From: Rugalucina vietnamica
Taxonomy: Eukaryota > Mollusca > Bivalvia > Lucinida > Lucinidae
Assembly: GCA_964017185.1 (NCBI GenBank)
Contig: OZ024877.1
Location: 320,501-384,500 of the forward strand
Direction: 5' to 3'
DNA: 64,000 nucleotides
In this document: in pieces, positions 1-64,000 of the stretch
Numbering within the stretch: position 1 is the stretch's first letter
Layout: every line of letters begins with the position of its first letter
Program-made: the position numbers and the translations under genes
The notes under the pieces: model-generated
Seen by the model: the letters and a program-made list of their open reading frames with translations, nothing else
Told to the model about the DNA's origin: nothing
Databases searched by the model: none

Positions 1-75
1 TTCCAGCACCTAACCATCTTCTGTGACTGTACAGCCAGGTTTGTATCTGACCTGGTCGGAAACTGGTCTCATGCA
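1..75. mobile_element. End fragment of a hairpin MITE
   Basis: This matches the end of the hairpin MITE found whole at 6615, 7115, 56126 and 56872, sharing the run CTGACCTGGTCGGAAAC. The window edge cuts it. It lies just upstream of the exon at 134, as the copy at 6615 lies just upstream of exon 2 of the next gene. Confidence 0.6.
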
Positions 76-133
76 CAGGCTCAGATTCAATTGTACCCAT
101 TCTTGTACCATCTATCTGTCCTTATTATTTCAG

Positions 134-349
134 TCGCCTCGGTTCTGGTTTAACATATCACGTTATACTTCTGAAGGTGCCACAAACCCTGCAGCTGACG
201 AACCACCCGATTATGATTCTCTACGCCACCCACCAGCACCACTTCCACCAAATACTGCTGAAACTCCACCAGCCTATAACGAAGTTATAAAAGACACAGT
301 TAAATATAAAGTGAATGACAATACACATGATATAATATGTTATGTTTGA
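134..349 (+). CDS. Last exon of a CUB/LDLa membrane protein (upstream paralog)
   Basis: The exon encodes the cytoplasmic tail of a type I membrane protein. A pyrimidine tract and CAG end at 133; the frame opens with SPRFWFN and closes with HDIICYV and a stop. It aligns along its length with the last exon of the downstream gene (11644-11865): RFWFN, EPPDYDSL, TPPAYN(E/D)VIKDTVKYKV and HD(I/V)ICYV are all shared. The tail has two proline-tyrosine motifs (PPDY, PPAY), the type bound by WW domains of NEDD4-family ligases; that binding is an inference. The rest of the gene lies left of the window. The two genes are in the same orientation, so this is a tandem duplication. Confidence 0.75.
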   Translation, partial: SPRFWFNISRYTSEGATNPAADEPPDYDSLRHPPAPLPPNTAETPPAYNEVIKDTVKYKVNDNTHDIICYV

Positions 350-1115
350 AATCGTCCTAACTGCTGATTTTATGCTATGTTTGAAATAATTCTCTTACGC
401 GGAGCTGCAAATCTAAACTTTGTACTGACTATATAGAGCTTAGGGTCTAGATTCTAGCAATATACCAATATGATAATACCAATATCAACAAAACAATACC
501 ATAATTATGCTATTATCGTTTAGGGAAATGTATCACATATTTAAAAGAGATTTTTACTCAGCCATGAGCAATGCATTATTACTAAGCTAATAAGTCAGCT
601 TTGAAATCTATGTTTTATTGCTTTACTGTCTTTGACGTTGCGTTTGATGGTTGATTTGTTAAGGCACACTTGCCTCCAAAAATGTATCCTTCAGACACAA
701 GCCAACCAGAGCAACATCAGAAGCTAGACTGAGGTTCGTAAGTTCTTATATGTACACTTTAACACAGTCGAACCTGACATGGAATTGAAGGAAAAAGGAT
801 AAAATCAGGAACTGGTATAATGTAAACAGTGATCCCAATGCGGTCACCGGCGTAGGCTTGGCATTGACGTCACATTAGCAATACACAACAGCGGTATTCC
901 CCATTTATAGCCAATGCGCAATAAACAAAATCGAGAATCACAGAATAAAAACATATGAAGATACTATACTATAGAAATCGGCTATGAACGATTTGTCAAG
1001 CATGACGGAAGGACTATAATGGATTTTCAAAGCAACTATCGGCAACATCAACAACAACATCAACATTAAGTGATAAACAGAAAACCAGGTTCATGTTGTA
1101 TGTCAGTGATGTAGA
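350..1115. other. Intergenic, nothing recognised
   Basis: AT-rich DNA between the two CUB/LDLa genes. I see no convincing exon or repeat. Short frames here lack splice sites and similarity. Confidence 0.5.
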
Positions 1116-1116
1116 T

Positions 1117-1862
1117 AATTATTTTTCACAATGCGTACTGTACGCATCAAAATAAATGTTCAGTGCGTACCGACAATACAACTGCGTACAAGTTTTCTGA
1201 GGATTCTTATTCAAACCTCTCATTTAGAATCAAACTTACAGATAAAGGTACACGTATGGATAAGACCATTAAATCGAGTATGAAAATTTAAGTAAACTGG
1301 TTGATAATCCTGTAATAACATGTCATTCTATCATTTAGGCATGTTAAACTATACTTTTGTCCCCTGCCTAGATAATAAGAGACACAAATGAGGAAAACAT
1401 TAGAGACTGGGATGGCTGTAGAAAATGGATACATCAAGTTTTAAATTGAAAACAATGACCAGAAATCAATGCAAAATGCCTATTTAATAAACCAAAGTGA
1501 CAGACTATCATTAAACTTCATGAATAAACCTTTGATAAACAATTTGTCTGGTCAAAGTACTGAACGGCGAGCACGCATATGGTATAACTACATAATATAT
1601 TGCATTATATATAATATGGAACGATCAAAAGCTGCATTAATATTGTATCTACTTTTCGATTGTTGATAAGCAGCCAGACAAAACTAGTTGAAAAATTGTC
1701 ATTTTGGTGAAAATTTTAAAGGTATTTTATCTGAGTACGCATAAAACCGAAAACTGTTAGCGTACCGCTGATTTTTACTGCGTACATGGTACGCACAGGT
1801 CTGAATTTTTTATGCGTACAGAGCGAAAAATTGTGCGTACATACGCAGTACGCATCGTTATC
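1117..1862. mobile_element. Candidate TIR element with clustered GCGTAC motifs
   Basis: Both ends carry dense copies of GCGTAC or its complement GTACGC: about four in 1130-1190 and about seven in 1735-1855. The outer parts are inverted relative to each other (AATGCGTACTGTACGCAT on the left, GCAGTACGCATCG on the right). Subterminal motif clusters of this kind are typical of non-autonomous DNA transposons, where they bind transposase. No coding capacity is visible and exact ends are uncertain. Confidence 0.4.
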
Positions 1863-2154
1863 TATTTCGCTGTATGTTATCATATGAAAGTTTGTCCCGT
1901 TTTAGTACTACTATTAACTTTTTTCCTTTGTTTAAACAATGATATAACCACTGATAAAGAGTTAATATTAACTTTGTCTCAAGCAACTAGCAAAATAGTT
2001 CAGAGAAATGAAAATCCACCAGATTTGACTAGATTACCCTCCCATGATCTAGATCGGGATGATACGTGTTTGCCAGAAATCATGTAAAATTATCAATCTT
2101 AGCAACGGACAATGTCTGAAAACAAAACCTAACACCACACAGGAAATAGATAAA

Positions 2155-3092
2155 TATACACATGGAAATAAGTTAGGGAACACTTTTAGCCCTCGGGGAA
2201 AGTTTGAAAAAATCCATTTTCCTTTTTTCTGGCGATACTGAAATTTTTATCACATATATTTTATACCTTGGCCTAGCTACAGACCAATTTATGGAAATTC
2301 ATAACATTTTGTCTTTGTGCTACGGAGGATACAATATGCCATATGCGAAAAACTCCACTTTTACTGAATACAAGTTTGCCGTTTTGCTTCTGCTCTCCGC
2401 AAAACTCAATTTTTGAAAGCAAAGCAGGAATAAAATGTTGAATCTGATCGTTCTGAATGAATAAACGACTTCGGACCTAAAACTTCATGCTTCATCTCCA
2501 AACCAACTAATACAAAATCTACAGTTTGCATTGATTTCTATGGAAAGCAAAATTTTTGGATATTTTGCAAATAAAGCCGTAAAAGAATAATTCCGCTAAG
2601 ACACTATAACCAGAACGTACATGTTTAGATTCCTAAAGGGTCATATCGAATATCTTGCCCAACATTTTCAACCTGCAAAATGTATACCCAAAGAACAAAA
2701 CGTGGACATGAAACCTACCACCGGAAAAGTATGTGCCTACCGCCGACAGTCAGTACGTAAAGAAAGAATTTATGATCAAAGTTCCACAAACAATGTCTCA
2801 GCTTTATGCTTACGAAAAATTACGACAAAGTATGTTCAAATAATGAAGTTATCGCAAAGACTAGCAGTGCGTTTTTTAAATTTAGCAAACATTTTCTGAA
2901 TCAAAGCTGGCCGCTCTCCGCCGCAGTTTATGTTTGATGCTAACCATTTTCACATAGAAACAACTTTGGAGACTACAGATTCTGACAAATTGTCAAAACG
3001 GTCTTCATAATTTTTACAAAGAATGATATATACAGTTCAAAGTTGGTAGTCACATTATTACAGGTGTTCCCTAACTTATTTCCATGTGTATA
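2155..3092. mobile_element. Non-autonomous DNA transposon with perfect 29-bp TIRs
   Basis: Positions 2155-2183 and 3064-3092 are perfect inverted repeats, beginning TATACACATGGAAATAAG. Reading the outer TA as target duplication leaves a 934-bp element, as expected for the Tc1/mariner superfamily. The interior has only short broken frames (for example 2621-2899) with no transposase motif I recognise. Perfect inverted repeats point to a fairly recent insertion. Confidence 0.7.
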
Positions 3093-4226
3093 GAAAGGAT
3101 AGCATGCAGTATTTTATACGGGACTGGTGGCAAAACTGATACATTTCGACAATATCTAATGCCCTATCAGATGAGCAGCGTTTGTCTCTCGCAGTACTAC
3201 ATGTACATGAATCAAATTTAATCCCGTTTCAAAAGCTGAATATATTCTCATTGTCATACTACCACTACATTTCCTACCTGTTCAGTACATTCTACAAGGT
3301 AGAAAATGTTGAACTTTACCCCGATATGGAGACTTTGTTAACGGGTTCTTGGGTATCCCATCTGTTCATATTGGTGAATATTATTTGCTCGAACACTTTG
3401 CGAATATCTTCCAGCGCTGGATTCGGTGTGACCGTTACGGTGAGGGATCTTGTGTTACCGGGAAAAGATTATGTCTTGACACGGTGTTTTAATACGTATC
3501 AGGATGGTATTTGCGTTGTTTAAACTATTGAACTTTTGCTTTAAGCAGTCTTACAATATAAAATGCGGTGGGGCATGGTTCAAAAGTTAGAACTGAATAC
3601 GTTTTATTACGATACAAAAGAAAAAATACACCGAAAAGAATGTTTGTTTCGTTTTCACTACATTTGCATTTCCTTCCATTTTAAGATAACTGAGTTCTGT
3701 TATCTCCCTAACTTTGCTTTTAAGCACAAATTTTTGAAGATTTTTACCTTGTTACTCTTACAATTACCTTAAATATTGACAGTACGTATGGACTATATAG
3801 TGTGATGAGACATTAGTCATTACATATCGATCTGAAGGTTTAATTACACAGGTCACAGGTAGACAGAAATTATTGAAATACAATCTTTCGCTCAATTTTA
3901 CACATTTTAGACAATTTTAGTAGATTTTTTTTGCTGTAAAACAATAATGACAGGTGACATAAAAATGTCTACATTATATTTGGAGTAATTATGTAAAACA
4001 ATAGAAGTCCATTAATGGATTTGTCAGTGATTCGTTAATATGATTATCCAACTGTAGTTCAGGTGTATCGAATAAGGCTTAAGGAAGAGATTTGACGTAT
4101 TTAAATTAACCTTAAGATGACTCGTTTTTCGACATGCATGCATTATTGAAATAATAAAAGTGTTTACAAAACAGTATTATGTGATTCAGTAGTTCCTCGG
4201 ACATTATAAGGCGACATTTTTCAAAT
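3093..4226. other. No gene recognised
   Basis: A 113-codon plus-strand frame at 3182-3523 shows no domain, no clear splice sites and low-complexity composition. I see no other feature. Confidence 0.4.
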
Positions 4227-4341
4227 ATGGAGGCGGATTACTGTACTAACATTAAGGATGCGGTTAAGATGTTTTCAGTCGTATTTTCGCTGAGTTTCCT
4301 ACGTCACGTGATGTCAGAAGACTTCAAAGACCTAACCACAT
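4227..4341 (+). CDS. Exon 1 of the CUB/LDLa gene (signal peptide exon)
   Basis: Two in-frame ATGs (4227, 4269) lead into a hydrophobic leader and then SEDFKDLTT, ending at the strong donor ACAT|GTAAGA. The exon stops one base into a codon, exactly the phase the CUB exon at 6870 requires. No other signal-peptide-like exon with a matching donor was found between 350 and 6870. It is inferred from splice phase and composition, not homology. A foldback repeat begins about 20 bp after the donor. Confidence 0.5.
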
Positions 4342-7300
4342 GTAAGATCTCTTATTTTCATTACGAAAACACGTCCATGTAATATATAGATTTTTCTGAA
4401 GTAGTAAAAATTGAACATTTTCAGCAGAACACTTTTATTTTTGCTCAAAACACAGATTGTGGGTACACCTTTGAACCGCCCCGTACCCACAATCTATGTT
4501 TTGGAGCAAAAATGAGAAAAATAGGTATACCCCTGCATACCCCAGTTTTACTATATAAAAGTGGTTCAAGGGGGTATACATTACACGGACGTGTTTTCAT
4601 GATGTAACTACTTCATTTCGTGCTTGCAGCTTAGGCTATATGATTTGGTTTAAAGTCTAATCCGATAGACTTGAGACAGGCCTGGGTTCGAACCCACGAT
4701 TCCTGGTTTAGATGGCGAGTGGCTTAACCACTAGGTGACCATTGCTTGTATAGCTACATTTATTAATTATTAATTAATGTAAGAATGTCATATCGATAAT
4801 ACGTTTACATTTACCTGTATAATGATAATTTGTTGGACATGACAGTGTAATTATTTGGTCTAGACATTGACATCGATTTTTACTTCCTTGGGCTTATTGT
4901 AAAGTTAAGAAACTCGACATTTTTATACATGTAGTGCAACTAAAGTCGTATTTATATCCAGTATTATATGAGCATTTGTTAAGTGTTTATGTAGGTTGAT
5001 ATGATACCCGATATGATACCCGACTTAAACAAATGTAGAGCAAATTTGCTGCTTACTGTGCGTTTTTGTAAAGATACGAGGGGCAGTTGGAAAGTACGTA
5101 GTATGGCGTCGTAATTTCTTAATGCTTTGGTAAATATATTAAAGTAGTACATGTATGGAAAATAGAATTCCTCCACTTCAAGATGATGTATTGGTTGCTG
5201 TCCAAAGTCCAGGCGTGCACGTGCCTCGCACGATCAAAATGAAGGCATGTTTATATACTGGCGGAAATTTTCGAAAAAATATTGCGAAAAAATCGATAGA
5301 AAATCAGTGGCCTAACTCGTGATACGACAAATTAGCGATATGTCTCGGAATTCTTTTTTTGTAGATGTCTTTTGCGATCATTGCTTGCACGACTAGCATC
5401 ATCAGTTGCGAAAAATATGGATCAACTTAGAAGTTGTACCGCTTCGAAAATTAGCATTTTTGTGTGTTTTCTTCCTATTAGTATTGGGATTAAATTTGAT
5501 ACTCAAGCAAGATTTGTGCCTTCTGAGAATATGTTTTGCATTATTCGCTGTGAACAATGCACACAGAGAATTTCGTCATGCAAATACGTCGTCTTATTTT
5601 GCTCAGTTCCTTTAAAAAATATTTTTTATGACGCTACCCCCTATTTTCAAGAAGTGGGTGGGGTAACTAATCCCCTAATATCTTATAATCTATAGAATAT
5701 TTCATCAAGATATCTTGTCAGTCATCACTTTAGTAATTGATTTCAGCACTCGAATCATTCTCACCATTCTATTTGCTACAGTTTTCAATTCATAAAAACA
5801 AAACGGTTCCTCCAAGCTAAAATCACCCATACACATGACATGATTTAAACAGTTATCTACCCTTTGTTGAACTCTGAAAATTTTTTGGTTTGTCTTGTTA
5901 CAAAGCAGAAAAACTGTGCTTGGTATGAAACTAAACACAAAATAAATTAAAACAAATGTTGCTGTTATATTTTCAAATTAAAATCATTGTAACGGGCGCG
6001 TTTTTACATAGAAAATGGCCAAGTTGCAGAGAATTCCAAGAGTCGCAGGTTTTGCCGTCTCGTTTTTAAGTTATAAGATTTTGCAAATTCAGTCATGACT
6101 TGCATAATCAATTGCCTATAGGATGGGTTACAAATTGGCGTAAAACAATTTACTCCATTAAACAGTGTTCATACACTGTTAAATTTAAAAACGATAAATA
6201 ATTGTCTATTTCATCGAAATTTTACTTTTTCCAGTATACAAACAGTACCCATGTGTACAATATCATTTTTCCTGACGGCATCATGGCACCTTCTTGAAAC
6301 TTGTGTAAAAACTTAGAAGAAAGATAGATGTTTCATGCATTGGTTTGTCGATCAGTTACTGAAATAAGCGATCGCGCTACGTACTTTCCAACTGCCCCTC
6401 GTATTATACACAAATTACCTTTTATTTGGGGTGAACATGGCCTTGTAAATTTTATTTGTCTACAACAAATATACTCAAAAGACACCAAATCGTACCATAT
6501 GAAAAAGTCGGGTGTTTGAAAATTGCATGACTTGTCTTTATATGAAATTGCAATACAGGTATGCTAACTTGGTATAGATACGCATTATTTCAAAATAATA
6601 CGAATCTTTATTATTTGAGCCGCCGCATCATACAACCAACAATCTGCATATGCGAAAACAAAGGCGCAGACCAGCTTCGCGGTAACCGCGAAGCTGATCA
6701 GCGCCTATGTTTTCGCTTCATGGATAGTAAAATTCCTCTTCTTCCTAAATCCAAAATTTCAAGCTTCTACTGCGGCCTTTTTCTGAGACTGTGCAGGCCG
6801 GTTTGTGTCGGACCTGGTCGGAAACCCAGTTGACCAGTTTTCTCACGACGCGTCTTGCTTTGTTTTCAGATTCAATTGACCATGACTGTGGTAAGATATA
6901 TGGTCTCAACAACATATACCAGTTTGCTGTACAGTTTGAGAACAACAACCCCCGAGCCCCTGACTATGCCTGTAATATAACATTCACTGAGTCCAACAAC
7001 CGAGAGCTGAGAATGGCAGTGAGAGTGGAACAGTATGAACAAGTCTCAGATTGTACACAGAGACTAGAGCTGCATGACTTCTCATCAAGTAGGAATCCTA
7101 GTTTATAAATAAAATTGAGCCGTCTCGTGGGAAAACCAACAATGTGGTTTCCGAACAGGTCTGACACAAACCGGCCTGTACAAGCACAGAAAAAAGCTAG
7201 AAGCTTGAAATTTCGGATTTAAGTAGAAGAGGAATTGTACTATCCGAGTAGCGAAAACAAAGGCGCTGATCAGCTTCGCGGTTACCGCGAAGCTGATCTG

Positions 7301-10300
7301 CGTCTTTGTTTTCGCATATGCAGATTGTTGGTTTTCCCATGAGGCGGCTCAAATATACATGCATAAAGGACAACGCCGGGTAATTTGAATAGAAATGATG
7401 CATGATTTTAACAATTCTTACGAGTAAATGTATTTCTTATGATCCTTTTCATAAGTGAAACAGAAAATATGCTACAAAACAAACACCACTTCTGTATTAT
7501 GGTATACCTTTCGTGACTGCAAGCGCTAACAACATGTATGCGTATGCCGTACGCTCAAAAATGGTGGTATAATCATTTTAAACATTTTAAAACGTTTGAA
7601 ACTTTTCAGGAATAAAATCCAGAGTGTAAATCTAAAAGCCTATACATAACTCATATTAGATCTACATCGAGCACGCGCAACTATATGCAATATTTTTGCT
7701 ATAAGCAGAAACAATGATCTTATGCAATGAAGCAGAGTGATTGACCAATGCTTCTTTTTCAGGACGAGACATAGACGACTACAACCAACCAGGGAAGCAT
7801 TATATTTATCAAACCTGGACCAACAGTTTACGGTTTAACTATATCTATGGTAGTCGAACGACACAAGGCTCATTCAGAGCGGTAGTCACTTTATTTCACG
7901 AAGGTTTGTAACAGTTAGTCAGATAATCAGTCTAAAGAACTCAAACATCAGACGGATGCTTTGTCAAGAATGAATGGTATGAGACATTACTCTACAACAT
8001 ACTTCACTTTAGAAGATCATAGTAATACGATATACATGTATAAAATGCTTAATGATCAAGACAAAGCGGCACATTTGTGTAGGGCTTCCTTTACTTCCTT
8101 TGATGACATTTTCCCCCATTCGCATACTGAATATCCAGTCAACAATAAGCGAATATTCTATTTTTCTTAAAAAGAAAATATTACTAGTATACCATGGCAC
8201 TTCCTATGGCAGTCTCTTCGTTCAAGATGGAAAATTGAAATCGCCAATATTCTTTATAAGAGACTTCTCTTCCTGCATTGATTTTAAAGTCTAAATAATA
8301 AACGGTCAAGCTAATCGGCATCACGAAAGTATGCACATGAAAAGTAAGCTCCCTTGAACCCCACTTTTGTATAGAAAAAATGGGATATGCTGGGGTATAT
8401 CTATTTTTTACTCGTTAGAACCGCCTCAGCGAGGCGAGGCGGTTCTAACGTGTATCTACAATCTACGTTTTGTGCAAAAATAAGAAAAATATCAATAATT
8501 TTCTATTGAAAATTTCAATTTTTACAGCTGAAAAAAAAAAATCTCCGTATTCGTCAGTAAAATCAGCTATAAAATATAACAAACAAATGGCAAACGCAAT
8601 AGAATCCCATCTTGGCGTAAAACAAGGTGATCCTAGCTCTTCTTTACTTTTCACATTATTTGTAAACGATATTTTAACAAATATTAATGCAAACATTGAA
8701 AGGTTTTTTTCAAAGCCTATGCTGATGACCAAGTTTTATTTTTAATGTCAACAACTTCACTTCAGTCGATGCTAAATGACATAGAAGAGTACTGCAATAC
8801 ATGGGGGTTGAAAATAAATGTAAATAATACTAAATTAAAGTACTGATATTTGAAAAAAGTAAAGAAAGCACACATGATGACTTTTATCTCTATACCAAAA
8901 AACTTGAAGTTGTCTCCTCTTTTAAATATTTAGGTGTATATTTTTTTCAAAAATGGTCACTGGAATAGAACTCAGAAACATATAGCAGATCACGCATCAA
9001 AAGCGTTACACAGACTCTTTTCAATACTCAATCAATACGAATTCAAAACAGAACAAAAATGTAATTTATTTGATACCTTAGTTGGTTCGATTCTTATATA
9101 TGGTTCCGAAGTATGGGGAATGAATTAAGGGTAACAATATAGAACTAATTCATACAAAATTTTTACGAAAAATTGTATGCGTCAACACGTCCACCAACTT
9201 AACAGGCTTATATGGTGAATTAGGTAGAGTGCCCCTATATATTTCACGAAAAATAAATATGCTACGTTACTGGAATAAACTATTACAATCAAAAGAAAAC
9301 AGTTTAGAAAACATGTATACAGTGGACTCGACAATGGCGACCACTAAGAGGTCAAACGCTATTATTTTAAATACGACCATGACAATGTTATTCTATTTGG
9401 TACTAAGAACATCTTACATATCTCAGCTATACAGGAAAATTTTAATTTTAGTTCATTCAATTTCCTAATGGGAGATAACTCTGTTGATATGATACCTCCC
9501 ACATTAGACAATGGCGAACCAAACTCGACAATAGCGAATCAAATTGTCTACAGCCTAAAAGAAACCATTTTAGAAGACTATTTTTGCACACAAATGGTGC
9601 CATCATCATGCGAAACTAAATTGTGTAATATTGTGTTAATTTGCTTTGGTGCTTTACGTTCACTGTCAACAGCATATTCCCCATCGGAAAGATCAATTTT
9701 ACCGAGACTTCCAAAGGTTGATTATCAGTACTTTTATCAGTACTTTGTGCACATTTTTTACCACACAAAGTATGATTCGCTATTGTCGAATTTACATGTA
9801 CATCTTTCCACGCTTATACATGTATCTACCTTCAATGTTTAAACTTTTATCAAAAACATGCATAATGTATAACTAGGGATAATAAGCATTAAAGTAATGC
9901 AAAAATGGTTATAATAAAATGCTTAGAAACGAGGTAAGAAACACATTTTATCTGAACGGCACTTTCTGCGGAACAATAAACTAGACGTCTTAGGTAAGGG
10001 GTCAAGCGTTTCAGCAACCCTAATTTTATTGTCCGGTGGAATTTTGACTCCATTATTTTACCAGGTATCAAGGCATAGATGAAAGTAAATGACTGAGTTA
10101 TATAATAAATAATATTGTGTCTAAGATTCAAGAAATTCTGCAATATATTTTCGAGTGATTCGCCATTGTCGATGATTCTCCATTATCGAGTTAACTGTAC
10201 ACGATGCTAAAAGATGATGCAAACAAAAAACGATATTAATCATAACAACAACAACAACAACAACTGGGCATATCATATTAATCCATATTGGAAAGTCTTG

Positions 10301-11865
10301 GCTTTGGCTACCTAGCTTTGTCTGCACCAAGGAAACACAAATATTAATCTTCCTTTGATAAAACAACACATCTTAGATGAATATTATCAGACCTGGTATA
10401 GCAATATTAATAATTCAAGTAGGTTAGAATCTTTCTATCGATACAAACATTCTTTCCAAATAGAAAAAAATATCTAGATACTATAACTGAACTTAAATAC
10501 AAAATCGCTTTAACACGCTTTAGACTATCATCGCACAAATTAGAGATAGAAAGAGGTCGTCACATTAGAAATTCTAGACAAGAACGTACATGTAAGCTTT
10601 GTCACATAAGTGCAATCGAAAATGAATTTCATTTTCTTTTAGTGTGTCCTTTCTATAGGGAATTAAGTCAGAAATATCTAAAACCATTTTACTGTAGATG
10701 GCCAACGCTAAATAAATTTGATAGGATTATGTCATCAACAACTCAGTCTTTCAAAATATCTTTATTTTGCAACAAATTTAAGAAATGAGAATGGCATTTA
10801 AATATTTGAGATCAATTTTGTTTTTTCTAATGTATAATATGTTTATAAGCTTCTCGCTTATCTGTGTCGATATGTTGTATATTACTCTTCTTGTATTTGT
10901 AGGCTAGAAGCATTGTAGTTTGCTTAATTTGCCGAATAAATTTGTGTATTTGTGTGTATATATTGTATACGGCATGGGCATTTCGTAATGTGATTTCCTA
11001 TTCTCTTTTCACTAGGACAATGTGGCGGAGACGAGGTGCGATGTTCCAATGGTTACTGTATAAAACACACTATATACTGTAACGGGCACCATCCGTGTGG
11101 CGATGAATCAAAAGGGTGTGGAGACAGAGTGACTTCTAAACCAAACTATGCTACAAACATTATACTGGCAGTTCTTATACCAGTTGGACTGTTATCAATA
11201 CTTGCAGCACTTCTGTATGGCTATTGCTGTAGAAACAGGCGTTGTAGGAGTTCTGAAGGCTCAGAGTCACAGGTACATGTAAAAATATTTTTTTCTGATA
11301 ATTGTTGTATCCTCTTATTTGAAATGTATAAATATTGAACTGGAATGAATTCATTTTAACGTTCTTTCATTTAGCAAAGTTTTAATTTAAGACTTCCATA
11401 CAGAATATTTATACGAAGCGTGTTCAAGACCACAATCTGAATAAGTCGTGACCTATATGAATTGTCAAAAGTTCAATGAGATAACGGCCTCTTTTCCTAC
11501 ATAAAACAAAGTAAACACTAGACACTGTTTATGTTGGTTTGTTTCAAAAGATATGCTTTAAGAGAGTATTTAGGTTAATCCAGTCTCCATACTCAGTATA
11601 GAAAGAACTTGGGTTAATATGGGGGTACATTCATTCTTTTCAGACATCACGGTTCTGGTTTAATGCATTTACATCACGGGGGACCACAGAAGACGACGGT
11701 GTCACCAACCCAGGAGCCAACTTTGACGAGCCTCCAGATTACGATTCGCTCCAATCTGCACCACCAACTACCACAGACACTCCTCCGGCTTACAACGACG
11801 TTATAAAGGACACGGTGAAATATAAAGTGGAAGATAATACGCATGATGTGATATGTTATGTGTGA
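4227..11865 (+). CDS. CUB / LDL-receptor class A transmembrane protein, five exons
   Basis: Predicted type I membrane protein of about 303-317 residues, presumably a cell-surface receptor or adaptor. Exons: 4227 (or ATG 4269)-4341, 6870-7088, 7763-7903, 11016-11272, 11644-11865. All junctions have GT/AG and the phases agree (1,1,1,0), leaving one open frame. Exon 1 gives a hydrophobic leader (MFSVVFSLSF). Exons 2-3 give a divergent CUB domain with cysteines in HDCGKIYG, YACNITF and SDCTQRL. Exon 4 has an LDLa module with six cysteines (QCGGDEVRC to SKGC, acidic GDES), then a membrane segment (NIILAVLIPVGLLSILAALL) and a basic stop-transfer. Exon 5 is the tail with PPDY and PPAY motifs and conserved C-terminus ICYV. 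The PY tail recalls LDLRAD/PMEPA1 proteins, but a CUB domain in front is different. Exon 1 is the least certain part. Confidence 0.72.
4360..4605. mobile_element. Foldback MITE, ACAATCTATG family
   Basis: The ends are inverted (ACGAAAACACGTCCATGTAAT at the left, its complement at the right). The centre holds a second inverted pair, ATTGTGGGTAC / GTACCCACAATCTATG. Related copies lie at 8335, 59052, 60500 and 60960. The TATATAAAAG inside belongs to the repeat and is not evidence of a promoter. Confidence 0.6.
4645..4745 (-). repeat. tRNA-derived SINE fragment
   Basis: The minus strand carries an A-box-like TAGTGGTTAAGCC and, about 30 bp on, the B box GGGTTCGAACCC. The outer arms do not pair as a tRNA acceptor stem, so this is a tRNA-derived repeat and not a tRNA gene. 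Confidence 0.5.
4746..6614. other. Intron of the CUB/LDLa gene, no exon recognised
   Basis: AT-rich. Two overlapping frames at 5372-5695 include one with a hydrophobic stretch (LAFLCVFFLLVLGLNLIL), but I see no splice sites tying it to a gene and do not call it. Confidence 0.4.
6615..6860. mobile_element. Hairpin MITE, GAGCCG family, copy 1
   Basis: Terminal inverted repeats open with TTTGAGCCGCCGCATCAT. An inner hairpin pairs CAGCTTCGCGG with CCGCGAAGCTG around 6673-6705. It ends about 10 bp before the CUB exon at 6870, inside the polypyrimidine region of the acceptor. A second copy in opposite orientation lies just after the exon. Confidence 0.7.
7115..7352. mobile_element. Hairpin MITE, GAGCCG family, copy 2 (inverted)
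   Basis: Inverted ends are TTGAGCCGTCTCGTGGGAAA and its near-complement at 7330-7352, with the same AAGCTGATC hairpin in the middle. It starts about 27 bp after the donor at 7089. With the copy at 6615 it encloses exon 2 between inverted repeats. Confidence 0.72.
8335..8527. mobile_element. Partial foldback MITE, ACAATCTATG family
   Basis: It shares the central GTTAGAACCGCCTC inverted pair and the AAAAATAAGAAAAATA run with copies at 59-61 kb. It abuts the LINE fragment that begins at about 8528. Confidence 0.5.
8528..10965 (+). mobile_element. Decayed LINE (non-LTR retrotransposon), RT C-terminal half
   Basis: Translations give reverse-transcriptase blocks in shifting frames: GVKQGDPSSSLLFTLFVNDI (palm), then in another frame YADDQVLFLMSTTSLQSML, then HIADHASKALHRLFSILNQY and LIYGSEVWGMN. 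The C-terminal part resumes at 10384 with HKLEIERGRHIRNS and the zinc-binding-like CKLCHTSAIENEFHFLLVC type segment. An 878-bp transposon splits it at 9320-10197. The 3' tail is AT-rich with an AATAAA and TTTGTGTAT repeats near 10937-10960. Stops and frame changes show it is dead. It lies in the intron between exons 3 and 4 of the CUB/LDLa gene. Clade not assigned. Confidence 0.75.
9320..10197. mobile_element. 878-bp Tc1/mariner-like (pogo/Tigger type) element nested in the LINE
   Basis: The ends read TA-CAGTGGACTCGACAATGG and CCATTATCGAGTTAACTG-TA, so the termini are CAGT/ACTG with a TA duplication. The motif TCGACAATGGCGA recurs near the left end and at 9505-9541, and its complement at 9774-9792 and 10158-10193: three forward copies on the left, three reversed on the right. 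Removing it and one TA restores the LINE frame across the junction (NMYTMLKDDANKKRY). No transposase is visible, so it is non-autonomous. Confidence 0.75.
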
Positions 11866-13000
11866 AACCGTTTTTCTGGTGTAGGAGGGGCTATGCCACA
11901 GAAATTGCCAAATACGTTTTGAAATCCACGAATCCTGGTTTGGAGTTTTGCCTTAAATTCTATGACGAGACACTTACAGCTAATAAGAGGAATGAATGCC
12001 CACATTTATTTCATGATTATTATTTTTAAGTAGGTAATCCAACATTTGCGCGAGATCAGACATCATCTTGATCTCTCGCATTTGACGCTTTAGATTGTGG
12101 TATATAGCCGGGTTGGACTAAAAGCGGCAGACAAAGAATACAAGAGCATCCCGCATGAATTTCCCAGATCCCAATGGTCAACTGGGACAGATTAGTGTGT
12201 GAAGCACTACCTGTCAGTGACAATGGCTAACACAATAGAATGTATATTATAATCTTCCTGTGATCATCCACGTGCTACAGCTTGGTCATTAGCTAAGTTA
12301 TTAAAGTCGTTAAGATATAGTGGTACCGAAATTAATACTTGTGATTGTCAAGGTGGTGTTATGATAATCTAATATTCATATGACCATTCGTCCCAATTCC
12401 CCGCTTCCAGGGCGTTTTCGAGCTATCTAACTACACAGGTACACATGGTGTTTTTGTGTTTTAAATGACCAGTCCTGTGCGTTTTAACACATTTTACATT
12501 CGATCAAACTTCACCGTCTCATGTTCATATACAGCTGTTACACTAATTATTATACTGTTATAATACATTAACCAAGTTCTTTCTCATTCAAATGTAAATT
12601 GTGTCAATTTTATATTTCATGCAGTTTGCATTTAAACTTCATGCAGTTTGCGTTTTAATTTCATGCAGTTTGCGTTTTAATTTCATGTGGTCGGACCATA
12701 ACACAAACTTGAAATTAAAAACGGCTGCCATAACAATCTACTGTAAAGCTTGTCTTTGATACACAATTTTAACTTAACAGTTGTTGAAAATGTTGGATTC
12801 CTTTTGATTTAACATGATTTATATTGTTTTATTTTTTCTGTTTGTTTTATTGTTATTGTTTGTGTACAATCAGTTTTTTATTCGAATAAAAGTGCGAAGA
12901 AAGAAATGATTTCGTTTCACTATTTTATATAATTACTTAAACAAAACATGACGTTAGTCCCAGACGCCAGCAGGGCGAAAAGTCATGTCATAGCACTGTT
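11866..13000. other. 3' flank of the CUB/LDLa gene, nothing recognised
   Basis: AT-rich sequence with AATAAA signals, for example near 12885, plus one short tandem repeat listed separately. No gene seen. Confidence 0.4.
12616..12690. repeat. 22-bp tandem repeat, about three copies
   Basis: The unit TTCATGCAGTTTGCGTTTTAAT is repeated head to tail with small changes and a broken fourth copy. Confidence 0.7.
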
Positions 13001-13004
13001 GTGT

Positions 13005-13140
13005 GGTGGTGTAATAGATAGCCTATTCGCTAAAGCAATCAAAAGGGTGTGGGTTCGAAACCCGGCTGGTACATATGCCTGTCATGTTGGTGACAAATGT
13101 TCACCCTGACGTAATAAAGTGCATTATTATTATTATTACT
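13005..13140 (+). repeat. tRNA-derived SINE
   Basis: An A-box-like TGGTGTAATAGATAGCC and a B box GGGTTCGAAACCC are followed by an unrelated body and a tail of ATT repeats (TTATTATTATTATTA), the usual layout of a SINE. Confidence 0.65.
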
Positions 13141-13344
13141 ACAATTTTTATGCATCCTTCACATTCCATAGTTGTGTTTACTATTTGGTTCAATGATGGT
13201 AACTGGCAGTAACTGTTTATTTCTGCACTAGCCAAACAATGAGACCATGTCCTCGGAACTGAGATCTCTCTACGTTAATAGTCGTTAATAGTCGGTTTTC
13301 CAATTTCGCAATATATGGTGGTTTGTTTAGCAAATTAGAAACAA

Positions 13345-13556
13345 TCCAGTTTTGTTTGTTTGTTTTGAGGCTTAACGTCCCAGTCAACAATTCTTTAGTT
13401 ATGTCGGGACGGAGCTAACTCTTCTTCGGTTTTAACCAGTACTGTAGGCAGTCAATGTGTCTTGCTCAAGGACACAACACGGTGCCGCTTGTGAGGATCG
13501 AACCCAGGACCTCTCGATTCGGAGTCCGATGCTCTACCACTACGCCACCGTGCTCC
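13345..13556 (-). repeat. tRNA-derived SINE (CCTTGAGCAA core)
   Basis: On the minus strand the tRNA-like head (GGCGTAGTGGTAGAGCATC, then GGGTTCGATCC) is followed by the core GTGTCCTTGAGCAAGACAC. The copy at 30155-30385 has the same order. This arrangement is common in metazoan SINEs, including molluscs. Confidence 0.7.
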
Positions 13557-14051
13557 CTCAATGTTTTGCTACAACAGTATTGAAATAATTGAGGGATTTT
13601 TAAATTTATTTCCGACGTTTATATCTGGAACCTAATTGTGAGATATAGTTGTCTGTTTTGACCGTATAAAATGGTTTCGGGGAGAGAGGCTATATCTCCA
13701 TACACGAATAGCGACAGTTCTTGAGCAGCAACTTCCGATTCAAGGTAAAATAGCTCATTCAAGTACCACACGTTTTCGTTCAAAAGTATAGTTTTTGAAC
13801 TCGATGCATCATTCAGTGAAAGTGAAGGAAACCACGGGTAACTAGAATTATATGATAAGTATGCAAGAGTTGATAAAACAGTGTAAAGTACTTCTAAACT
13901 AAATATTTTGTATACGTCTGGGTTTGGTAAAGAAATGATAAATAAACATGATAAGTTTAAGGTATGTATTTAGCGTGATATGACTATGGCAGACTATGAC
14001 AATTTTACATCAAATACATGCGCGTGTAAGAACAAGCTAAGGTAGAGACGC

Positions 14052-14097
14052 ATCATGTAAAGCCAAATACACCAGTACTTGATGGCAATACAGTCAT
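14052..14097 (-). promoter_or_regulatory. SECIS element of deiodinase gene A
   Basis: Minus strand reads ATGA-C-TGTATTGCC, a 19-base loop containing AA, then GGCTTTACA-TGAT. ATGA and TGAT form the kink-turn quartet bound by SBP2; seven of nine stem positions pair. It starts about 385 bases after the stop codon and recruits the selenocysteine machinery to the in-frame UGA. The same hairpin follows the other two deiodinase genes. Confidence 0.85.
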
Positions 14098-14480
14098 TAA
14101 ATTCACATACTCAGAGTGTTTCTACAGCGTACATGAATTTAAGATAAAATTGTCTGACAGCACAAAGATGATGTATATAGGTATATAGTTTTTCTATATT
14201 TATGTAAAATACATGTATAACTAAACAAAAGGTATGAACAGACTATATTATTAGTCAAAACTATATTTTTAAGAATGAGGTAAACATTGAACAGATATTT
14301 GATTGTAAAGCCTTTAGTTTCAGACGTTTTATCCTAGACAGTGACCATTTATCACTAGCGCTGAACGATGAAGAAAACGTAAGCAATAGAAAATAGTAGA
14401 CTCAAACCTGTTTGTTTATTAAACACGAAAGTTTCTAGTTCTACTGTTGTAAAACGAAAATTAAAACTATACAATAAGTC

Positions 14481-15221
14481 TTAGTGTCTTTTTACATAAT
14501 TTTCTAGCCATTCTCTAACACGTTGTGGGCTGTAGTCTCTAAAAGGTCCCAAACCTTTCAACTTAACTACGCCATTTTCTATGATATAAAGCGCTTCTGG
14601 ATGTGCGGCGTACTGGTAGATACCTTCATCTTCCATCGTATCCAGAAGAATGGGACAAGGGACACCGTAATCTTCCAACATCTTAGCGGCAGCAATACGG
14701 TCATCGATGGTTTTATGTTGATGTATGTCATATTTTCCGCCAGGTTGATGCCAACCATCTAGAGGATGAGCCTCCTTAATATAGATAGTAACAAAATTAG
14801 CATGTTTATCGAAATCGGTCACAACTTTGTTAAATTGGTCCAACGACGACATGAACGGCCCTCAGGAACAACTACCAAAGTTGACGACAAGAGGACGTCC
14901 AACTTTTTCAAAGTCTAGCAGCTTCTTTCTCACGTTTTGAAGAGTAAGAATATTTATATTTGGAGCTTTTTGTCCAACTGATATTGCGCAGGACAAATGT
15001 AGATACTGGGTCCATACCATTTGCAGAAACGACTTGTATGATACGCCAACTCGGAATCCTTTCTTAAGAAATTTCCTGGGCACCTTCTGAGGAATAATAT
15101 TCTCTGGGAGCGCTTGCAATATGATTAGAACGACATCAAATACCGCGCACATACATGTTCCAAAAACAGCCCAGACCAGAGCTCGAACGGCACAGAGAGA
15201 TTTTCGTAGTATTCCCACCAT
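14481..15221 (-). CDS. Iodothyronine deiodinase-like selenoprotein (gene A)
   Basis: Predicted 246-residue thioredoxin-fold membrane selenoenzyme that would remove iodine from iodothyronines. The frame is read through a TGA at 14862-14864 as selenocysteine 120, in NFGSCS-U-GPFM (family usual NFGSCT-U-PPFM). Residues 10-37 form a membrane anchor. Later family blocks are present: YIKEAHPLDGW, HKTIDDRIAAA, CPILLDTMEDEG, AAHPEALYIIENGVVKLKGLGP and VREWLENYV. Coding is in one exon, as in vertebrate DIO3. The start MVGIL aligns with MAGIL in genes B and C. A likely 3' splice site (TTCTTTTACAG) 56 bases upstream suggests an intron in the 5' UTR. Substrate is inferred from family; some invertebrate deiodinases act differently. 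Confidence 0.9.
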
Positions 15222-15624
15222 GGTTCACCAGGGAGGTGCGTTCCTTTCTTTAAACACATACAGTACTAGGCTTTGTTCTGTAAAAGAATGGAGTGTATCA
15301 TTAGAACAAATATAAATATCAAAGACAATGACATGCAGACACCAATTCCATTTACATGAAACATTCCAAATGACAAATTAAGGATCATCGGGACAAACAA
15401 AATAGCGAAACAAGGGGAAATGAAAATCAAGTATTACAATGCACAACACGTTACAGAAAAGAAAACGCAGATCAATATCGACTTCTCTCTCTTGAATTAT
15501 TCCTTGGCAAACAGTTCAACCCTTTTGTAATTGTCTCTAGCTACAAATCCGTTTAAGGTATCATCGGAATCTGACCAGTACGGACTGGGATTTTAATAAA
15601 AATACAAATGCAATGTGAGTGACG

Positions 15625-16410
15625 GAAATAAAAATAAAACTGAGATCCTTTAATAGCAGTGAACATAATGAGAAAGAGGTTGGGCCATACCGCGGTTTCG
15701 GCTACTTAAGCCTCTTCAGTGACCCTATAGATTTTTGCAACATGGAGCCACAGAGAATTATTGTAATTTTGTATCTTTCAACAGGGTAGTCGATACTAAG
15801 AATAGTATAATCCAAATCGGGTCAAATATATTTAACGTTGGTTAGAAAATGAATCTAAACCTACCCACCATGTATTTACTTTATGAAGGAAATCCTGCCA
15901 TATCCTCTCTGAGTTTCGTGTGTTTACTCAAATATACCCTTTATATACATGAATTATCAAAGGAACACCAATGTTCTCAAAACTGACCAGCGTATTGATA
16001 AAGGCAAGGCTATATCGGTTAAATTACTTAAAGGTCACTGTGTGATATAAACATAACTTGACCACTATCTAAGGACATAACATTAGTTATGACCTTTGTG
16101 TATGTTCTATGAAATCTGACAAGGAAGTGATGCCTATCATCTAAACATTAATTAACATCAGATTTGGGTAGTGCCAGAGTAAAGTTATTATCGGTTTAGA
16201 TTCATTTTTAGCCGACGTTCAAATGTATTTGGCCCTGACTGCCATTTTGAGAGATACAAAATTACAGTTATTCTCTTTGGCTCCATGCTGCCAAATATTT
16301 GTGGTCACTGAAGAGGCTTGAGTAGCTGAAACCGCAGTATGGCCCGTCCCTTTTCTCGTGAATTGGTTCGCTGCTCTTAAAGGATCTGTTTTATTTTTAT
16401 TCGAGTTACT
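15625..16410. mobile_element. Foldback element, ATCCTTTAAGAGCAGTG family
   Basis: The two arms (about 15628-15865 and 16190-16405) are inverted copies of about 220 bp. Each carries GATCCTTTAA, GGGCCATACCGCGGTTTCGG, CTCTTCAGTGACC and, inward, TAAACCGATAA-like sequence. Related arms occur at 33850, 37503-38100 and 59955-60505, and a scrap at 19306. No coding capacity. Confidence 0.65.
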
Positions 16411-16559
16411 ATACTGTTATTTGTTTATTCTTGGGCCAGTAATGTCCGCCAAATATAGCAGAAGTTTAGAGTTACATACACTGAAGTGGTAAAGGTTGAT
16501 ACTACTCTTTGGCTTGTAAGCTAAATCTCAGCAATTATGAGCCTTACTTATCATGGACT

Positions 16560-16955
16560 GCATTGATTGTCCTTGATGCTTCATTGACTATTTAGAGATT
16601 CACCACGAGAACCGAACATCTAACTAAATGTTGCGAACCACTGCAGAAGATGGATTTAAGCCCACAGTAATTTAACAATATATTATCCAAGGCGCTACTT
16701 CTGCTGTGGTTCTATTTATTTTGTGTTTTGGAGTCGAATTTTCGTGCTGTTTGAACTTTATGTAAGTTCTCATAGTTTTAGTTAAGTTCGGGTAATTGAG
16801 TGGCCGCCTATTGGGAATTAGCTGCTCACTCGGCTTACGACGTGTTTTCTAAGTATTAGTACCTAATTGTCAACTAAGTTTTTCCCACCTCGGTTTTTTA
16901 TGTGTGATTTTCTTTCTGATTGCGTCTTTTCCTGATCATTGCCTTTTTAATTAAA
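16560..16955 (+). mobile_element. PLE 3' fragment
   Basis: It matches the 3' untranslated part of the Penelope-like family seen whole at 48831-50278: GAGATTCACCACGAG, AACCACTGCAGAAG, GTGGCCGCCTATTGGGAA, and the terminal CTGATCATTGCC. It is 5'-truncated and diverged. Confidence 0.65.
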
Positions 16956-16972
16956 ACAGCAGTCGCGCATTA

Positions 16973-17522
16973 GCGTATCAGTGAAACGCGCGCCGGGCGT
17001 GTTGAAAAAATTGCAAAAATTCCATATACCCCAGACGCACGTCGGAGACATGTCCAAAACGCGTTACGAGTACGTCGGATACGCTTGGTGTACGTCCGGC
17101 GTCGCTTAAACCCGTCGCACGTTTCGTGCGCGTTTGGGATCAAAAGGTTTTTAAACATGCTTAAAAATACGTTGAATGCGCTTCGAACGCGTTTGGTGCA
17201 CGTTTTAGGCACGTCAGTGTACGCTACACTGCGCGTTCCGATTTTATGAGATATTGCTTCAGTAGCGTGGCCAAGCGTGTGTGAGACGCGTGTTGAACGC
17301 TTGCTGCGCGTCTATGGCGTGTGCTTAGCGTGTCTGGGACGTAACACAACAGTACTCTAAAACTTTAAGATTTTTATACGTCCGGCACACGCCTCGGTCC
17401 CGCGCTAATGTGTGACTGCTAAAGCGAGTTAAAGGTACAAATTATTTTTTATACATCCAAAATCTTCAGCGTGTTGAGATTTTTCGTACGTGATTTCGGC
17501 GCGCGTATGTGTTATACGCTAA
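16973..17522. mobile_element. CpG-rich TIR element, copy 1
   Basis: Ends are inverted: AGCGTATCAGTGAAACGCGC with CGCCGGGCGTGTTG at the left, and a CGCGCGTATGTGTTATACGCT-like end at the right. The interior is full of CGT/ACG words and the recurring ACGCTTGGTGTACG. A shorter relative lies at 39194-39468. No coding capacity; the long minus-strand frame here is compositional. Confidence 0.6.
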
Positions 17523-17524
17523 TG

Positions 17525-18190
17525 TGATGGAATAGCCTCTCTTGGCAGAATACGTTGGTGCAACGCATTAGCGGCATCTGGAGTGCTAGTAATATGCAAA
17601 TTAGAAACTCGAAACTTTGTGAATCGAGTAAGTGTTGACTTAAAAGCGCAGTAAATCACCCTTGGTGGATGAGCATGATTTTCCACCGATGGGGTTTAGC
17701 TGTAGCTTGGCTCGGTTGTTCGTTACATTTGGCGGCAGCGGCGGGATAATGACAACTGCCTTACCCATGTAGTTCCGGCGAGTCTTCTCGGTGGGGGAAG
17801 TAATGTGACGGGATAGCCTCCCTTGTAATATGCAAATTTAGAACTCGAAACTTTGTGAAGCGAGTAAGTGTAGAGTATATAGCGCAGTAAACCACCCTTG
17901 GTGGGTGAGCATGCTTTTTCACCGACGGGGTTTCTGTGGCTCGGCTCGGCTGTTCGTTACGTTTGGTGGCAGCGGTGGGATAATGACAACTGCCAGACCA
18001 GATTTGCCTTACCCATGTGTTCCCAGGCATCTGGGGTGCTAGTAATATGCAAATTAGAAACTCGAAACTTTTTGAATCGAGTAAGTGTTAACTACATGTA
18101 TATAGCGCAGTAAACCACCCTTGGTGGATGAGTATGCTTTTCCACCGACGGTCTTTAGCTGTGGCTTGGCTCGGTTGTTCGTTACACTAA
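17525..18190. repeat. Three tandem units of about 230 bp
   Basis: Units begin TAATATGCAAATT near 17590, 17825 and 18047 and share GAAACTCGAAACTTT, CCACCCTTGGTGG, TTTTCCACCGA and CTCGG(T/C)TGTTCGTTAC. Spacing is 235 then 222 bp. The first two units also carry GGCAGCGG(C/T)GGGATAATGACAA. They follow directly on the CpG-rich element. Confidence 0.75.
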
Positions 18191-19443
18191 TGTGTGAATG
18201 CTGTTTAAGCTAAATTACGGCTTTGGAACTGTCAATGTTTATCCTTTTGTATTTACGCATCTGTCCGCGTTAACCAGTCGTAACCTTAATGAACGAAAAA
18301 TATATAACACTTCAATCAATGACACAGTTTGAACAGCAATGTCAGTCCCTATTGCAGTGTGAGTATCTAGTGTTTGTTCACGTACGCAATAACATTGCAA
18401 ATAAAAAGATGACTTAAAATGAGAACATTGGAGGGGTGTCCGAAAACTGCGTAGATGGCATGAACTATTTTTATTGGCAACAAATAGAAAAGATGGAAAA
18501 GAAGTAACTTTCGAAAGAGGTATTGAATGTCGAATGGTGAGGTTGAATGAAATGATTCAGAGTTTGTTAGTCTTGTTTTCGTTATCTGTTATTCCCACTG
18601 CAAAACCAAATGACATTTATATTCAACATGGTCAATAAACTTTTCCTAAATTAACAAATACGTATACTCGAACGTCAACAATATAGGTATCGTAGTGTTC
18701 ATACATTATAAAATGGTCATTTATGTTTCCATACCGACACAAATATCATAATTACAACACGTTTTGACCATTATTTATATGACATACAAATATAGAAATC
18801 AAATAACCAACTTAGCACGTCATACTGTGCTGTCATAGCAACAGTAATTGCAGATATTTGTAGCTAAGATCAGTGTATATGTAATGTAATAAACACTCCA
18901 TATACAATCTGTAGAATTTATCTAAATATAAATTCAACAATAAAGACATAAGTAGTATCTGAAAATGCTCCGGACAGCCCTCGTGCTTGCAATCAAATGT
19001 AATAAATGGAATGTCTTACAGTGGATTACCTTGAACGTTGATATATATTTTAACTCGGGGTATTCTATTCAGAACATCAAAGAAAAAGAAATGATTCTTC
19101 GGACTAGGTAAGTTTAGTAAGTTATGTATTTATTTACAATAAAATCATTATCAATTTTACAGATCTTATAACATGTTTTATAAGTAAATACTGACACCAT
19201 CAATGAAGCGATGTTTCCATGTTATGTAAATTGTTTTAGGTGTAACATTTGGGACAATCTGAACCCGAAATGACATAAGCTTTATATACAGCAGTACAAA
19301 TAAAAATTAAGACTGAGATCCTTTAAAAGAAGTAAACACATTGACGAGAAAGGGTGCTAAGAAACATATTGCCATGCCACTTTAAATTACGTAAAAGCTC
19401 TTCAACTACTTTGATCATGTTGGTTTCAACATTAATTTTTCAG
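18191..19443. other. 5' flank of deiodinase gene B
   Basis: No gene seen. A scrap of the ATCCTTTAAGAG repeat lies at 19306-19355. The segment ends at the proposed splice acceptor (TTAATTTTTCAG) in the 5' UTR of gene B. Confidence 0.4.
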
Positions 19444-19500
19444 ACTACAGACAGTTATCATATGAACAAAGAAAAAGTTAGCAAGGTCGTCAGATCAACC

Positions 19501-20244
19501 ATGGCGGGGATTCTAACGACAATTCGTTGCGGCGTACAAGCCCTGCTATTTGCTTTTGCCATGACATGTGGCCTTGCTATAGGCAATATCCTTCTGAAGC
19601 TGGTGCGGATGTTGCCAGAACAGTTGATTCCAAAACAATTGCCGGAGAAATTTCGGAAGCAGAATTTTGATTTTGGTGTATCATACAAATCTTTTCTTAT
19701 GGTACTCCGGTTTAAGTACCTCCATTTTTCGTGCCCGACGGCAGTGGGACGTAAGGCTCCAAATATAAACATTTTAACACTTGATAACGTGAAAAAGAAG
19801 CTACTAGACTTTGAGAAAGCAGGGCGTCCTCTAGTTGTCAACTTCGGGAGTTGTTCCTGAGGTCCGTTCATGTCGTCGTTGGACCAATTAAACAAAATTG
19901 TGACCGACTTCGACAAATACGCTGACTTTGTTACTATCTACATTAAGGAGGCACATCCACTAGACGGGTGGTATATACCAGGTGGGACAGACGTTGACAT
20001 TCATCATCATAAGACGATAGATGACCGCATCGCAGCTGCTAAACTTTTGAAGGGTTGGGGAGTAACCTGTCCTATACTTGTAGATACGATGGAAGATGAA
20101 GGTATCTACCAGTACGCCGCACATCCAGAAGCGCTTTATATAATAGAAAATGGCGTAGTTAAGTTGAAAGGGTTAGGACCATTTAGTGACTATAATCCTG
20201 AACACGTCAGAGAATGGTTGGAACACTACGTAAAGAGACGCTAG
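19501..20244 (+). CDS. Iodothyronine deiodinase-like selenoprotein (gene B)
   Basis: Predicted 247-residue selenoenzyme, paralog of genes A and C. TGA at 19858-19860 is read as selenocysteine 120 in NFGSCS-U-GPFM. Family blocks are intact: anchor at residues 10-38, YIKEAHPLDGW, HKTIDDRIAAA, CPILVDTMEDEG and AAHPEALYIIENGVV. The start MAGIL aligns with the paralogs; an in-frame ATG at 19462 would add 13 residues (MNKEKVSKVVRST). A splice acceptor (TTTTTCAG) lies 57 bases upstream, as in A and C. Its SECIS is unusually far away, about 1.8 kb downstream, because a 484-bp direct duplication lies between. Read without selenocysteine, the protein would stop after 119 residues and lack its active site. 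Confidence 0.9.
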
Positions 20245-20318
20245 GTACCTGTGAGAAATGCATGTACAAGTCAAGCAGGACTCATCGACAATACTTAACC
20301 TCAAACACATTGAACTAT

Positions 20319-21250
20319 GGAAGGTCCATCGACTGTTATTCTTTTATGAAACATTTAAACCGGACTATACCCGACAGAAAGAAACGCAATGATGAGATTT
20401 TCCCATGAAGTTCTTCATTAATCACTAAAATTCGAAAGGTTGCATTTTCTTATTTCTAATCGAATCTTGTTAAAATTCACGTTTGGAGTACTAGAATCTC
20501 TGTTCGTTACGAATCTATAGAAGAAAACCATCAATACAACAGGCAAACATGTTTTGAATGTTATTATTAAACGGTACCATCAATTAAAGTTTCGGCTGTC
20601 TGTTTCAGTCTTGAAGCTGCAAGGTTTATCGAAGCTTCTGATGTTGAAATGATGCTGTTTGCCTTTAAAAATCCAATTCGATCGGCCATGACCGTATCAG
20701 ATCATTAAAATTATGCTTGAACATTTCGCTATTCATATGGTTTATCTCCGGTATGCAGTTGTTGTTGAAAATTGTGTCAAACGGCTTGTGAGCTACCAAG
20801 CTGGAAGGTCCATCGACTGTTATACTTTTATGAAACATTTAAACCGGACTATACCCGACAAAAAGAAGCGCAATGATGATATTTTCCCATCAGTGTTTCA
20901 TTAATCGCTAAAATTTAAAAAGTTGATTTTTCCTATTTCTAACTGAATCTTGTTAAAATTCACGTTTGGAGTTCTGGAATCTCTGTCTGTTACGAATCTT
21001 GAGAAGAAAAAAACATCAATGCAAAGTCAAACATTTTTTGAATGTAATAATATTATTATACGGTACCATCAAATCAAGTTTCGGCTGTCTGCTTCAGTCT
21101 TGAAGCTGCAAGGTTTATCGAAGCTTGTGATGTTGAAACGATGCTGTTTGCCTTTAAAATCCAATTCGATCGGCCATGACCGTATCAGATAATTAAAATT
21201 ATGCTTGAACATTTCGTGATTTATATGGTTTATCTCCGGTATGCAGTTGT
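20319..21250. repeat. 484-bp direct duplication in the 3' region of gene B
   Basis: Copy one spans about 20319-20764 and copy two about 20803-21250. Both start GGAAGGTCCATCGACTGTTA and end TTATCTCCGGTATGCAGTTGTT, with a few percent differences and small indels. Shared internal runs include AATTCACGTTTGGAGT and GATCGGCCATGACCGTATCAG. The duplication lengthens the stop-to-SECIS distance. Confidence 0.85.
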
Positions 21251-22047
21251 TTCACTGGGCATGATTCGGTTTCTTAAAAGACTACAAAATACGTTCGTCA
21301 AATGCTAAAATATAGTTTTCCAAGACGTCATATGCTCTTTCAAAACCCTCTTAGATGTATTCAAGGTTGAAGCTTGTTTTACTGATGTCACAACTTGGGA
21401 GCTGAGCAAGTAAATGAGCCGGTGTAAAGAGATGCGTTGGTTTTAGGAATCATTAGTGTGCCATTTCCAGTTGATCTCAAATTTCTGTTCCATGCTATGG
21501 CTGTCGGTGTCAGTAAATCGGATATATACTTTGGCGTAAGATTGTTCAAGGCATTGTACGTCAGAACAGCTTTATTATAGTTTATTCAATGCAATACTGA
21601 CATCCTGTCTAATTGCTGAAACATTTCCTCGAATAAATACTAGAGGGCTTTGAAAAACGCCCCACTAGTATAAATCGGTTATCAATTTGCTTAAAACTGG
21701 TTGAAATTGGGCTGATTTATACAAGACACATGATAAACGATATTTATTCATAAGGATTTGTTTGCTAAATTGTTTGCTAATACTGTTGTCTTGAGACGTA
21801 ACGTTTTTTTTTTCTTTCTGAAAAGCACAATCAGAAAAAAAAATATCATTACCTATGATCTTCATGAAACATGGATGAACGATACCCTTGCGTTTGTTAT
21901 TTTGTCAGGTATTTTTGGGAATAAAACATGTGAATGTTTGTTGTACATTACATGACATTTTCGTCTTTTTGTTTAAATCTAATGCTCACTAAACCATTAA
22001 CCTTATGTTTATATGCGAAATCAAATGCCTATAGAAAATGTGACTTA
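21251..22047. other. Probable remaining 3' UTR of gene B
   Basis: No other gene or repeat recognised. If the SECIS at 22048 serves gene B, this stretch must be transcribed with it. Confidence 0.4.
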
Positions 22048-22093
22048 ATGACTGTTTTGCCTACAAGTACTGCTGTATTTGGCTTTACATGAT
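22048..22093 (+). promoter_or_regulatory. SECIS element of deiodinase gene B
   Basis: Sequence is ATGA-C-TGTTTTGCC, a 19-base loop containing AA, then GGCTTTACA-TGAT. The loop (TACAAGTACTGCTGTATTT) closely matches that of gene A. Spacing of quartet, stem and AA is the same as in the other copies. It lies 1,804 bases after the stop codon. Confidence 0.82.
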
Positions 22094-22367
22094 ATATTCA
22101 TCTCTTCTAGTCATTTGCTTTAAGCATGTATGCATTTGGTGTTAGCTTTAATGTCGTAAATTCTCAGATCTATGTATGCAAATAAAATAAAATATTTTTG
22201 CTGTAAAGATTCGTTATCATCCTTGGTCGTTCGGCCAAACAACTAAATGGAGAAACAAAGATGACATTAGCCCGTGCCATTCCTACCAAAATAGTCTACT
22301 AGGCGTGCTATCTACTACAGCGACAAGACTAAGTGCCAAATACAAAGATCAGACAACAATAATCAAA

Positions 22368-23345
22368 AGGTACAAGTAGGCAATGATCAGGAAATGGCGC
22401 ATTCAGAAAGAAAATCCCACTCCAAATACTGAGGTGGGAAAAACCAAACTGACAATAAGGTACTTATTCTAAGAAAACACATCGTAAGCCGAGTGAGTAG
22501 CTATTACCCAAAAGGTGGCTACTCAGTTACCCAACCATAACTAAAAATATGAAAACGCACACAAGGTGCAAACAGCACAAAAATTCAACACCAAGAGAAA
22601 AGCAATGAGAACCAAAACAGAAGTCACGCCTTGGAACAATCAGTAATATAAAATTACTGGCGGGCTTAAACTAGTTTTACATGGCCATAACCTCACCCTA
22701 AGCTTCTGCAGTGGTTCACAACATTTAGTTATTTGTTCGGTTCTCTTGGTGAATTTCTAACTAGACAATGAATCATCAAAGACAAACAAATAAATCAAGA
22801 TTACCACCATGATGAATAAAAAACGAGGACACACATATTCAGTAAGATTCCTGGGGGTCCAATAACTTACTGAAAATCCGGAGCAAAAGAAAAAACACCA
22901 GTTGAATGGGCCCGTTGGGCCAAGCAACAGACAAGAAGCTCCGGCCCCAACCAACTAAAATGAATAGCTTTGTCTTGGCCATAATAGAGTCTGACGCCCG
23001 ACACACCGGCGTGCGTTCAAATAAGGCATAGTTATCAATCATGATTGGGTTAAAAACTAAGCATGCAGACTGTCGCATAACATTTAAGTTATATCCTACA
23101 CGTTTGCAATGTATAATAAATTTTCTAAACTGAAAAGTAAAACCATTCCTTCCTAAAAGTTTTTTTTTTAATTTATATACCAAGTCACCATAAAATTCTG
23201 GTTCCGAAAAGCGTCTTTAATCCAACATTAAATTTGGAAAATCAATTGATAGTGTCTGCGAGAAAATTTAGAAAATGTTCTTCAAAGTTTATGATACCGA
23301 TAGCCCTGCTGGAGAAGTTTGGCTCTTAAACATTTATTTCGCGTG
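22368..23345 (-). mobile_element. PLE copy, 5'-truncated
   Basis: In minus orientation it runs from the end of the RT thumb (GYNLNVMRQSACLVFNPIM) through the whole 3' UTR to the terminal GCCTACTTGTACC. It is older than the copies at 36 and 49 kb, and its SECIS-like hairpin near 22930-22983 is degraded. Confidence 0.75.
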
Positions 23346-24008
23346 TTGAAGTCCGCAACAAAGTAGTTTTATACGATAGTCACTGTCATAGTTCAGAATA
23401 ACTTTTGTTTGTATTGGTTTCTGAAGTCGGCCGAGTTGGTCTAATGGATTTCTTTCTCGCTTTGCAATCACCGGTCGGTGCATACCAGTAAATATTCACA
23501 CTGGGTTAATAAAGGTAAACGACTCATAAAGTCAAAGGTAAACAGAAAAGTTCATGCCGGGACCGTCAGCATTTGATACCTTTTACGTAACGTTAAGTCA
23601 ATTACTCAGCAAATGCGTACACTTGGAGGGAAAGTAGCAAATGAAAATACAGTTATGGCAAAAATGTGATTTATTTGTACACAACCTTTGTACATCCAGA
23701 AAGATGCATCAAAACACATTGAAATCAAACTTATTGATTTTATTACATTTATGATATTTTATTGTTCACACTTGTATTTTTTTTTGTAAATTCATTTATT
23801 GATTTTAACGGTAAAATAGTCTCCTGAACTAAGGTCTTGGGGGGATTGTTATTCTGCTGTGCAGATGGACTTGGTGAATCCCCAATTACAAAAAAAAATG
23901 TAACGTGATCACAGCCAGTATTGACCCACCAGTTGGGGCCAAAAATATAAAGATGTTACTGACAGACCATATGATGATTACTGGTTAACCGCTGAGCCTA
24001 CCCATAAA
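23346..24008. other. No gene; possible SINE head
   Basis: A tRNA-like A box (GGCCGAGTTGGTCTAATGG) at about 23429 has no clear B box. Nothing else recognised. Confidence 0.3.
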
Positions 24009-24425
24009 AAGGTACACGTAGACAATGGTCAGGAAATGGCGCAATCAGAAAGAAATTTCCACGCCAAAAACCGAGGAGTGGGAAAAAACTTAATTGACAC
24101 TTGGTTACAAATCCGAGGAGTGGGAAAAAACTTAATTGACACTTGGTTACCGTTACACTAAGAAAACATATCGTAAGCCGCGTGAGTTGCTATATCCAAT
24201 TAGGCGGCCACTCAGTTACCCGAACTTAACTAAAATACGAAAACGTACATAAGGTCAAACAGCACAAACATTCGACACCAAGACATAAAACAATTAGGAC
24301 CACAACAGAAGTCTCGCCTTAAAAACGATAAATAGTCTAAGATTTACTGGGGGTGGGGGTTGGGGGGGGGCTTAAACCGGCTTTACAGGGTCCTAACCTC
24401 ACCCTCATCTTCTGCAAGTGGTTCA
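24009..24425 (-). mobile_element. PLE 3' UTR fragment
   Basis: It starts at the family 3' terminus (GGTACACGTAGACAATGGTCAGG) and runs to the CCTCACCCTCATCTTCTGCA block. A stretch of about 42 bp (CCGAGGAGTGGGAAAAAACT) is duplicated at 24080-24145. Confidence 0.7.
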
Positions 24426-24524
24426 ACTCAAACCATTCATACATGTAAGCCTTATTGGCTTAGTTGGATGATTATATTTGAAGCACGTTTTGGATGTCAT
24501 GTCATCTTAAGTTTTAGTACAGAG

Positions 24525-25375
24525 GTACAAGTAGGCAAAGATCAGGAAAAGGCGCAGTCAGAAAAAGATTCCCACTCCAAAAACCGAGGTGGGAAAAAAC
24601 TAAATTAACAATCAGACAATCAGGTACCTATACCAGGAAAACATATCGTAAGCCGAATGGACAGCTATTTTCCCTATAGGTGGCCACTCATTTACCTAAA
24701 CTTAACTAAAATATGAAAAAATACATAAGGCGCCAAGGCGTCTTTCTGATTCCTCCACTTTTCTGATAATTGCTTACTTTTACCTTTTCACGATATTTCT
24801 CTTTGTATTGGAACCTGATTGACAATTTATGTTTTTCCCACCTTGGTTTTCGGAGTAGGAATTGCTTTCACCTTGCGCTATTTCTTGATCATTGCTTGCG
24901 TTTACAGTTTCGTTCTGATTGCGCCATGTCTGATCATTGCTTACTTTGACCTTTTTACAGGACACAAAGCACCTGACAGGAAAGGATGGGCAGCCTTGTC
25001 TTTTTAGAGCATATTCTTAACCACAGATTTGAAACTCCAAACAATGGTATGAAATCGGTCATCCATTGCGTTGATTTACAAGAGGGTGAACTTATTGTAG
25101 AACTAACTAATTGTTGTGAACCACTGCAGAAGCTTAGGATGAGGTTAGGTACTTGTAAAATCGATTTAAGCCCGCCAGTATTTTGTGTTACTGATCCTTC
25201 CAAGGCGATACTTCTGTGGTGGTTCTTATTGTTTTATGTCTTGGTGTTAAACTTTTTGTGCTGTTTGCGCCTAATGTATGTTTTCGTATTTTTTTTATGT
25301 AACCGTGTGGCCACCTATTACGAAAATAGCTGCTCATTCGGCCTGCGATATGTATACTGAGAGGAATTAGAAACT
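24525..25375. mobile_element. Cluster of PLE 3' fragments in both orientations
   Basis: A minus-oriented end (24525-24740) meets plus-oriented ends (about 24745-24785 and 24810-24960), followed by a plus-oriented 3' UTR piece (about 25118-25375) with CCACTGCAGAAG and GTGGCCACCTATTACGAAAATAG. Mixed tandem and inverted pieces are typical of PLE insertions. Confidence 0.65.
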
Positions 25376-26514
25376 TAAGTGTTGTCTTTAGAAAGTTCCT
25401 GCTTTGAACAAAAGCGAAAGTTTTGTTTCTTGTTATAAACTTTGCTTACAACAACATTTCTGTGTCAATGTTGGTTTGTCAAAAAACAATAAATTTGCTA
25501 AGGGACTGTCTATGGTCAACAGTTTGATGCCATGGTCAAAATCTGAGTGTTCAAGTTTATTTATCAAATCGAAGGTTTTGGTGCATGATGCCCTAAATAA
25601 CCATAAACCTCTATAAAATTTATGTCTCGATCCACTGTAGCTTAAAACAGTTGTCCATAGATAACGTCATACGTCGAAAATTACACTTAAGACTGAATAA
25701 ACGTCATTAACGTGGCCAATCAAAAACGTCATTAACATGGCCATTCTTTTTGCATCTTTTCGTGTTTGCAGAATTATTTTTCGATTTGCTTTTAAAATCT
25801 TGATATGGTATCGATTTATGCACTGCAAGCAGTTCTAAGCATGAGCACAAACGACCGATCAGTCGTGGGTTACGTCGCATTGACGTTTGAAATGTCGGTG
25901 ACTCTTGTTTTCAAGTAAAAGGTGGTTAATTAATTAACCATTTTAAACAAATGGGCTTATCATTTATTGATTCTAATAAAACACGTGTTTTAAAAAAGGT
26001 ACCTCCATTCCTGACGTTGACGTGACGCTAACAATTAAAAGATAAACAGTACAAACACCGAAAACGGGTATCGAAATTCAAATTCAAGAACATAAATGCT
26101 TCGTCCGCGTTCCAATAGACATCAACTTTTGTCATTTATCATGAAAGTCTTTTCCTGGCGTAAGAAAACGTCGAAAGTACACTTTCATGTTTGACGTCAA
26201 AAACAAAACTTCACGTTTTGAAGGATAAAATTTAAACCTAACAATATTTCGGGCGTATTCTCACACCTTGATCACGGACGTACACACTCGTTATTTTGCA
26301 TTGAGCGAAAACGGCACTTATCATGGACTTTAATCAATCCAAAATGACGTAACTCTGTTACATTTGACGGAATCCAAAATTTTAAATGCTCAATGTGAAG
26401 CACAAACTACACACTGCCACAATCAAATATACAAACTGGTTTTATTCAAAATCAATCTGAAAATAAGAAAACAATGAGTAATGTTGAAAACTTAAGTTTC
26501 TAATTCCTCTCAGT
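25376..26514. other. No gene recognised
   Basis: AT-rich. CGTCATTAACGTGGCC is repeated at 25700-25745. No exon or known element seen. Confidence 0.4.
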
Positions 26515-26995
26515 ATATAAGTACTTGATTGTTAATTTAGTTTTTTCCCATCTCGATTTTTGAGATCTTTTTCTGATTGCGCAGAAGTATCGCCTTGGAA
26601 CGATCAGTAACACAAAGTTACTGGCGGGCTTCAACCGGTTGTACATGGCCATAACCTCACCCTCAGGTTCTGCAGTGGTTCATAACATTTTAGTTATACA
26701 AGTAGGAAATGATCAGGAAAATGCGGAATCAGAAAGAAATTCCCAATAGTGAGCAGTTATTTCGCAATAGGCGGCCACTAAGTTACCCTAACTTAAATAA
26801 AATTACGAAAACGTACTAAAGGTTCAAACAACACAAAAATTCGACTCCAAAACATAAAGCAAATGGAACCACAACAGAAGTATCGCCTTGGAACGATCAA
26901 TAATATAAAATTACTGCGGGGGTGGGGTAGGTGGGGGGAGGCTTAAATCGATTTTACAGGTGCCTAACCTCACCCTCATCTTCTGCAGTGGCTCT
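26515..26995. mobile_element. PLE 3' fragments, mixed orientation
   Basis: A plus-oriented end piece (26515-26583) abuts minus-oriented pieces (26583-26700 and 26696-26995) carrying TATCGCCTTGGAACGATCA and CCTCACCCTC blocks. Confidence 0.65.
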
Positions 26996-27282
26996 AATAT
27001 ATACAAATATAAACAAGCAATAAGAAAAATCATGTTAAAATATAAAACATATGTACCATAACGGAAAGCAGGATGAGCAGCTATTGAAGTGAGGTGGTCA
27101 CAGTGACAAACAAATTGCAGAGGGCTAAGTAAAAAGCCAAATCATATTCGGTTAGCCACAAAGAACATTTTTATTCAATAACAATGCAGAAACAATTCAT
27201 CTCTTTGTCGTACGTAAACGTAAATTAACATTAAATACAGACAAGCAAAAAAAAATGTGATGGACATTAACAAAAATGTAGT

Positions 27283-27328
27283 ATCGTGTATAACCTTATA
27301 CATTAGTATTTTAAAGCAATACAGTCAT
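27283..27328 (-). promoter_or_regulatory. SECIS of a deiodinase relic
   Basis: Minus strand reads ATGA-C-TGTATTGCT, a loop with AAAA, then GGTTATACA-CGAT. Eight of nine stem positions pair, counting wobbles. It is closest to the gene C SECIS, and flanking sequence (TATTTCGCATGTGT) also matches the gene C 3' UTR. It lies about 600 bases downstream of the GPCR stop on the same strand. Confidence 0.7.
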
Positions 27329-27679
27329 TTAATAGCATCACAATTTTACAGAACTATATTTCGCATGTGTTGCTTACAATGTACACTATACAAGAACACC
27401 GAAGGACCTTTGATGATCAGAAATTGACCGACTCAGTAATAAAAGAAAAACAGAACTTTAAAATGATTGAGGCATCTATGAAAATGGTTTAGAAAACAAA
27501 AAGTTGTCACACCAAAATTTGTAATCTCACCATGTACACCTAAATGCTCAGGCGAACGCTGAAAGAAAATATAAATTTGGTAGTCTTGATATGTCTTACA
27601 TTAATTTAGGACAAAAATACCTTAAAGCTCAGACAGTTACACATTAGCATTAGTAAAAATTAGATCCTTGTTTGACACT

Positions 27680-27900
27680 TTGGCGCCGTTTAACATAATT
27701 TTGCAGCCAATTTTAAATTGTCCGGTTAGTAGTAAAGGTACGAATCTGCTCTTAACCTATCCGCGCAGCGGAAACGGCACCATTATTCTTCTGCAACAAC
27801 TCTACTTCTAAGGTTGAAGCTGTTATAAAGAGTTTATTTATCAGCATTACAAAAATTAATGGATTTCTTCGTTAACTGGGTACAAAGGCAGTTTTGGTTC
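27680..27900 (-). pseudogene. Deiodinase C-terminal relic
   Basis: Minus-strand translation gives NWLQNYVKRR, matching EWLQNYVIRR of gene C and ENYVKRH of gene A. Further upstream only weak similarity remains (NNGAVSAARIG against ENGVVKLKGLG), with stops between. The order of this tail and the SECIS at 27283 is the same as in the intact genes. The amino-terminal half and the Sec codon are gone. The relic ends about where the GPCR coding region begins. Confidence 0.65.
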
Positions 27901-27922
27901 TCAACTGACCACTCAAAAGTGT

Positions 27923-29248
27923 CTATGCACGCCTACAGTTAAGAAATTCATATATCTGTATTACTGTTTTCTTTATAACCAGTCGAAACGGTTTTATTCG
28001 CCCAATGTTTATAATAGGATTGCAGGCACTATTAAGCATTGCCATAGACACAAATAAGAATCTCACCCCACGAGGCAAGGGGCCAGTGATCATTTGGATT
28101 ATAACCATAAAATCAAGCGGTGTCATGAAAACGTTTAAAGACATAAGCAAGATTCCAAACGTAACCATAACGCGGTTTTGTTTTTTCCATCCAACACTAC
28201 CGTTGCTCGTTTGACTACTTCCAACTTTCTTCCTAAATGTACCTCTTGCACACGTATTTGCAGCTGACGCCTGACAATTTCGATCTGTGTAATTATCTTT
28301 TATGCGCTTTGATTCACAAGCCGTTGAGGGACCGGCCTTTGGCTCGTGCATTGCGGATTGGACCATTATTTTGGTGGTACTGCCGCTAGTTTCACGTCCT
28401 GTGGTATCCATAGAAACTAGCTTAGATGTGTTTGCAGCTCCTAGAGTATTAGATTTCCACAAATGATTTTCTTGAGCACGACAGCATGCTAGCTCATCAC
28501 CATTTGTCGCATGTTTTGGTGCCACGTTTATGACACCTACCGACCTCAATCTCTTTCTGACATAAATGAATAAATACACATATATGATGTTAGTACATAA
28601 CTGAGGCGGAACCAACGGTGGAATAGTTAACAATGCAAAGGCAACAGGCTCATTGCCTTCAAACAGGTAAATAGTTGAACAGTGTTTAACAGTTTCACCA
28701 AATCGAGCAAAGGATAAAAAGTGAATAACATAAAATAACAAACAGAGCCCCCACACTGCCAATATTTGCATCAAATGTTTTATAAACGAGGAATCATTTA
28801 TGTTTACTTTCCTCATTATAGACCGCAGACGATTTACACAAATAAGCAGCGTGTGACACAGAGTCGCAGACTGCGCAAAAAAGTACATGTAAATCATAAA
28901 GGCACATGTTTCGTATTTTGTATTTTGAAATACAGTAGGAAAAACTATCCCTGGAATGGCCGTTATTCCAACAAGCAGGTCCGTTAAACTTAAACTAAGA
29001 AGCTGAACATTCACGTTGTTTTTCAATGCATTTCGGCTAGTAATCAGACATATAAGTACAAAACTATTTGCTACTATAATCCATGTGGATATGGATATCA
29101 TAATGATAAACAGCCATAATGGGAAGCTAAAAAATTTAGCGTTCGAGATATTACTGTTTACATCATTTAAGATTGATACATTCTCATTTATGATTTCCTC
29201 ATTATCTAAGTATGTGGTATTCTCATATGATGTTGGTGATATGTCCAT
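27923..29248 (-). CDS. Rhodopsin-like (class A) G protein-coupled receptor
   Basis: Intact single-exon frame of 441 residues with seven membrane segments. The first 40 residues carry N-glycosylation sites (NTT, NVS, NIS). Class A landmarks: N61 in TM1 (VANSFVLI), D90 in TM2 (LSLTDLL), C115 and C190 as the likely extracellular disulfide, W166 in TM4, and N410-P411 in TM7. Two switches are altered: VNR (138-140) replaces DRY at the end of TM3, and NPIIN replaces NPxxY. TM6 lacks the usual CWxP. The third inner loop is long (about 230-355) and basic. The ligand cannot be named. The gene is followed on the same strand by a deiodinase relic and SECIS. Confidence 0.88.
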   Translation of the reverse strand: MDISPTSYENTTYLDNEEIINENVSILNDVNSNISNAKFFSFPLWLFIIMISISTWIIVANSFVLICLITSRNALKNNVNVQLLSLSLTDLLVGITAIPGIVFPTVFQNTKYETCAFMIYMYFFAQSATLCHTLLICVNRLRSIMRKVNINDSSFIKHLMQILAVWGLCLLFYVIHFLSFARFGETVKHCSTIYLFEGNEPVAFALLTIPPLVPPQLCTNIIYVYLFIYVRKRLRSVGVINVAPKHATNGDELACCRAQENHLWKSNTLGAANTSKLVSMDTTGRETSGSTTKIMVQSAMHEPKAGPSTACESKRIKDNYTDRNCQASAANTCARGTFRKKVGSSQTSNGSVGWKKQNRVMVTFGILLMSLNVFMTPLDFMVIIQMITGPLPRGVRFLFVSMAMLNSACNPIINIGRIKPFRLVIKKTVIQIYEFLNCRRA

Positions 29249-29744
29249 TGTTTGGCTAGAAAAAATGATTTCAGATTATAAATTCAATCTCAAGAAAAGG
29301 AAGGAAACTATTTTCTCTTCGTCTGAGATCTAAATTTTAACAACTTCAAATGTGTTTCTATATTCAAATCATTTAAGTTTTTGACAATGTCATATACATT
29401 TTGTATTCTTTGTGCTTATTTTATTTCAGGAAAAACTGACTTAAAAGCTATAAAAAGAGAAACACGTTTGATTTCTCTTATTTTAAGTCTAAGTATTCAC
29501 ATAGTTGTAGATATGTGGGTAATATTGGCACATTTGCAATATAGTGGTATACAATAGGTTGTGAATATACATATTTTAGATGAAAACATGAATTAAATAA
29601 AACGCTTCTGTGTGAGTTAAATTACCATAAATGCAAGTTTATTCAATAATACGGCGATTTAATCAAGTTTCATCTAATTTTGAGCAGATCTGAAAAATTA
29701 TATTCGTGTATATATGACTCATGTAACCCGTAGTTTAACTATAT
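29249..29744. other. 5' flank of the GPCR gene
   Basis: AT-rich, no gene or repeat recognised. Any promoter or 5' UTR exon of the receptor would lie here. Confidence 0.35.
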
Positions 29745-30003
29745 AAATTAACTGTGTAGCTTGACGTAGGCAGGTAACTGCATTCCTCTCTTGTGAGGCA
29801 AGTTGGTGTAGGCAGGTTACTACAATCCACTCTCGTGAGTCAAGCTGATGTAGGCAGGTTACTGTAATCCACTCTTGTGAGACAAGTTGGTGTAGGCAGG
29901 TTGCTACAATCCACTCTTGTGAGACAAGTTGGTGTAGGCAGGTTGCTACAATCCACTCTTGAGAGACAAGTTGGTGTAATCCACTTTTGTGAGGCAAGTT
30001 GAT
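29745..30003. repeat. 42-bp minisatellite, about six copies
   Basis: The unit GTAGGCAGGTTACTACAATCC plus CACTCTTGTGAGACAAGTTGGT repeats head to tail. Because 42 is a multiple of three, the minus strand stays open and encodes a 14-residue repeat (HQLVSQEWIVATCL). I regard that as a by-product of the repeat. Confidence 0.85.
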
Positions 30004-30154
30004 CACAATGTCACTTGTTACACCATTCTTTAATGTTGACGTCGAGTTAGAATCTTACAGATTGTAACACTCATAGCATCATGCAAGAACGGTGTACTAA
30101 AAGAGAAAAAATATAAACAGAAAGTTATCACAAACAAATAGTTCAATAGCTGAG

Positions 30155-30385
30155 TCGCATCAGGGTTGTGTTTTGGCTTGAATCAATCTTTGCTTGCTTA
30201 TTTTGTGGTTTTATGCCCCAGTTAACAATTTTCCAGACGGATGCACTTCTTTTTGAGCAATAACCAATAACATGTGAGAGTATATGTTTATTGCTCAAGG
30301 ACACAACACGACACGAGTGGGGTTCGAATCCACGACCCCTCGATCTGGAGTCCGACGCCATAACCACCAGGCTAATGCACTCCCC
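30155..30385 (-). repeat. tRNA-derived SINE (CCTTGAGCAA core)
   Basis: Minus strand: AGCCTGGTGGTTATGGCGTC, B box GGATTCGAACCCC, then GTGTCCTTGAGCAATAAAC and a tail near AATAAGCAAGCAAAG. Same family as 13345-13556. Confidence 0.7.
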
Positions 30386-31419
30386 TTGACTCAATCTGAA
30401 GTGACAGCATAGTTAGAGACTTGCACTTTCTGTAAAAAAAAAAAAATAAATAAATTGGTGTCTTTCGATGCTAAAGCCATTTACACGTAGACTATACTGT
30501 GACAGTCGTTTACAATCACACATGTATTGGTTTAGCAATTCTCAATTTTCAAACATCCAAAAGTAACTATATTACTTATAAAACTTCTAAAATATTATTT
30601 GTCTATAACCTGCACTGAAAAGTTTGTTTCTGTCAAAGTGAACAGAGTTGTGCCACAAGCACTTTAATAATGGGTGGGGTGGTTGTCACAAAAATGACCA
30701 TGTTAGTCCGGTATCGAATCAAACCGAACTCGCTGAAATGGGCGCATGATATAACAGTCTGTTATAATAGACGTCGACGTCTTTCGCTTATTTTGGCAAA
30801 GTAAAGTTACACGTGGTACTGATCCGGCGTGGCCATTTTTCTGACCACTTAAGTGCAAGTCCCACTGAATCGTAAGCAATCGTACGATTGTGCAATCATT
30901 AGATTTGTGATAAGACTGCGGATGCAAATTATGTAAAATGTTTTCCAGCGTGTTTATGCTTTCTTAATTTGCATATCGGAGCCGAAGAAATGGCCCTTAA
31001 AATATTATCTAGATAATCTTTTAGCGATCTTAAGCGATCTTAAGCGCAGTGGGACCGACACTTTACAGTTGTAAAATCAAACCCTTATGACACACAAAGA
31101 AACGAAATTCACTGCTTATGAATTGGTTTACCATGAAATGAAAAAAGTGGCTAAACTTCGAATATGTAGCGTTGTTCACTCTTGTTCTGATATTGTCGTT
31201 AATCAGAGAGATTTAAGTACGGGTGTATATTTAACTTATTTGACATAAAATGTCAATTTCACCTACCAGACAACTGTTATTGTCATGTTTTAAACACTAT
31301 GAGTGCTAATCTGCTTCTTGCACTGCATTTGAACACTTTGACTTCTTGTCATTGTAGATCTGTACATATATAGTATGGGCAGCGAAAACTTAAAATAACA
31401 AGAACTCCGCTGAGGCCGA
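30386..31419. other. No gene recognised
   Basis: Contains an A-run at 30436 and an AGCGATCTTA duplication at 31023-31043. No exon seen. Confidence 0.35.
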
Positions 31420-32562
31420 TATCGCACCTGCATCGGGCAAAGTCAATAGACCGTGAAATATAGTTCAAGGGCACCGGATCAAGGTGCGTGCTTGAAGGGC
31501 ATGTCAAGTGCAAATACTATGCAAGGTTTCAGACTCGCAGCTATCTCTGATGTCGAGAAAACCAAACTTCGACGTAAAAATTTTCAAAGTCAGTGGACCG
31601 TGAAATATAGGTCAAGGGCACCGGGTTAAGGTGCGTGCTTAAAGGGTATGTCAAGGACAATTACTATGCAAGGTTTCAGACTTGCAGCTATCTCTGATGT
31701 CGAGAAAACCAAACTTCGACGTAAAAATTATCAAAGTCAGTGGACCGTGAAATATAGGTCAAGGGCACCGGGTTAAGGTGCGTGCTTAAAGGGTATGTCA
31801 AGGACAATTACTATGCAAGGTTTCATACTCGCAGCTATCTCTGATGTCGAGAAAACCAAACTTCGACGTAAAAATTTTCAAAGTCAGTGGACCGTAAAAT
31901 ATAGGTCAAGGGCACCGGGTAAAGGTGCGTGCTTGAACAGTATGTCAAGGACAATTACTGTGCAGGGTTTCAGACTCGCAGCTATCTCTGATGTCGAGAA
32001 AACCAAACTTCGACGTAAAAATTTTCAAAGTCAGTGGACCGTAAAATATAGGTCAAGGGCACTGGGTTAAGGTGCGTGCTTGAACAGTATGTCAAGGACA
32101 ATTACCATGCAAGGTTTCAGACTCGCAGCTATCTCTGATGTTGAGAAAACCAAACTCTGACGTAAATGTTGAAAAATTTTTCAAAGTCAGTGGACCGTAA
32201 AATATAGGTCAAGGGCACTGGGTTAATGTGCATGCTTGAACAGTATGTCAAGGACAATTACCATGCAAGGTTTCAGACTTGCAGCTATCTCTGATGTCGA
32301 GAAAACCAAACTTCGACGTAAAAATTATCAAAGTCAGTGGACCGTGAAATAAGGTCAAGGGCACCGGGTTAAGGTGCGTGCTTGAAGGGTATGTCAAGGA
32401 CAATTACTATGCAAGGTTTCAGATTCGCAGCTATCTCTGATGTCGAGAAAACTAAACTTCGACGTAAATGTTGACGGACGGACGAACGAACGGACGAACG
32501 TACGTACGGACGGACGGAAATTTGAACTCCTATATCGCACCCTGCTATAAGCAGGTGCGATA
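31420..32562. mobile_element. Helentron-like non-autonomous element with 148-bp core repeats
   Basis: Perfect 12-bp inverted ends (TATCGCACCTGC at 31420-31431; complement at 32551-32562) enclose about seven tandem units of 148 bp, each with GTCAGTGGACCGTGAAATAT and GCAGCTATCTCTGATGTCGA. An ACGG/ACGA microsatellite follows (32473-32518), then a terminal hairpin (32533-32562). This order of core repeats, tetranucleotide tract and 3' hairpin is that of bivalve pearl elements, now regarded as Helitron/Helentron derivatives. Long frames inside arise from the repeat. Confidence 0.7.
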
Positions 32563-32576
32563 AAAATCAGAGCAAC

Positions 32577-32828
32577 GGTTGGCGCCTTATGTGTGTTTTG
32601 TTTAAAAAAAATTGTGCTGTTGGCGCCTTATGTGTGTTTTCATAGTTTTAGTAGGTAACTGAGTGGCCACCTATTGGGAAAATAGCTGCTCATTCGGCTT
32701 ACGATATGTTTCATGGTATAAGTACCTGATTGTTAGTTTGGTTTTTTCCCACCTCGGTTTTTGGAGTGGGAATCTTTTTCTGATTGCGCCTTTTCCTGAT
32801 CTTCGCCTACTTGTACCTTTACTATTGG
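32577..32828 (+). mobile_element. PLE 3' end fragment
   Basis: It begins in TTGGCGCCTTATGTGTG and ends with the family terminus CTTCGCCTACTTGTACCTTT. It sits 14 bp after the element ending at 32562. Confidence 0.75.
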
Positions 32829-33061
32829 GACATCTTACACATGGTAGAAGATGCGAATAGCCTGTTACCAGTAGGGGAAATCTGCAACTACTGTTCCCAG
32901 ATAAGGATTACTGTCTTCTGTTATCAGTTTATGATGACTGTAATTGTCTGAGGGTAGATCTGCGAAACCTGCTTCCTCTTAGTTTTCTTGTTGCCTATGG
33001 AATACAACAATATATTTTCAATGCATGTTTGTAAACATATCGTGTCAATTCCGTGCTGTTT

Positions 33062-33268
33062 CTTAATCACTCGATCATCTCACCGCTATGTCTGGTGTAG
33101 GTTCGAGCCCCGCACTTGCCACATGTGAGACAGGCCAAATTCTGCTTGCGGGTGTGCCAGGTGGTTTTTCTCGGGGTTCTTCCTTTTTCGCCCACCTTCT
33201 GATTGGCCCATCTCATATGAGCTGAAATAATCTTAAAAGGGACGTAAAACTGAATTAAAAATAAAAAA
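33062..33268 (+). repeat. tRNA-derived SINE
   Basis: A weak A box is followed by the B box AGGTTCGAGCCCC, then GGTTTTTCTCGGGGTTCTTCC, and a 3' end GGGACGTAAAACTGAATTAAA with an A-rich tail. This is a frequent bivalve SINE layout. Confidence 0.65.
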
Positions 33269-33424
33269 AGAATAATAAATAAAAAATTAAAAAAAATCCG
33301 TGATCCGTGAACGAAACAGATAAAACGGGACAAAGTTCGTCACGGGGAGACGGTAGAGATGCATAGTGATAGGGCAGTACCATTTTTCGTACGAACAGGT
33401 AAATAATGGTGAACAACTGTAATT

Positions 33425-33830
33425 TTTACCGATGCTTTCTAGCACCGTGGATCACTGGGTGCTTCCTTCGTCCCTATATAAAAGGTTTTGTTTGATTTTT
33501 ACTATAGGTCCCGAAAGGATTTGGTTTTGTTTATTTCAGGTACCAGATTTTTTTCTACAATAATTCATAGAATTTGGTCAAATATTTGATTTGATCCTAA
33601 TGAAAGATTTTCAAATCATGATATAGTGCTTTGAATGCAATTTTATAGTAACATTTATGTTGATTCGTTAAAAAGTGATATAAATGAAGCAATTTATGTT
33701 ATTGTCGTCTCTGTTTTGTGGAGATTTACTGTGTTAAAGAAGTAGAGCAAAATCCGTTACCAAAAGTCAAACAAAACCTTTTTATATCGGGACCTAGGAA
33801 GCACCCTGTGGTGGATAGCGTTGACCGGTG
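33425..33830. mobile_element. MITE with about 60-bp inverted ends
   Basis: Left TGGGTGCTTCC plus ATATAAAAGGTTTTGTTTGA and the right-hand complement near 33765-33830 form long inverted repeats. The interior is non-coding. Confidence 0.65.
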
Positions 33831-33849
33831 AAATAGGGAGTAATATTCA

Positions 33850-33945
33850 ATAAAAATAAAACAGATATTTTTAAGAGCAGTGGACATATTAATGGGAAAG
33901 GGGATGGGCCATACCGCGGTTTCTGAAGCCTCTTCAGTGACCCGT
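33850..33945 (+). mobile_element. Fragment of the ATCCTTTAAGAGCAGTG family
   Basis: One arm only: AAGAGCAGTGGACATATTAA, GGGCCATACCGCGGTTTC and CTCTTCAGTGACC. Confidence 0.6.
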
Positions 33946-35277
33946 TGTAGCAAATACCTCATACCAGTAAACCCTGACACGCGGATGCGTCTTTTTTTCT
34001 TTGTTTCCATCATTTTTTTTAAGATTTATATAAATACACTGTTTATGCTATAACGATAACAAAAGTTATTTTCTGTTTTGACAGTTTCCTTGCAGTGACA
34101 ACTTTCATTTTTTGATTTTATCTTTTCTCGTGTTGCATATTAGAAACCACTGAAAACAATTGAAACTACCTTCGTGAATTTAAATACATGTATAAAACAA
34201 ATTTTGTTAACATATATGTGTTCAACTGAAAAGTATACAATTATAATACCAAATACGAAAGGCTAATGTCAGTGATTAACGTCATGCAGCATGATTTCAA
34301 GCTTTGCCAAAAAATCAACGCTGAAAAACAAATTGCGCATTAATATAACGCTACTAGTTGTCACAAACCCCTGACAGATGTAACGCCTCCAGAAACAACT
34401 AGCCGATTCGATATTTCCAAAACATCCTGAGTATTTATACAATGTGAGCACAATATGTTTAAGTCTCAGGACACAAGACCATCAAGCAGCTTATTCTGAA
34501 ACCACAAATCGGAATCCAGCAATTATTCTTGCACGAGTTTTAATATTTTTCTTAATATGTATATACCCGAAATTGCACCCAGATCAAAAAGTAATGTCTG
34601 TAAAAAGTGCCATGAATGTCAGAAGATCCTCTTACCTAGGTTTTCTCATAACATCATTGAACAACCATAAAACTCACACCACAGAAACATGCTTTCCATG
34701 ATTTTGATAAATCCATGTCAAGCCAGAAATATACTTATGGCAAAACGATCAAATGCATATCTAGGTCCAGTAAGGAATATGATCAAAGTGCGAATCACAC
34801 CACATTTCATAATACAGATCATTGAATGATGTTTTACAATAAATATCATAAAATACCTCAAGAACAAGTTCTATACTGAACTTAATAGATAACCAAACAA
34901 GCAGCAATATGTGAATTTTTATTGCGAAAAAGCCATGTGAGAAAACAACTTTAGCAAACAATTCAGCGAACGAATTTTTATTGATAAATAGTGTTAATGG
35001 TGTTATAACCTACAACATTATGTTTATTCTATACATTAGCTTAATTTAAAAGCATTTTTTTAAAACATAATAAAACCTATGTAAAGTGTTGCGTTACTAA
35101 AGTCCGTCAGTTTGAATCAAAGCAATTTTAAGCAAAAGATAACAGATTTTAGGTGTTGCGTTTTTGAAGTGAATCAGTATATATTAACGCATCCTTCATT
35201 CGAATACAAACGCAGAAATGAAAATTGTATAAACATAAACCACCAAATAAGAACGAACAATATAAAGCTCGTAGCTA
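33946..35277. other. No gene recognised
   Basis: AT-rich. Short frames on both strands show no domains or splice structure. Confidence 0.35.
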
Positions 35278-35885
35278 AGGTACAAGTAGGCAATGATCAG
35301 CAAAAAGCATAAAGAAATTCCCATTCCAAAAACTGAGGTTGGAAAAAACTAAATTCATATTTAGGCACTTATACTTAGAAAGCATATCGTAAACCAAATT
35401 AGTAGATTTTTCCCAATAGGCGACCACTCAGTTATCAGAACTTAACTAAAACTATGTAAACGTACATAAGGTTCGAACAGCACAAAAATTCGACTCCAAA
35501 ACATAAAAATAGAACCACCAGGAAATGACGCAATCAAAAAAAAAATCCCACTCCAAAACAGAGGTGGGAAAAAAACTAAATTAGCAGTAAGGTAAACTAA
35601 GAAAACATATTGCAAGCCGAGTGAGCAGCTATTTTCCAAATAGGTGGCCACTACTGGGGAGGGGGGCTTAAATCAATTTTACAGGGCCCTAACTTCACCC
35701 TCATCTAATGCAGTGGTTCACAACACTTAGTTAGTTCTTCGGTCCTCGTGGTGAATTTCTAACTAGTCAATGACTCATCAAGGACGAACAAATAAATCAT
35801 GATTATCACCATGATGAATAAAAAACGAGAACTCACAGATTCAGTAAGCTGCCCGACGATGGGGATCCCTGGGCGCCGAATAACT
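35278..35885 (-). mobile_element. PLE 3' fragments, minus orientation
   Basis: Starts at the family terminus (GGTACAAGTAGGCAATGATCAG). A second partial unit (from about 35515) runs to CCCGACGATGGGGATCCCTGG near 35870, where the longest copy follows head to tail. Confidence 0.7.
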
Positions 35886-36477
35886 TACTTAAAAAAAGGT
35901 ACAAGTAGGCAAAGATCAGGAAAAGGCGCAATCAGAAAAAGATTCCCACTCCAAAAACCGAGGTGGGAAAAAACCAAACCAACAATCAGGTACTTATACC
36001 ATGAAACATATCGTAAGCCGAATGAGCAGCTATTTTCCCAATAGGTGGCCACTCAGTTACCTTAACTAAAAATATGAAAACATACATAAGGCGCCAACAG
36101 CACAAAAAAATTTAAACACCAAGACATAAAACAAAAAGAACCACTACAGAAGTATCGACTTGGAACGATCAGTAACACAAAGTTACTGGCGGGCTTAAAC
36201 CGGTTTTACAGGTACCTAACCTCACCCTCAGCTTCTGCAGTGGTTCACAACATTTAGTTAGTTCTTCGGTCCTCGTGGTGAATCTCTAACTAGTCAATGA
36301 ATCATCAAGAACAAACAAATAAATCATGATAAACATCCTGATGAATCAAAAACCAGGACTCACAGATTGAGTAAGCTGCCCGACGATGGAGATCCCTGGG
36401 CGCCGAATAACCTACTAACTCCGGAGCAAAAGAAAAACACCAGTTGGACCCCGGTGGGCCAAGCAACAGACAAGAAG

Positions 36478-36526
36478 CTCCGGCCCCAACCAACTAAAAT
36501 GAATAGCTTTAAGTCGGGGCCATCAT
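36478..36526 (-). promoter_or_regulatory. SECIS-like hairpin at the end of the PLE ORF
   Basis: Minus strand reads ATGA-T-GGCCCCGAC, a 22-base loop starting TTAAAG, then GTTGGGGCC-GGAG. The nine-base stem pairs fully with one or two wobbles, and flanking GCGTCAGAC / GTCTGTTGC forms an outer helix. Quartet-to-AA spacing equals that of the deiodinase SECIS elements. It overlaps the last codons and stop of the ORF. Confidence 0.65.
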
Positions 36527-37333
36527 AGAGTCTGACGCCCGACCCACCGGCGTGCAATTAAAGAAGGCAGCATAGTTATCAACCATGATTGGGTTAAAAA
36601 CTAAGCATGCAGACTGTCGCATAACATTCAAGTTATAACCTATACGTCTGTAACGTGATATGATTTTTCCGAACTGAAGAGAAAAATCATTTATTCCTTT
36701 AAGTTTCTTTAATTTGTAAACCAAGTCACCATAAAATTCAGGTTCCGAAAGGCCCTCACTTAAAAGTGTCTTTAACCCAACATTATATTTGGAAATCAAT
36801 TCATAGTGTCTACGATAAAATTTAGAAAAGGTTTTTCGAAGTTTATGATACCGATAGCCCTGTTGGAGAAGTTTTGCCGTTAAACATTTATTTCGAGCGT
36901 TGAAGTCTGTAACATGATTGCAGACTCTAGCAAACCTAATAAGTTGCGAAATGTATACACCATAAGAAGCACGACGAGGAACGTCACCATCCAAAAAAGG
37001 AAAATTTACTATATCAAAATCAAAGTCATCGCGCTTATCATAAATTTTAGAAGAAACAAATCCATTTGCAACAGAAAGATGTAGATCTAAAAAGGGGGCT
37101 TCGGTATCTGAGATATTAGCTTTGTTCAACTGAAGTTCAGGTGGATAAATTTGATTGACCATACCTTCAAAATAAGGGTTGTCAATGTTCAAAAGGTCAT
37201 CGAGGTACCTAGATGTGGAATTAAAAGCCTCGATAACATCAGCTTGATTATCATGGTTAAGAGAATCCATGAAATCTCTTTCGTAGCAGTATAAAAATAA
37301 ATCAGCTACGAGAGGTGCGCAATTTGTACCCAT
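36509..37333 (-). CDS. Penelope-like (Naiad-type) reverse transcriptase, C-terminal half
   Basis: An open frame of 274 residues carries the later RT blocks: MGTNCAPLVADLFLY, the catalytic YLDD (about residue 43) and LDLHLSVANGFVSSKIYDKR, then thumb-region sequence (ASYGVYISQLIRFARVCNH, GYRYHKLRKTFSKFYRRHYE, YGDLVYKLKKL). It ends RASDSMMAPT-stop. MGTNC with the YISQLIRFAR region is typical of Penelope-like elements. The amino half, with the presumed GIY-YIG domain and CxC linker, is absent. Reported Naiads of clams encode selenoproteins, and the SECIS-like hairpin here fits. No in-frame TGA is seen in this part, so any Sec residue would be in the missing portion. Confidence 0.78.
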   Translation of the reverse strand: MGTNCAPLVADLFLYCYERDFMDSLNHDNQADVIEAFNSTSRYLDDLLNIDNPYFEGMVNQIYPPELQLNKANISDTEAPFLDLHLSVANGFVSSKIYDKRDDFDFDIVNFPFLDGDVPRRASYGVYISQLIRFARVCNHVTDFNARNKCLTAKLLQQGYRYHKLRKTFSKFYRRHYELISKYNVGLKTLLSEGLSEPEFYGDLVYKLKKLKGINDFSLQFGKIISRYRRIGYNLNVMRQSACLVFNPIMVDNYAAFFNCTPVGRASDSMMAPT

Positions 37334-37353
37334 CGGAATTCCAACAATTTAAA

Positions 37354-37490
37354 ACACCAGTTGAACCCGGTGGGCCAAACAACAGACATGAAGATCCGGC
37401 ACAAACCAACTAAAATGGAAAGCTTTATGTCGGGACCATCATAGAGTCTGATGCCCAACCCACCGGCATGCAGTTAAAGAAGGCTGGTGT
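37354..37490 (-). mobile_element. PLE piece upstream of the 35886 copy
   Basis: It repeats the end of the ORF and the start of the 3' UTR (CCGGTGGGCCAAACAACAGAC, CATCATAGAGTCTGATGCCC) in the same orientation, immediately 5' of the long copy. This resembles the partial tandem (pseudo-LTR) structure of PLEs. The hairpin here is diverged. Confidence 0.6.
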
Positions 37491-37502
37491 GTAAAGTCAC
37501 AC

Positions 37503-38100
37503 ATGTATAAAAATTAAAACTGAGATCCTTTAAGAGCAGTAAACATATTAATGAGAAAGGGGATGGGCCATACCGCACCGCGGTTTCGACTATTAAAATC
37601 TCGTCAGTGACCCTTTAGATTTGGCAACACGGCGCCAAAGAGAATTACTGAAATTTGTCAACTTCAAACAGGGTAGTCGAGACAAAGACTAGTATTATCT
37701 AAATCTCACCAAAAATATTAAAAATTGGTTAGAAAAAAAATCTTAACCGATAATAAATTTCTGATTACTCATAATATCCTCGCTGATCTCAAAGGACCAA
37801 AAAGGAAATATAATCTGCACTATGGATGATGTACGGGTAGACTTTTTAGGGCCGCCTCACGGCACAACACCAGCTGCAGTAATAGCAAATAAAAATTACA
37901 ATTGAGATCCTTTAAGAGCAGTGAACATATTAATGAGAAAGGCGGTTTCGACTATTTAAGTCTCGTCAGTGACCCTTTAGATTTGGCAACACGGCGCCGA
38001 AGAGAATTACCGAAATTTGTCAACTTCAAACAGGGTAGTCGAGACAAAGACTAGTATTATCTAAATCTCACCAAAAATATTAAAAATTGGTCAGAAAATA
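37503..38100. mobile_element. Composite element with two direct arms, ATCCTTTAAGAGCAGTG family
   Basis: Two direct copies of about 200 bp (from 37515 and 37888; GATCCTTTAAGAGCAGT, CAGGGTAGTCGAGACAAAGA) flank a spacer containing TGGATGATGTACGGG. The reverse complement of the whole arrangement, spacer included, recurs at 59955-60505. Confidence 0.7.
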
Positions 38101-38327
38101 AACAACAGTTTATACATGTATGTTTCAAACGACTGGACCTGATGATGCCCCCAATGCAGACCACCTCTCCAAATCGCTTCAGTGGATTGAACATGTTGAC
38201 CACAAACTCACACATTATAAACAACAGTAAAACAACCATACTAAGTGTAAGTAATCATAATTCAAGTATGTTGTCAACTGTATAGTCTGCTAATGCAAAA
38301 CTTACCAAAATCTACAAAAGAAAACAA

Positions 38328-38465
38328 AAAGGTACAAGTAGGCAAAGATCAGGAAAAGGTGCAATCAGAAAAAGATTCCCACTCCAAGAACCGAGGTGGG
38401 AAAAAACCAAACCAACAATAAGGTACTTACTAAATAGTTATCTTTGCCTACTTGTACCTTTGTTA
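38328..38465. mobile_element. Two PLE 3' ends facing each other
   Basis: A minus-oriented end (38330-38425, AGGTACAAGTAGGCAAAGATC) is followed by a 25-bp plus-oriented end (ATCTTTGCCTACTTGTACCTT). Confidence 0.65.
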
Positions 38466-38622
38466 AGTTTGCTGTACATGCACGTCATCAGAATGATATA
38501 AATATAATAAAACAAAACAATTGAGAGCAGTGAGCAGTGAGCATATAAAGAATCATATTTATGAAACAACAAAAATCCATTCACCTGTTCTATAAAATTC
38601 CTCAAGACGCTCTGGGAAACTT

Positions 38623-38760
38623 CAACGCTACAGTCTCTAATAACCGTAATTAAGCCAATGCCTTTCTGATATATTTAACTGTGACCTGCGGCAACGCAAC
38701 AGTCTCTAATAATCGTAAATAAGACAACGTCTTTTGATATATGGAACTGTCACCTGCGAC
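38623..38760. repeat. 69-bp tandem duplication
   Basis: Two diverged copies beginning CAACGC(T/A)ACAGTCTCTAATAA and ending near ACCTGCG. Confidence 0.6.
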
Positions 38761-38809
38761 ACATAAAAAACTGTTTTTGTTTTTTTATATATTTTAAAAC
38801 CTTAAAACC

Positions 38810-39056
38810 TATACAAAGGTCTGAAGGGTAAAGCCAGAATACCTACAGATGACCTTATCCCAAAGACTAGGCGTTGTAGAAATAGTCACTCCAAGGCATT
38901 TCAGCTTCCATCTGCTAGTATAGAGGCATATAAATGTAGTTTCTTTCCCCAGACTATCATGGACTGGAATGACCTCCCTGACTCTCTGTTTTCTACTGCT
39001 GAAATGTCAGATGATTGTGTGTCCAAGTTTGCTTCACTCGTACGTTCAAGGGACTA
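38810..39056 (+). mobile_element. LINE fragment, ORF2 C-terminus
   Basis: A frame without ATG reads KGLKGKARIPTDDLIPKT, RNSHSKAFQLPSASIEAYK, FFPQTIMDWNDLP and SKFASLVRSRD-stop. This is the characteristic extreme C-terminus of CR1/L2-like LINE ORF2 proteins. It is 5'-truncated; the 3' UTR runs on past 39100. It is not the same family as the full LINE at 40446. Confidence 0.65.
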
Positions 39057-39193
39057 ATTTCTCCCCCATCCGAACCCCCTGGTGAAATTTGGCGTGTCAC
39101 CAGTAAACTATTCAGAAATGTCATATTGGTTCCATATTCCGTTAACAGAACAGTTAAAACGGGATTCAGTCGGTCACGGAGAGGTGACAATAA

Positions 39194-39468
39194 ACAGCGT
39201 ATACACAAAATGCGCGCCGGGTGTGTTGACAAAAATGTTAAATTCAACATACGTCAGGACCACGCTGAAGACACGTTAGAAACGCATTACATGCACGTTT
39301 TGTACGCTTGGTGTACGCTTGGTGTACGTTGATATACGCTCTAGTCACGCGCTACTGTGTGACTGCTAAAACGTGTTTAAGAAACAAATTTGTTTTCATA
39401 CGTCCAAAATCCTCAGCGTGTTGATTTTTTTCATACGCCCGGCGCGCGTTTGGGTTATACGCTAAGAA
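39194..39468. mobile_element. CpG-rich TIR element, copy 2
   Basis: Inverted ends AGCGTATACACAAAATGCGC and its counterpart GGCGCGCGTTTGGGTTATACGC (about 39447-39468). The interior has ACGCTTGGTGTACG twice in tandem. A shorter relative of 16973-17522. Confidence 0.65.
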
Positions 39469-39563
39469 ACAAAATTGACTCCATGAAAGTATACAAAACA
39501 CAAGTAGCCCAAGGGCAACGATCTTTCAACTGAGAGTCAACAAGTACAGTCACTGGACGAAGT

Positions 39564-39609
<46 letters not shown>

Positions 39610-40809
39610 ATATATGGGTATGATATACGGGTATCACGGCTTTCAGGTCTATGACTGCAATAGTTTCCATAAGATAATTGGTCCTGTAAACGCTTACCTG
39701 AGACCTAGTTGTCACTTTTTTCCATGAAAAAGCATACGTTTCCAAAATTGACCTTGCCGTAAGATAGGTCAAGGTCATCCTAGGGTCATCTTTCGAAAAA
39801 ACTATGATGGGCTGGAGTCCCAAATGCTACATACCATTAGTTTCGTGAAAATCGGTCTGCCGGTTCTGGAGAAGAAGATTTTTGATGTTTTTTACCAAAT
39901 GTGGGCGTGGTGGCCATCTTGGTCATGTGACCCGGATTTGGCGATCAAACTTTCGTTCCCCCTACCCATGGATGCTCCACATAAAATTTCACTTTGATTG
40001 GCCAAGCGGTTTTAGAGAAGACGGTCTTTGAAAAGTGTGTATGGATGACAGACCGGCCAAGGTCAAGATATGACCTTGACCTAAATTAATCACATACCTT
40101 CATCTACTCTATTAGTTGTTTGCATCTACTGCTTTTCAGGTCTCAGGCTGCAATAGTTTTAAAAAAAATCCATAGTTTTCACTTTTTCCCATGTAAAAGC
40201 CTATGTTTCCCAATTTGACCTTGTCGTAAAATATGTTATGGTCATCCTTGGGTCATCATGTGATCAAACTATGATGGGCTGGAGTCCCATGCTACATACC
40301 AAGTTTCGTGAAAATCGGCCTGCCGGTTCTGGAGAAGAAGATTTTTGTGTGGTTTTACCAAATATGGACGTGGCGGCCATCTTGGTCATGTGACCCGGAT
40401 TTCGCTATCAAACTTTCGTTCCCCCTACCCATGGATGCTCCACATTACGTTACGTCGTCGTTAAAGATGGCTGCTTTTTGAATTCGCTCTCTAAACAGAA
40501 AGAATAAAATTGGATCTACGGAAGAAAAAAACTAGTGTTCGGTCGGAATCGGATGTGATTCAATTCTGTTTGATAAACATTTATTTTCATGAGTGTTTCA
40601 ATTACTATTCATTGGAGGAAAAGCGGAAAATTCAAGGAAATTTCAAGGTAACGCTTATTCTTCTGATTGGATATGAGGACTTCACTTGAATTGTTGATTA
40701 AAAGTTTTATAACTCGTGCAATTGACTTCAAACATATGATTTAAGAATATAATATTATTGTCTGACCATTTGTGCATAGAAAAACATTGATCAACAAAGA
40801 ATCTGTTCA

Positions 40810-43179
40810 ATGACAAAAATGGAAAACTGTTCTGAAACTACGTTAGACTGTACCAACAGCATAAATGAACAAATCAAAATCAAACAAGAGTCATGTGATT
40901 CAATTTTGCTTGATACTTCATTATCAGAATTTACTCTATCATCATACAAGTCTGAATCAGAGATGTCAAGCTGTGATGTTACAAATACTGATCTTTTTGA
41001 GGGTACAATCTATAAAACTATTTCATCTGAGTCCTCAATAAGCATCAATTTTGTATCCAGTGTGTTTTTTGAAAGCTTCAAAAATAAGATACACGCCGAT
41101 TACATGAATAGTATTGATATTGACAATACAAATTTCATCTCTAAATGTACAACACACATAAAGGGCGCAAAATGCGACATTAAACTGGATACCCACTTCA
41201 AAACCGTGGAACTCAGCGGCCTTGGAAGTAAGTTTTGGAGAAATGAGCGCTTCCCACAGATAACTAGATCCTTGTTTAAGCGCATAATGTATGATTTGGA
41301 TAGCCAGATGGAAGGGTTCAGTCAGTGCAAGCCCGGAACGGGGGATGATACAGGGATTCACGATCAACTGGATACGTCTTCGGAAAAACAAACAACTGAC
41401 GTCAACGTCGCGCCAAAGAGCGACGTCGCAGAGAGCGGGAGCCCTGTACCGAGCCGCGACGTAACGTTAAATTCTGCCGCGGGGGCGGATGAACAGTTGA
41501 ATTGTGTGGTGAATAATATCAATTCCGTAGAAAAGGGAGCGTCCTCCACATCATTACAGACTGATTATAACCAGGCTGCGATCGACGAGTCAAATTCAGA
41601 GAAGAGAGAAACACCCGAATTCACCGCAGAGAACATCACGAGTGTATATTTGCAAAGCATAAACGCCGCCAACGGGCAAGGTCAAGGTCAAGGTCAAGGA
41701 ATAAACCCAGGACAGGGCGCATATACCGAAAAACGGGACATGAAAGATAAAAACCGGGAGATTGAGAGGAATAATTTCGATTCAAATGGACTGATGATAT
41801 GCGGTTTTGAAAACAGAGAGTTTCCCGTTTTAACTTCTACCCCTATAACAGCCAACAATGGAACAGCAAGCCAGACCATGCGTGTTATTCTTGGCAAGAT
41901 AGATCAGCTTGAGAGCGGTATTAAGACAATAAAAAGGGATATATTGCAGCAAATGGAATCAAAACTTGACACACTGAAGGCCTCTGTGGTATGTTTAATT
42001 GAACAAATGGGCTCAAATAAGAACTATGCTGACGCTGCTAGAGCTTCCAGTCACAATGTTGGATCTCTGTCCAGTCTTCACAACAATACAGATGAAGGTT
42101 ATGGTGACCTGTCGACCGCTAATATTCGTAGCTCGTCGTCGGAGACACAACTGAAAACACCGTTCGTGCCGAACATAAGTGAGAGAAGTCCTGCTCGTGT
42201 CGCACTGGAGAAAAATAAAGGGACTGTAAATGGCCCAAACCCCCCACCTGCCGTTGAGAATAATCGTCAAACACAACCAATGGCCGTTCCGTCTTTATTC
42301 CATGGTGACGCTGGATCTAGGAGAATAACTACGCCACAACCGGTGCCGGTACATATTACCAACCGAAATCGAACACAAAATAACAACAGAAATACTGCTG
42401 CCCTGAACCAAAGCACTACAACATCATCGAAGCCACTTCAAACACTCGTTGTAGGAGACTCAGTCTTAAAGGGGATTAATTCCAAGGGGCTAGAAAGTGG
42501 AGTTAGGATCTGCTCAAAAAATGGCGCCAAGATCAAGGATATATGGGACGAAATATCAGTATACGATTTTAAATCATTTCAGAACGTAATCATATGTGTA
42601 GGCGGGAATGATAGTTCGAGCGGAACTGAAACCAGTATGTTTGAGGAAAAGTATGACGAGCTTGTTGGATACATCAAGGCTGCAAACAACAACTGTGCTG
42701 TTTACCTTTGCAAAGTTGTTCCCAGGGGAGATGTTGATGTTTCGGGAATAAATGCAAGCATTGAGCGAGTAGTCAATCATTGGCGGATGCATAATATCAA
42801 ACTAGTGGAATCTACAAATGAGTTGTTCTTTGGAGCAGATGGGTTACCATGTGGACGATATTTTTCGACGGACGGCATCCACGTGTCACATTCTGGGACT
42901 AAACGGTTTATTGACGCCATCAATCGACATGTGCTGATTGTACGCGATTTTCAGTCATGCGTATACCGTACCGGATCAGAACAACAACAACAGCAGGGTA
43001 GGAACAACAAGAGGAGACCAAGTATGGGACGGAACTATGGTAGATATAAGAATACGACGCCGAATGGTGGAATGAGCAGAAACACCCAGTTTACAGGACA
43101 TTCGTCAAAGCAAAACCGCACATGCTATGCGTGCTCTATGCCAGGCCATATATATTCAGAATGTTGGTTTACTCAATAG
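40810..43179 (+). CDS. LINE ORF1: coiled coil, SGNH esterase-like domain, zinc knuckle
   Basis: A 789-residue frame. The first 280 residues are Ser/Thr/Asn-rich with no recognised fold, followed by a short Gly-Gln run (GQGQGQGQG, about 289-297). A coiled coil follows (about 360-402, GKIDQLESGIKTIKRDI). Residues 543-710 look like an SGNH hydrolase: block I VVGDSVLKG (about 546), ICVGGND (about 595) and the terminal STDGIHVSHSG with Asp and His (about 687). A CCHC knuckle CYACSMPGHIYSEC lies at 771-784. Esterase-bearing ORF1 proteins are known from CR1-type LINEs and presumably act in the RNP. The likely start is the ATG at 40810, with another in frame at 40819. Confidence 0.85.
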   Translation: MTKMENCSETTLDCTNSINEQIKIKQESCDSILLDTSLSEFTLSSYKSESEMSSCDVTNTDLFEGTIYKTISSESSISINFVSSVFFESFKNKIHADYMNSIDIDNTNFISKCTTHIKGAKCDIKLDTHFKTVELSGLGSKFWRNERFPQITRSLFKRIMYDLDSQMEGFSQCKPGTGDDTGIHDQLDTSSEKQTTDVNVAPKSDVAESGSPVPSRDVTLNSAAGADEQLNCVVNNINSVEKGASSTSLQTDYNQAAIDESNSEKRETPEFTAENITSVYLQSINAANGQGQGQGQGINPGQGAYTEKRDMKDKNREIERNNFDSNGLMICGFENREFPVLTSTPITANNGTASQTMRVILGKIDQLESGIKTIKRDILQQMESKLDTLKASVVCLIEQMGSNKNYADAARASSHNVGSLSSLHNNTDEGYGDLSTANIRSSSSETQLKTPFVPNISERSPARVALEKNKGTVNGPNPPPAVENNRQTQPMAVPSLFHGDAGSRRITTPQPVPVHITNRNRTQNNNRNTAALNQSTTTSSKPLQTLVVGDSVLKGINSKGLESGVRICSKNGAKIKDIWDEISVYDFKSFQNVIICVGGNDSSSGTETSMFEEKYDELVGYIKAANNNCAVYLCKVVPRGDVDVSGINASIERVVNHWRMHNIKLVESTNELFFGADGLPCGRYFSTDGIHVSHSGTKRFIDAINRHVLIVRDFQSCVYRTGSEQQQQQGRNNKRRPSMGRNYGRYKNTTPNGGMSRNTQFTGHSSKQNRTCYACSMPGHIYSECWFTQ

Positions 43180-43212
43180 GGGTTAGGCACAATTGCCAAA
43201 CAAGATACTGTT

Positions 43213-46200
43213 GTGACATTGTCAAATCAGTTCAGTGTTTTTGAAAAACTGTGTTTTATTTGTAATCGTTTTCAATGTTCCTGTCAAACTTCATCTTTAC
43301 CTTTAGAAAGTGAATCTATTGATATATCATCACTAACTTTTGAGGAGTGTACAAACTTTGAGATGAATGAAATATCTGAGCATGTTATTTCAATAAATAC
43401 CAGTTCACTATTGACACCTGAATCACAATCAGAAAATGAACTTTTGTCATATACATGTAGGAACAATGGTAATAGCATTTGTGATTCAAATATTGAAGGT
43501 TCAAATGGAGAAAAAATGAGTAAATATTCGGAAATATTAGTAACTGTAAATAAGGAAAATAAAGACCATCGTGGTATTTCTATGAATCAGCTCATTCCAA
43601 AAACTTGCGACTCTCGTCTAAGTAAAAGCTGTTCTGCATCAGCTAATTTGAATTTAAACAATACTAAAGATCCACTTTCGCTTGATCTAAAGAAAAAAGG
43701 TTACAACATTGGCCACTTGAATATACAAGGTTTATGTGGAGATAGTTTAAATAAATTTTCAGAAATTTCAATATTGCTTACAAGCATAGAAAATGAAAAA
43801 TTACACATTTTTGGAATGAGCGAAACAAAGTTAAAAAAACACAAATTGACAGGAACGTTTAAAGTTAAAGGATTTCAAACACCGTTTAGAAAAGACAATG
43901 TTTCGAATGGCGGCGGAGGTATAATTGTATATGTTAGAGATTATATTAATGCCAAGCGGCGTGAAGATTTGGAAACTAATGATATTTCTTGCTTATGGTT
44001 GGAAATTTCGCCAGAAAAAGGCAAATCTTTTCTAGTAGGCAATATGTATAGGCCGCCCGATTCAAAAATTGAGTTCAATGATAGGTTTGAAGATTTTATA
44101 GACACTGTTTTGAATGAAGGAAAAGATTTTATTCTTTTGGGGGACATAAACAAAAATTTGCTTAATGATGAAATTGAAAGGGAATGGGGTAATTTTATAA
44201 CGTCTTTAGGTCTAACTCAGCTTGTAAGTGAACCAACCAGAGTAACAAATGAGTCTAGTACTCTTATTGACCACATTTATACTAACAACGAAGATAATAT
44301 TCAACATGTTAATGTTGAGAAATTGTGTCTCAGTGACCATTACGGAATTTTTTGCAATCGATCGTCTCACGTTTCTTCTGATAGAAACAATGAGCATCAA
44401 TATATTACGTATAGATCATTTAAAAATTTTGAAGAAAACCGCTTTCTTAATGATTTGTCCATGGTCCCTTGGGAAATAATTGAATGTTTTGATACTATCG
44501 ACGACATGGTTTCAGTTTGGACATCGTTATTTACGGAAGTACTTAACAAACACGCACCGATTAAAAATCACAGAGTCAAAAATAAATTTCAACCAGAATG
44601 GCTGACTCCGGAAATATTAGATTTAATAAAAGAACGTGATAAATGTAAAATAAACGGTAATACTACTGACTATAAAGTTTTACGAAACAGGGTTTCTGAG
44701 TTGATAAAACTCGCGAAAAAAGAAACATATAAATCGAAAATTGAGGAAGGAAAATCTGATCCCCGGAATATTTGGAAACTATTCAATGAATTTGGTATGA
44801 GTAAGAAAGGAAGTGAAGGCAATTCAAATATGAGCTTGAAATTAGACGATAAATTTATCACAAATGAGTCTGACTTGACGAAAGTTTTTAATGACTATTT
44901 TGTTAATATAGCGTCGGCATTAAAAGAACCAAATATTGATTCTGATTTTGAAAAACTTAACAACTTTGTTTCCACTAAGGTTCCTATGGATACTGAATTC
45001 AAAATTCCGTTGACAAATCATACATTCATTAAATCGTTCTTGTCAAATTTAAATGTAAACAAATCAACAGGACTTGACAACATAGGTCCCAAAATCCTTA
45101 AATTGTCTGCAAATGTCATTACACCTAGCATTTTATTCATAGTTAATAAAAGCATATCATTCAATAAGTTCCCCAACTTATGGAAAGAGGCTAAGGTTAA
45201 GCCACTGTTCAAATCTGGGAGTAAAGATGATATTAACAATTACCGACCTATTTCAATATTACCAACAATTTCTAAACTAATTGAAAAATGGGTAGAAAAA
45301 CAGTTTTCGCAGTTCTTAAATGATTTTCAATTGTTACATAAATCCCAAAGTGGATTTCGTCCCAAACACTCCACTGAATCTGCCCTTATTCTTATGATAG
45401 ACTCGTGGCTTAAAGCTATAAACGAAGGAAAAATAGTTGGTTGTGTTTTAGTTGATTTACGTAAGGCTTTTGATTTAGTCGACCATGAGATTCTGTTAAG
45501 GAAATTGAAATGCTACAAGTGCACTGACTCATGTTTGTCTTGGTTTAAATCATATTTGTGTAACCGAACACAACGTGTATCTTTGAATAACTGCTTATCA
45601 GATGCTTCTGATGTTATTCACGGTGTTCCACAGGGATCTATATTGGGTCCTCTTTTGTTTCTGATTTTTATTAATGATTTGCCTTTGTATTTAAAAGATA
45701 ATGCATGCACTGTTGATTTATATGCTGATGACACTACTATATATTACAGTAACTGTGATAAATTAGAGCTAGAAAGAAATTTGCAAAAGTCGCTTGACTG
45801 TCTTCAAATGTGGTGCCGTGAAAACGGTATGATATTGAACATGGATAAAACCAAAGTCATGCTCATTACAAGTAGGCAAAAGCGAACCACTTTGAGTAAT
45901 GCAGATTTGACTCTTCAGTATAATGATATAGATTTAAGTATAACGACTTGTGACAAAATTTTAGGCATTCATGTCGATAATAATTTGTCATGGAATAATC
46001 ACTTTAATTTTCTGTCTAAAAAGTTGTCATCATATATGTGGCTTTTGAGCAAAATTAGAATTTATCTATCTACAGAACACAGAGTACTTTTCTATAACGC
46101 TTATATTAAACCTCACATTGATTATTGCAGTTTAATTTGGAGCAATTCGTCAAACGCAAATACAAACAAAATAACTAAATTGCAAAGAAGAGCATGTAAA

Positions 46201-46563
46201 CTGATTTTGGGCCACGAATATAACGGTTTGTTTGAGGCATTCGAAAGATTAAAGATCCTGTCTTTTGATCAAAGTGTTTTCCTCAGTAAAGCGAAAATAA
46301 TGTATAAAATCAAGAACTGTCTAGCGCCTAGTTATTTAAATGAATTATTTTTAATGCGAGATGCAAATCTTGACAACACATCTTCAAATTTAAGGTCAGC
46401 GGCCAATAAAAACTTCATTGTACCACAAGCGAAATGCAACCTTTTTAAAGGTAGTTTATCTTATTCAGGCGTTATTGTATGGAACAGCATCCCTGTCAGT
46501 ATAAAAGATTCTTCGTCCTTGCCGATGTTCATAAACAAATGCACAGAATGGATTTTACATTAA
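43213..46563 (+). CDS. LINE ORF2: AP endonuclease and reverse transcriptase
   Basis: The frame is open from before 43213 (a GTG) to 46563, up to 1,116 residues; the first ATG is at 43363 (MNEISEH). The exonuclease-endonuclease domain (about 165-390) shows HLNIQGL, MSETKL, VGNMYRPP, LLGDINKNL, LIDHIYTN and SDHYGIF. The RT (about 600-900) shows NNYRPISILPTISKLIEK, SGFRPKHSTESAL, LVDLRKAFDLVDH, GVPQGSILGPLLFLIFINDL and the catalytic YADD (about 836). No RNase H is seen. ORF1 ends 34 bases before, with no ATG near the junction, so translation may use re-initiation or a non-AUG start. Confidence 0.88.
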   Translation: MTLSNQFSVFEKLCFICNRFQCSCQTSSLPLESESIDISSLTFEECTNFEMNEISEHVISINTSSLLTPESQSENELLSYTCRNNGNSICDSNIEGSNGEKMSKYSEILVTVNKENKDHRGISMNQLIPKTCDSRLSKSCSASANLNLNNTKDPLSLDLKKKGYNIGHLNIQGLCGDSLNKFSEISILLTSIENEKLHIFGMSETKLKKHKLTGTFKVKGFQTPFRKDNVSNGGGGIIVYVRDYINAKRREDLETNDISCLWLEISPEKGKSFLVGNMYRPPDSKIEFNDRFEDFIDTVLNEGKDFILLGDINKNLLNDEIEREWGNFITSLGLTQLVSEPTRVTNESSTLIDHIYTNNEDNIQHVNVEKLCLSDHYGIFCNRSSHVSSDRNNEHQYITYRSFKNFEENRFLNDLSMVPWEIIECFDTIDDMVSVWTSLFTEVLNKHAPIKNHRVKNKFQPEWLTPEILDLIKERDKCKINGNTTDYKVLRNRVSELIKLAKKETYKSKIEEGKSDPRNIWKLFNEFGMSKKGSEGNSNMSLKLDDKFITNESDLTKVFNDYFVNIASALKEPNIDSDFEKLNNFVSTKVPMDTEFKIPLTNHTFIKSFLSNLNVNKSTGLDNIGPKILKLSANVITPSILFIVNKSISFNKFPNLWKEAKVKPLFKSGSKDDINNYRPISILPTISKLIEKWVEKQFSQFLNDFQLLHKSQSGFRPKHSTESALILMIDSWLKAINEGKIVGCVLVDLRKAFDLVDHEILLRKLKCYKCTDSCLSWFKSYLCNRTQRVSLNNCLSDASDVIHGVPQGSILGPLLFLIFINDLPLYLKDNACTVDLYADDTTIYYSNCDKLELERNLQKSLDCLQMWCRENGMILNMDKTKVMLITSRQKRTTLSNADLTLQYNDIDLSITTCDKILGIHVDNNLSWNNHFNFLSKKLSSYMWLLSKIRIYLSTEHRVLFYNAYIKPHIDYCSLIWSNSSNANTNKITKLQRRACKLILGHEYNGLFEAFERLKILSFDQSVFLSKAKIMYKIKNCLAPSYLNELFLMRDANLDNTSSNLRSAANKNFIVPQAKCNLFKGSLSYSGVIVWNSIPVSIKDSSSLPMFINKCTEWILH

Positions 46564-46653
46564 TGCTGTAAATATTTAAATACAATTTTATATATACCTC
46601 TGCCGCCATTTGCTGAAATAATTCTAAAAGCTTTAATACATGTCATTCACATG

Positions 46654-46704
<51 letters not shown>

Positions 46705-47583
46705 GTGTGAGTGCGTGCGTGCGTGCCTGCCTGCTTGCCTGTTTGTGTGTCTGTCTATCTATCGTTTACTTTTGCATATTGAGTTTATTTTCACGTTTCG
46801 CTATATTGTTTTGAATATATGTATGTATTAGCTATGTTTTGAGGGCCCCAAGGAAGATTGGCTCTGCCAATTGGGTCACCCTCGTAAAATAAAGAATTTA
46901 CTTACTTACTTACTTACATAAAATTTCACTTTGATTGGCCAATCGGTTCCAGAGAAGAAGGTCTTTGAAAAGTGTGTATGGATGACAGACCGGCCACGGT
47001 CAAGAGATGACCTTGACCTAAATTAATCACATGCCTTCATCTACTCCATTAGTTGTTTTGCATCTACCACTTTGCAGGTTTCAGGCTGCAGTAGTGTTAA
47101 AAAATCCATAGTTTTTACATTTTCCAATGTGAAAGCATATGCTTCCAAAATTGACCTTGCTGTAAAATATGTTATGGTCATCCTAGGGTCATCATTTGAT
47201 CAAGCTATGATGGGCGAGAATCCCAAATGCTACATACCAAGTTTCGTGAAAATCGGCTTGCTGGTTCTGGAGAAGAAGATTTTTGAGTGTTTTTACCATA
47301 TATGGGCGTGGCGGTCATCTTGGTCATGTGACCCGGATTTCGCTATCAAACTTTCGTTCCCCCTACCCATGGATGCTCCACATAAAATTTCACTTTGATT
47401 GGCCAAGCGGTTTTAGAGAAGAAGATCTTTGAAATTGTGGACGATGGACGGACGGACGACGGACGGACGGACGGACGCCGATTGATTGGTATACTATAAG
47501 CTCACCTTGTGAGCCTTCGGTTCAGGTGAGCTAAAAATGTTTAAAATATCATATGGCAACTGGCAGCAAGACATTGGCATCGT

Positions 47584-47735
47584 AGCGGAAGTTAGATGCG
47601 GAGCTAGTATACGAGAATAAAAATGTTGTTTTCATAGTGGAAGTTAGATGCGGAGCTCGTTTACGAGAATAGATGTTGTTTTTTGTAGCGGAAGTTAGAT
47701 GTGGAGCTGGTATACGAGAATAAATGTTGATTTCA
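47584..47735. repeat. Tandem repeat of about 57 bp, three copies
   Basis: Units carry GGAAGTTAGATGCGGAGCT and TACGAGAATA with small differences. Confidence 0.7.
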
Positions 47736-47924
47736 CACACAGATATTAAGAAGAACAAATATGAGGATAATAACATTTGGAACTACATGTACTTAAACCA
47801 TTGAATAAGTACTTGAGTTAAACATGCAAATCAACAGCAAAAACATATTACTTAAGTGTAATTCCTATTGTCTGAAAACGTTTTTCGCAGATATTTTGCA
47901 CCTGTTAAAATGTAGATGAAAAAA

Positions 47925-48830
47925 GTACAAGTAGGCAAAGATCAGGAAAAGGCGCAATCAGAAAAAAATTCCAACTCCAAAAACCAAAGCGGGAAAAACC
48001 TAAATTGAGAACTAGACATTTGCACTAAGAAAACATATTGTAAGTCGAGTGAGCAGGTATTTCCCAATAGGTAGCCACTCAGTTACCTAAACCTAACTAA
48101 AATATGAAAAGGTACAAGTAGGCAAAGATCAGGAAAAGGCGCAATTAGAAAAAAGATACCCACTCTAAAGCCGAGGTGGGAACGCACTAAAGGTGCAAAC
48201 AGCACAAAAACTCTGGCGGGCTTAAAAAGGAACACGGAGGCAACGATAAGGAAAAGGTGCAATCAGAAAAAGATTCTCACTCCAAAAACCGAGGTGGGAA
48301 AAAACTAAATAAATAATCAGGGACTTATACCATGAAAACATTTCGTAAGCCAAATGAGCTGCTAGTTCCCCAATATTTGGCCACTCAGTTACCTAAACTT
48401 AACTAAAAATATGAAAAGGTACAAGTAGGCAAAGATCAGGAAAAGGCGCAATCAGAAAAAGATTCCCACTCCAAAAACCGAGGTGGGAAAAACCAAACTA
48501 ACAATCAGGTACTTATACCATGAAACAATCGTAAGCCGAATGGGCAGCTATTTTCCCAATAGGTGGCCACTCAGTTACCTTAACTTAACTAAAAATATGA
48601 AAACATACATAAGGCGCCAACAGCACAAAAAATTTTTAAACACCAAGACATAAAACAAAAAGAACCACCACAGAAGTATCGCTTTGGAACGATCAGTAAT
48701 ATACCAGTAAAACATACATACTTGAGTCAACAGCACAAATTTACATTTGAACACGAAGACATAAAACAATAAGAATCACCACTGAAGTATCGCTTTGGAA
48801 CGATCAGTAATATACCAGTAAACCGGTTTT
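47925..48830 (-). mobile_element. Array of PLE 3' ends, minus orientation
   Basis: At least four 3' termini (GGTACAAGTAGGCAAAGATC or close) start near 47926, 48116, 48238 and 48418, each followed by a short piece of 3' UTR. The last piece runs to CAGTAAACCGGTTTT at 48830 and meets the plus-oriented copy head to head. Confidence 0.7.
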
Positions 48831-48833
48831 CCG

Positions 48834-49574
48834 ATGGGTACAAATTGCGCACCTCTCGTAGCTGATTTATTTTTATACTGCTATGAAAGAGATTTCATGG
48901 ATTCTCTTAACCATGATAATCAATCTGATGTTATCGAGGCTTTTAATTCCACTTCTAGGTACCTCGATGACCTTTTGAACATTGACAACCCTTATTTTGA
49001 AGGTATGGTCAATCAAATTTATCCATCTGAACTACAGTTGAACAAAGCCAATATCTCGGATACCGAAGCCCACTTTTTAGATCTACATCTTTCTGTTGCA
49101 AATGGATTTGTTTCTTCTAAAATTCATGATAAGCGCGATGATTTTGATTTTGATATAGTAAATTTTCCGTTTTTGGATGGTGACGTTCCTCGTCGTGCTT
49201 CTTATGGTGTATACATTTCGCAACTTATTAGGTTTGCTAGAGTCTGCAATCATGTTACAGACTTCAACGCTCGAAATAAATCTTTAACGGCCAAACTTCT
49301 CCAACAGGGCTATCGGTATCATAAACTTCGAAAAACCTTTTCTAAATTTTATCGTAGACACTATGAATTGATTTCCAAATATAATGTTGGGTTAAAGACG
49401 CTTTTAAGTGAGGGTCTTTCGGAACCAGAATTTTATGGTGAATTGGTTTACAAATTTAAGAAACTTATAGGAAGTAATGATTTTTCTTTTCAGTTTAGAA
49501 AAATCATAACACGTTACAGACGTATAGGTTATAACTTGGAATGTTATGCGATAGTCTGCATGCTTAGTTTTTAA
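48834..49574 (+). CDS. Penelope-like (Naiad-type) reverse transcriptase, C-terminal half
   Basis: Begins MGTNCAPLVADLFLYCYER and keeps YLDD, LDLHLSVANGFVSSKIHD, ASYGVYISQLIRFARVCNH and the YRYHKLRKTFSKFYRR block. It is nearly identical over about 240 residues to the frame at 36509-37333. Its last residues differ from the family consensus, so it is probably a non-functional copy. No endonuclease domain follows. The amino-terminal part of the protein is absent. Confidence 0.75.
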   Translation: MGTNCAPLVADLFLYCYERDFMDSLNHDNQSDVIEAFNSTSRYLDDLLNIDNPYFEGMVNQIYPSELQLNKANISDTEAHFLDLHLSVANGFVSSKIHDKRDDFDFDIVNFPFLDGDVPRRASYGVYISQLIRFARVCNHVTDFNARNKSLTAKLLQQGYRYHKLRKTFSKFYRRHYELISKYNVGLKTLLSEGLSEPEFYGELVYKFKKLIGSNDFSFQFRKIITRYRRIGYNLECYAIVCMLSF

Positions 49575-49641
49575 CCCAATCACGGTTGATAACTATGCTG
49601 CCTTCTTTAATTGCACGCCGGTGGGTCGGGCGTCAGACTCT

Positions 49642-49690
49642 ATGATGGCCCCGACTTAAAGCTATTCATTTTAGTTGGTTGGGGCCGGAG
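49642..49690 (+). promoter_or_regulatory. SECIS-like hairpin in the plus-strand PLE copy
   Basis: ATGA-T-GGCCCCGAC, loop beginning TTAAAG, then GTTGGGGCC-GGAG: identical in structure to 36478-36526, in the same place at the end of the ORF. Confidence 0.65.
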
Positions 49691-50309
49691 CTTCTTGTCT
49701 GTTGCTTGGCCCACCGGGGTCCAACTGATGTTTTTCTTTAGCTCCGGAGTTAGTAAGTTATTTGGCGCCCAGGGATCTCCATCGTCGGGCAGCTTACTGA
49801 ATCTGTGAGTCCTGGTTTTTGATTCATCAGGATGTTTATCATGATTTATTTGTTTGTTCTTGATGATTCATTTACTAGTTAGAGATTCACCACGAGGACC
49901 GAAGAACTAACTAAATGTTATGAACCACTGCAGAAGCTGAGGGTGAGGTTACGGCCGTGTAAAATCGATTTAAACCCGCCAGTAACTTTGTGTTACTGAT
50001 CGTTCCAAGTCGATACTTCTGTGGTGGTTCTTTTTGTTTTATGTCTTGGTGTTTAAAATATTTTTGTGCTGTTGGCGCCTTATGTATGTTTGCATATTTT
50101 TAGTTAAGTTAAGGTAACTGAGTGGCCACCTATTGGGAAAATAGCTGCTCATTCGGCTTACGAAATGTTTTCATGGTATAAGTGCCTGATTGTTAGTTTG
50201 GTTTTCTTGGTTTTTGGAGTGGGAGTCTTTTTCTGATTGCGCCTTTTCCTGATCTTTGCCTACTTGTACTTTTTGTATTGGTACATAACCTCATTAGTTT
50301 TACGTGACT

Positions 50310-51510
50310 TGGTTTAGACTAGTTTTACAGGTACCTAACCTCACCCTCAGCTTCTGCTGTGGTTCACAACACATAGTTGTTCGGCCCTCGTGATAAATCT
50401 CTAACTAGTCAATGAATCATCAAGGACAAACAAATAAATCATGATAAACACCATGATGAATAAAAAACGAGGACCCACATGTTCAGTAAGCTACCCGACG
50501 ATGGAGATCCCTGGGCGTCCCATCACTTACTGAAATCCTGAGCAAAAGAGAAACACCAATTGAACCCTGGTCGGCCAAGCAATAGACAAGAAGCTCCGGC
50601 GCCAACCATTTAAAATGAATAGCTTTAAGTCGAGGCCACAATTAGGCAATAATCAGGAAATGGCGCAGTCAGAAAGAAATTACCACTCCATAAACCGAGG
50701 ATCGTGAAAAAAAAATAGGACACTTAGGTACTCATACCAAGGAAACAGATAGTAAGCCGAGTGAGCAGCTTTTCTCCAATAGGAGGCCACTCAGTTACCC
50801 GAACTGAAGTAAAATAAGGCTCAAACAGCACAAAAATTAGACTCCAAAACAGAAAACAATTACAACAGAAGTATCGCCTTGGAACGATCAGTAATATAAA
50901 ATTACTGGGGGGCTTAAACCGGTTTTAAAGGACCCTAACCTCACTCTCATTTTCTGTAGTGGTTTACAACATTTAGTTAGTTGTTCGGTCCTCGTGGTGA
51001 ATCTCTTACTAATCAATGAATCATCAAGGACAAACGAATAAATCATGATAATCACCCTGATGGATCAAAAACCAGGACTCAACAGATTCAGTAAGCTGCC
51101 TGACGATGGAGATCCCTGGGCACCAAATTATTAACTGAGACCCGGAGCAAAAGAAAAACCAGTTGAATCCCGAGTCTGACGCCCGACTAAACGGCGTGCA
51201 ATTAAAGAAGGCAGCGTAGTTATCAACCATGATTGGGTTTAAAAGTAAGCATGCAGACTGACGCATAACATTTAAGTTATACCCTATACGTCTGTAACGT
51301 GTAATGATTTTTCTGAACTGAAAAGAAAAATCATTCCTTATTATAAGTTTCTTAAATTTATAAACCAAGTCCCCATAAAATTCTTGTTCCGAAAGGCCAT
51401 CACGTAAAAGCGCCTTTAACGCAACGTTAAATTTGGAAATCAATTCATAGTGTCTGTGATAAAATTTAGAAAATGTTTTTCAAAGTTTATGATACCGTTA
51501 GCCCTGCTGA
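50310..51510 (-). mobile_element. PLE copies, minus orientation, 5'-truncated
   Basis: A 3' UTR piece (about 50320-50640) is followed head to tail by a copy from about 50640 that reaches the RT thumb (YGDLVYKFKKL, GYNLNVMRQSACLLLNPIM) before breaking near 51510. Part of the 3' region, including the hairpin, is missing. Confidence 0.72.
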
Positions 51511-51663
51511 AAAAAGTGGTTCACAAGGCAATGTAATATGATTCTTAACATTCATAGAAGAAACTACATTTCATTAAAGATTAAGTACTGAATCAATTCT
51601 TTATTTTAAACAAATTAACTTAAAATTCATACAATCAACAGCGACAGTAAAATGTAATGTAAC

Positions 51664-51710
51664 TTTCGTGTATAGCCAAATACATAAGCATTTTAAGGCA
51701 ATACAGTCAT
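51664..51710 (-). promoter_or_regulatory. SECIS element of deiodinase gene C
   Basis: Minus strand reads ATGA-C-TGTATTGCC, loop TTAAAATGCTTATGTATTT, then GGCTATACA-CGAA; eight of nine stem positions pair. The outer helix is very strong: GTAAAAGTGTAGTG before the quartet pairs with CATTACATTTTAC after it. It starts about 250 bases after the stop codon. Confidence 0.88.
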
Positions 51711-51958
51711 AAACACTACACTTTTACAAAATCAAAATCCTTTCGCATGTGTGAATTTTTAGTTAATTGTTCGCTCGCATTGTACAACAACGATTTTACT
51801 CAAGAAAATAAAAACAAAACAAATGGTTTAGGGTTGAGACATCTTAATTTAATTAATTGACTTAATTATTCTATTTCTATTATCATAGTAGGCATGAATA
51901 CCTGTTAGGCATTAACACATCTGCTTAATTAAATACATATGAGGTCCATTTCGACATT

Positions 51959-52696
51959 TTAACGTCTTATAACATAATTTTGCAGCCATTCTCTAACATG
52001 TTCAGGATTATAATCCCTGCCTGGTCCCAGTTGTTTCAACTGTATCACACCATTTTCTATGATATAAAGTGCTTCTGGTTGAGCTGCGTACTTGTAAACA
52101 CTTGCATTGTCCATTTGATCTACAAGAATAGGACAAGGTACGCCGTAATCTTGCAATTGCTTAGCCGCGGCAATACGGTCTTCGATAGTCTTGTGTTGAT
52201 ATATGTCATAACCTCCTGGCGTATACCAACCATCTAGTGGATGAGCCTCCCTTATATAGATAGTAATAAAGTCAGCATGCTTGTGGAAGTCGGTCACAAC
52301 TTTGTTAAATTGGTCCAACGTCCACATGAACGGTCCTCAGGAGCAGCTACCAAAGTTGACAACCAATGGACGTCCAACTTTCTCAAAGTCTAGCAGCTTC
52401 TTTTTCACATTGTCAAGCGTGAGGATATCTATATTCGGAGCCTTGAGTCCGATCTTTATCGGACATGACTTATGAATATATTGAACCCATACAAGTTGAA
52501 GAAATGTCTTATAGGATACTCCAACCCCAAAGTCTTTCTTAAGCCATCTCTTAGGCATGCTATTGGGAATAAGTTTCTCCGGCAGTACATGTAAAACTTG
52601 AAGAACGATACCAAAGACTGCGAGTCTGCAAGTTCGGTAAGAAGCTATCATCACGGCTTGAATGGCACATCTTAAACTTGTTAGAATGCCCGCCAT
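51959..52696 (-). CDS. Iodothyronine deiodinase-like selenoprotein (gene C)
   Basis: Predicted 245-residue selenoenzyme. TGA at 52337-52339 is selenocysteine 120 in NFGSCS-U-GPFM. Family blocks: anchor around residues 10-38 (AIQAVMIASYRT and following), YIREAHPLDGW, HKTIEDRIAAA, CPILVDQMDNAS (nearest of the three to the vertebrate CPLVVDTMDNAS), AAQPEALYIIENGVI and VREWLQNYVIRR. One coding exon, start MAGIL shared with gene B. A 3' splice site (ATTTCATTTCAG) 51 bases upstream marks a probable 5' UTR intron. It is the paralog most like the relic at 27283-27900 in its 3' UTR. It lies 30 kb from genes A and B, separated mainly by retroelements. Confidence 0.9.
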
Positions 52697-52747
52697 GCTG
52701 TGCGCGGGTTTTGCCCCTTTCTATATCTTTTGCAATTATAGCCTAGT

Positions 52748-53402
52748 CTGAAATGAAATAAAATTCATGCACAATAAAGAAGAACAAAGCTAAGCTTCAG
52801 TTATCGTTTCAGAAACTTCGAACGTGGAGAAGAGGATTGTCAAATCCAAACATTTTTACGTGTTATATTGTTGTTCATAGTCGTATTGGATTCTTCAGTT
52901 TACAGGTGCTTAGAGTAGGCTAGGTTACGATATTATATTGTTGGGCATCCTCGATTTCAGTTTATCTATTACACTGCTTGTGATTGTGACTTACATTTTT
53001 ACATTTTTAAGTTTTCTGGAATTGCAAGTCGTTTGCGATCTCTGGCGAAGAATGGTTTTGTATCGTAATAAACTTATTTCCATGATACAAAATAATGAGT
53101 AGCATATGACAAGAAAAAAATACAATGGCTTACTGGAACAACCAGAACAGCAAATTACGATGAAAAAAATAAAAATAATATGCTGTACATACCATTGCTC
53201 CACTTCTCCTTCTCAGGCATGATAATTGTGATATTGCCGTGTCTATCCTATTTATAGTCACGCAATTTCTGGCCCAGTTAGCTGATACACAGGCGTCCCA
53301 TATATTAACGTGTGCGTTCCATCTTTTAACTATGCAAATATGTTCTACTTTTTCATCTCATCAACATACTTATTTGACCTTAAGATTTTATAATGCACCC
53401 TG
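52748..53402. other. 5' flank or intron of deiodinase gene C
   Basis: AT-rich, no repeat or exon recognised. An untranslated first exon should lie here or beyond. Confidence 0.35.
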
Positions 53403-53443
53403 AAAAAAAAAAAAAAAAAAAAAAAATAGAGAGAGAGAGAATG
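53403..53443. repeat. A-run and GA microsatellite
   Basis: About 24 A residues are followed by a short GAGA tract. Confidence 0.8.
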
Positions 53444-53756
53444 AGGTCTACGGTTATGCGTATACACATGTACCTGTATAGACGTATAGACCACGCATGT
53501 TCTACTTTTTCATCGCATCAAACATACTTTTTAAAGTTTTCGATTTGATCTTATTTTTTTTTTTATAATAGACTACACCTTGAAATACTAAAAACACAGA
53601 GCTAATAATATATATGGTATGCGTAAACACATACCCCTGTATATACCACACGCGTTATGTGAAGTCAAAGAACGGCCCTTTACCCTACAACAAACAGTAA
53701 AATGCAAACGGACATGGACTGTGACAGATTAGCTGGAGCCGTGAGATTATAGGGAT

Positions 53757-53890
53757 CAACCATGGTTTTCAGTGTTCAAACATTCGATGGATCACGAGGA
53801 AGGGGTTTGAACACAAGGCCGCAGGCCGCGTGTTCAAACCCCTTCCGAGTGATCCAGCTAATGTTTGAACACTGAAACAAACCATGGTTG
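53757..53890. repeat. Long palindrome (GTGTTCAAAC)
   Basis: AACCATGGTTTTCAGTGTTC and GGATCAC...GGAAGGGGTTTGAACAC are mirrored by GTGTTCAAACCCCTTCC...GTGATCC and TTTGAACACTGAAACAAACC. The loop is AAGGCCGCAGGCCGC. Probably the end of a foldback transposon; TTTGAACA words continue to 54115. Confidence 0.6.
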
Positions 53891-53964
53891 ATCGCTATTC
53901 TTGCATTTTCACTCTAATCCACTGAAAACCTCTTGAAAATAGCATTAACAACGTAAAAACTCAC

Positions 53965-53997
53965 CGAAAACCGCGGAGCTTCTTCAACGTCGGCCAT
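53965..53997 (-). CDS. Candidate first exon with CRE/CCAAT promoter
   Basis: The minus strand reads ATG, MADVEEAPRFS, then a consensus donor GTGAGT. Just upstream are a full CRE (TGACGTCA, 54018-54025) and an inverted CCAAT box (near 54031). This is the look of a CpG-type promoter with a short first exon, but the flanks are palindromic repeat sequence and no second exon was recognised. Confidence 0.2.
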
Positions 53998-54195
53998 TTT
54001 GTTTAGAACGAAACACATGACGTCACGTCGCATTGACCAATGACGTCGGCCAAAACCCATGTTCAAACGGCACGTGAATTTCATGATTTGAACATGGGTT
54101 TTGCTGTTTGAACACGGCTTTCGACCAATCGAAAACTGCTTCAAACAGCTATGCGCATAGATTTCTATGCAAGAAAAAACAATCAATGTCAACCA

Positions 54196-54704
54196 GCTTT
54201 GGCTGGGGCGTTAAGCATCCATTTAAACAAACATACAATCTTTGACGAATCAACTTCAAAATGCCCAGAAATCGGTTAAAAGGACAAACGTTTTGAATTT
54301 GAATACTTGGTTAAACCATTAGAATAAACTTCGAACAGTTGGGGAAACTCTGAGCCTGCACAATGAACACCTGTATGGCCTACACAACATTGTACATACA
54401 GAGTATGAATTGCAATTGTTTGAAAATGTTAACGGGGAAACGACAACGGGAAATGCAACACACATTAAATTAGACCCAGCGTTTGCAATTTTACTTCGTT
54501 TTTGATTCCTTTTCAGTATAGTCACGCAAAGACCGAATCAAACAAAAGGCTCACAAGATACATAAACATGGGCAGGCACATGTGAAGATATACGGGTATG
54601 TGTATTGTTGTAGGAAGTTAAGCAGTCCTCAAACGGACTCAGTACCCAGTAAGTTGTTCATTTGAAAGAAAGACGTCAAAAGTGCAGAAAAAGTATTTTA
54701 AGTC
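54196..54704. other. No gene recognised
   Basis: Unique-looking AT-rich sequence without exon or repeat signals. Confidence 0.3.
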
Positions 54705-54895
54705 AAACCATACATACTGGCTTACTTGGATGGTTATTTTTTAACTCGGCACTTCAAGTGTTGGATGTCATTGCGTCCTTATTTTGGGTAAAACCCCCAT
54801 AAAATGGAGGTAACATCCCGATATGACCATAGTTGTTGACTGTGACGTTAATCATCAAACAAGCAAGCAAACAAACAAACAAACAAATGTTTTAC
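54705..54895 (+). repeat. SINE 3' part with CAAA tail
   Basis: GGTAAAACCCCCATAAAATGG, TGACCATAGTTGTTGACTG, then CATCAAACAAGCAAGCAAAC repeats. A relative without the long tail lies at 55650-55770, and a scrap at 24440-24520. Confidence 0.5.
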
Positions 54896-55649
54896 TTGTA
54901 TGGTTAACCAGTATTCAGAAGATCAGTCAGTAGTATGTTCAACTTAGCTTTGCCTGGAGGCAGAAGCAGCCGATCTATTTCCCAAGGCCCAAATGGGCGG
55001 AGCCCATTTTCTCTCTGATTGTCTTATACTGTAAATGAATGCTTGATTATGGGGAATAATGACGATCAATCATTTCGAGAGTTGTACATTCACCATTCAT
55101 TTTTTTTTTCTGCAAGATAGTTCTTGTTTTGTTTATAGACTATGTTCAGGACTGTTAAAGAAATCTTTTGAACAAACTTCTACACTTTTATGTCTCATTA
55201 ACTTGTACATAGCACCAACATATGTCAACATAAGATTAAAATCTAAATAATTTTCTTTATGTAAATTTAAACAATTAAATAACGAATACTTATTGCCATG
55301 CAAATCTTAACACCATATAGATAGTTTATTTACTTTTAGTTAAATTGAAAAAAAAAATTGATGGTGCATCTTTCTGAGTGCATGTAAATAAAGAATATTC
55401 TGTTCTGTAAGCAATAGACGATTTGAAATCATGAAACTATTCTATAAAAAAGAAGGTGGACGTTAGTGTTAATGAAATGCGCATGGTGGAAATATGGGCC
55501 CGCCCATGGGTTCGCGAGAAATAGAATGCTGCTTGTGCCTTCAAGCAAAATCAACTGACCGACCAACAGATTAATGGTTAACCGCTCAGAAAATTTTAGC
55601 CTGTGCAAGAAAAGTGGTTACTTGAGAGGGTACATTTTTGAAACACATT
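54896..55649. other. No gene recognised
   Basis: AT-rich with AATAAA near 55388. It might be the 3' end of an unrecognised retroelement. Confidence 0.3.
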
Positions 55650-55770
55650 ATATATTCATGACATCCTTAAGTGGGTAAAAGTTCCATAAAATAGGGGCAA
55701 CCTCCCGACATGACCATAGCTGATGACTGAGATGTAAAACATCAATATTCAAACAAATAAACTAAAGATT
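55650..55770 (+). repeat. SINE 3' part
   Basis: GGTAAAAGTTCCATAAAATAG, CCTCCCGACATGACCATAGC, then ACATCAATATTCAAACAAA; same family as 54705-54895. Confidence 0.45.
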
Positions 55771-56125
55771 TCTACAATTCCAAACCAGGAAATGCATTAC
55801 ATTTTCAACTGTATTCGTTCAATCTAACAAAAAAGTTTCTTCTGACAAAACTGTTTGTTTTGACGCTAAACATCAATCCGGTTTTTGGTTTAAATATTTA
55901 TTTCTATTTTTTTTTCTTTGCACAGAAACAATACAAAGACACGCAATCAACAAAAAGATCAGAACGAAAGCGCGAACGCTTAATTTGGTTCTTTTCAAAA
56001 GCACTGTAAACAATGAAGAATGTCATTTTGTCTTTTGATAGTCTACAAAGCATTACTGACAGAGTTTTGAAATCAGTCCCAGTTTTTAGACCCACAACAT
56101 CTCGCTACGGAGCAGGACTTACAAT

Positions 56126-56362
56126 ATGAGCCGTTGCATCAGAAAAGCAACAATTTACATATGCCAAAACGTAGCCGCAGATCAGCTGTGCAGAAGCTGC
56201 ACAGCTGATCAGCGCCTTTGTTTTCGCTACATTGATAGTACAATCCCTTCTCTACTTATACCCAAAATTTCACGATTCTAGCTTCGCTTTCTTTTATGAA
56301 TGTACAGGCCGGTTTGTATCAGAACTAGTCGGAAACCCAGGTTTTCTCATGCGAAGACTCAT
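56126..56362. mobile_element. Hairpin MITE, GAGCCG family, copy 3
   Basis: ATGAGCCGTTGCATCAG at the left, inner hairpin CAGCTGTGCAG / CTGCACAGCTG, and GAAACCCAGGTTTTCTCATG at the right. It is more diverged than the others, but the hairpin has kept its pairing. Confidence 0.65.
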
Positions 56363-56871
56363 ATTAATTGGATTAATATTGGCCTTCAAAATTTTAAGCC
56401 AAAGCTGATTAAGAAATCGAGAAATTAACTATGTTGTATTATGTTTTAATAAGATAAATTAAGCCTTACACCTACAACAAGATAGGCTTTTTTATAGACA
56501 TGCAGGTTAGTTTAACGACAACATTTATAGGGGCATTTTGTATTTTTTCCATAAATACTGTATTAAAGGTGGTTCTTAACACCGCTAAAATTAATATTAA
56601 GGAGTAACAATTCACTGTCCTTAAATTAAAATTAATTAATTAATGCATGTTCTTTTATTGCGTTTACAGCACATTGGTTCCAAAGACTAAACTCGTTCAC
56701 ATGATTCAAACTTATGCAAGCCGAAAGTTCTATATTTTCACCAGACCTGAGAGAAAAGTCTCACGTTTTAGGGATTTCAATAAGTGTTTATTATGCGTGA
56801 ATAAATATTTTATTTTCGGCCAAACTCGTTTGGCTACTTTTTGACAATGGTCACGAAGTTCTAAAACCAAC

Positions 56872-57107
56872 AGAGCCGCATCGTGAGAAAACCGGATTTT
56901 TGCATGTGCGAAAACAAAGACGCAGATCAGCTTCGCGGTAACCACGAAGCTGATCAGCGCCTTTGTTTTCGCTACTCGGATAGTAAAATTCCTCTTCTAC
57001 TTATAGCCAAAATTTCAAGCTTCTAGCCTTTTTCTATGACTATACAGACCGGTTTATGTCGGACCTGGTCGGAAACCCCGAAGACCGGTTTTCTCGCGTC
57101 GCGGCTC
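56872..57107. mobile_element. Hairpin MITE, GAGCCG family, copy 4
   Basis: AGAGCCGCATCGTGAGAAAA at the left, GGTTTTCTCGCGTCGCGGCT at the right, inner hairpin AGCTTCGCGGTAACCACGAAGCT. Confidence 0.7.
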
Positions 57108-57376
57108 AACATAGAACTTAATAGCCAGAGAACAGGGAGTCCAGCAAAGAAAATTCCATGTGTCCACTTAAGGCTGCAATAGAATTATGTAGTTTGCTTC
57201 ATGTATATGATTTTCTTTTGCATGTACATTTGCATCTTACAAACACGCATGTTCTACAGACTTTATATTATGTTTCATTTAAAGAGAAATTGAGTAGATG
57301 TTATGTTGTCCTTGTAGTTGTAGGTTTCGTCGTGTTCTAGCTCATCTCGGACTAGGCTGACCGCTTGGTGGTGTGC

Positions 57377-57435
57377 TATAAAAGGTGCCACAAGCCCTGG
57401 ATGGCACCATTCCACTAGAACAGCTACTAAAACAG
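57377..57435 (+). promoter_or_regulatory. Candidate TATA promoter and short untranslated first exon
   Basis: TATAAAAGG at 57377-57385 is followed 20-50 bases later by a segment ending in the donor AAAACAG|GTACGA (exon end 57435). The spacing gives a transcription start near 57407 and an untranslated exon of about 30 bases. The next plus-strand gene is the secreted protein at 62086, whose first coding exon begins at a splice acceptor and therefore needs an upstream exon. The link is inferred. Confidence 0.3.
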
Positions 57436-57659
57436 GTACGATTTTTGTAGTCTATTTCTTTGCATGAAACCATTTGTTTTTTTCTTTTATTTAGGGCATA
57501 GGGTTTTAAAAAGTAATTTGCAACTGCGTTTGTCTTACAAATTTTGCATCAATATCATGTCTTGAAATGTTAACTTTGAACTTATACGAAAACAAACGCC
57601 CAACGATCAGTTGCTTTATGGTAGGCAAGTCTCATTTTTCTGTTATATCTTTTTAAGTG

Positions 57660-57958
57660 CTGTGGCAGTTACAGAAACAGCCAAGGCGATACTTCTGTGG
57701 TGGTTCTTTTTGTTTTATGTCTTGATGTTTATTTTTTTTGTGTGTGTGCTGTTGGTGCCTTATGTATGTTTTCATATTTTTAATTAAGTTAAGGTAACTG
57801 AGTGGCCACCTATTGGGAAAATAGCTGCTCATTCGGCTTACGATTTGTTTCATGGTATAAGTGCCTGATTGTTAGTTTGGTTTTTCCCACCTCGGTTATT
57901 GGAGTGGGAATCTCTTTCTGATTGCGCCTTTTCCTGATCTTTGCCTACTTGTACCTTT
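57660..57958 (+). mobile_element. PLE 3' fragment
   Basis: It starts in CCAAGGCGATACTTCTGTGG and ends TTTGCCTACTTGTACCTTTT. Confidence 0.75.
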
Positions 57959-58254
57959 TGACATGTTTACACACATATAAACATAGTTTTCACTGAATAC
58001 CATGTCAGTCTTTGAACTTCTATAACTAATCTTATCAGCGAACAAATGGCACATTGCGGCAATCATTGAATAAACATGTGTGCATTTGTTTAAAATTTAA
58101 CAGCAGCAGGATAGACTCTCATCCTTAATATAGACGCTTTTATTTGAACTATTTTGTTCTAAATTACAGAATATGTATATTTATTGAAACGTTTGGAACA
58201 TGTTCGCAGCAAGCATCGCAGCCCAAAATAAACGAAAGAAAAACTCCGTTTTCG

Positions 58255-59018
58255 GTCTGAAAGTTGTCAGATATAACATAACTGTTATGCGACAGTCTGC
58301 ATGCTTAGTTTTTAACCCAATCATGGTTGATAACTATGTTGCCTTCTTTAATTGCACGCCGGTGGGCCGGGCGTCAGACTCTATGATGGCCCCGACATAA
58401 AGCTATTCATTATAGCTGGGTGGGGCCGGAGTTGCTTTTCTGCTGCTTGGCCCTACAGGGTTCAACTTGTGTTTTTATTTTGCTCCGGAGTTAGTAAGTT
58501 ATTTGGCGCCCATGCATTTCAATCGTCGGGCAGCTTACTGAATCTGCGAGTCATCGTTTTTTATTCATCATGGTGGTTATCATGATTTATTTGTTTGTCC
58601 ATGATGATTCATTGACTAGTTAGAGATTCACCATGAGGACCGAACTACTAATTAAATGTTGTGATCCACTGCAGAAGCTGAGGGTGAGGTTATGGCCATG
58701 AAAATAGAGCCTGCCAGTAATTTTATATTACTGATCGTTTCAAGGCGATACCTCTGTGGTGGTTCTTATTGTTTTATGTCTCGGTGTTTAAATTTTTTGT
58801 GCTTTTAGCGCCTTATGCATGTATTCATATTTTCAGTTAAGTTTTGGTAATTGAGTGGTCACCTATTGGGAAAATAGCTGCTCATTCAGCTTACGATGTG
58901 TTTTCATAGTATAAGTACCTGATTGTTAATTTAGTTTTTTCCCGCCTCGGTTTTTGGAGTGGGAATCTTATTCTGATTGCGCCTTTTCCTGGTCGTTGCC
59001 TACGTGTACCTTTTTATA
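58255..59018 (+). mobile_element. PLE copy, 5'-truncated, with SECIS-like hairpin
   Basis: It begins in the last 45 codons of the RT ORF (VMRQSACLVFNPIMVDNY, RASDSMMAPT-stop) and runs to the family 3' terminus. The hairpin at 58383-58431 keeps ATGA, GGCCCCGAC, ATAAAG, GGGGCC and GGAG with one weakened pair in the stem. Confidence 0.75.
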
Positions 59019-59051
59019 CATTAAATTATTGCCGTTTTAGCCAGAATGACA

Positions 59052-59290
59052 TCTGTGTATGGTCATTACGAAAACATGCCCATACAGAAATATTTTTGGT
59101 TGTAAAAAATTAAAATTTCATTAGAAATGTTTTAATATTTTCTTATTTTTGCCCAAAACATAGATTGTGGGTACACAATCTGAGTTTTGGAGCAAAAATT
59201 AGAACAATAGGTATACCCCGGCAAACGCCAGGTTTTTCTACATAAAAAATGGGGTTTAAGATTGTATACATTTCACGAACACATTTCCTT
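59052..59290. mobile_element. Foldback MITE, ACAATCTATG family
   Basis: CATTACGAAAACATGCCCAT at the left; centre ACATAGATTGTGGGTACACAATCTGAGT; right end with TTTCACGAACACATTTCC. Confidence 0.55.
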
Positions 59291-59954
59291 ACGCAAAACA
59301 ACACTGACAACCAATAGTTACACATTTATTAATTGAAACATGGTTCCGTGGAAGTCATATTTCTTCCAAAATTCTTATGGTAAATTGGGACCGAGCATGC
59401 GTATATATTCTTCTTGCACCTCTGTAACAAGTTTTGTCTGTCAGACAGGCTGGGTGACGCGTTTGATGTTATTTTGTAGAAATCAAAATGCGCCATTCCC
59501 TTTTCGAAGTATGAAAATTCAACTACGGTTTTACCTTAAATCGCTTTAAGTTATTGCATTTAGCAAACAGGACGAAAGTTTACTTTATAGTGGGTGTATG
59601 TAAGTTTCGATCAAATATCTGTAGTTTCGCTGAGCATTTTTAACATAATTTAGGTGTACCAACTACAAATCAAACATATGGGCGTCATTTTGTGCTCTTT
59701 GATTATTTTTCAATCAAACTTAGTATATGTTCCGCATATGAGTTACCAAAAAGGATTATCCTTCTGAATATGAATGTTCCGAACGGTGTTTAAAACAAAC
59801 TATGCTTCTTATTGATCGACCCTCGTATCATACAGTGGATAAAAAACAACGCATTACGAAAACTCGCCCATGCAATATACAGGTCCTGTACAAAGATTTT
59901 TGAAGTTGTAAAAAATGAAAAATTTTGGTAGAAAATTTTTGATATTTTTCTTTG

Positions 59955-60505
59955 TATCGACTATCCATTTGAAAGTTGCAAAATTACAGTAATTCTCTTT
60001 GGCTCCATGTTGCCAAATTAAAAAGGTCACTGAAGAGGCTTAAGTAGCCGAAACCGCGGTATGGCCCATCCCCTTTCTTATTAATATGTTCACTGCTCTA
60101 AAAGGATCTCAGTTTTATTTTTATTTGCTATTACTGCAGCTGGTGTTGTGCTGTGTGGCGGCCCTAAAAAGTCTCCCCGTACATCATCCATAGTGCAGAT
60201 TATATTTTCCTTTAGGTGCTTTTAGATCAGCGAGGGTATTTTGAGAAATCAGAAATTTATTATCGGTTTAGATTCATTTTCTTACCAACGTTTTACAATA
60301 CATTTGGCCTCATTTTGGTTGTTTTAGTCTTTGTATTGACTATCCCGTTGAAAGTTGCAAAATTACAGTAATTCTCTTTGGCTCCATGTTGCCAAATTTA
60401 TAGGGTCACCGAAGAGGCTTAAGTAGCCGAAACCGCGGTATGGTCCATCCCCTTTCTCATTAATATGTTCACTGCTCTTAAAGGATCTCAGTTTTATTTG
60501 TAGTT
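59955..60505. mobile_element. Composite element with two direct arms (inverse of 37503-38100)
   Basis: Two arms (59975-60125, 60345-60500) with AATTCTCTTTGGCTCCATG, GGTCAC(T/C)GAAGAGGCTTAAG and GCTCT(T)AAAAGGATCTCAGT flank the spacer CTCCCCGTACATCATCCATAG. Confidence 0.7.
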
Positions 60506-60690
60506 CTTATGTTTGCTCAAAACATAGATTGTAGGTATACGTTAGAACTGCCTCGCCGATCCCACAATCTATATTTTGGAGCAAAAATAGGTATACCCCT
60601 GCATTCCCCAGTTGTTCTATATAAAAGTGGGGTTAAAGGGGGTATTCATTGCATGGACATGTTTTCCTGTTGGGAACCAATGTATATCAA
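60500..60690. mobile_element. Foldback MITE fragment, ACAATCTATG family
   Basis: AACATAGATTGTAGGTATACG opposite CCACAATCTATATTTTGGAG, then AGGTATACCCCTGCATTCCC. Confidence 0.55.
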
Positions 60691-60954
60691 CCATACATCC
60701 TAGTTCGATAACGCCACAATTTGTACGGGCGTGAATGATTATCATTTTGAATGCACAGAACAGTGTTTAAAGCAAGTTATGCTACTTTTTTGATCGACCC
60801 TCGTATAACACCCTCGATCAAAAACAACGGAATAAATGTATACTAACCGTAGTACACCCCAGTTTGATAACGCCGCAATTTGTACTGTCGTGTTTGCTTG
60901 TCTTTCTTGAAATCAGATTTCAATCAGATTGTCAGATTGAGCGGCAAACAAAGG

Positions 60955-61225
60955 CAGTTCCAATTAATTGCAATATACAGAGGTTTTTAAAGTTGTATAA
61001 ACAGAAAATATCAGTGGTAAAATTTTGATATTTTTCTTATTTTTGCTCAAAACATAGAGTGTTGGTACATGTTGGAACCGCCTCGGCGAGGCGGTTCTAA
61101 CGAGTACCCACAATCTATGTTTTGAAGCAAAAATAAGAAAAATAGGTATACCCATCCAAACCCCATGTTTTTCTATATAAAAGTGGGATTCAAGGGGTGT
61201 ACTTTTCACGGACATGTTTCCTAAT
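60955..61225. mobile_element. Foldback MITE, ACAATCTATG family
   Basis: Central hairpin GTTGGAACCGCCTCGGCGAGGCGGTTCTAAC and outer ACATAGAGTG / CACAATCTATGTTTTG arms, ending near CACGGACATG. Confidence 0.6.
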
Positions 61226-62085
61226 GATAAACTTATGTAATCTGGTTCACTAACTAGGTTCTCTCAAGTATCACGCACAGGGCTCACTTGTCAGATCGCT
61301 GTTTGCTTTTAGGTTTATTTTTGCTCTTAAATTTGATCGTGTCCATGCTATTTGCACACTCTGAATTGAAAGTATACATTATAATGCGACAGGTTTATAT
61401 AAGAATAGTGCTGAAACCCTTTATGTTCGATTTTAAATATTGACCACAGAAGTTAAACAATATTGAACTTCGAAAATATTGACCAAACGATTTATTGGTC
61501 ATTTTGTAAATTTGTATTTTATAATAACGATTTAAGAAATATTGGACTCAGTTTGAATGCTTGTTTGTTTTAAAGTTCAAGTCCAGCAAATATTGGTTGT
61601 AAATATATCTTATAAGAAATAAAGCACCTACAGACATGCATGTTTCTACAAGTCAGGTGACATTACTTTTTGCCAACTGTTTCCTTCTTAACGAATTATA
61701 TGACATCCGATTTTTATTATAGTTAGTATATTTTCATCTCAATCTTTAAAATTATCAGTTGCCTTTAACTTTCGAACCACTGCTAAAAGGCGCACACTGT
61801 GGAGATAGTTACGTTTTGTATTGCTATATCTGCAAAATAATGCAAACACCTGGTAGGTTCCCCGCACTCACCCAGGTTACAAATGAATGGTCCATTAATA
61901 TGCAATGTCCTTGCTTTTTCCGCCTGTAAGTTCAACGGTACACATACTCGACTAGATGCCATATTAAAACATCAAACACGAGAGATCAGGTATTCTCCAA
62001 GTGCAGAATTACCTTACATATTAAAAATAACAATACAAAAAGCTCATGCATTTTTCAGAATGTTTCTTTTTCTTTCTAATTCTAG
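61226..62085. other. Intron or 5' flank of the secreted-protein gene
   Basis: AT-rich, nothing recognised until the polypyrimidine tract and acceptor (TTCTTTCTAATTCTAG) at 62085. Confidence 0.35.
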
Positions 62086-62298
62086 ACCAACATGAAGACC
62101 ATTGCAGCTTTGGCTTGCTTCATCGCTGTGGCTTCGGCCCAGAATTGGATGATGGGGAACAACATGATGGGGAACAACATGGGCATGAACCAGAACAACA
62201 TGATGCAGCAGATGATGAATAATATGGGCATGAATAATATGGGCATGAATAATATGTACGGACAGAACGGTGGACAGGGACAACAGCAGCAACAACAG
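62086..62298 (+). CDS. Secreted Met/Asn/Gly/Gln-rich protein, first coding exon
   Basis: After the acceptor at 62085 and six untranslated bases, ATG 62092 starts a clear signal peptide (MKTIAALACFIAVASA, cleavage before QN). The mature part is low complexity: MMGNN twice, a run of NNMGMN repeats, then YGQNGGQGQ and a Gln run. The exon ends at CAACAG|GTAACG in phase 0 after 69 codons. Secreted repeats of this type are common in shell-matrix and adhesive proteins of molluscs; the role here is inferred from composition only. Later exons were not recognised and may lie beyond the window. Confidence 0.7.
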
Positions 62299-63140
62299 GT
62301 AACGATTAGATTCCAAGTAATAATTAAGCACAGATTTTTTTTCATCAATCGCATGTTCTTAGTTAAACGCGTTTGTCGATACCTGCTCTCTGTGGCATGC
62401 TAAAGGAACACAGACTTAAAGATAAACGCACTTTGTTCTCACGATTATGGGATTAAGATTAGAGTACCATCACGGCCAAATTGTGCAGAATTATTTTGAT
62501 TTATTTTACCACACAAAAATATCATTTATTAAGTGCCGGTTCAGATAAAAATCATGCAAAATTGAAAATTCACTCCACATCGAGGTTAACAGATTTTGAT
62601 GAAATTTATTTTATATGAAGGGCGTAATGGTAGTATTTGACCTCTGAAATATTTTTGAATATTGTCCAGCAGTTTTAGAGAAAATTAAGATTGAAGTTTT
62701 AGACACATTTTTACAAGTTTGGCTTGAAGTCTATGGGAAAATGTCGTCAATTTTCAAGTCTAATTTTGGTCACTTCAGTAGACGAGTTTCTATACATAAT
62801 ATACATGAAAATGAAGCTTAACCTCTCTTCTACAATATCCAAAAATAAAACGCGTTGCCAAATCACTTTTGATGCCGTATTTTGTACATGTTTACGCCTA
62901 GGTATTTCTTACAGTGCTGGTGTCCCGTTTAGCAGTAGAATTTCTTCTTGAAGCCGGTGACCAAACCGCGCGACGTTGCTATGAAAAGCGTCATGTGACA
63001 AAAATCATGTGACACTACTTCTTTAAGACACAACGTGAAATTCTTGTGCTTTTTAAGTAGCTACGAAATAAGTAAAAAGACGGAACAGAATAGGAAGATG
63101 GAACGCATTTGACGTCACAAGACGTTAGTTAAGTATGACG
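62299..63140. other. Intron of the secreted-protein gene, nothing recognised
   Basis: AT-rich. No second exon with a related Met/Asn/Gln composition was found. Confidence 0.35.
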
Positions 63141-63175
63141 TGACGTCAGTCGCCACGTGCTTTCATCCTCACGTG
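63141..63175. promoter_or_regulatory. CRE and two E-boxes
   Basis: TGACGTCA (63141-63148) and CACGTG twice (63154-63159, 63170-63175) occur within 35 bp. Further TGACGT words lie just upstream (63109-63140). Such clusters can be enhancers or promoters; no assigned gene. Confidence 0.3.
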
Positions 63176-63682
63176 CCCAGTCGTGTGGACCTTTAATTGA
63201 CAATTAAGACACGAAAAATGTCGTCATGCAAATTTGAACAGGATAACGTCTCCCGTTAAAACACGAGTTATTCATTTCGTCAGCGTGATATTTCAGTACA
63301 CTGACACGAAGTTAATCCAGGACGGACGTTCTATTATTTTAAAATTAAACAGTAGAAGTAATAGAAAGTGGCTGTTTTACGTCATGCCGGGCTGAACGGT
63401 CTACATTCGTTAAAATATAACACCGTAAAATCATGAATATATAGCAGCAAAAATAAACTGTATTATCATGTTAAACTTACTTAGAATTATAATTGATATT
63501 TTCAATTGTAAACGCGTATATCACTTTTAAACTATTAAAAGTATACTTGAAAAATAAAATTGATTGATTTTAATCTATGAAATATAATAAGATTAATCAA
63601 AATTTGTTCATATTCTTGATCTTAAAATATTGAGGTTTTGTTTTAAGTTACTTCCCTTGAAATCTATCATAAAGATTATGCT

Positions 63683-63934
63683 TTAGTAAAAGTAGTACGC
63701 ATTTTTGACTTGATCGCGTATAACTACACCTCCACCTTCGGTTTGTATTCCATCAGTGTCGCGACAGCTTAGGTCGTGACATGGGTTAAAAGACTCATCC
63801 GAAAGACTGAAGAAGAGCGGGGTAGAACCAGCAATCCACGATTCACACGGCGAGTAGCTAAAACATTCGGCCGCGAACATGAGGCTGTAACCGTCGGCGT
63901 GGAACGGAGTTGGCTCCGCCTCACTGAATTCCAT
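63683..63934 (-). CDS. Possible Cys-containing exon
   Basis: An 83-codon minus-strand frame has protein-like composition with spaced cysteines (FAAECFSYSPCESW, NPCHDLSCRDTDG). An acceptor-like ACTCAG lies just upstream near 63950. A donor cannot be fixed: GAGGTG|GTAG-like sites occur near 63730. I do not recognise a family. Confidence 0.3.
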   Translation of the reverse strand: MEFSEAEPTPFHADGYSLMFAAECFSYSPCESWIAGSTPLFFSLSDESFNPCHDLSCRDTDGIQTEGGGVVIRDQVKNAYYFY

Positions 63935-64000
63935 TCAAGAATACCCTGAGTACATATATACATTCAAGTTAACTGTTATAAAAGCAACATGTATCGACAT

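Follow-up and report, generated by a model that had tools for sequence, protein, structure and literature searches.

Clustered genes for selenocysteine (Sec) deiodinases have been described in several invertebrates. In the available text of PMC3473315, three such genes are given for amphioxus and six for Trichoplax, in both cases on mixed strands; clustering is also stated for Lottia, and incomplete copies are described for other selenoprotein clusters. Sec deiodinases with a UGA codon and a SECIS in the 3' UTR have been reported from a mussel (McDx and McDy, 258 and 242 aa) and an oyster (CgDx and CgDy) in the part of PMC8481496 that concerns them, and bacterial deiodinase-like selenoproteins have been known since PMC1088965.

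The window analysed here comprises 64,000 nt of Rugalucina vietnamica (GCA_964017185.1, contig OZ024877.1, positions 320,501-384,500, forward strand) and carries three intact Sec deiodinase genes, denoted A, B and C, as well as the relic of a fourth copy, D (Table 1). As in amphioxus and Trichoplax, several of these genes share one region with mixed strands, the likeness being one of arrangement. Only three strong SECIS elements are given for the Trichoplax cluster, and one amphioxus gene has two, whereas each intact gene here has one; unlike the clusters as portrayed in PMC3473315, the present one also includes an orphan SECIS and a C-terminal relic behind a receptor gene. Two genes per species are described for mussel and oyster in PMC8481496, against 13 loci in this genome. 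Clusters of deiodinase selenoproteins are thus already known in other invertebrates, and the window adds a further example, well supported but ordinary.

Table 1. Deiodinase genes, SECIS elements and relic copy in the window (positions counted from its first nucleotide).
Feature	Position	Strand	Details
Deiodinase gene A	14481-15221	-	246 aa in one exon; codon 120 is TGA (Sec); ends in TAA
Deiodinase gene B	19501-20244	+	247 aa in one exon; codon 120 is TGA (Sec); ends in TAG
Deiodinase gene C	51959-52696	-	245 aa in one exon; codon 120 is TGA (Sec); ends in TAA
SECIS A	14052-14097	-	383 nt past stop; form 2, with AUGA/GA core, mini-stem and unpaired AA
SECIS B	22048-22093	+	1803 nt past stop; AATAAA 87 nt beyond
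SECIS C	51665-51710	-	248 nt past stop; AATAAA 59 nt beyond
Relic of fourth deiodinase copy D	27683-27712	-	last ten codons NWLQNYVKRR
SECIS of relic D	27283-27328	-	homologous to SECIS C; lies in 3' flank of 7TM receptor ORF

A, B and C are almost certainly functional selenoprotein genes. The fuller statement, that they encode SECIS-directed Sec reductases of the deiodinase family which act on an iodinated aromatic compound, an iodothyronine being the likeliest, is considered probable. Transcription would run through the SECIS, and tRNA-Sec would decode the UGA at codon 120 as selenocysteine, steered by the form-2 element in each 3' UTR. The product would be a membrane-anchored reductase of thioredoxin/peroxiredoxin fold, the selenol of which would strip iodine from the substrate. 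The cluster itself would stem from local duplication long ago, accompanied by inversions, and the fourth copy would have shrunk to its 3' end.

All three proteins matched Pfam T4_deiodinase (PF00837) with 181, 180.8 and 180.6 bits (cut-off 27; E 3.1e-53 to 4e-53). Alignment to DIO1-3, as proposed in the preliminary description, was carried out with DIO2 and DIO3, and protein B, the one compared, matched the mouse structures of DIO3 (4tr3) at E 3.6e-35 and of DIO2 (9h48) at E 2.9e-30. An AlphaFold model of B reached a mean pLDDT of 75.6 with 14 rows (43.1 with three rows), and the top two Foldseek hits to it were DIO2 and DIO3 (E 7.0e-16 and 8.9e-16). The thioredoxin fold of the deiodinase core is present in this predicted structure; loop 155-164 lies below pLDDT 50, and helix 2-37, a candidate membrane anchor, has pLDDT block means of 57-68.

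The window genes agree with the cores of mouse DIO3 and DIO2 in fold, in the Sec site, in Cys239 and in most residues of the relay; they differ from both in Ser169, Gly171, Pro258, Ala260 and Leu275. In DIO3 numbering, A, B and C retain Ser167, Cys168, Sec170, Tyr197, Glu200, His202, Trp207, His219 and Cys239; the relay residue Thr169 is conservatively exchanged for Ser, and the further exchanges relative to DIO3 are P171G, F258P, R260A and R275L. These changes at 169, 171, 258, 260 and 275 count against a firm assignment of the substrate. Bacterial relatives share the UGA position in 11 of 14 loci (those read in frame), and the three bacterial entries of the residue table are devoid of His219 and Cys239, both of which the window genes keep. 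A different reading would make A, B and C selenoproteins of a divergent Sec-dependent reductase clade with a substrate other than iodothyronine: all of Pro171, Phe258, Arg260 and Arg275 are absent, and Arg275 together with His202 is tied to a proposed substrate clamp of DIO3 in the relevant part of PMC11592359. The same source gives Pro at 258 as the DIO1 state, however, residue 275 varies among R, L and I across the five further intact paralogs in the residue table and is Lys in DIO2, and the relay (Thr169 apart) and Cys239 are kept, all of which argue against such a clade.

The tree was calculated from the intact loci and bacterial relatives, excluding the damaged loci, the C9:13.09 Mb gene and bacterial L034, L041 and L043, the last three being dropped because the chosen frame gave no readable protein. 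The 11 bacterial relatives included (14 loci detected) form their own group (100/100). The window genes and the C4 paralog separate (98/95) from a group made up of DIO2, DIO3 and five other paralogs (94/87, a value under the star threshold of the tool), which speaks for a divergent clade. A single clade of all nine intact paralogs nevertheless survives the test (rejection fails, p 0.315), as does one clade for the five paralogs outside the window and other than C4 (p 0.407), and a substrate other than iodothyronine is on balance judged unlikely. As outlined in PMC8481496, McDx stands outside the vertebrate DIO1-3 groups; the window genes do likewise with respect to DIO2 and DIO3, the two being likened by description. 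With dS between them of 0.9-1.2 or saturated, the window copies are old, and the lineage-specific expansion suggested in the preliminary description stays a conjecture. Since neither single-clade arrangement is rejected, early separation of the window genes and C4 is a tendency rather than a result. A more far-reaching version, in which the window genes, C4 and probably the C9:13.09 Mb gene would form an ancient animal subfamily that branched off ahead of vertebrate DIO1-3 and shifted to a non-thyronine substrate with its Sec chemistry kept, draws on Gly or Ser after Sec and on the absence of Arg at 260 and 275; it is regarded as rather improbable. The preferred reading is deiodination of an iodinated aromatic compound, with iodothyronine as the likeliest candidate.

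When TGA was translated as U, each of the three proteins contained one U, within NFGSCS-U-GPFM. Under the ordinary code, each gene appeared as two ORFs (A: 14862-15221 and 14481-14852; B: 19354-19860 and 19870-20244; C: 52337-52696 and 51959-52327), as had been anticipated for a standard gene caller. Upstream of the TGA, dN/dS was 0.277 and 0.245 in two pairs and undefined for B-C (dS saturated); downstream it was 0.085, 0.151 and 0.131 in the three A/B/C pairs, and in both comparable pairs it was lower than upstream. Values below 1 on both sides support purifying selection either side of the UGA and, together with the unbroken frames, agree with the earlier claim of a TGA at residue 120 flanked by intact sequence. 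The division of each gene by an ordinary ORF scan would also be produced by pseudogenes or split genes, with the TGA as a true stop and the downstream part decaying, but this is very improbable: the lower ratios lie downstream, the TGA occupies the same catalytic position in all three window genes and in the six other intact loci, and genuinely broken copies look different, with extra in-frame stops (C8:52.277 and C8:52.301) or a diverged C terminus (C16:15.780).

A form-2 eukaryotic SECIS consists of an AUGA and GA core, an unpaired AA, a paired helix and an extra mini-stem, and lies 3' of the stop codon. Part of this feature list is also found in the portions of PMC8481496 and PMC1088965 that deal with the element. 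Hairpins A, B and C display every one of these features. The same-geometry hairpin of the preliminary description holds for the AUGA/GA core, the AA and the mini-stem, but its nine-base stem has only seven (A), six (B) and eight (C) standard pairs out of nine, the remainder being U-U. The hairpin is the sole non-repeat sequence common to the 3' flanks of A, B and C (three of three pairs). A degenerate pattern derived from these hairpins themselves matched only them in the window at up to three mismatches (0 expected from 100 dinucleotide shuffles). A model built on two paralogs outside the window recovered all three at E <=8.5e-11 and the hairpin of relic D at E 7.7e-09, with the next best match at E 0.34; because one of the two model hairpins is 91% identical to SECIS B over 46 bases, this recovery indicates homology and position and is no blind find. 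Five pairs were changed on both sides, a number reached in 0 of 500 shuffles (six related rows, structure specified by the analyst). Folding energy was clearly better than that of shuffles for C (z -3.64) and not clearly better for A (z -0.30), B (-1.35) or D (-0.06). In the Rfam SECIS search A and B were unmatched even at E 10, and C scored 24.6 bits with SECIS_1, below the gathering cut-off of 35, which is a threshold of the public model and no property of the element itself. AATAAA is also present in front of SECIS A, 60 nt past the stop, and in front of SECIS B, 1387 and 1675 nt past it; shorter transcripts that lack the SECIS are therefore possible.

A SECIS scanner was tuned with knowledge of A, B and C, and its scores on these three are non-independent. 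In control runs it gave 0.038 matches per 3 kb (ten rounds of mononucleotide shuffles, 13 flanks), a top shuffled score of 8.45, slightly above that of SECIS B (8.40), and one antisense match among the 13 loci, at C. At a score of >=8.3, eight matches were obtained in the window, namely A, B, C, D, three repeat copies and one at 40921-40873 (-); ten dinucleotide shuffles of the window gave 0 to 2 matches each (six in total, one of them at >=9.2). The match at 40921-40873 sits within a transposon and is unexplained.

The SECIS-like hairpin that passes the Rfam cut-off belongs to a dispersed repeat with 12,967 occurrences. The two Rfam SECIS matches concerned fall where an ORF of this repeat ends and were rejected as extra selenoproteins. 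The repeat ORF resembles a reverse transcriptase by eye and had no Pfam match. For the copy at 36526-36478, this ORF (36509-37333) includes the 5' arm of the hairpin, and in 30 copies selected for matching the 5' half exactly, the remainder of the hairpin was conserved no better than the downstream flank.

Relic D spans 27712-27283 (-) overall. Its coding end was matched weakly by tblastn (E 2.5 with C, 2.8 with B and 0.15 over 34 columns with A), and by blastn it was 82% identical to the 3' end of C over 39 bases (E 8e-05); its hairpin region was 74% identical to the flank of C over 101 bases. The three-gene cluster originally proposed is thus present as A, B and C, but this truncated fourth copy had been missed, and ten of the 13 deiodinase loci in the genome lie outside the window.

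Nine loci are intact (A, B, C and six elsewhere), all with TGA at the same catalytic position, and SECIS candidates were located downstream of all nine and of 11 of the 13 overall. The first pass (3 kb downstream, AA required) gave candidates at nine of the 13 loci; a relaxed pass (length, distance, AA or CC) on the four missed loci added C1 and C9:13.09 Mb (at C9:13.09 Mb the candidate has CC and lies at a distance of 4.7 kb), and yielded only a weak score of 7.2 at C16:15.780 and none at C8:52.301, both damaged copies. On eight other stretches the two-paralog model matched C8:52.277 (E 0.0029) and C1 (E 0.013) and nothing further; the short form-1-like elements at the remaining loci perhaps diverge too far for this model to match. 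Rfam found no SECIS on eight stretches (L009-L016) at E up to 10. Two tRNA-Sec loci with anticodon TCA scored above the gathering score, and SepSecS was not found in the genome by a search that proceeds exon by exon. Readthrough of the UGA by a near-cognate ordinary tRNA, with another role for the hairpin, has no specific support and is most improbable in view of a TGA placed where a known selenoenzyme family has its Sec, the conserved downstream hairpin of SECIS anatomy and the tRNA-Sec genes. Family, fold, selection, island-like conservation of the hairpin and tRNA-Sec genes all uphold the original view of A, B and C as deiodinase selenoproteins, each with its own SECIS.

Routine annotation would halve each of these genes, and the predicted proteome could lose nine intact Sec deiodinases. 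A hairpin from a repeat passes the Rfam SECIS cut-off and likely real elements fail it, which is a practical caution when whole genomes are scanned for SECIS elements. The set, variable as it is at the substrate site, offers natural material on what invertebrate deiodinases act upon.

Three deiodinase genes, A, B and C, lie in the window (contig C9, 320501-384500; genome 1.09 Gb, 47 contigs), and the preliminary description of them as paralogs with TGA at residue 120 was borne out: with TGA read as Sec, proteins of 246 (A), 247 (B) and 245 (C) amino acids were obtained, each with its sole U at position 120 and terminated by TAA, TAG and TAA, respectively. As had been foreseen for standard gene calling, a plain ORF scan breaks all three at the TGA. 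The proteins are 66-71% identical in pairs over their full length, and all three matched Pfam T4_deiodinase (E 3.1e-53 to 4e-53). In the suggested comparison with DIO proteins, B matched the core structures solved for DIO3 (E 3.6e-35) and DIO2 (E 2.9e-30); for a predicted structure model of B, built from 14 rows, the best two structural matches were DIO2 and DIO3. dN/dS 3' of the TGA was 0.085 (A-B), 0.151 (A-C) and 0.131 (B-C); 5' of it, 0.277 and 0.245 were obtained in two pairs, and the B-C value was undefined because dS was saturated. Synonymous divergence among the three was about 0.9-1.2 or more, and the duplications are therefore not recent.

Positions of deiodinase genes, hairpins and other features in the window
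Feature	Position	Strand	Basis or remark
Deiodinase gene A	14481-15221	-	
SECIS A	14052-14097	-	
Deiodinase gene B	19501-20244	+	
SECIS B	22048-22093	+	
Deiodinase gene C	51959-52696	-	
SECIS C	51665-51710	-	
Last ten deiodinase codons, relic D	27712-27683	-	sequence match
SECIS of relic D	27328-27283	-	covariance model and flank match to C
Intronless 7TM receptor ORF, rhodopsin-type, stop TAG	27923-29248	-	PF00001, E 2.7e-16
SECIS-anatomy hairpin of dispersed repeat	36478-36526	-	scanner
SECIS-anatomy hairpin of dispersed repeat	49642-49690	+	scanner
SECIS-anatomy hairpin of dispersed repeat	58383-58431	+	scanner
Adjacent long ORFs (789 aa and 1116 aa)	40810-46563	+	probably a long non-LTR retrotransposon
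SECIS-like scanner match	40873-40921	-	score 9.2, 8/9 pairs; strand opposite 789-aa ORF

A hairpin of the same geometry follows each gene. Compared by blastn, the 3' flanks share, apart from dispersed-repeat copies, one short stretch (48-57 bases, 79-89% identity), exactly at the hairpins. An additional 56-base A-B match was located in the 5' flanks. The hairpins of A, B, C, the relic fourth copy D, and the paralogs on contig C4 and at C9:13.09 Mb (n=6) align gap-free; all carry ATGAC and GA, and AA is present in five of the six (CC in the C9:13.09 Mb copy). Standard pairs occupy 86.9% of the cells of the nine-position helix and five-pair mini-stem, one helix position pairing in none of the hairpins and another in three. 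Changes on both sides were found at five pairs, exceeding every one of 500 shuffles or slid versions; because the aligned sequences are related to each other and the analyst specified the structure, this result is to be taken as support and not as a probability. A covariance model prepared solely from the hairpins of the C4 and C9:13.09 Mb paralogs ranked A (E 3e-12), B (2.5e-11), C (8.5e-11) and D (7.7e-09) in the window, followed by no match better than E 0.34; since one of its two sources, the hairpin at C9:13.09 Mb, shares 91% identity with that of B over 46 bases, this search tests homology. Counting against a SECIS, Rfam SECIS_1 gave 24.6 bits for the C hairpin (35 required) and no match for those of A and B, and folding energy by itself stands out for C only. 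AATAAA occurs 87 nt (B) and 59 nt (C) downstream of the SECIS, the next one in A being at 441 nt, and is also found ahead of the hairpin in A and B.

The window also holds a dispersed repeat with a hairpin of SECIS anatomy. In this repeat, pairing is 9/9 in two copies and 8/9 in one, and two copies pass the SECIS_1 gathering score (39 bits). Allowing up to 2 mismatches, the 35-base 5' half was counted 12,967 times genome-wide, against 0 for the reversed control. In 30 copies selected for an exact 5' half, the remainder of the hairpin is conserved no better than the downstream flank, which gives no indication of a working role. The ORF preceding this hairpin looks reverse-transcriptase-like by eye; Pfam assigned it no family. 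Of the two adjacent long ORFs, the 1116-aa one carries endonuclease and reverse transcriptase domains and the 789-aa one a GDSL lipase-like match (31.4 bits, slightly below the 32.9 cut-off). The SECIS-like match on the opposite strand, beside which no deiodinase match was found, is probably due to chance.

The 3' flank of relic D is 74% identical to that of C over 101 bases spanning the SECIS. The receptor ORF, which has at least 103 matching stretches in the genome, lies directly upstream of the relic deiodinase 3' end; we infer that it came, by a rearrangement, to occupy the site from which the deiodinase body was lost. The receptor itself is not a selenoprotein. Because the orphan 3' end lies directly downstream, a SECIS without a UGA to decode may be present in the receptor mRNA.

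Judged by its gene content, which includes deiodinases and a rhodopsin-type 7TM receptor, the genome is probably that of an animal. Genome-wide, 14 Pfam matches were recorded at 13 loci: three in the window, one at C9 13.09 Mb (two matches tallied as one gene in two pieces), three at C16 15.77-15.80 Mb, three at C8 52.28-52.36 Mb, and one each at C8 45.87 Mb, on C1 and on C4. The C9:13.09 Mb gene is window-like, with pieces about 1.4 kb apart (intron or insertion) and a SECIS candidate 4.7 kb downstream in which CC replaces AA. By open frame, nine of the 13 loci are intact (A, B, C, C4, C1, C8:52.358, C8:45.867, C16:15.801 and C16:15.775), and all nine have a downstream SECIS candidate; standard pairs number just 6/9 in those of B and both intact C8 loci, and the lowest score is 8.0 (C8:45.867). 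In a midpoint-rooted maximum-likelihood tree of the nine intact paralogs, DIO2, DIO3 and 11 bacterial relatives, A, B and C group together (99/97), C4 joins next (98/95), and the other five paralogs form a separate group with DIO2 and DIO3 (94/87). Uniting all nine in a single clade costs only 2.62 log units, and the test does not reject it (p 0.315). At 11 of 14 loci of Acidobacteria and Phycisphaerales, namely those read in frame, deiodinase-like genes have TGA at the same catalytic position.

The Rfam gathering score for tRNA-Sec (47 bits) is surpassed at two loci, with 79 and 71.2 bits, and ARAGORN calls both tRNA-SeC with anticodon TCA; the 22 other listed matches fall below that score. 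An exon-by-exon genome search for SepSecS, of a kind that cannot settle absence, gave no match. Sec insertion in the window genes is near certain.

Residues were compared position by position in DIO3 numbering. Ser167, Cys168, Sec170, Pro172, Tyr197, Glu200, His202, Asp205, Trp207, His219 and Cys239 are kept in A, B and C; Thr169>Ser, Pro171>Gly, Phe258>Pro, Arg260>Ala and Arg275>Leu are changed. In the portion consulted, the DIO2 structure paper (PMC11592359) assigns a proton relay to several DIO2 residues, mapped here to DIO3 Glu200, His202, His219, Ser167, Thr169 and Tyr197; it proposes Arg275 with His202 as substrate clamp, places Pro in DIO1 where Phe258 stands, has nothing on position 260, and on the residue after Sec says no more than that a Pro-Pro motif is common to DIO2 and DIO3. 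From the residues kept and changed, the chemistry of the window enzymes should work, with an altered substrate pocket; their main substrate is probably an iodothyronine.

PMC3473315 describes clustering of DI selenoprotein genes, with three on mixed strands in amphioxus, six, likewise on mixed strands, in Trichoplax, and clustering also in Lottia. The DI row of that paper lists 11, 4, 12 and 9 genes, assigned here, from the sequence of its columns, to Trichoplax, Lottia, Capitella and amphioxus, respectively. Two Sec deiodinases of bivalves, with SECIS, are reported in PMC8481496, and one of them falls outside the vertebrate groups. The window cluster adds to these already reported invertebrate Sec deiodinases with SECIS, clustered or not.
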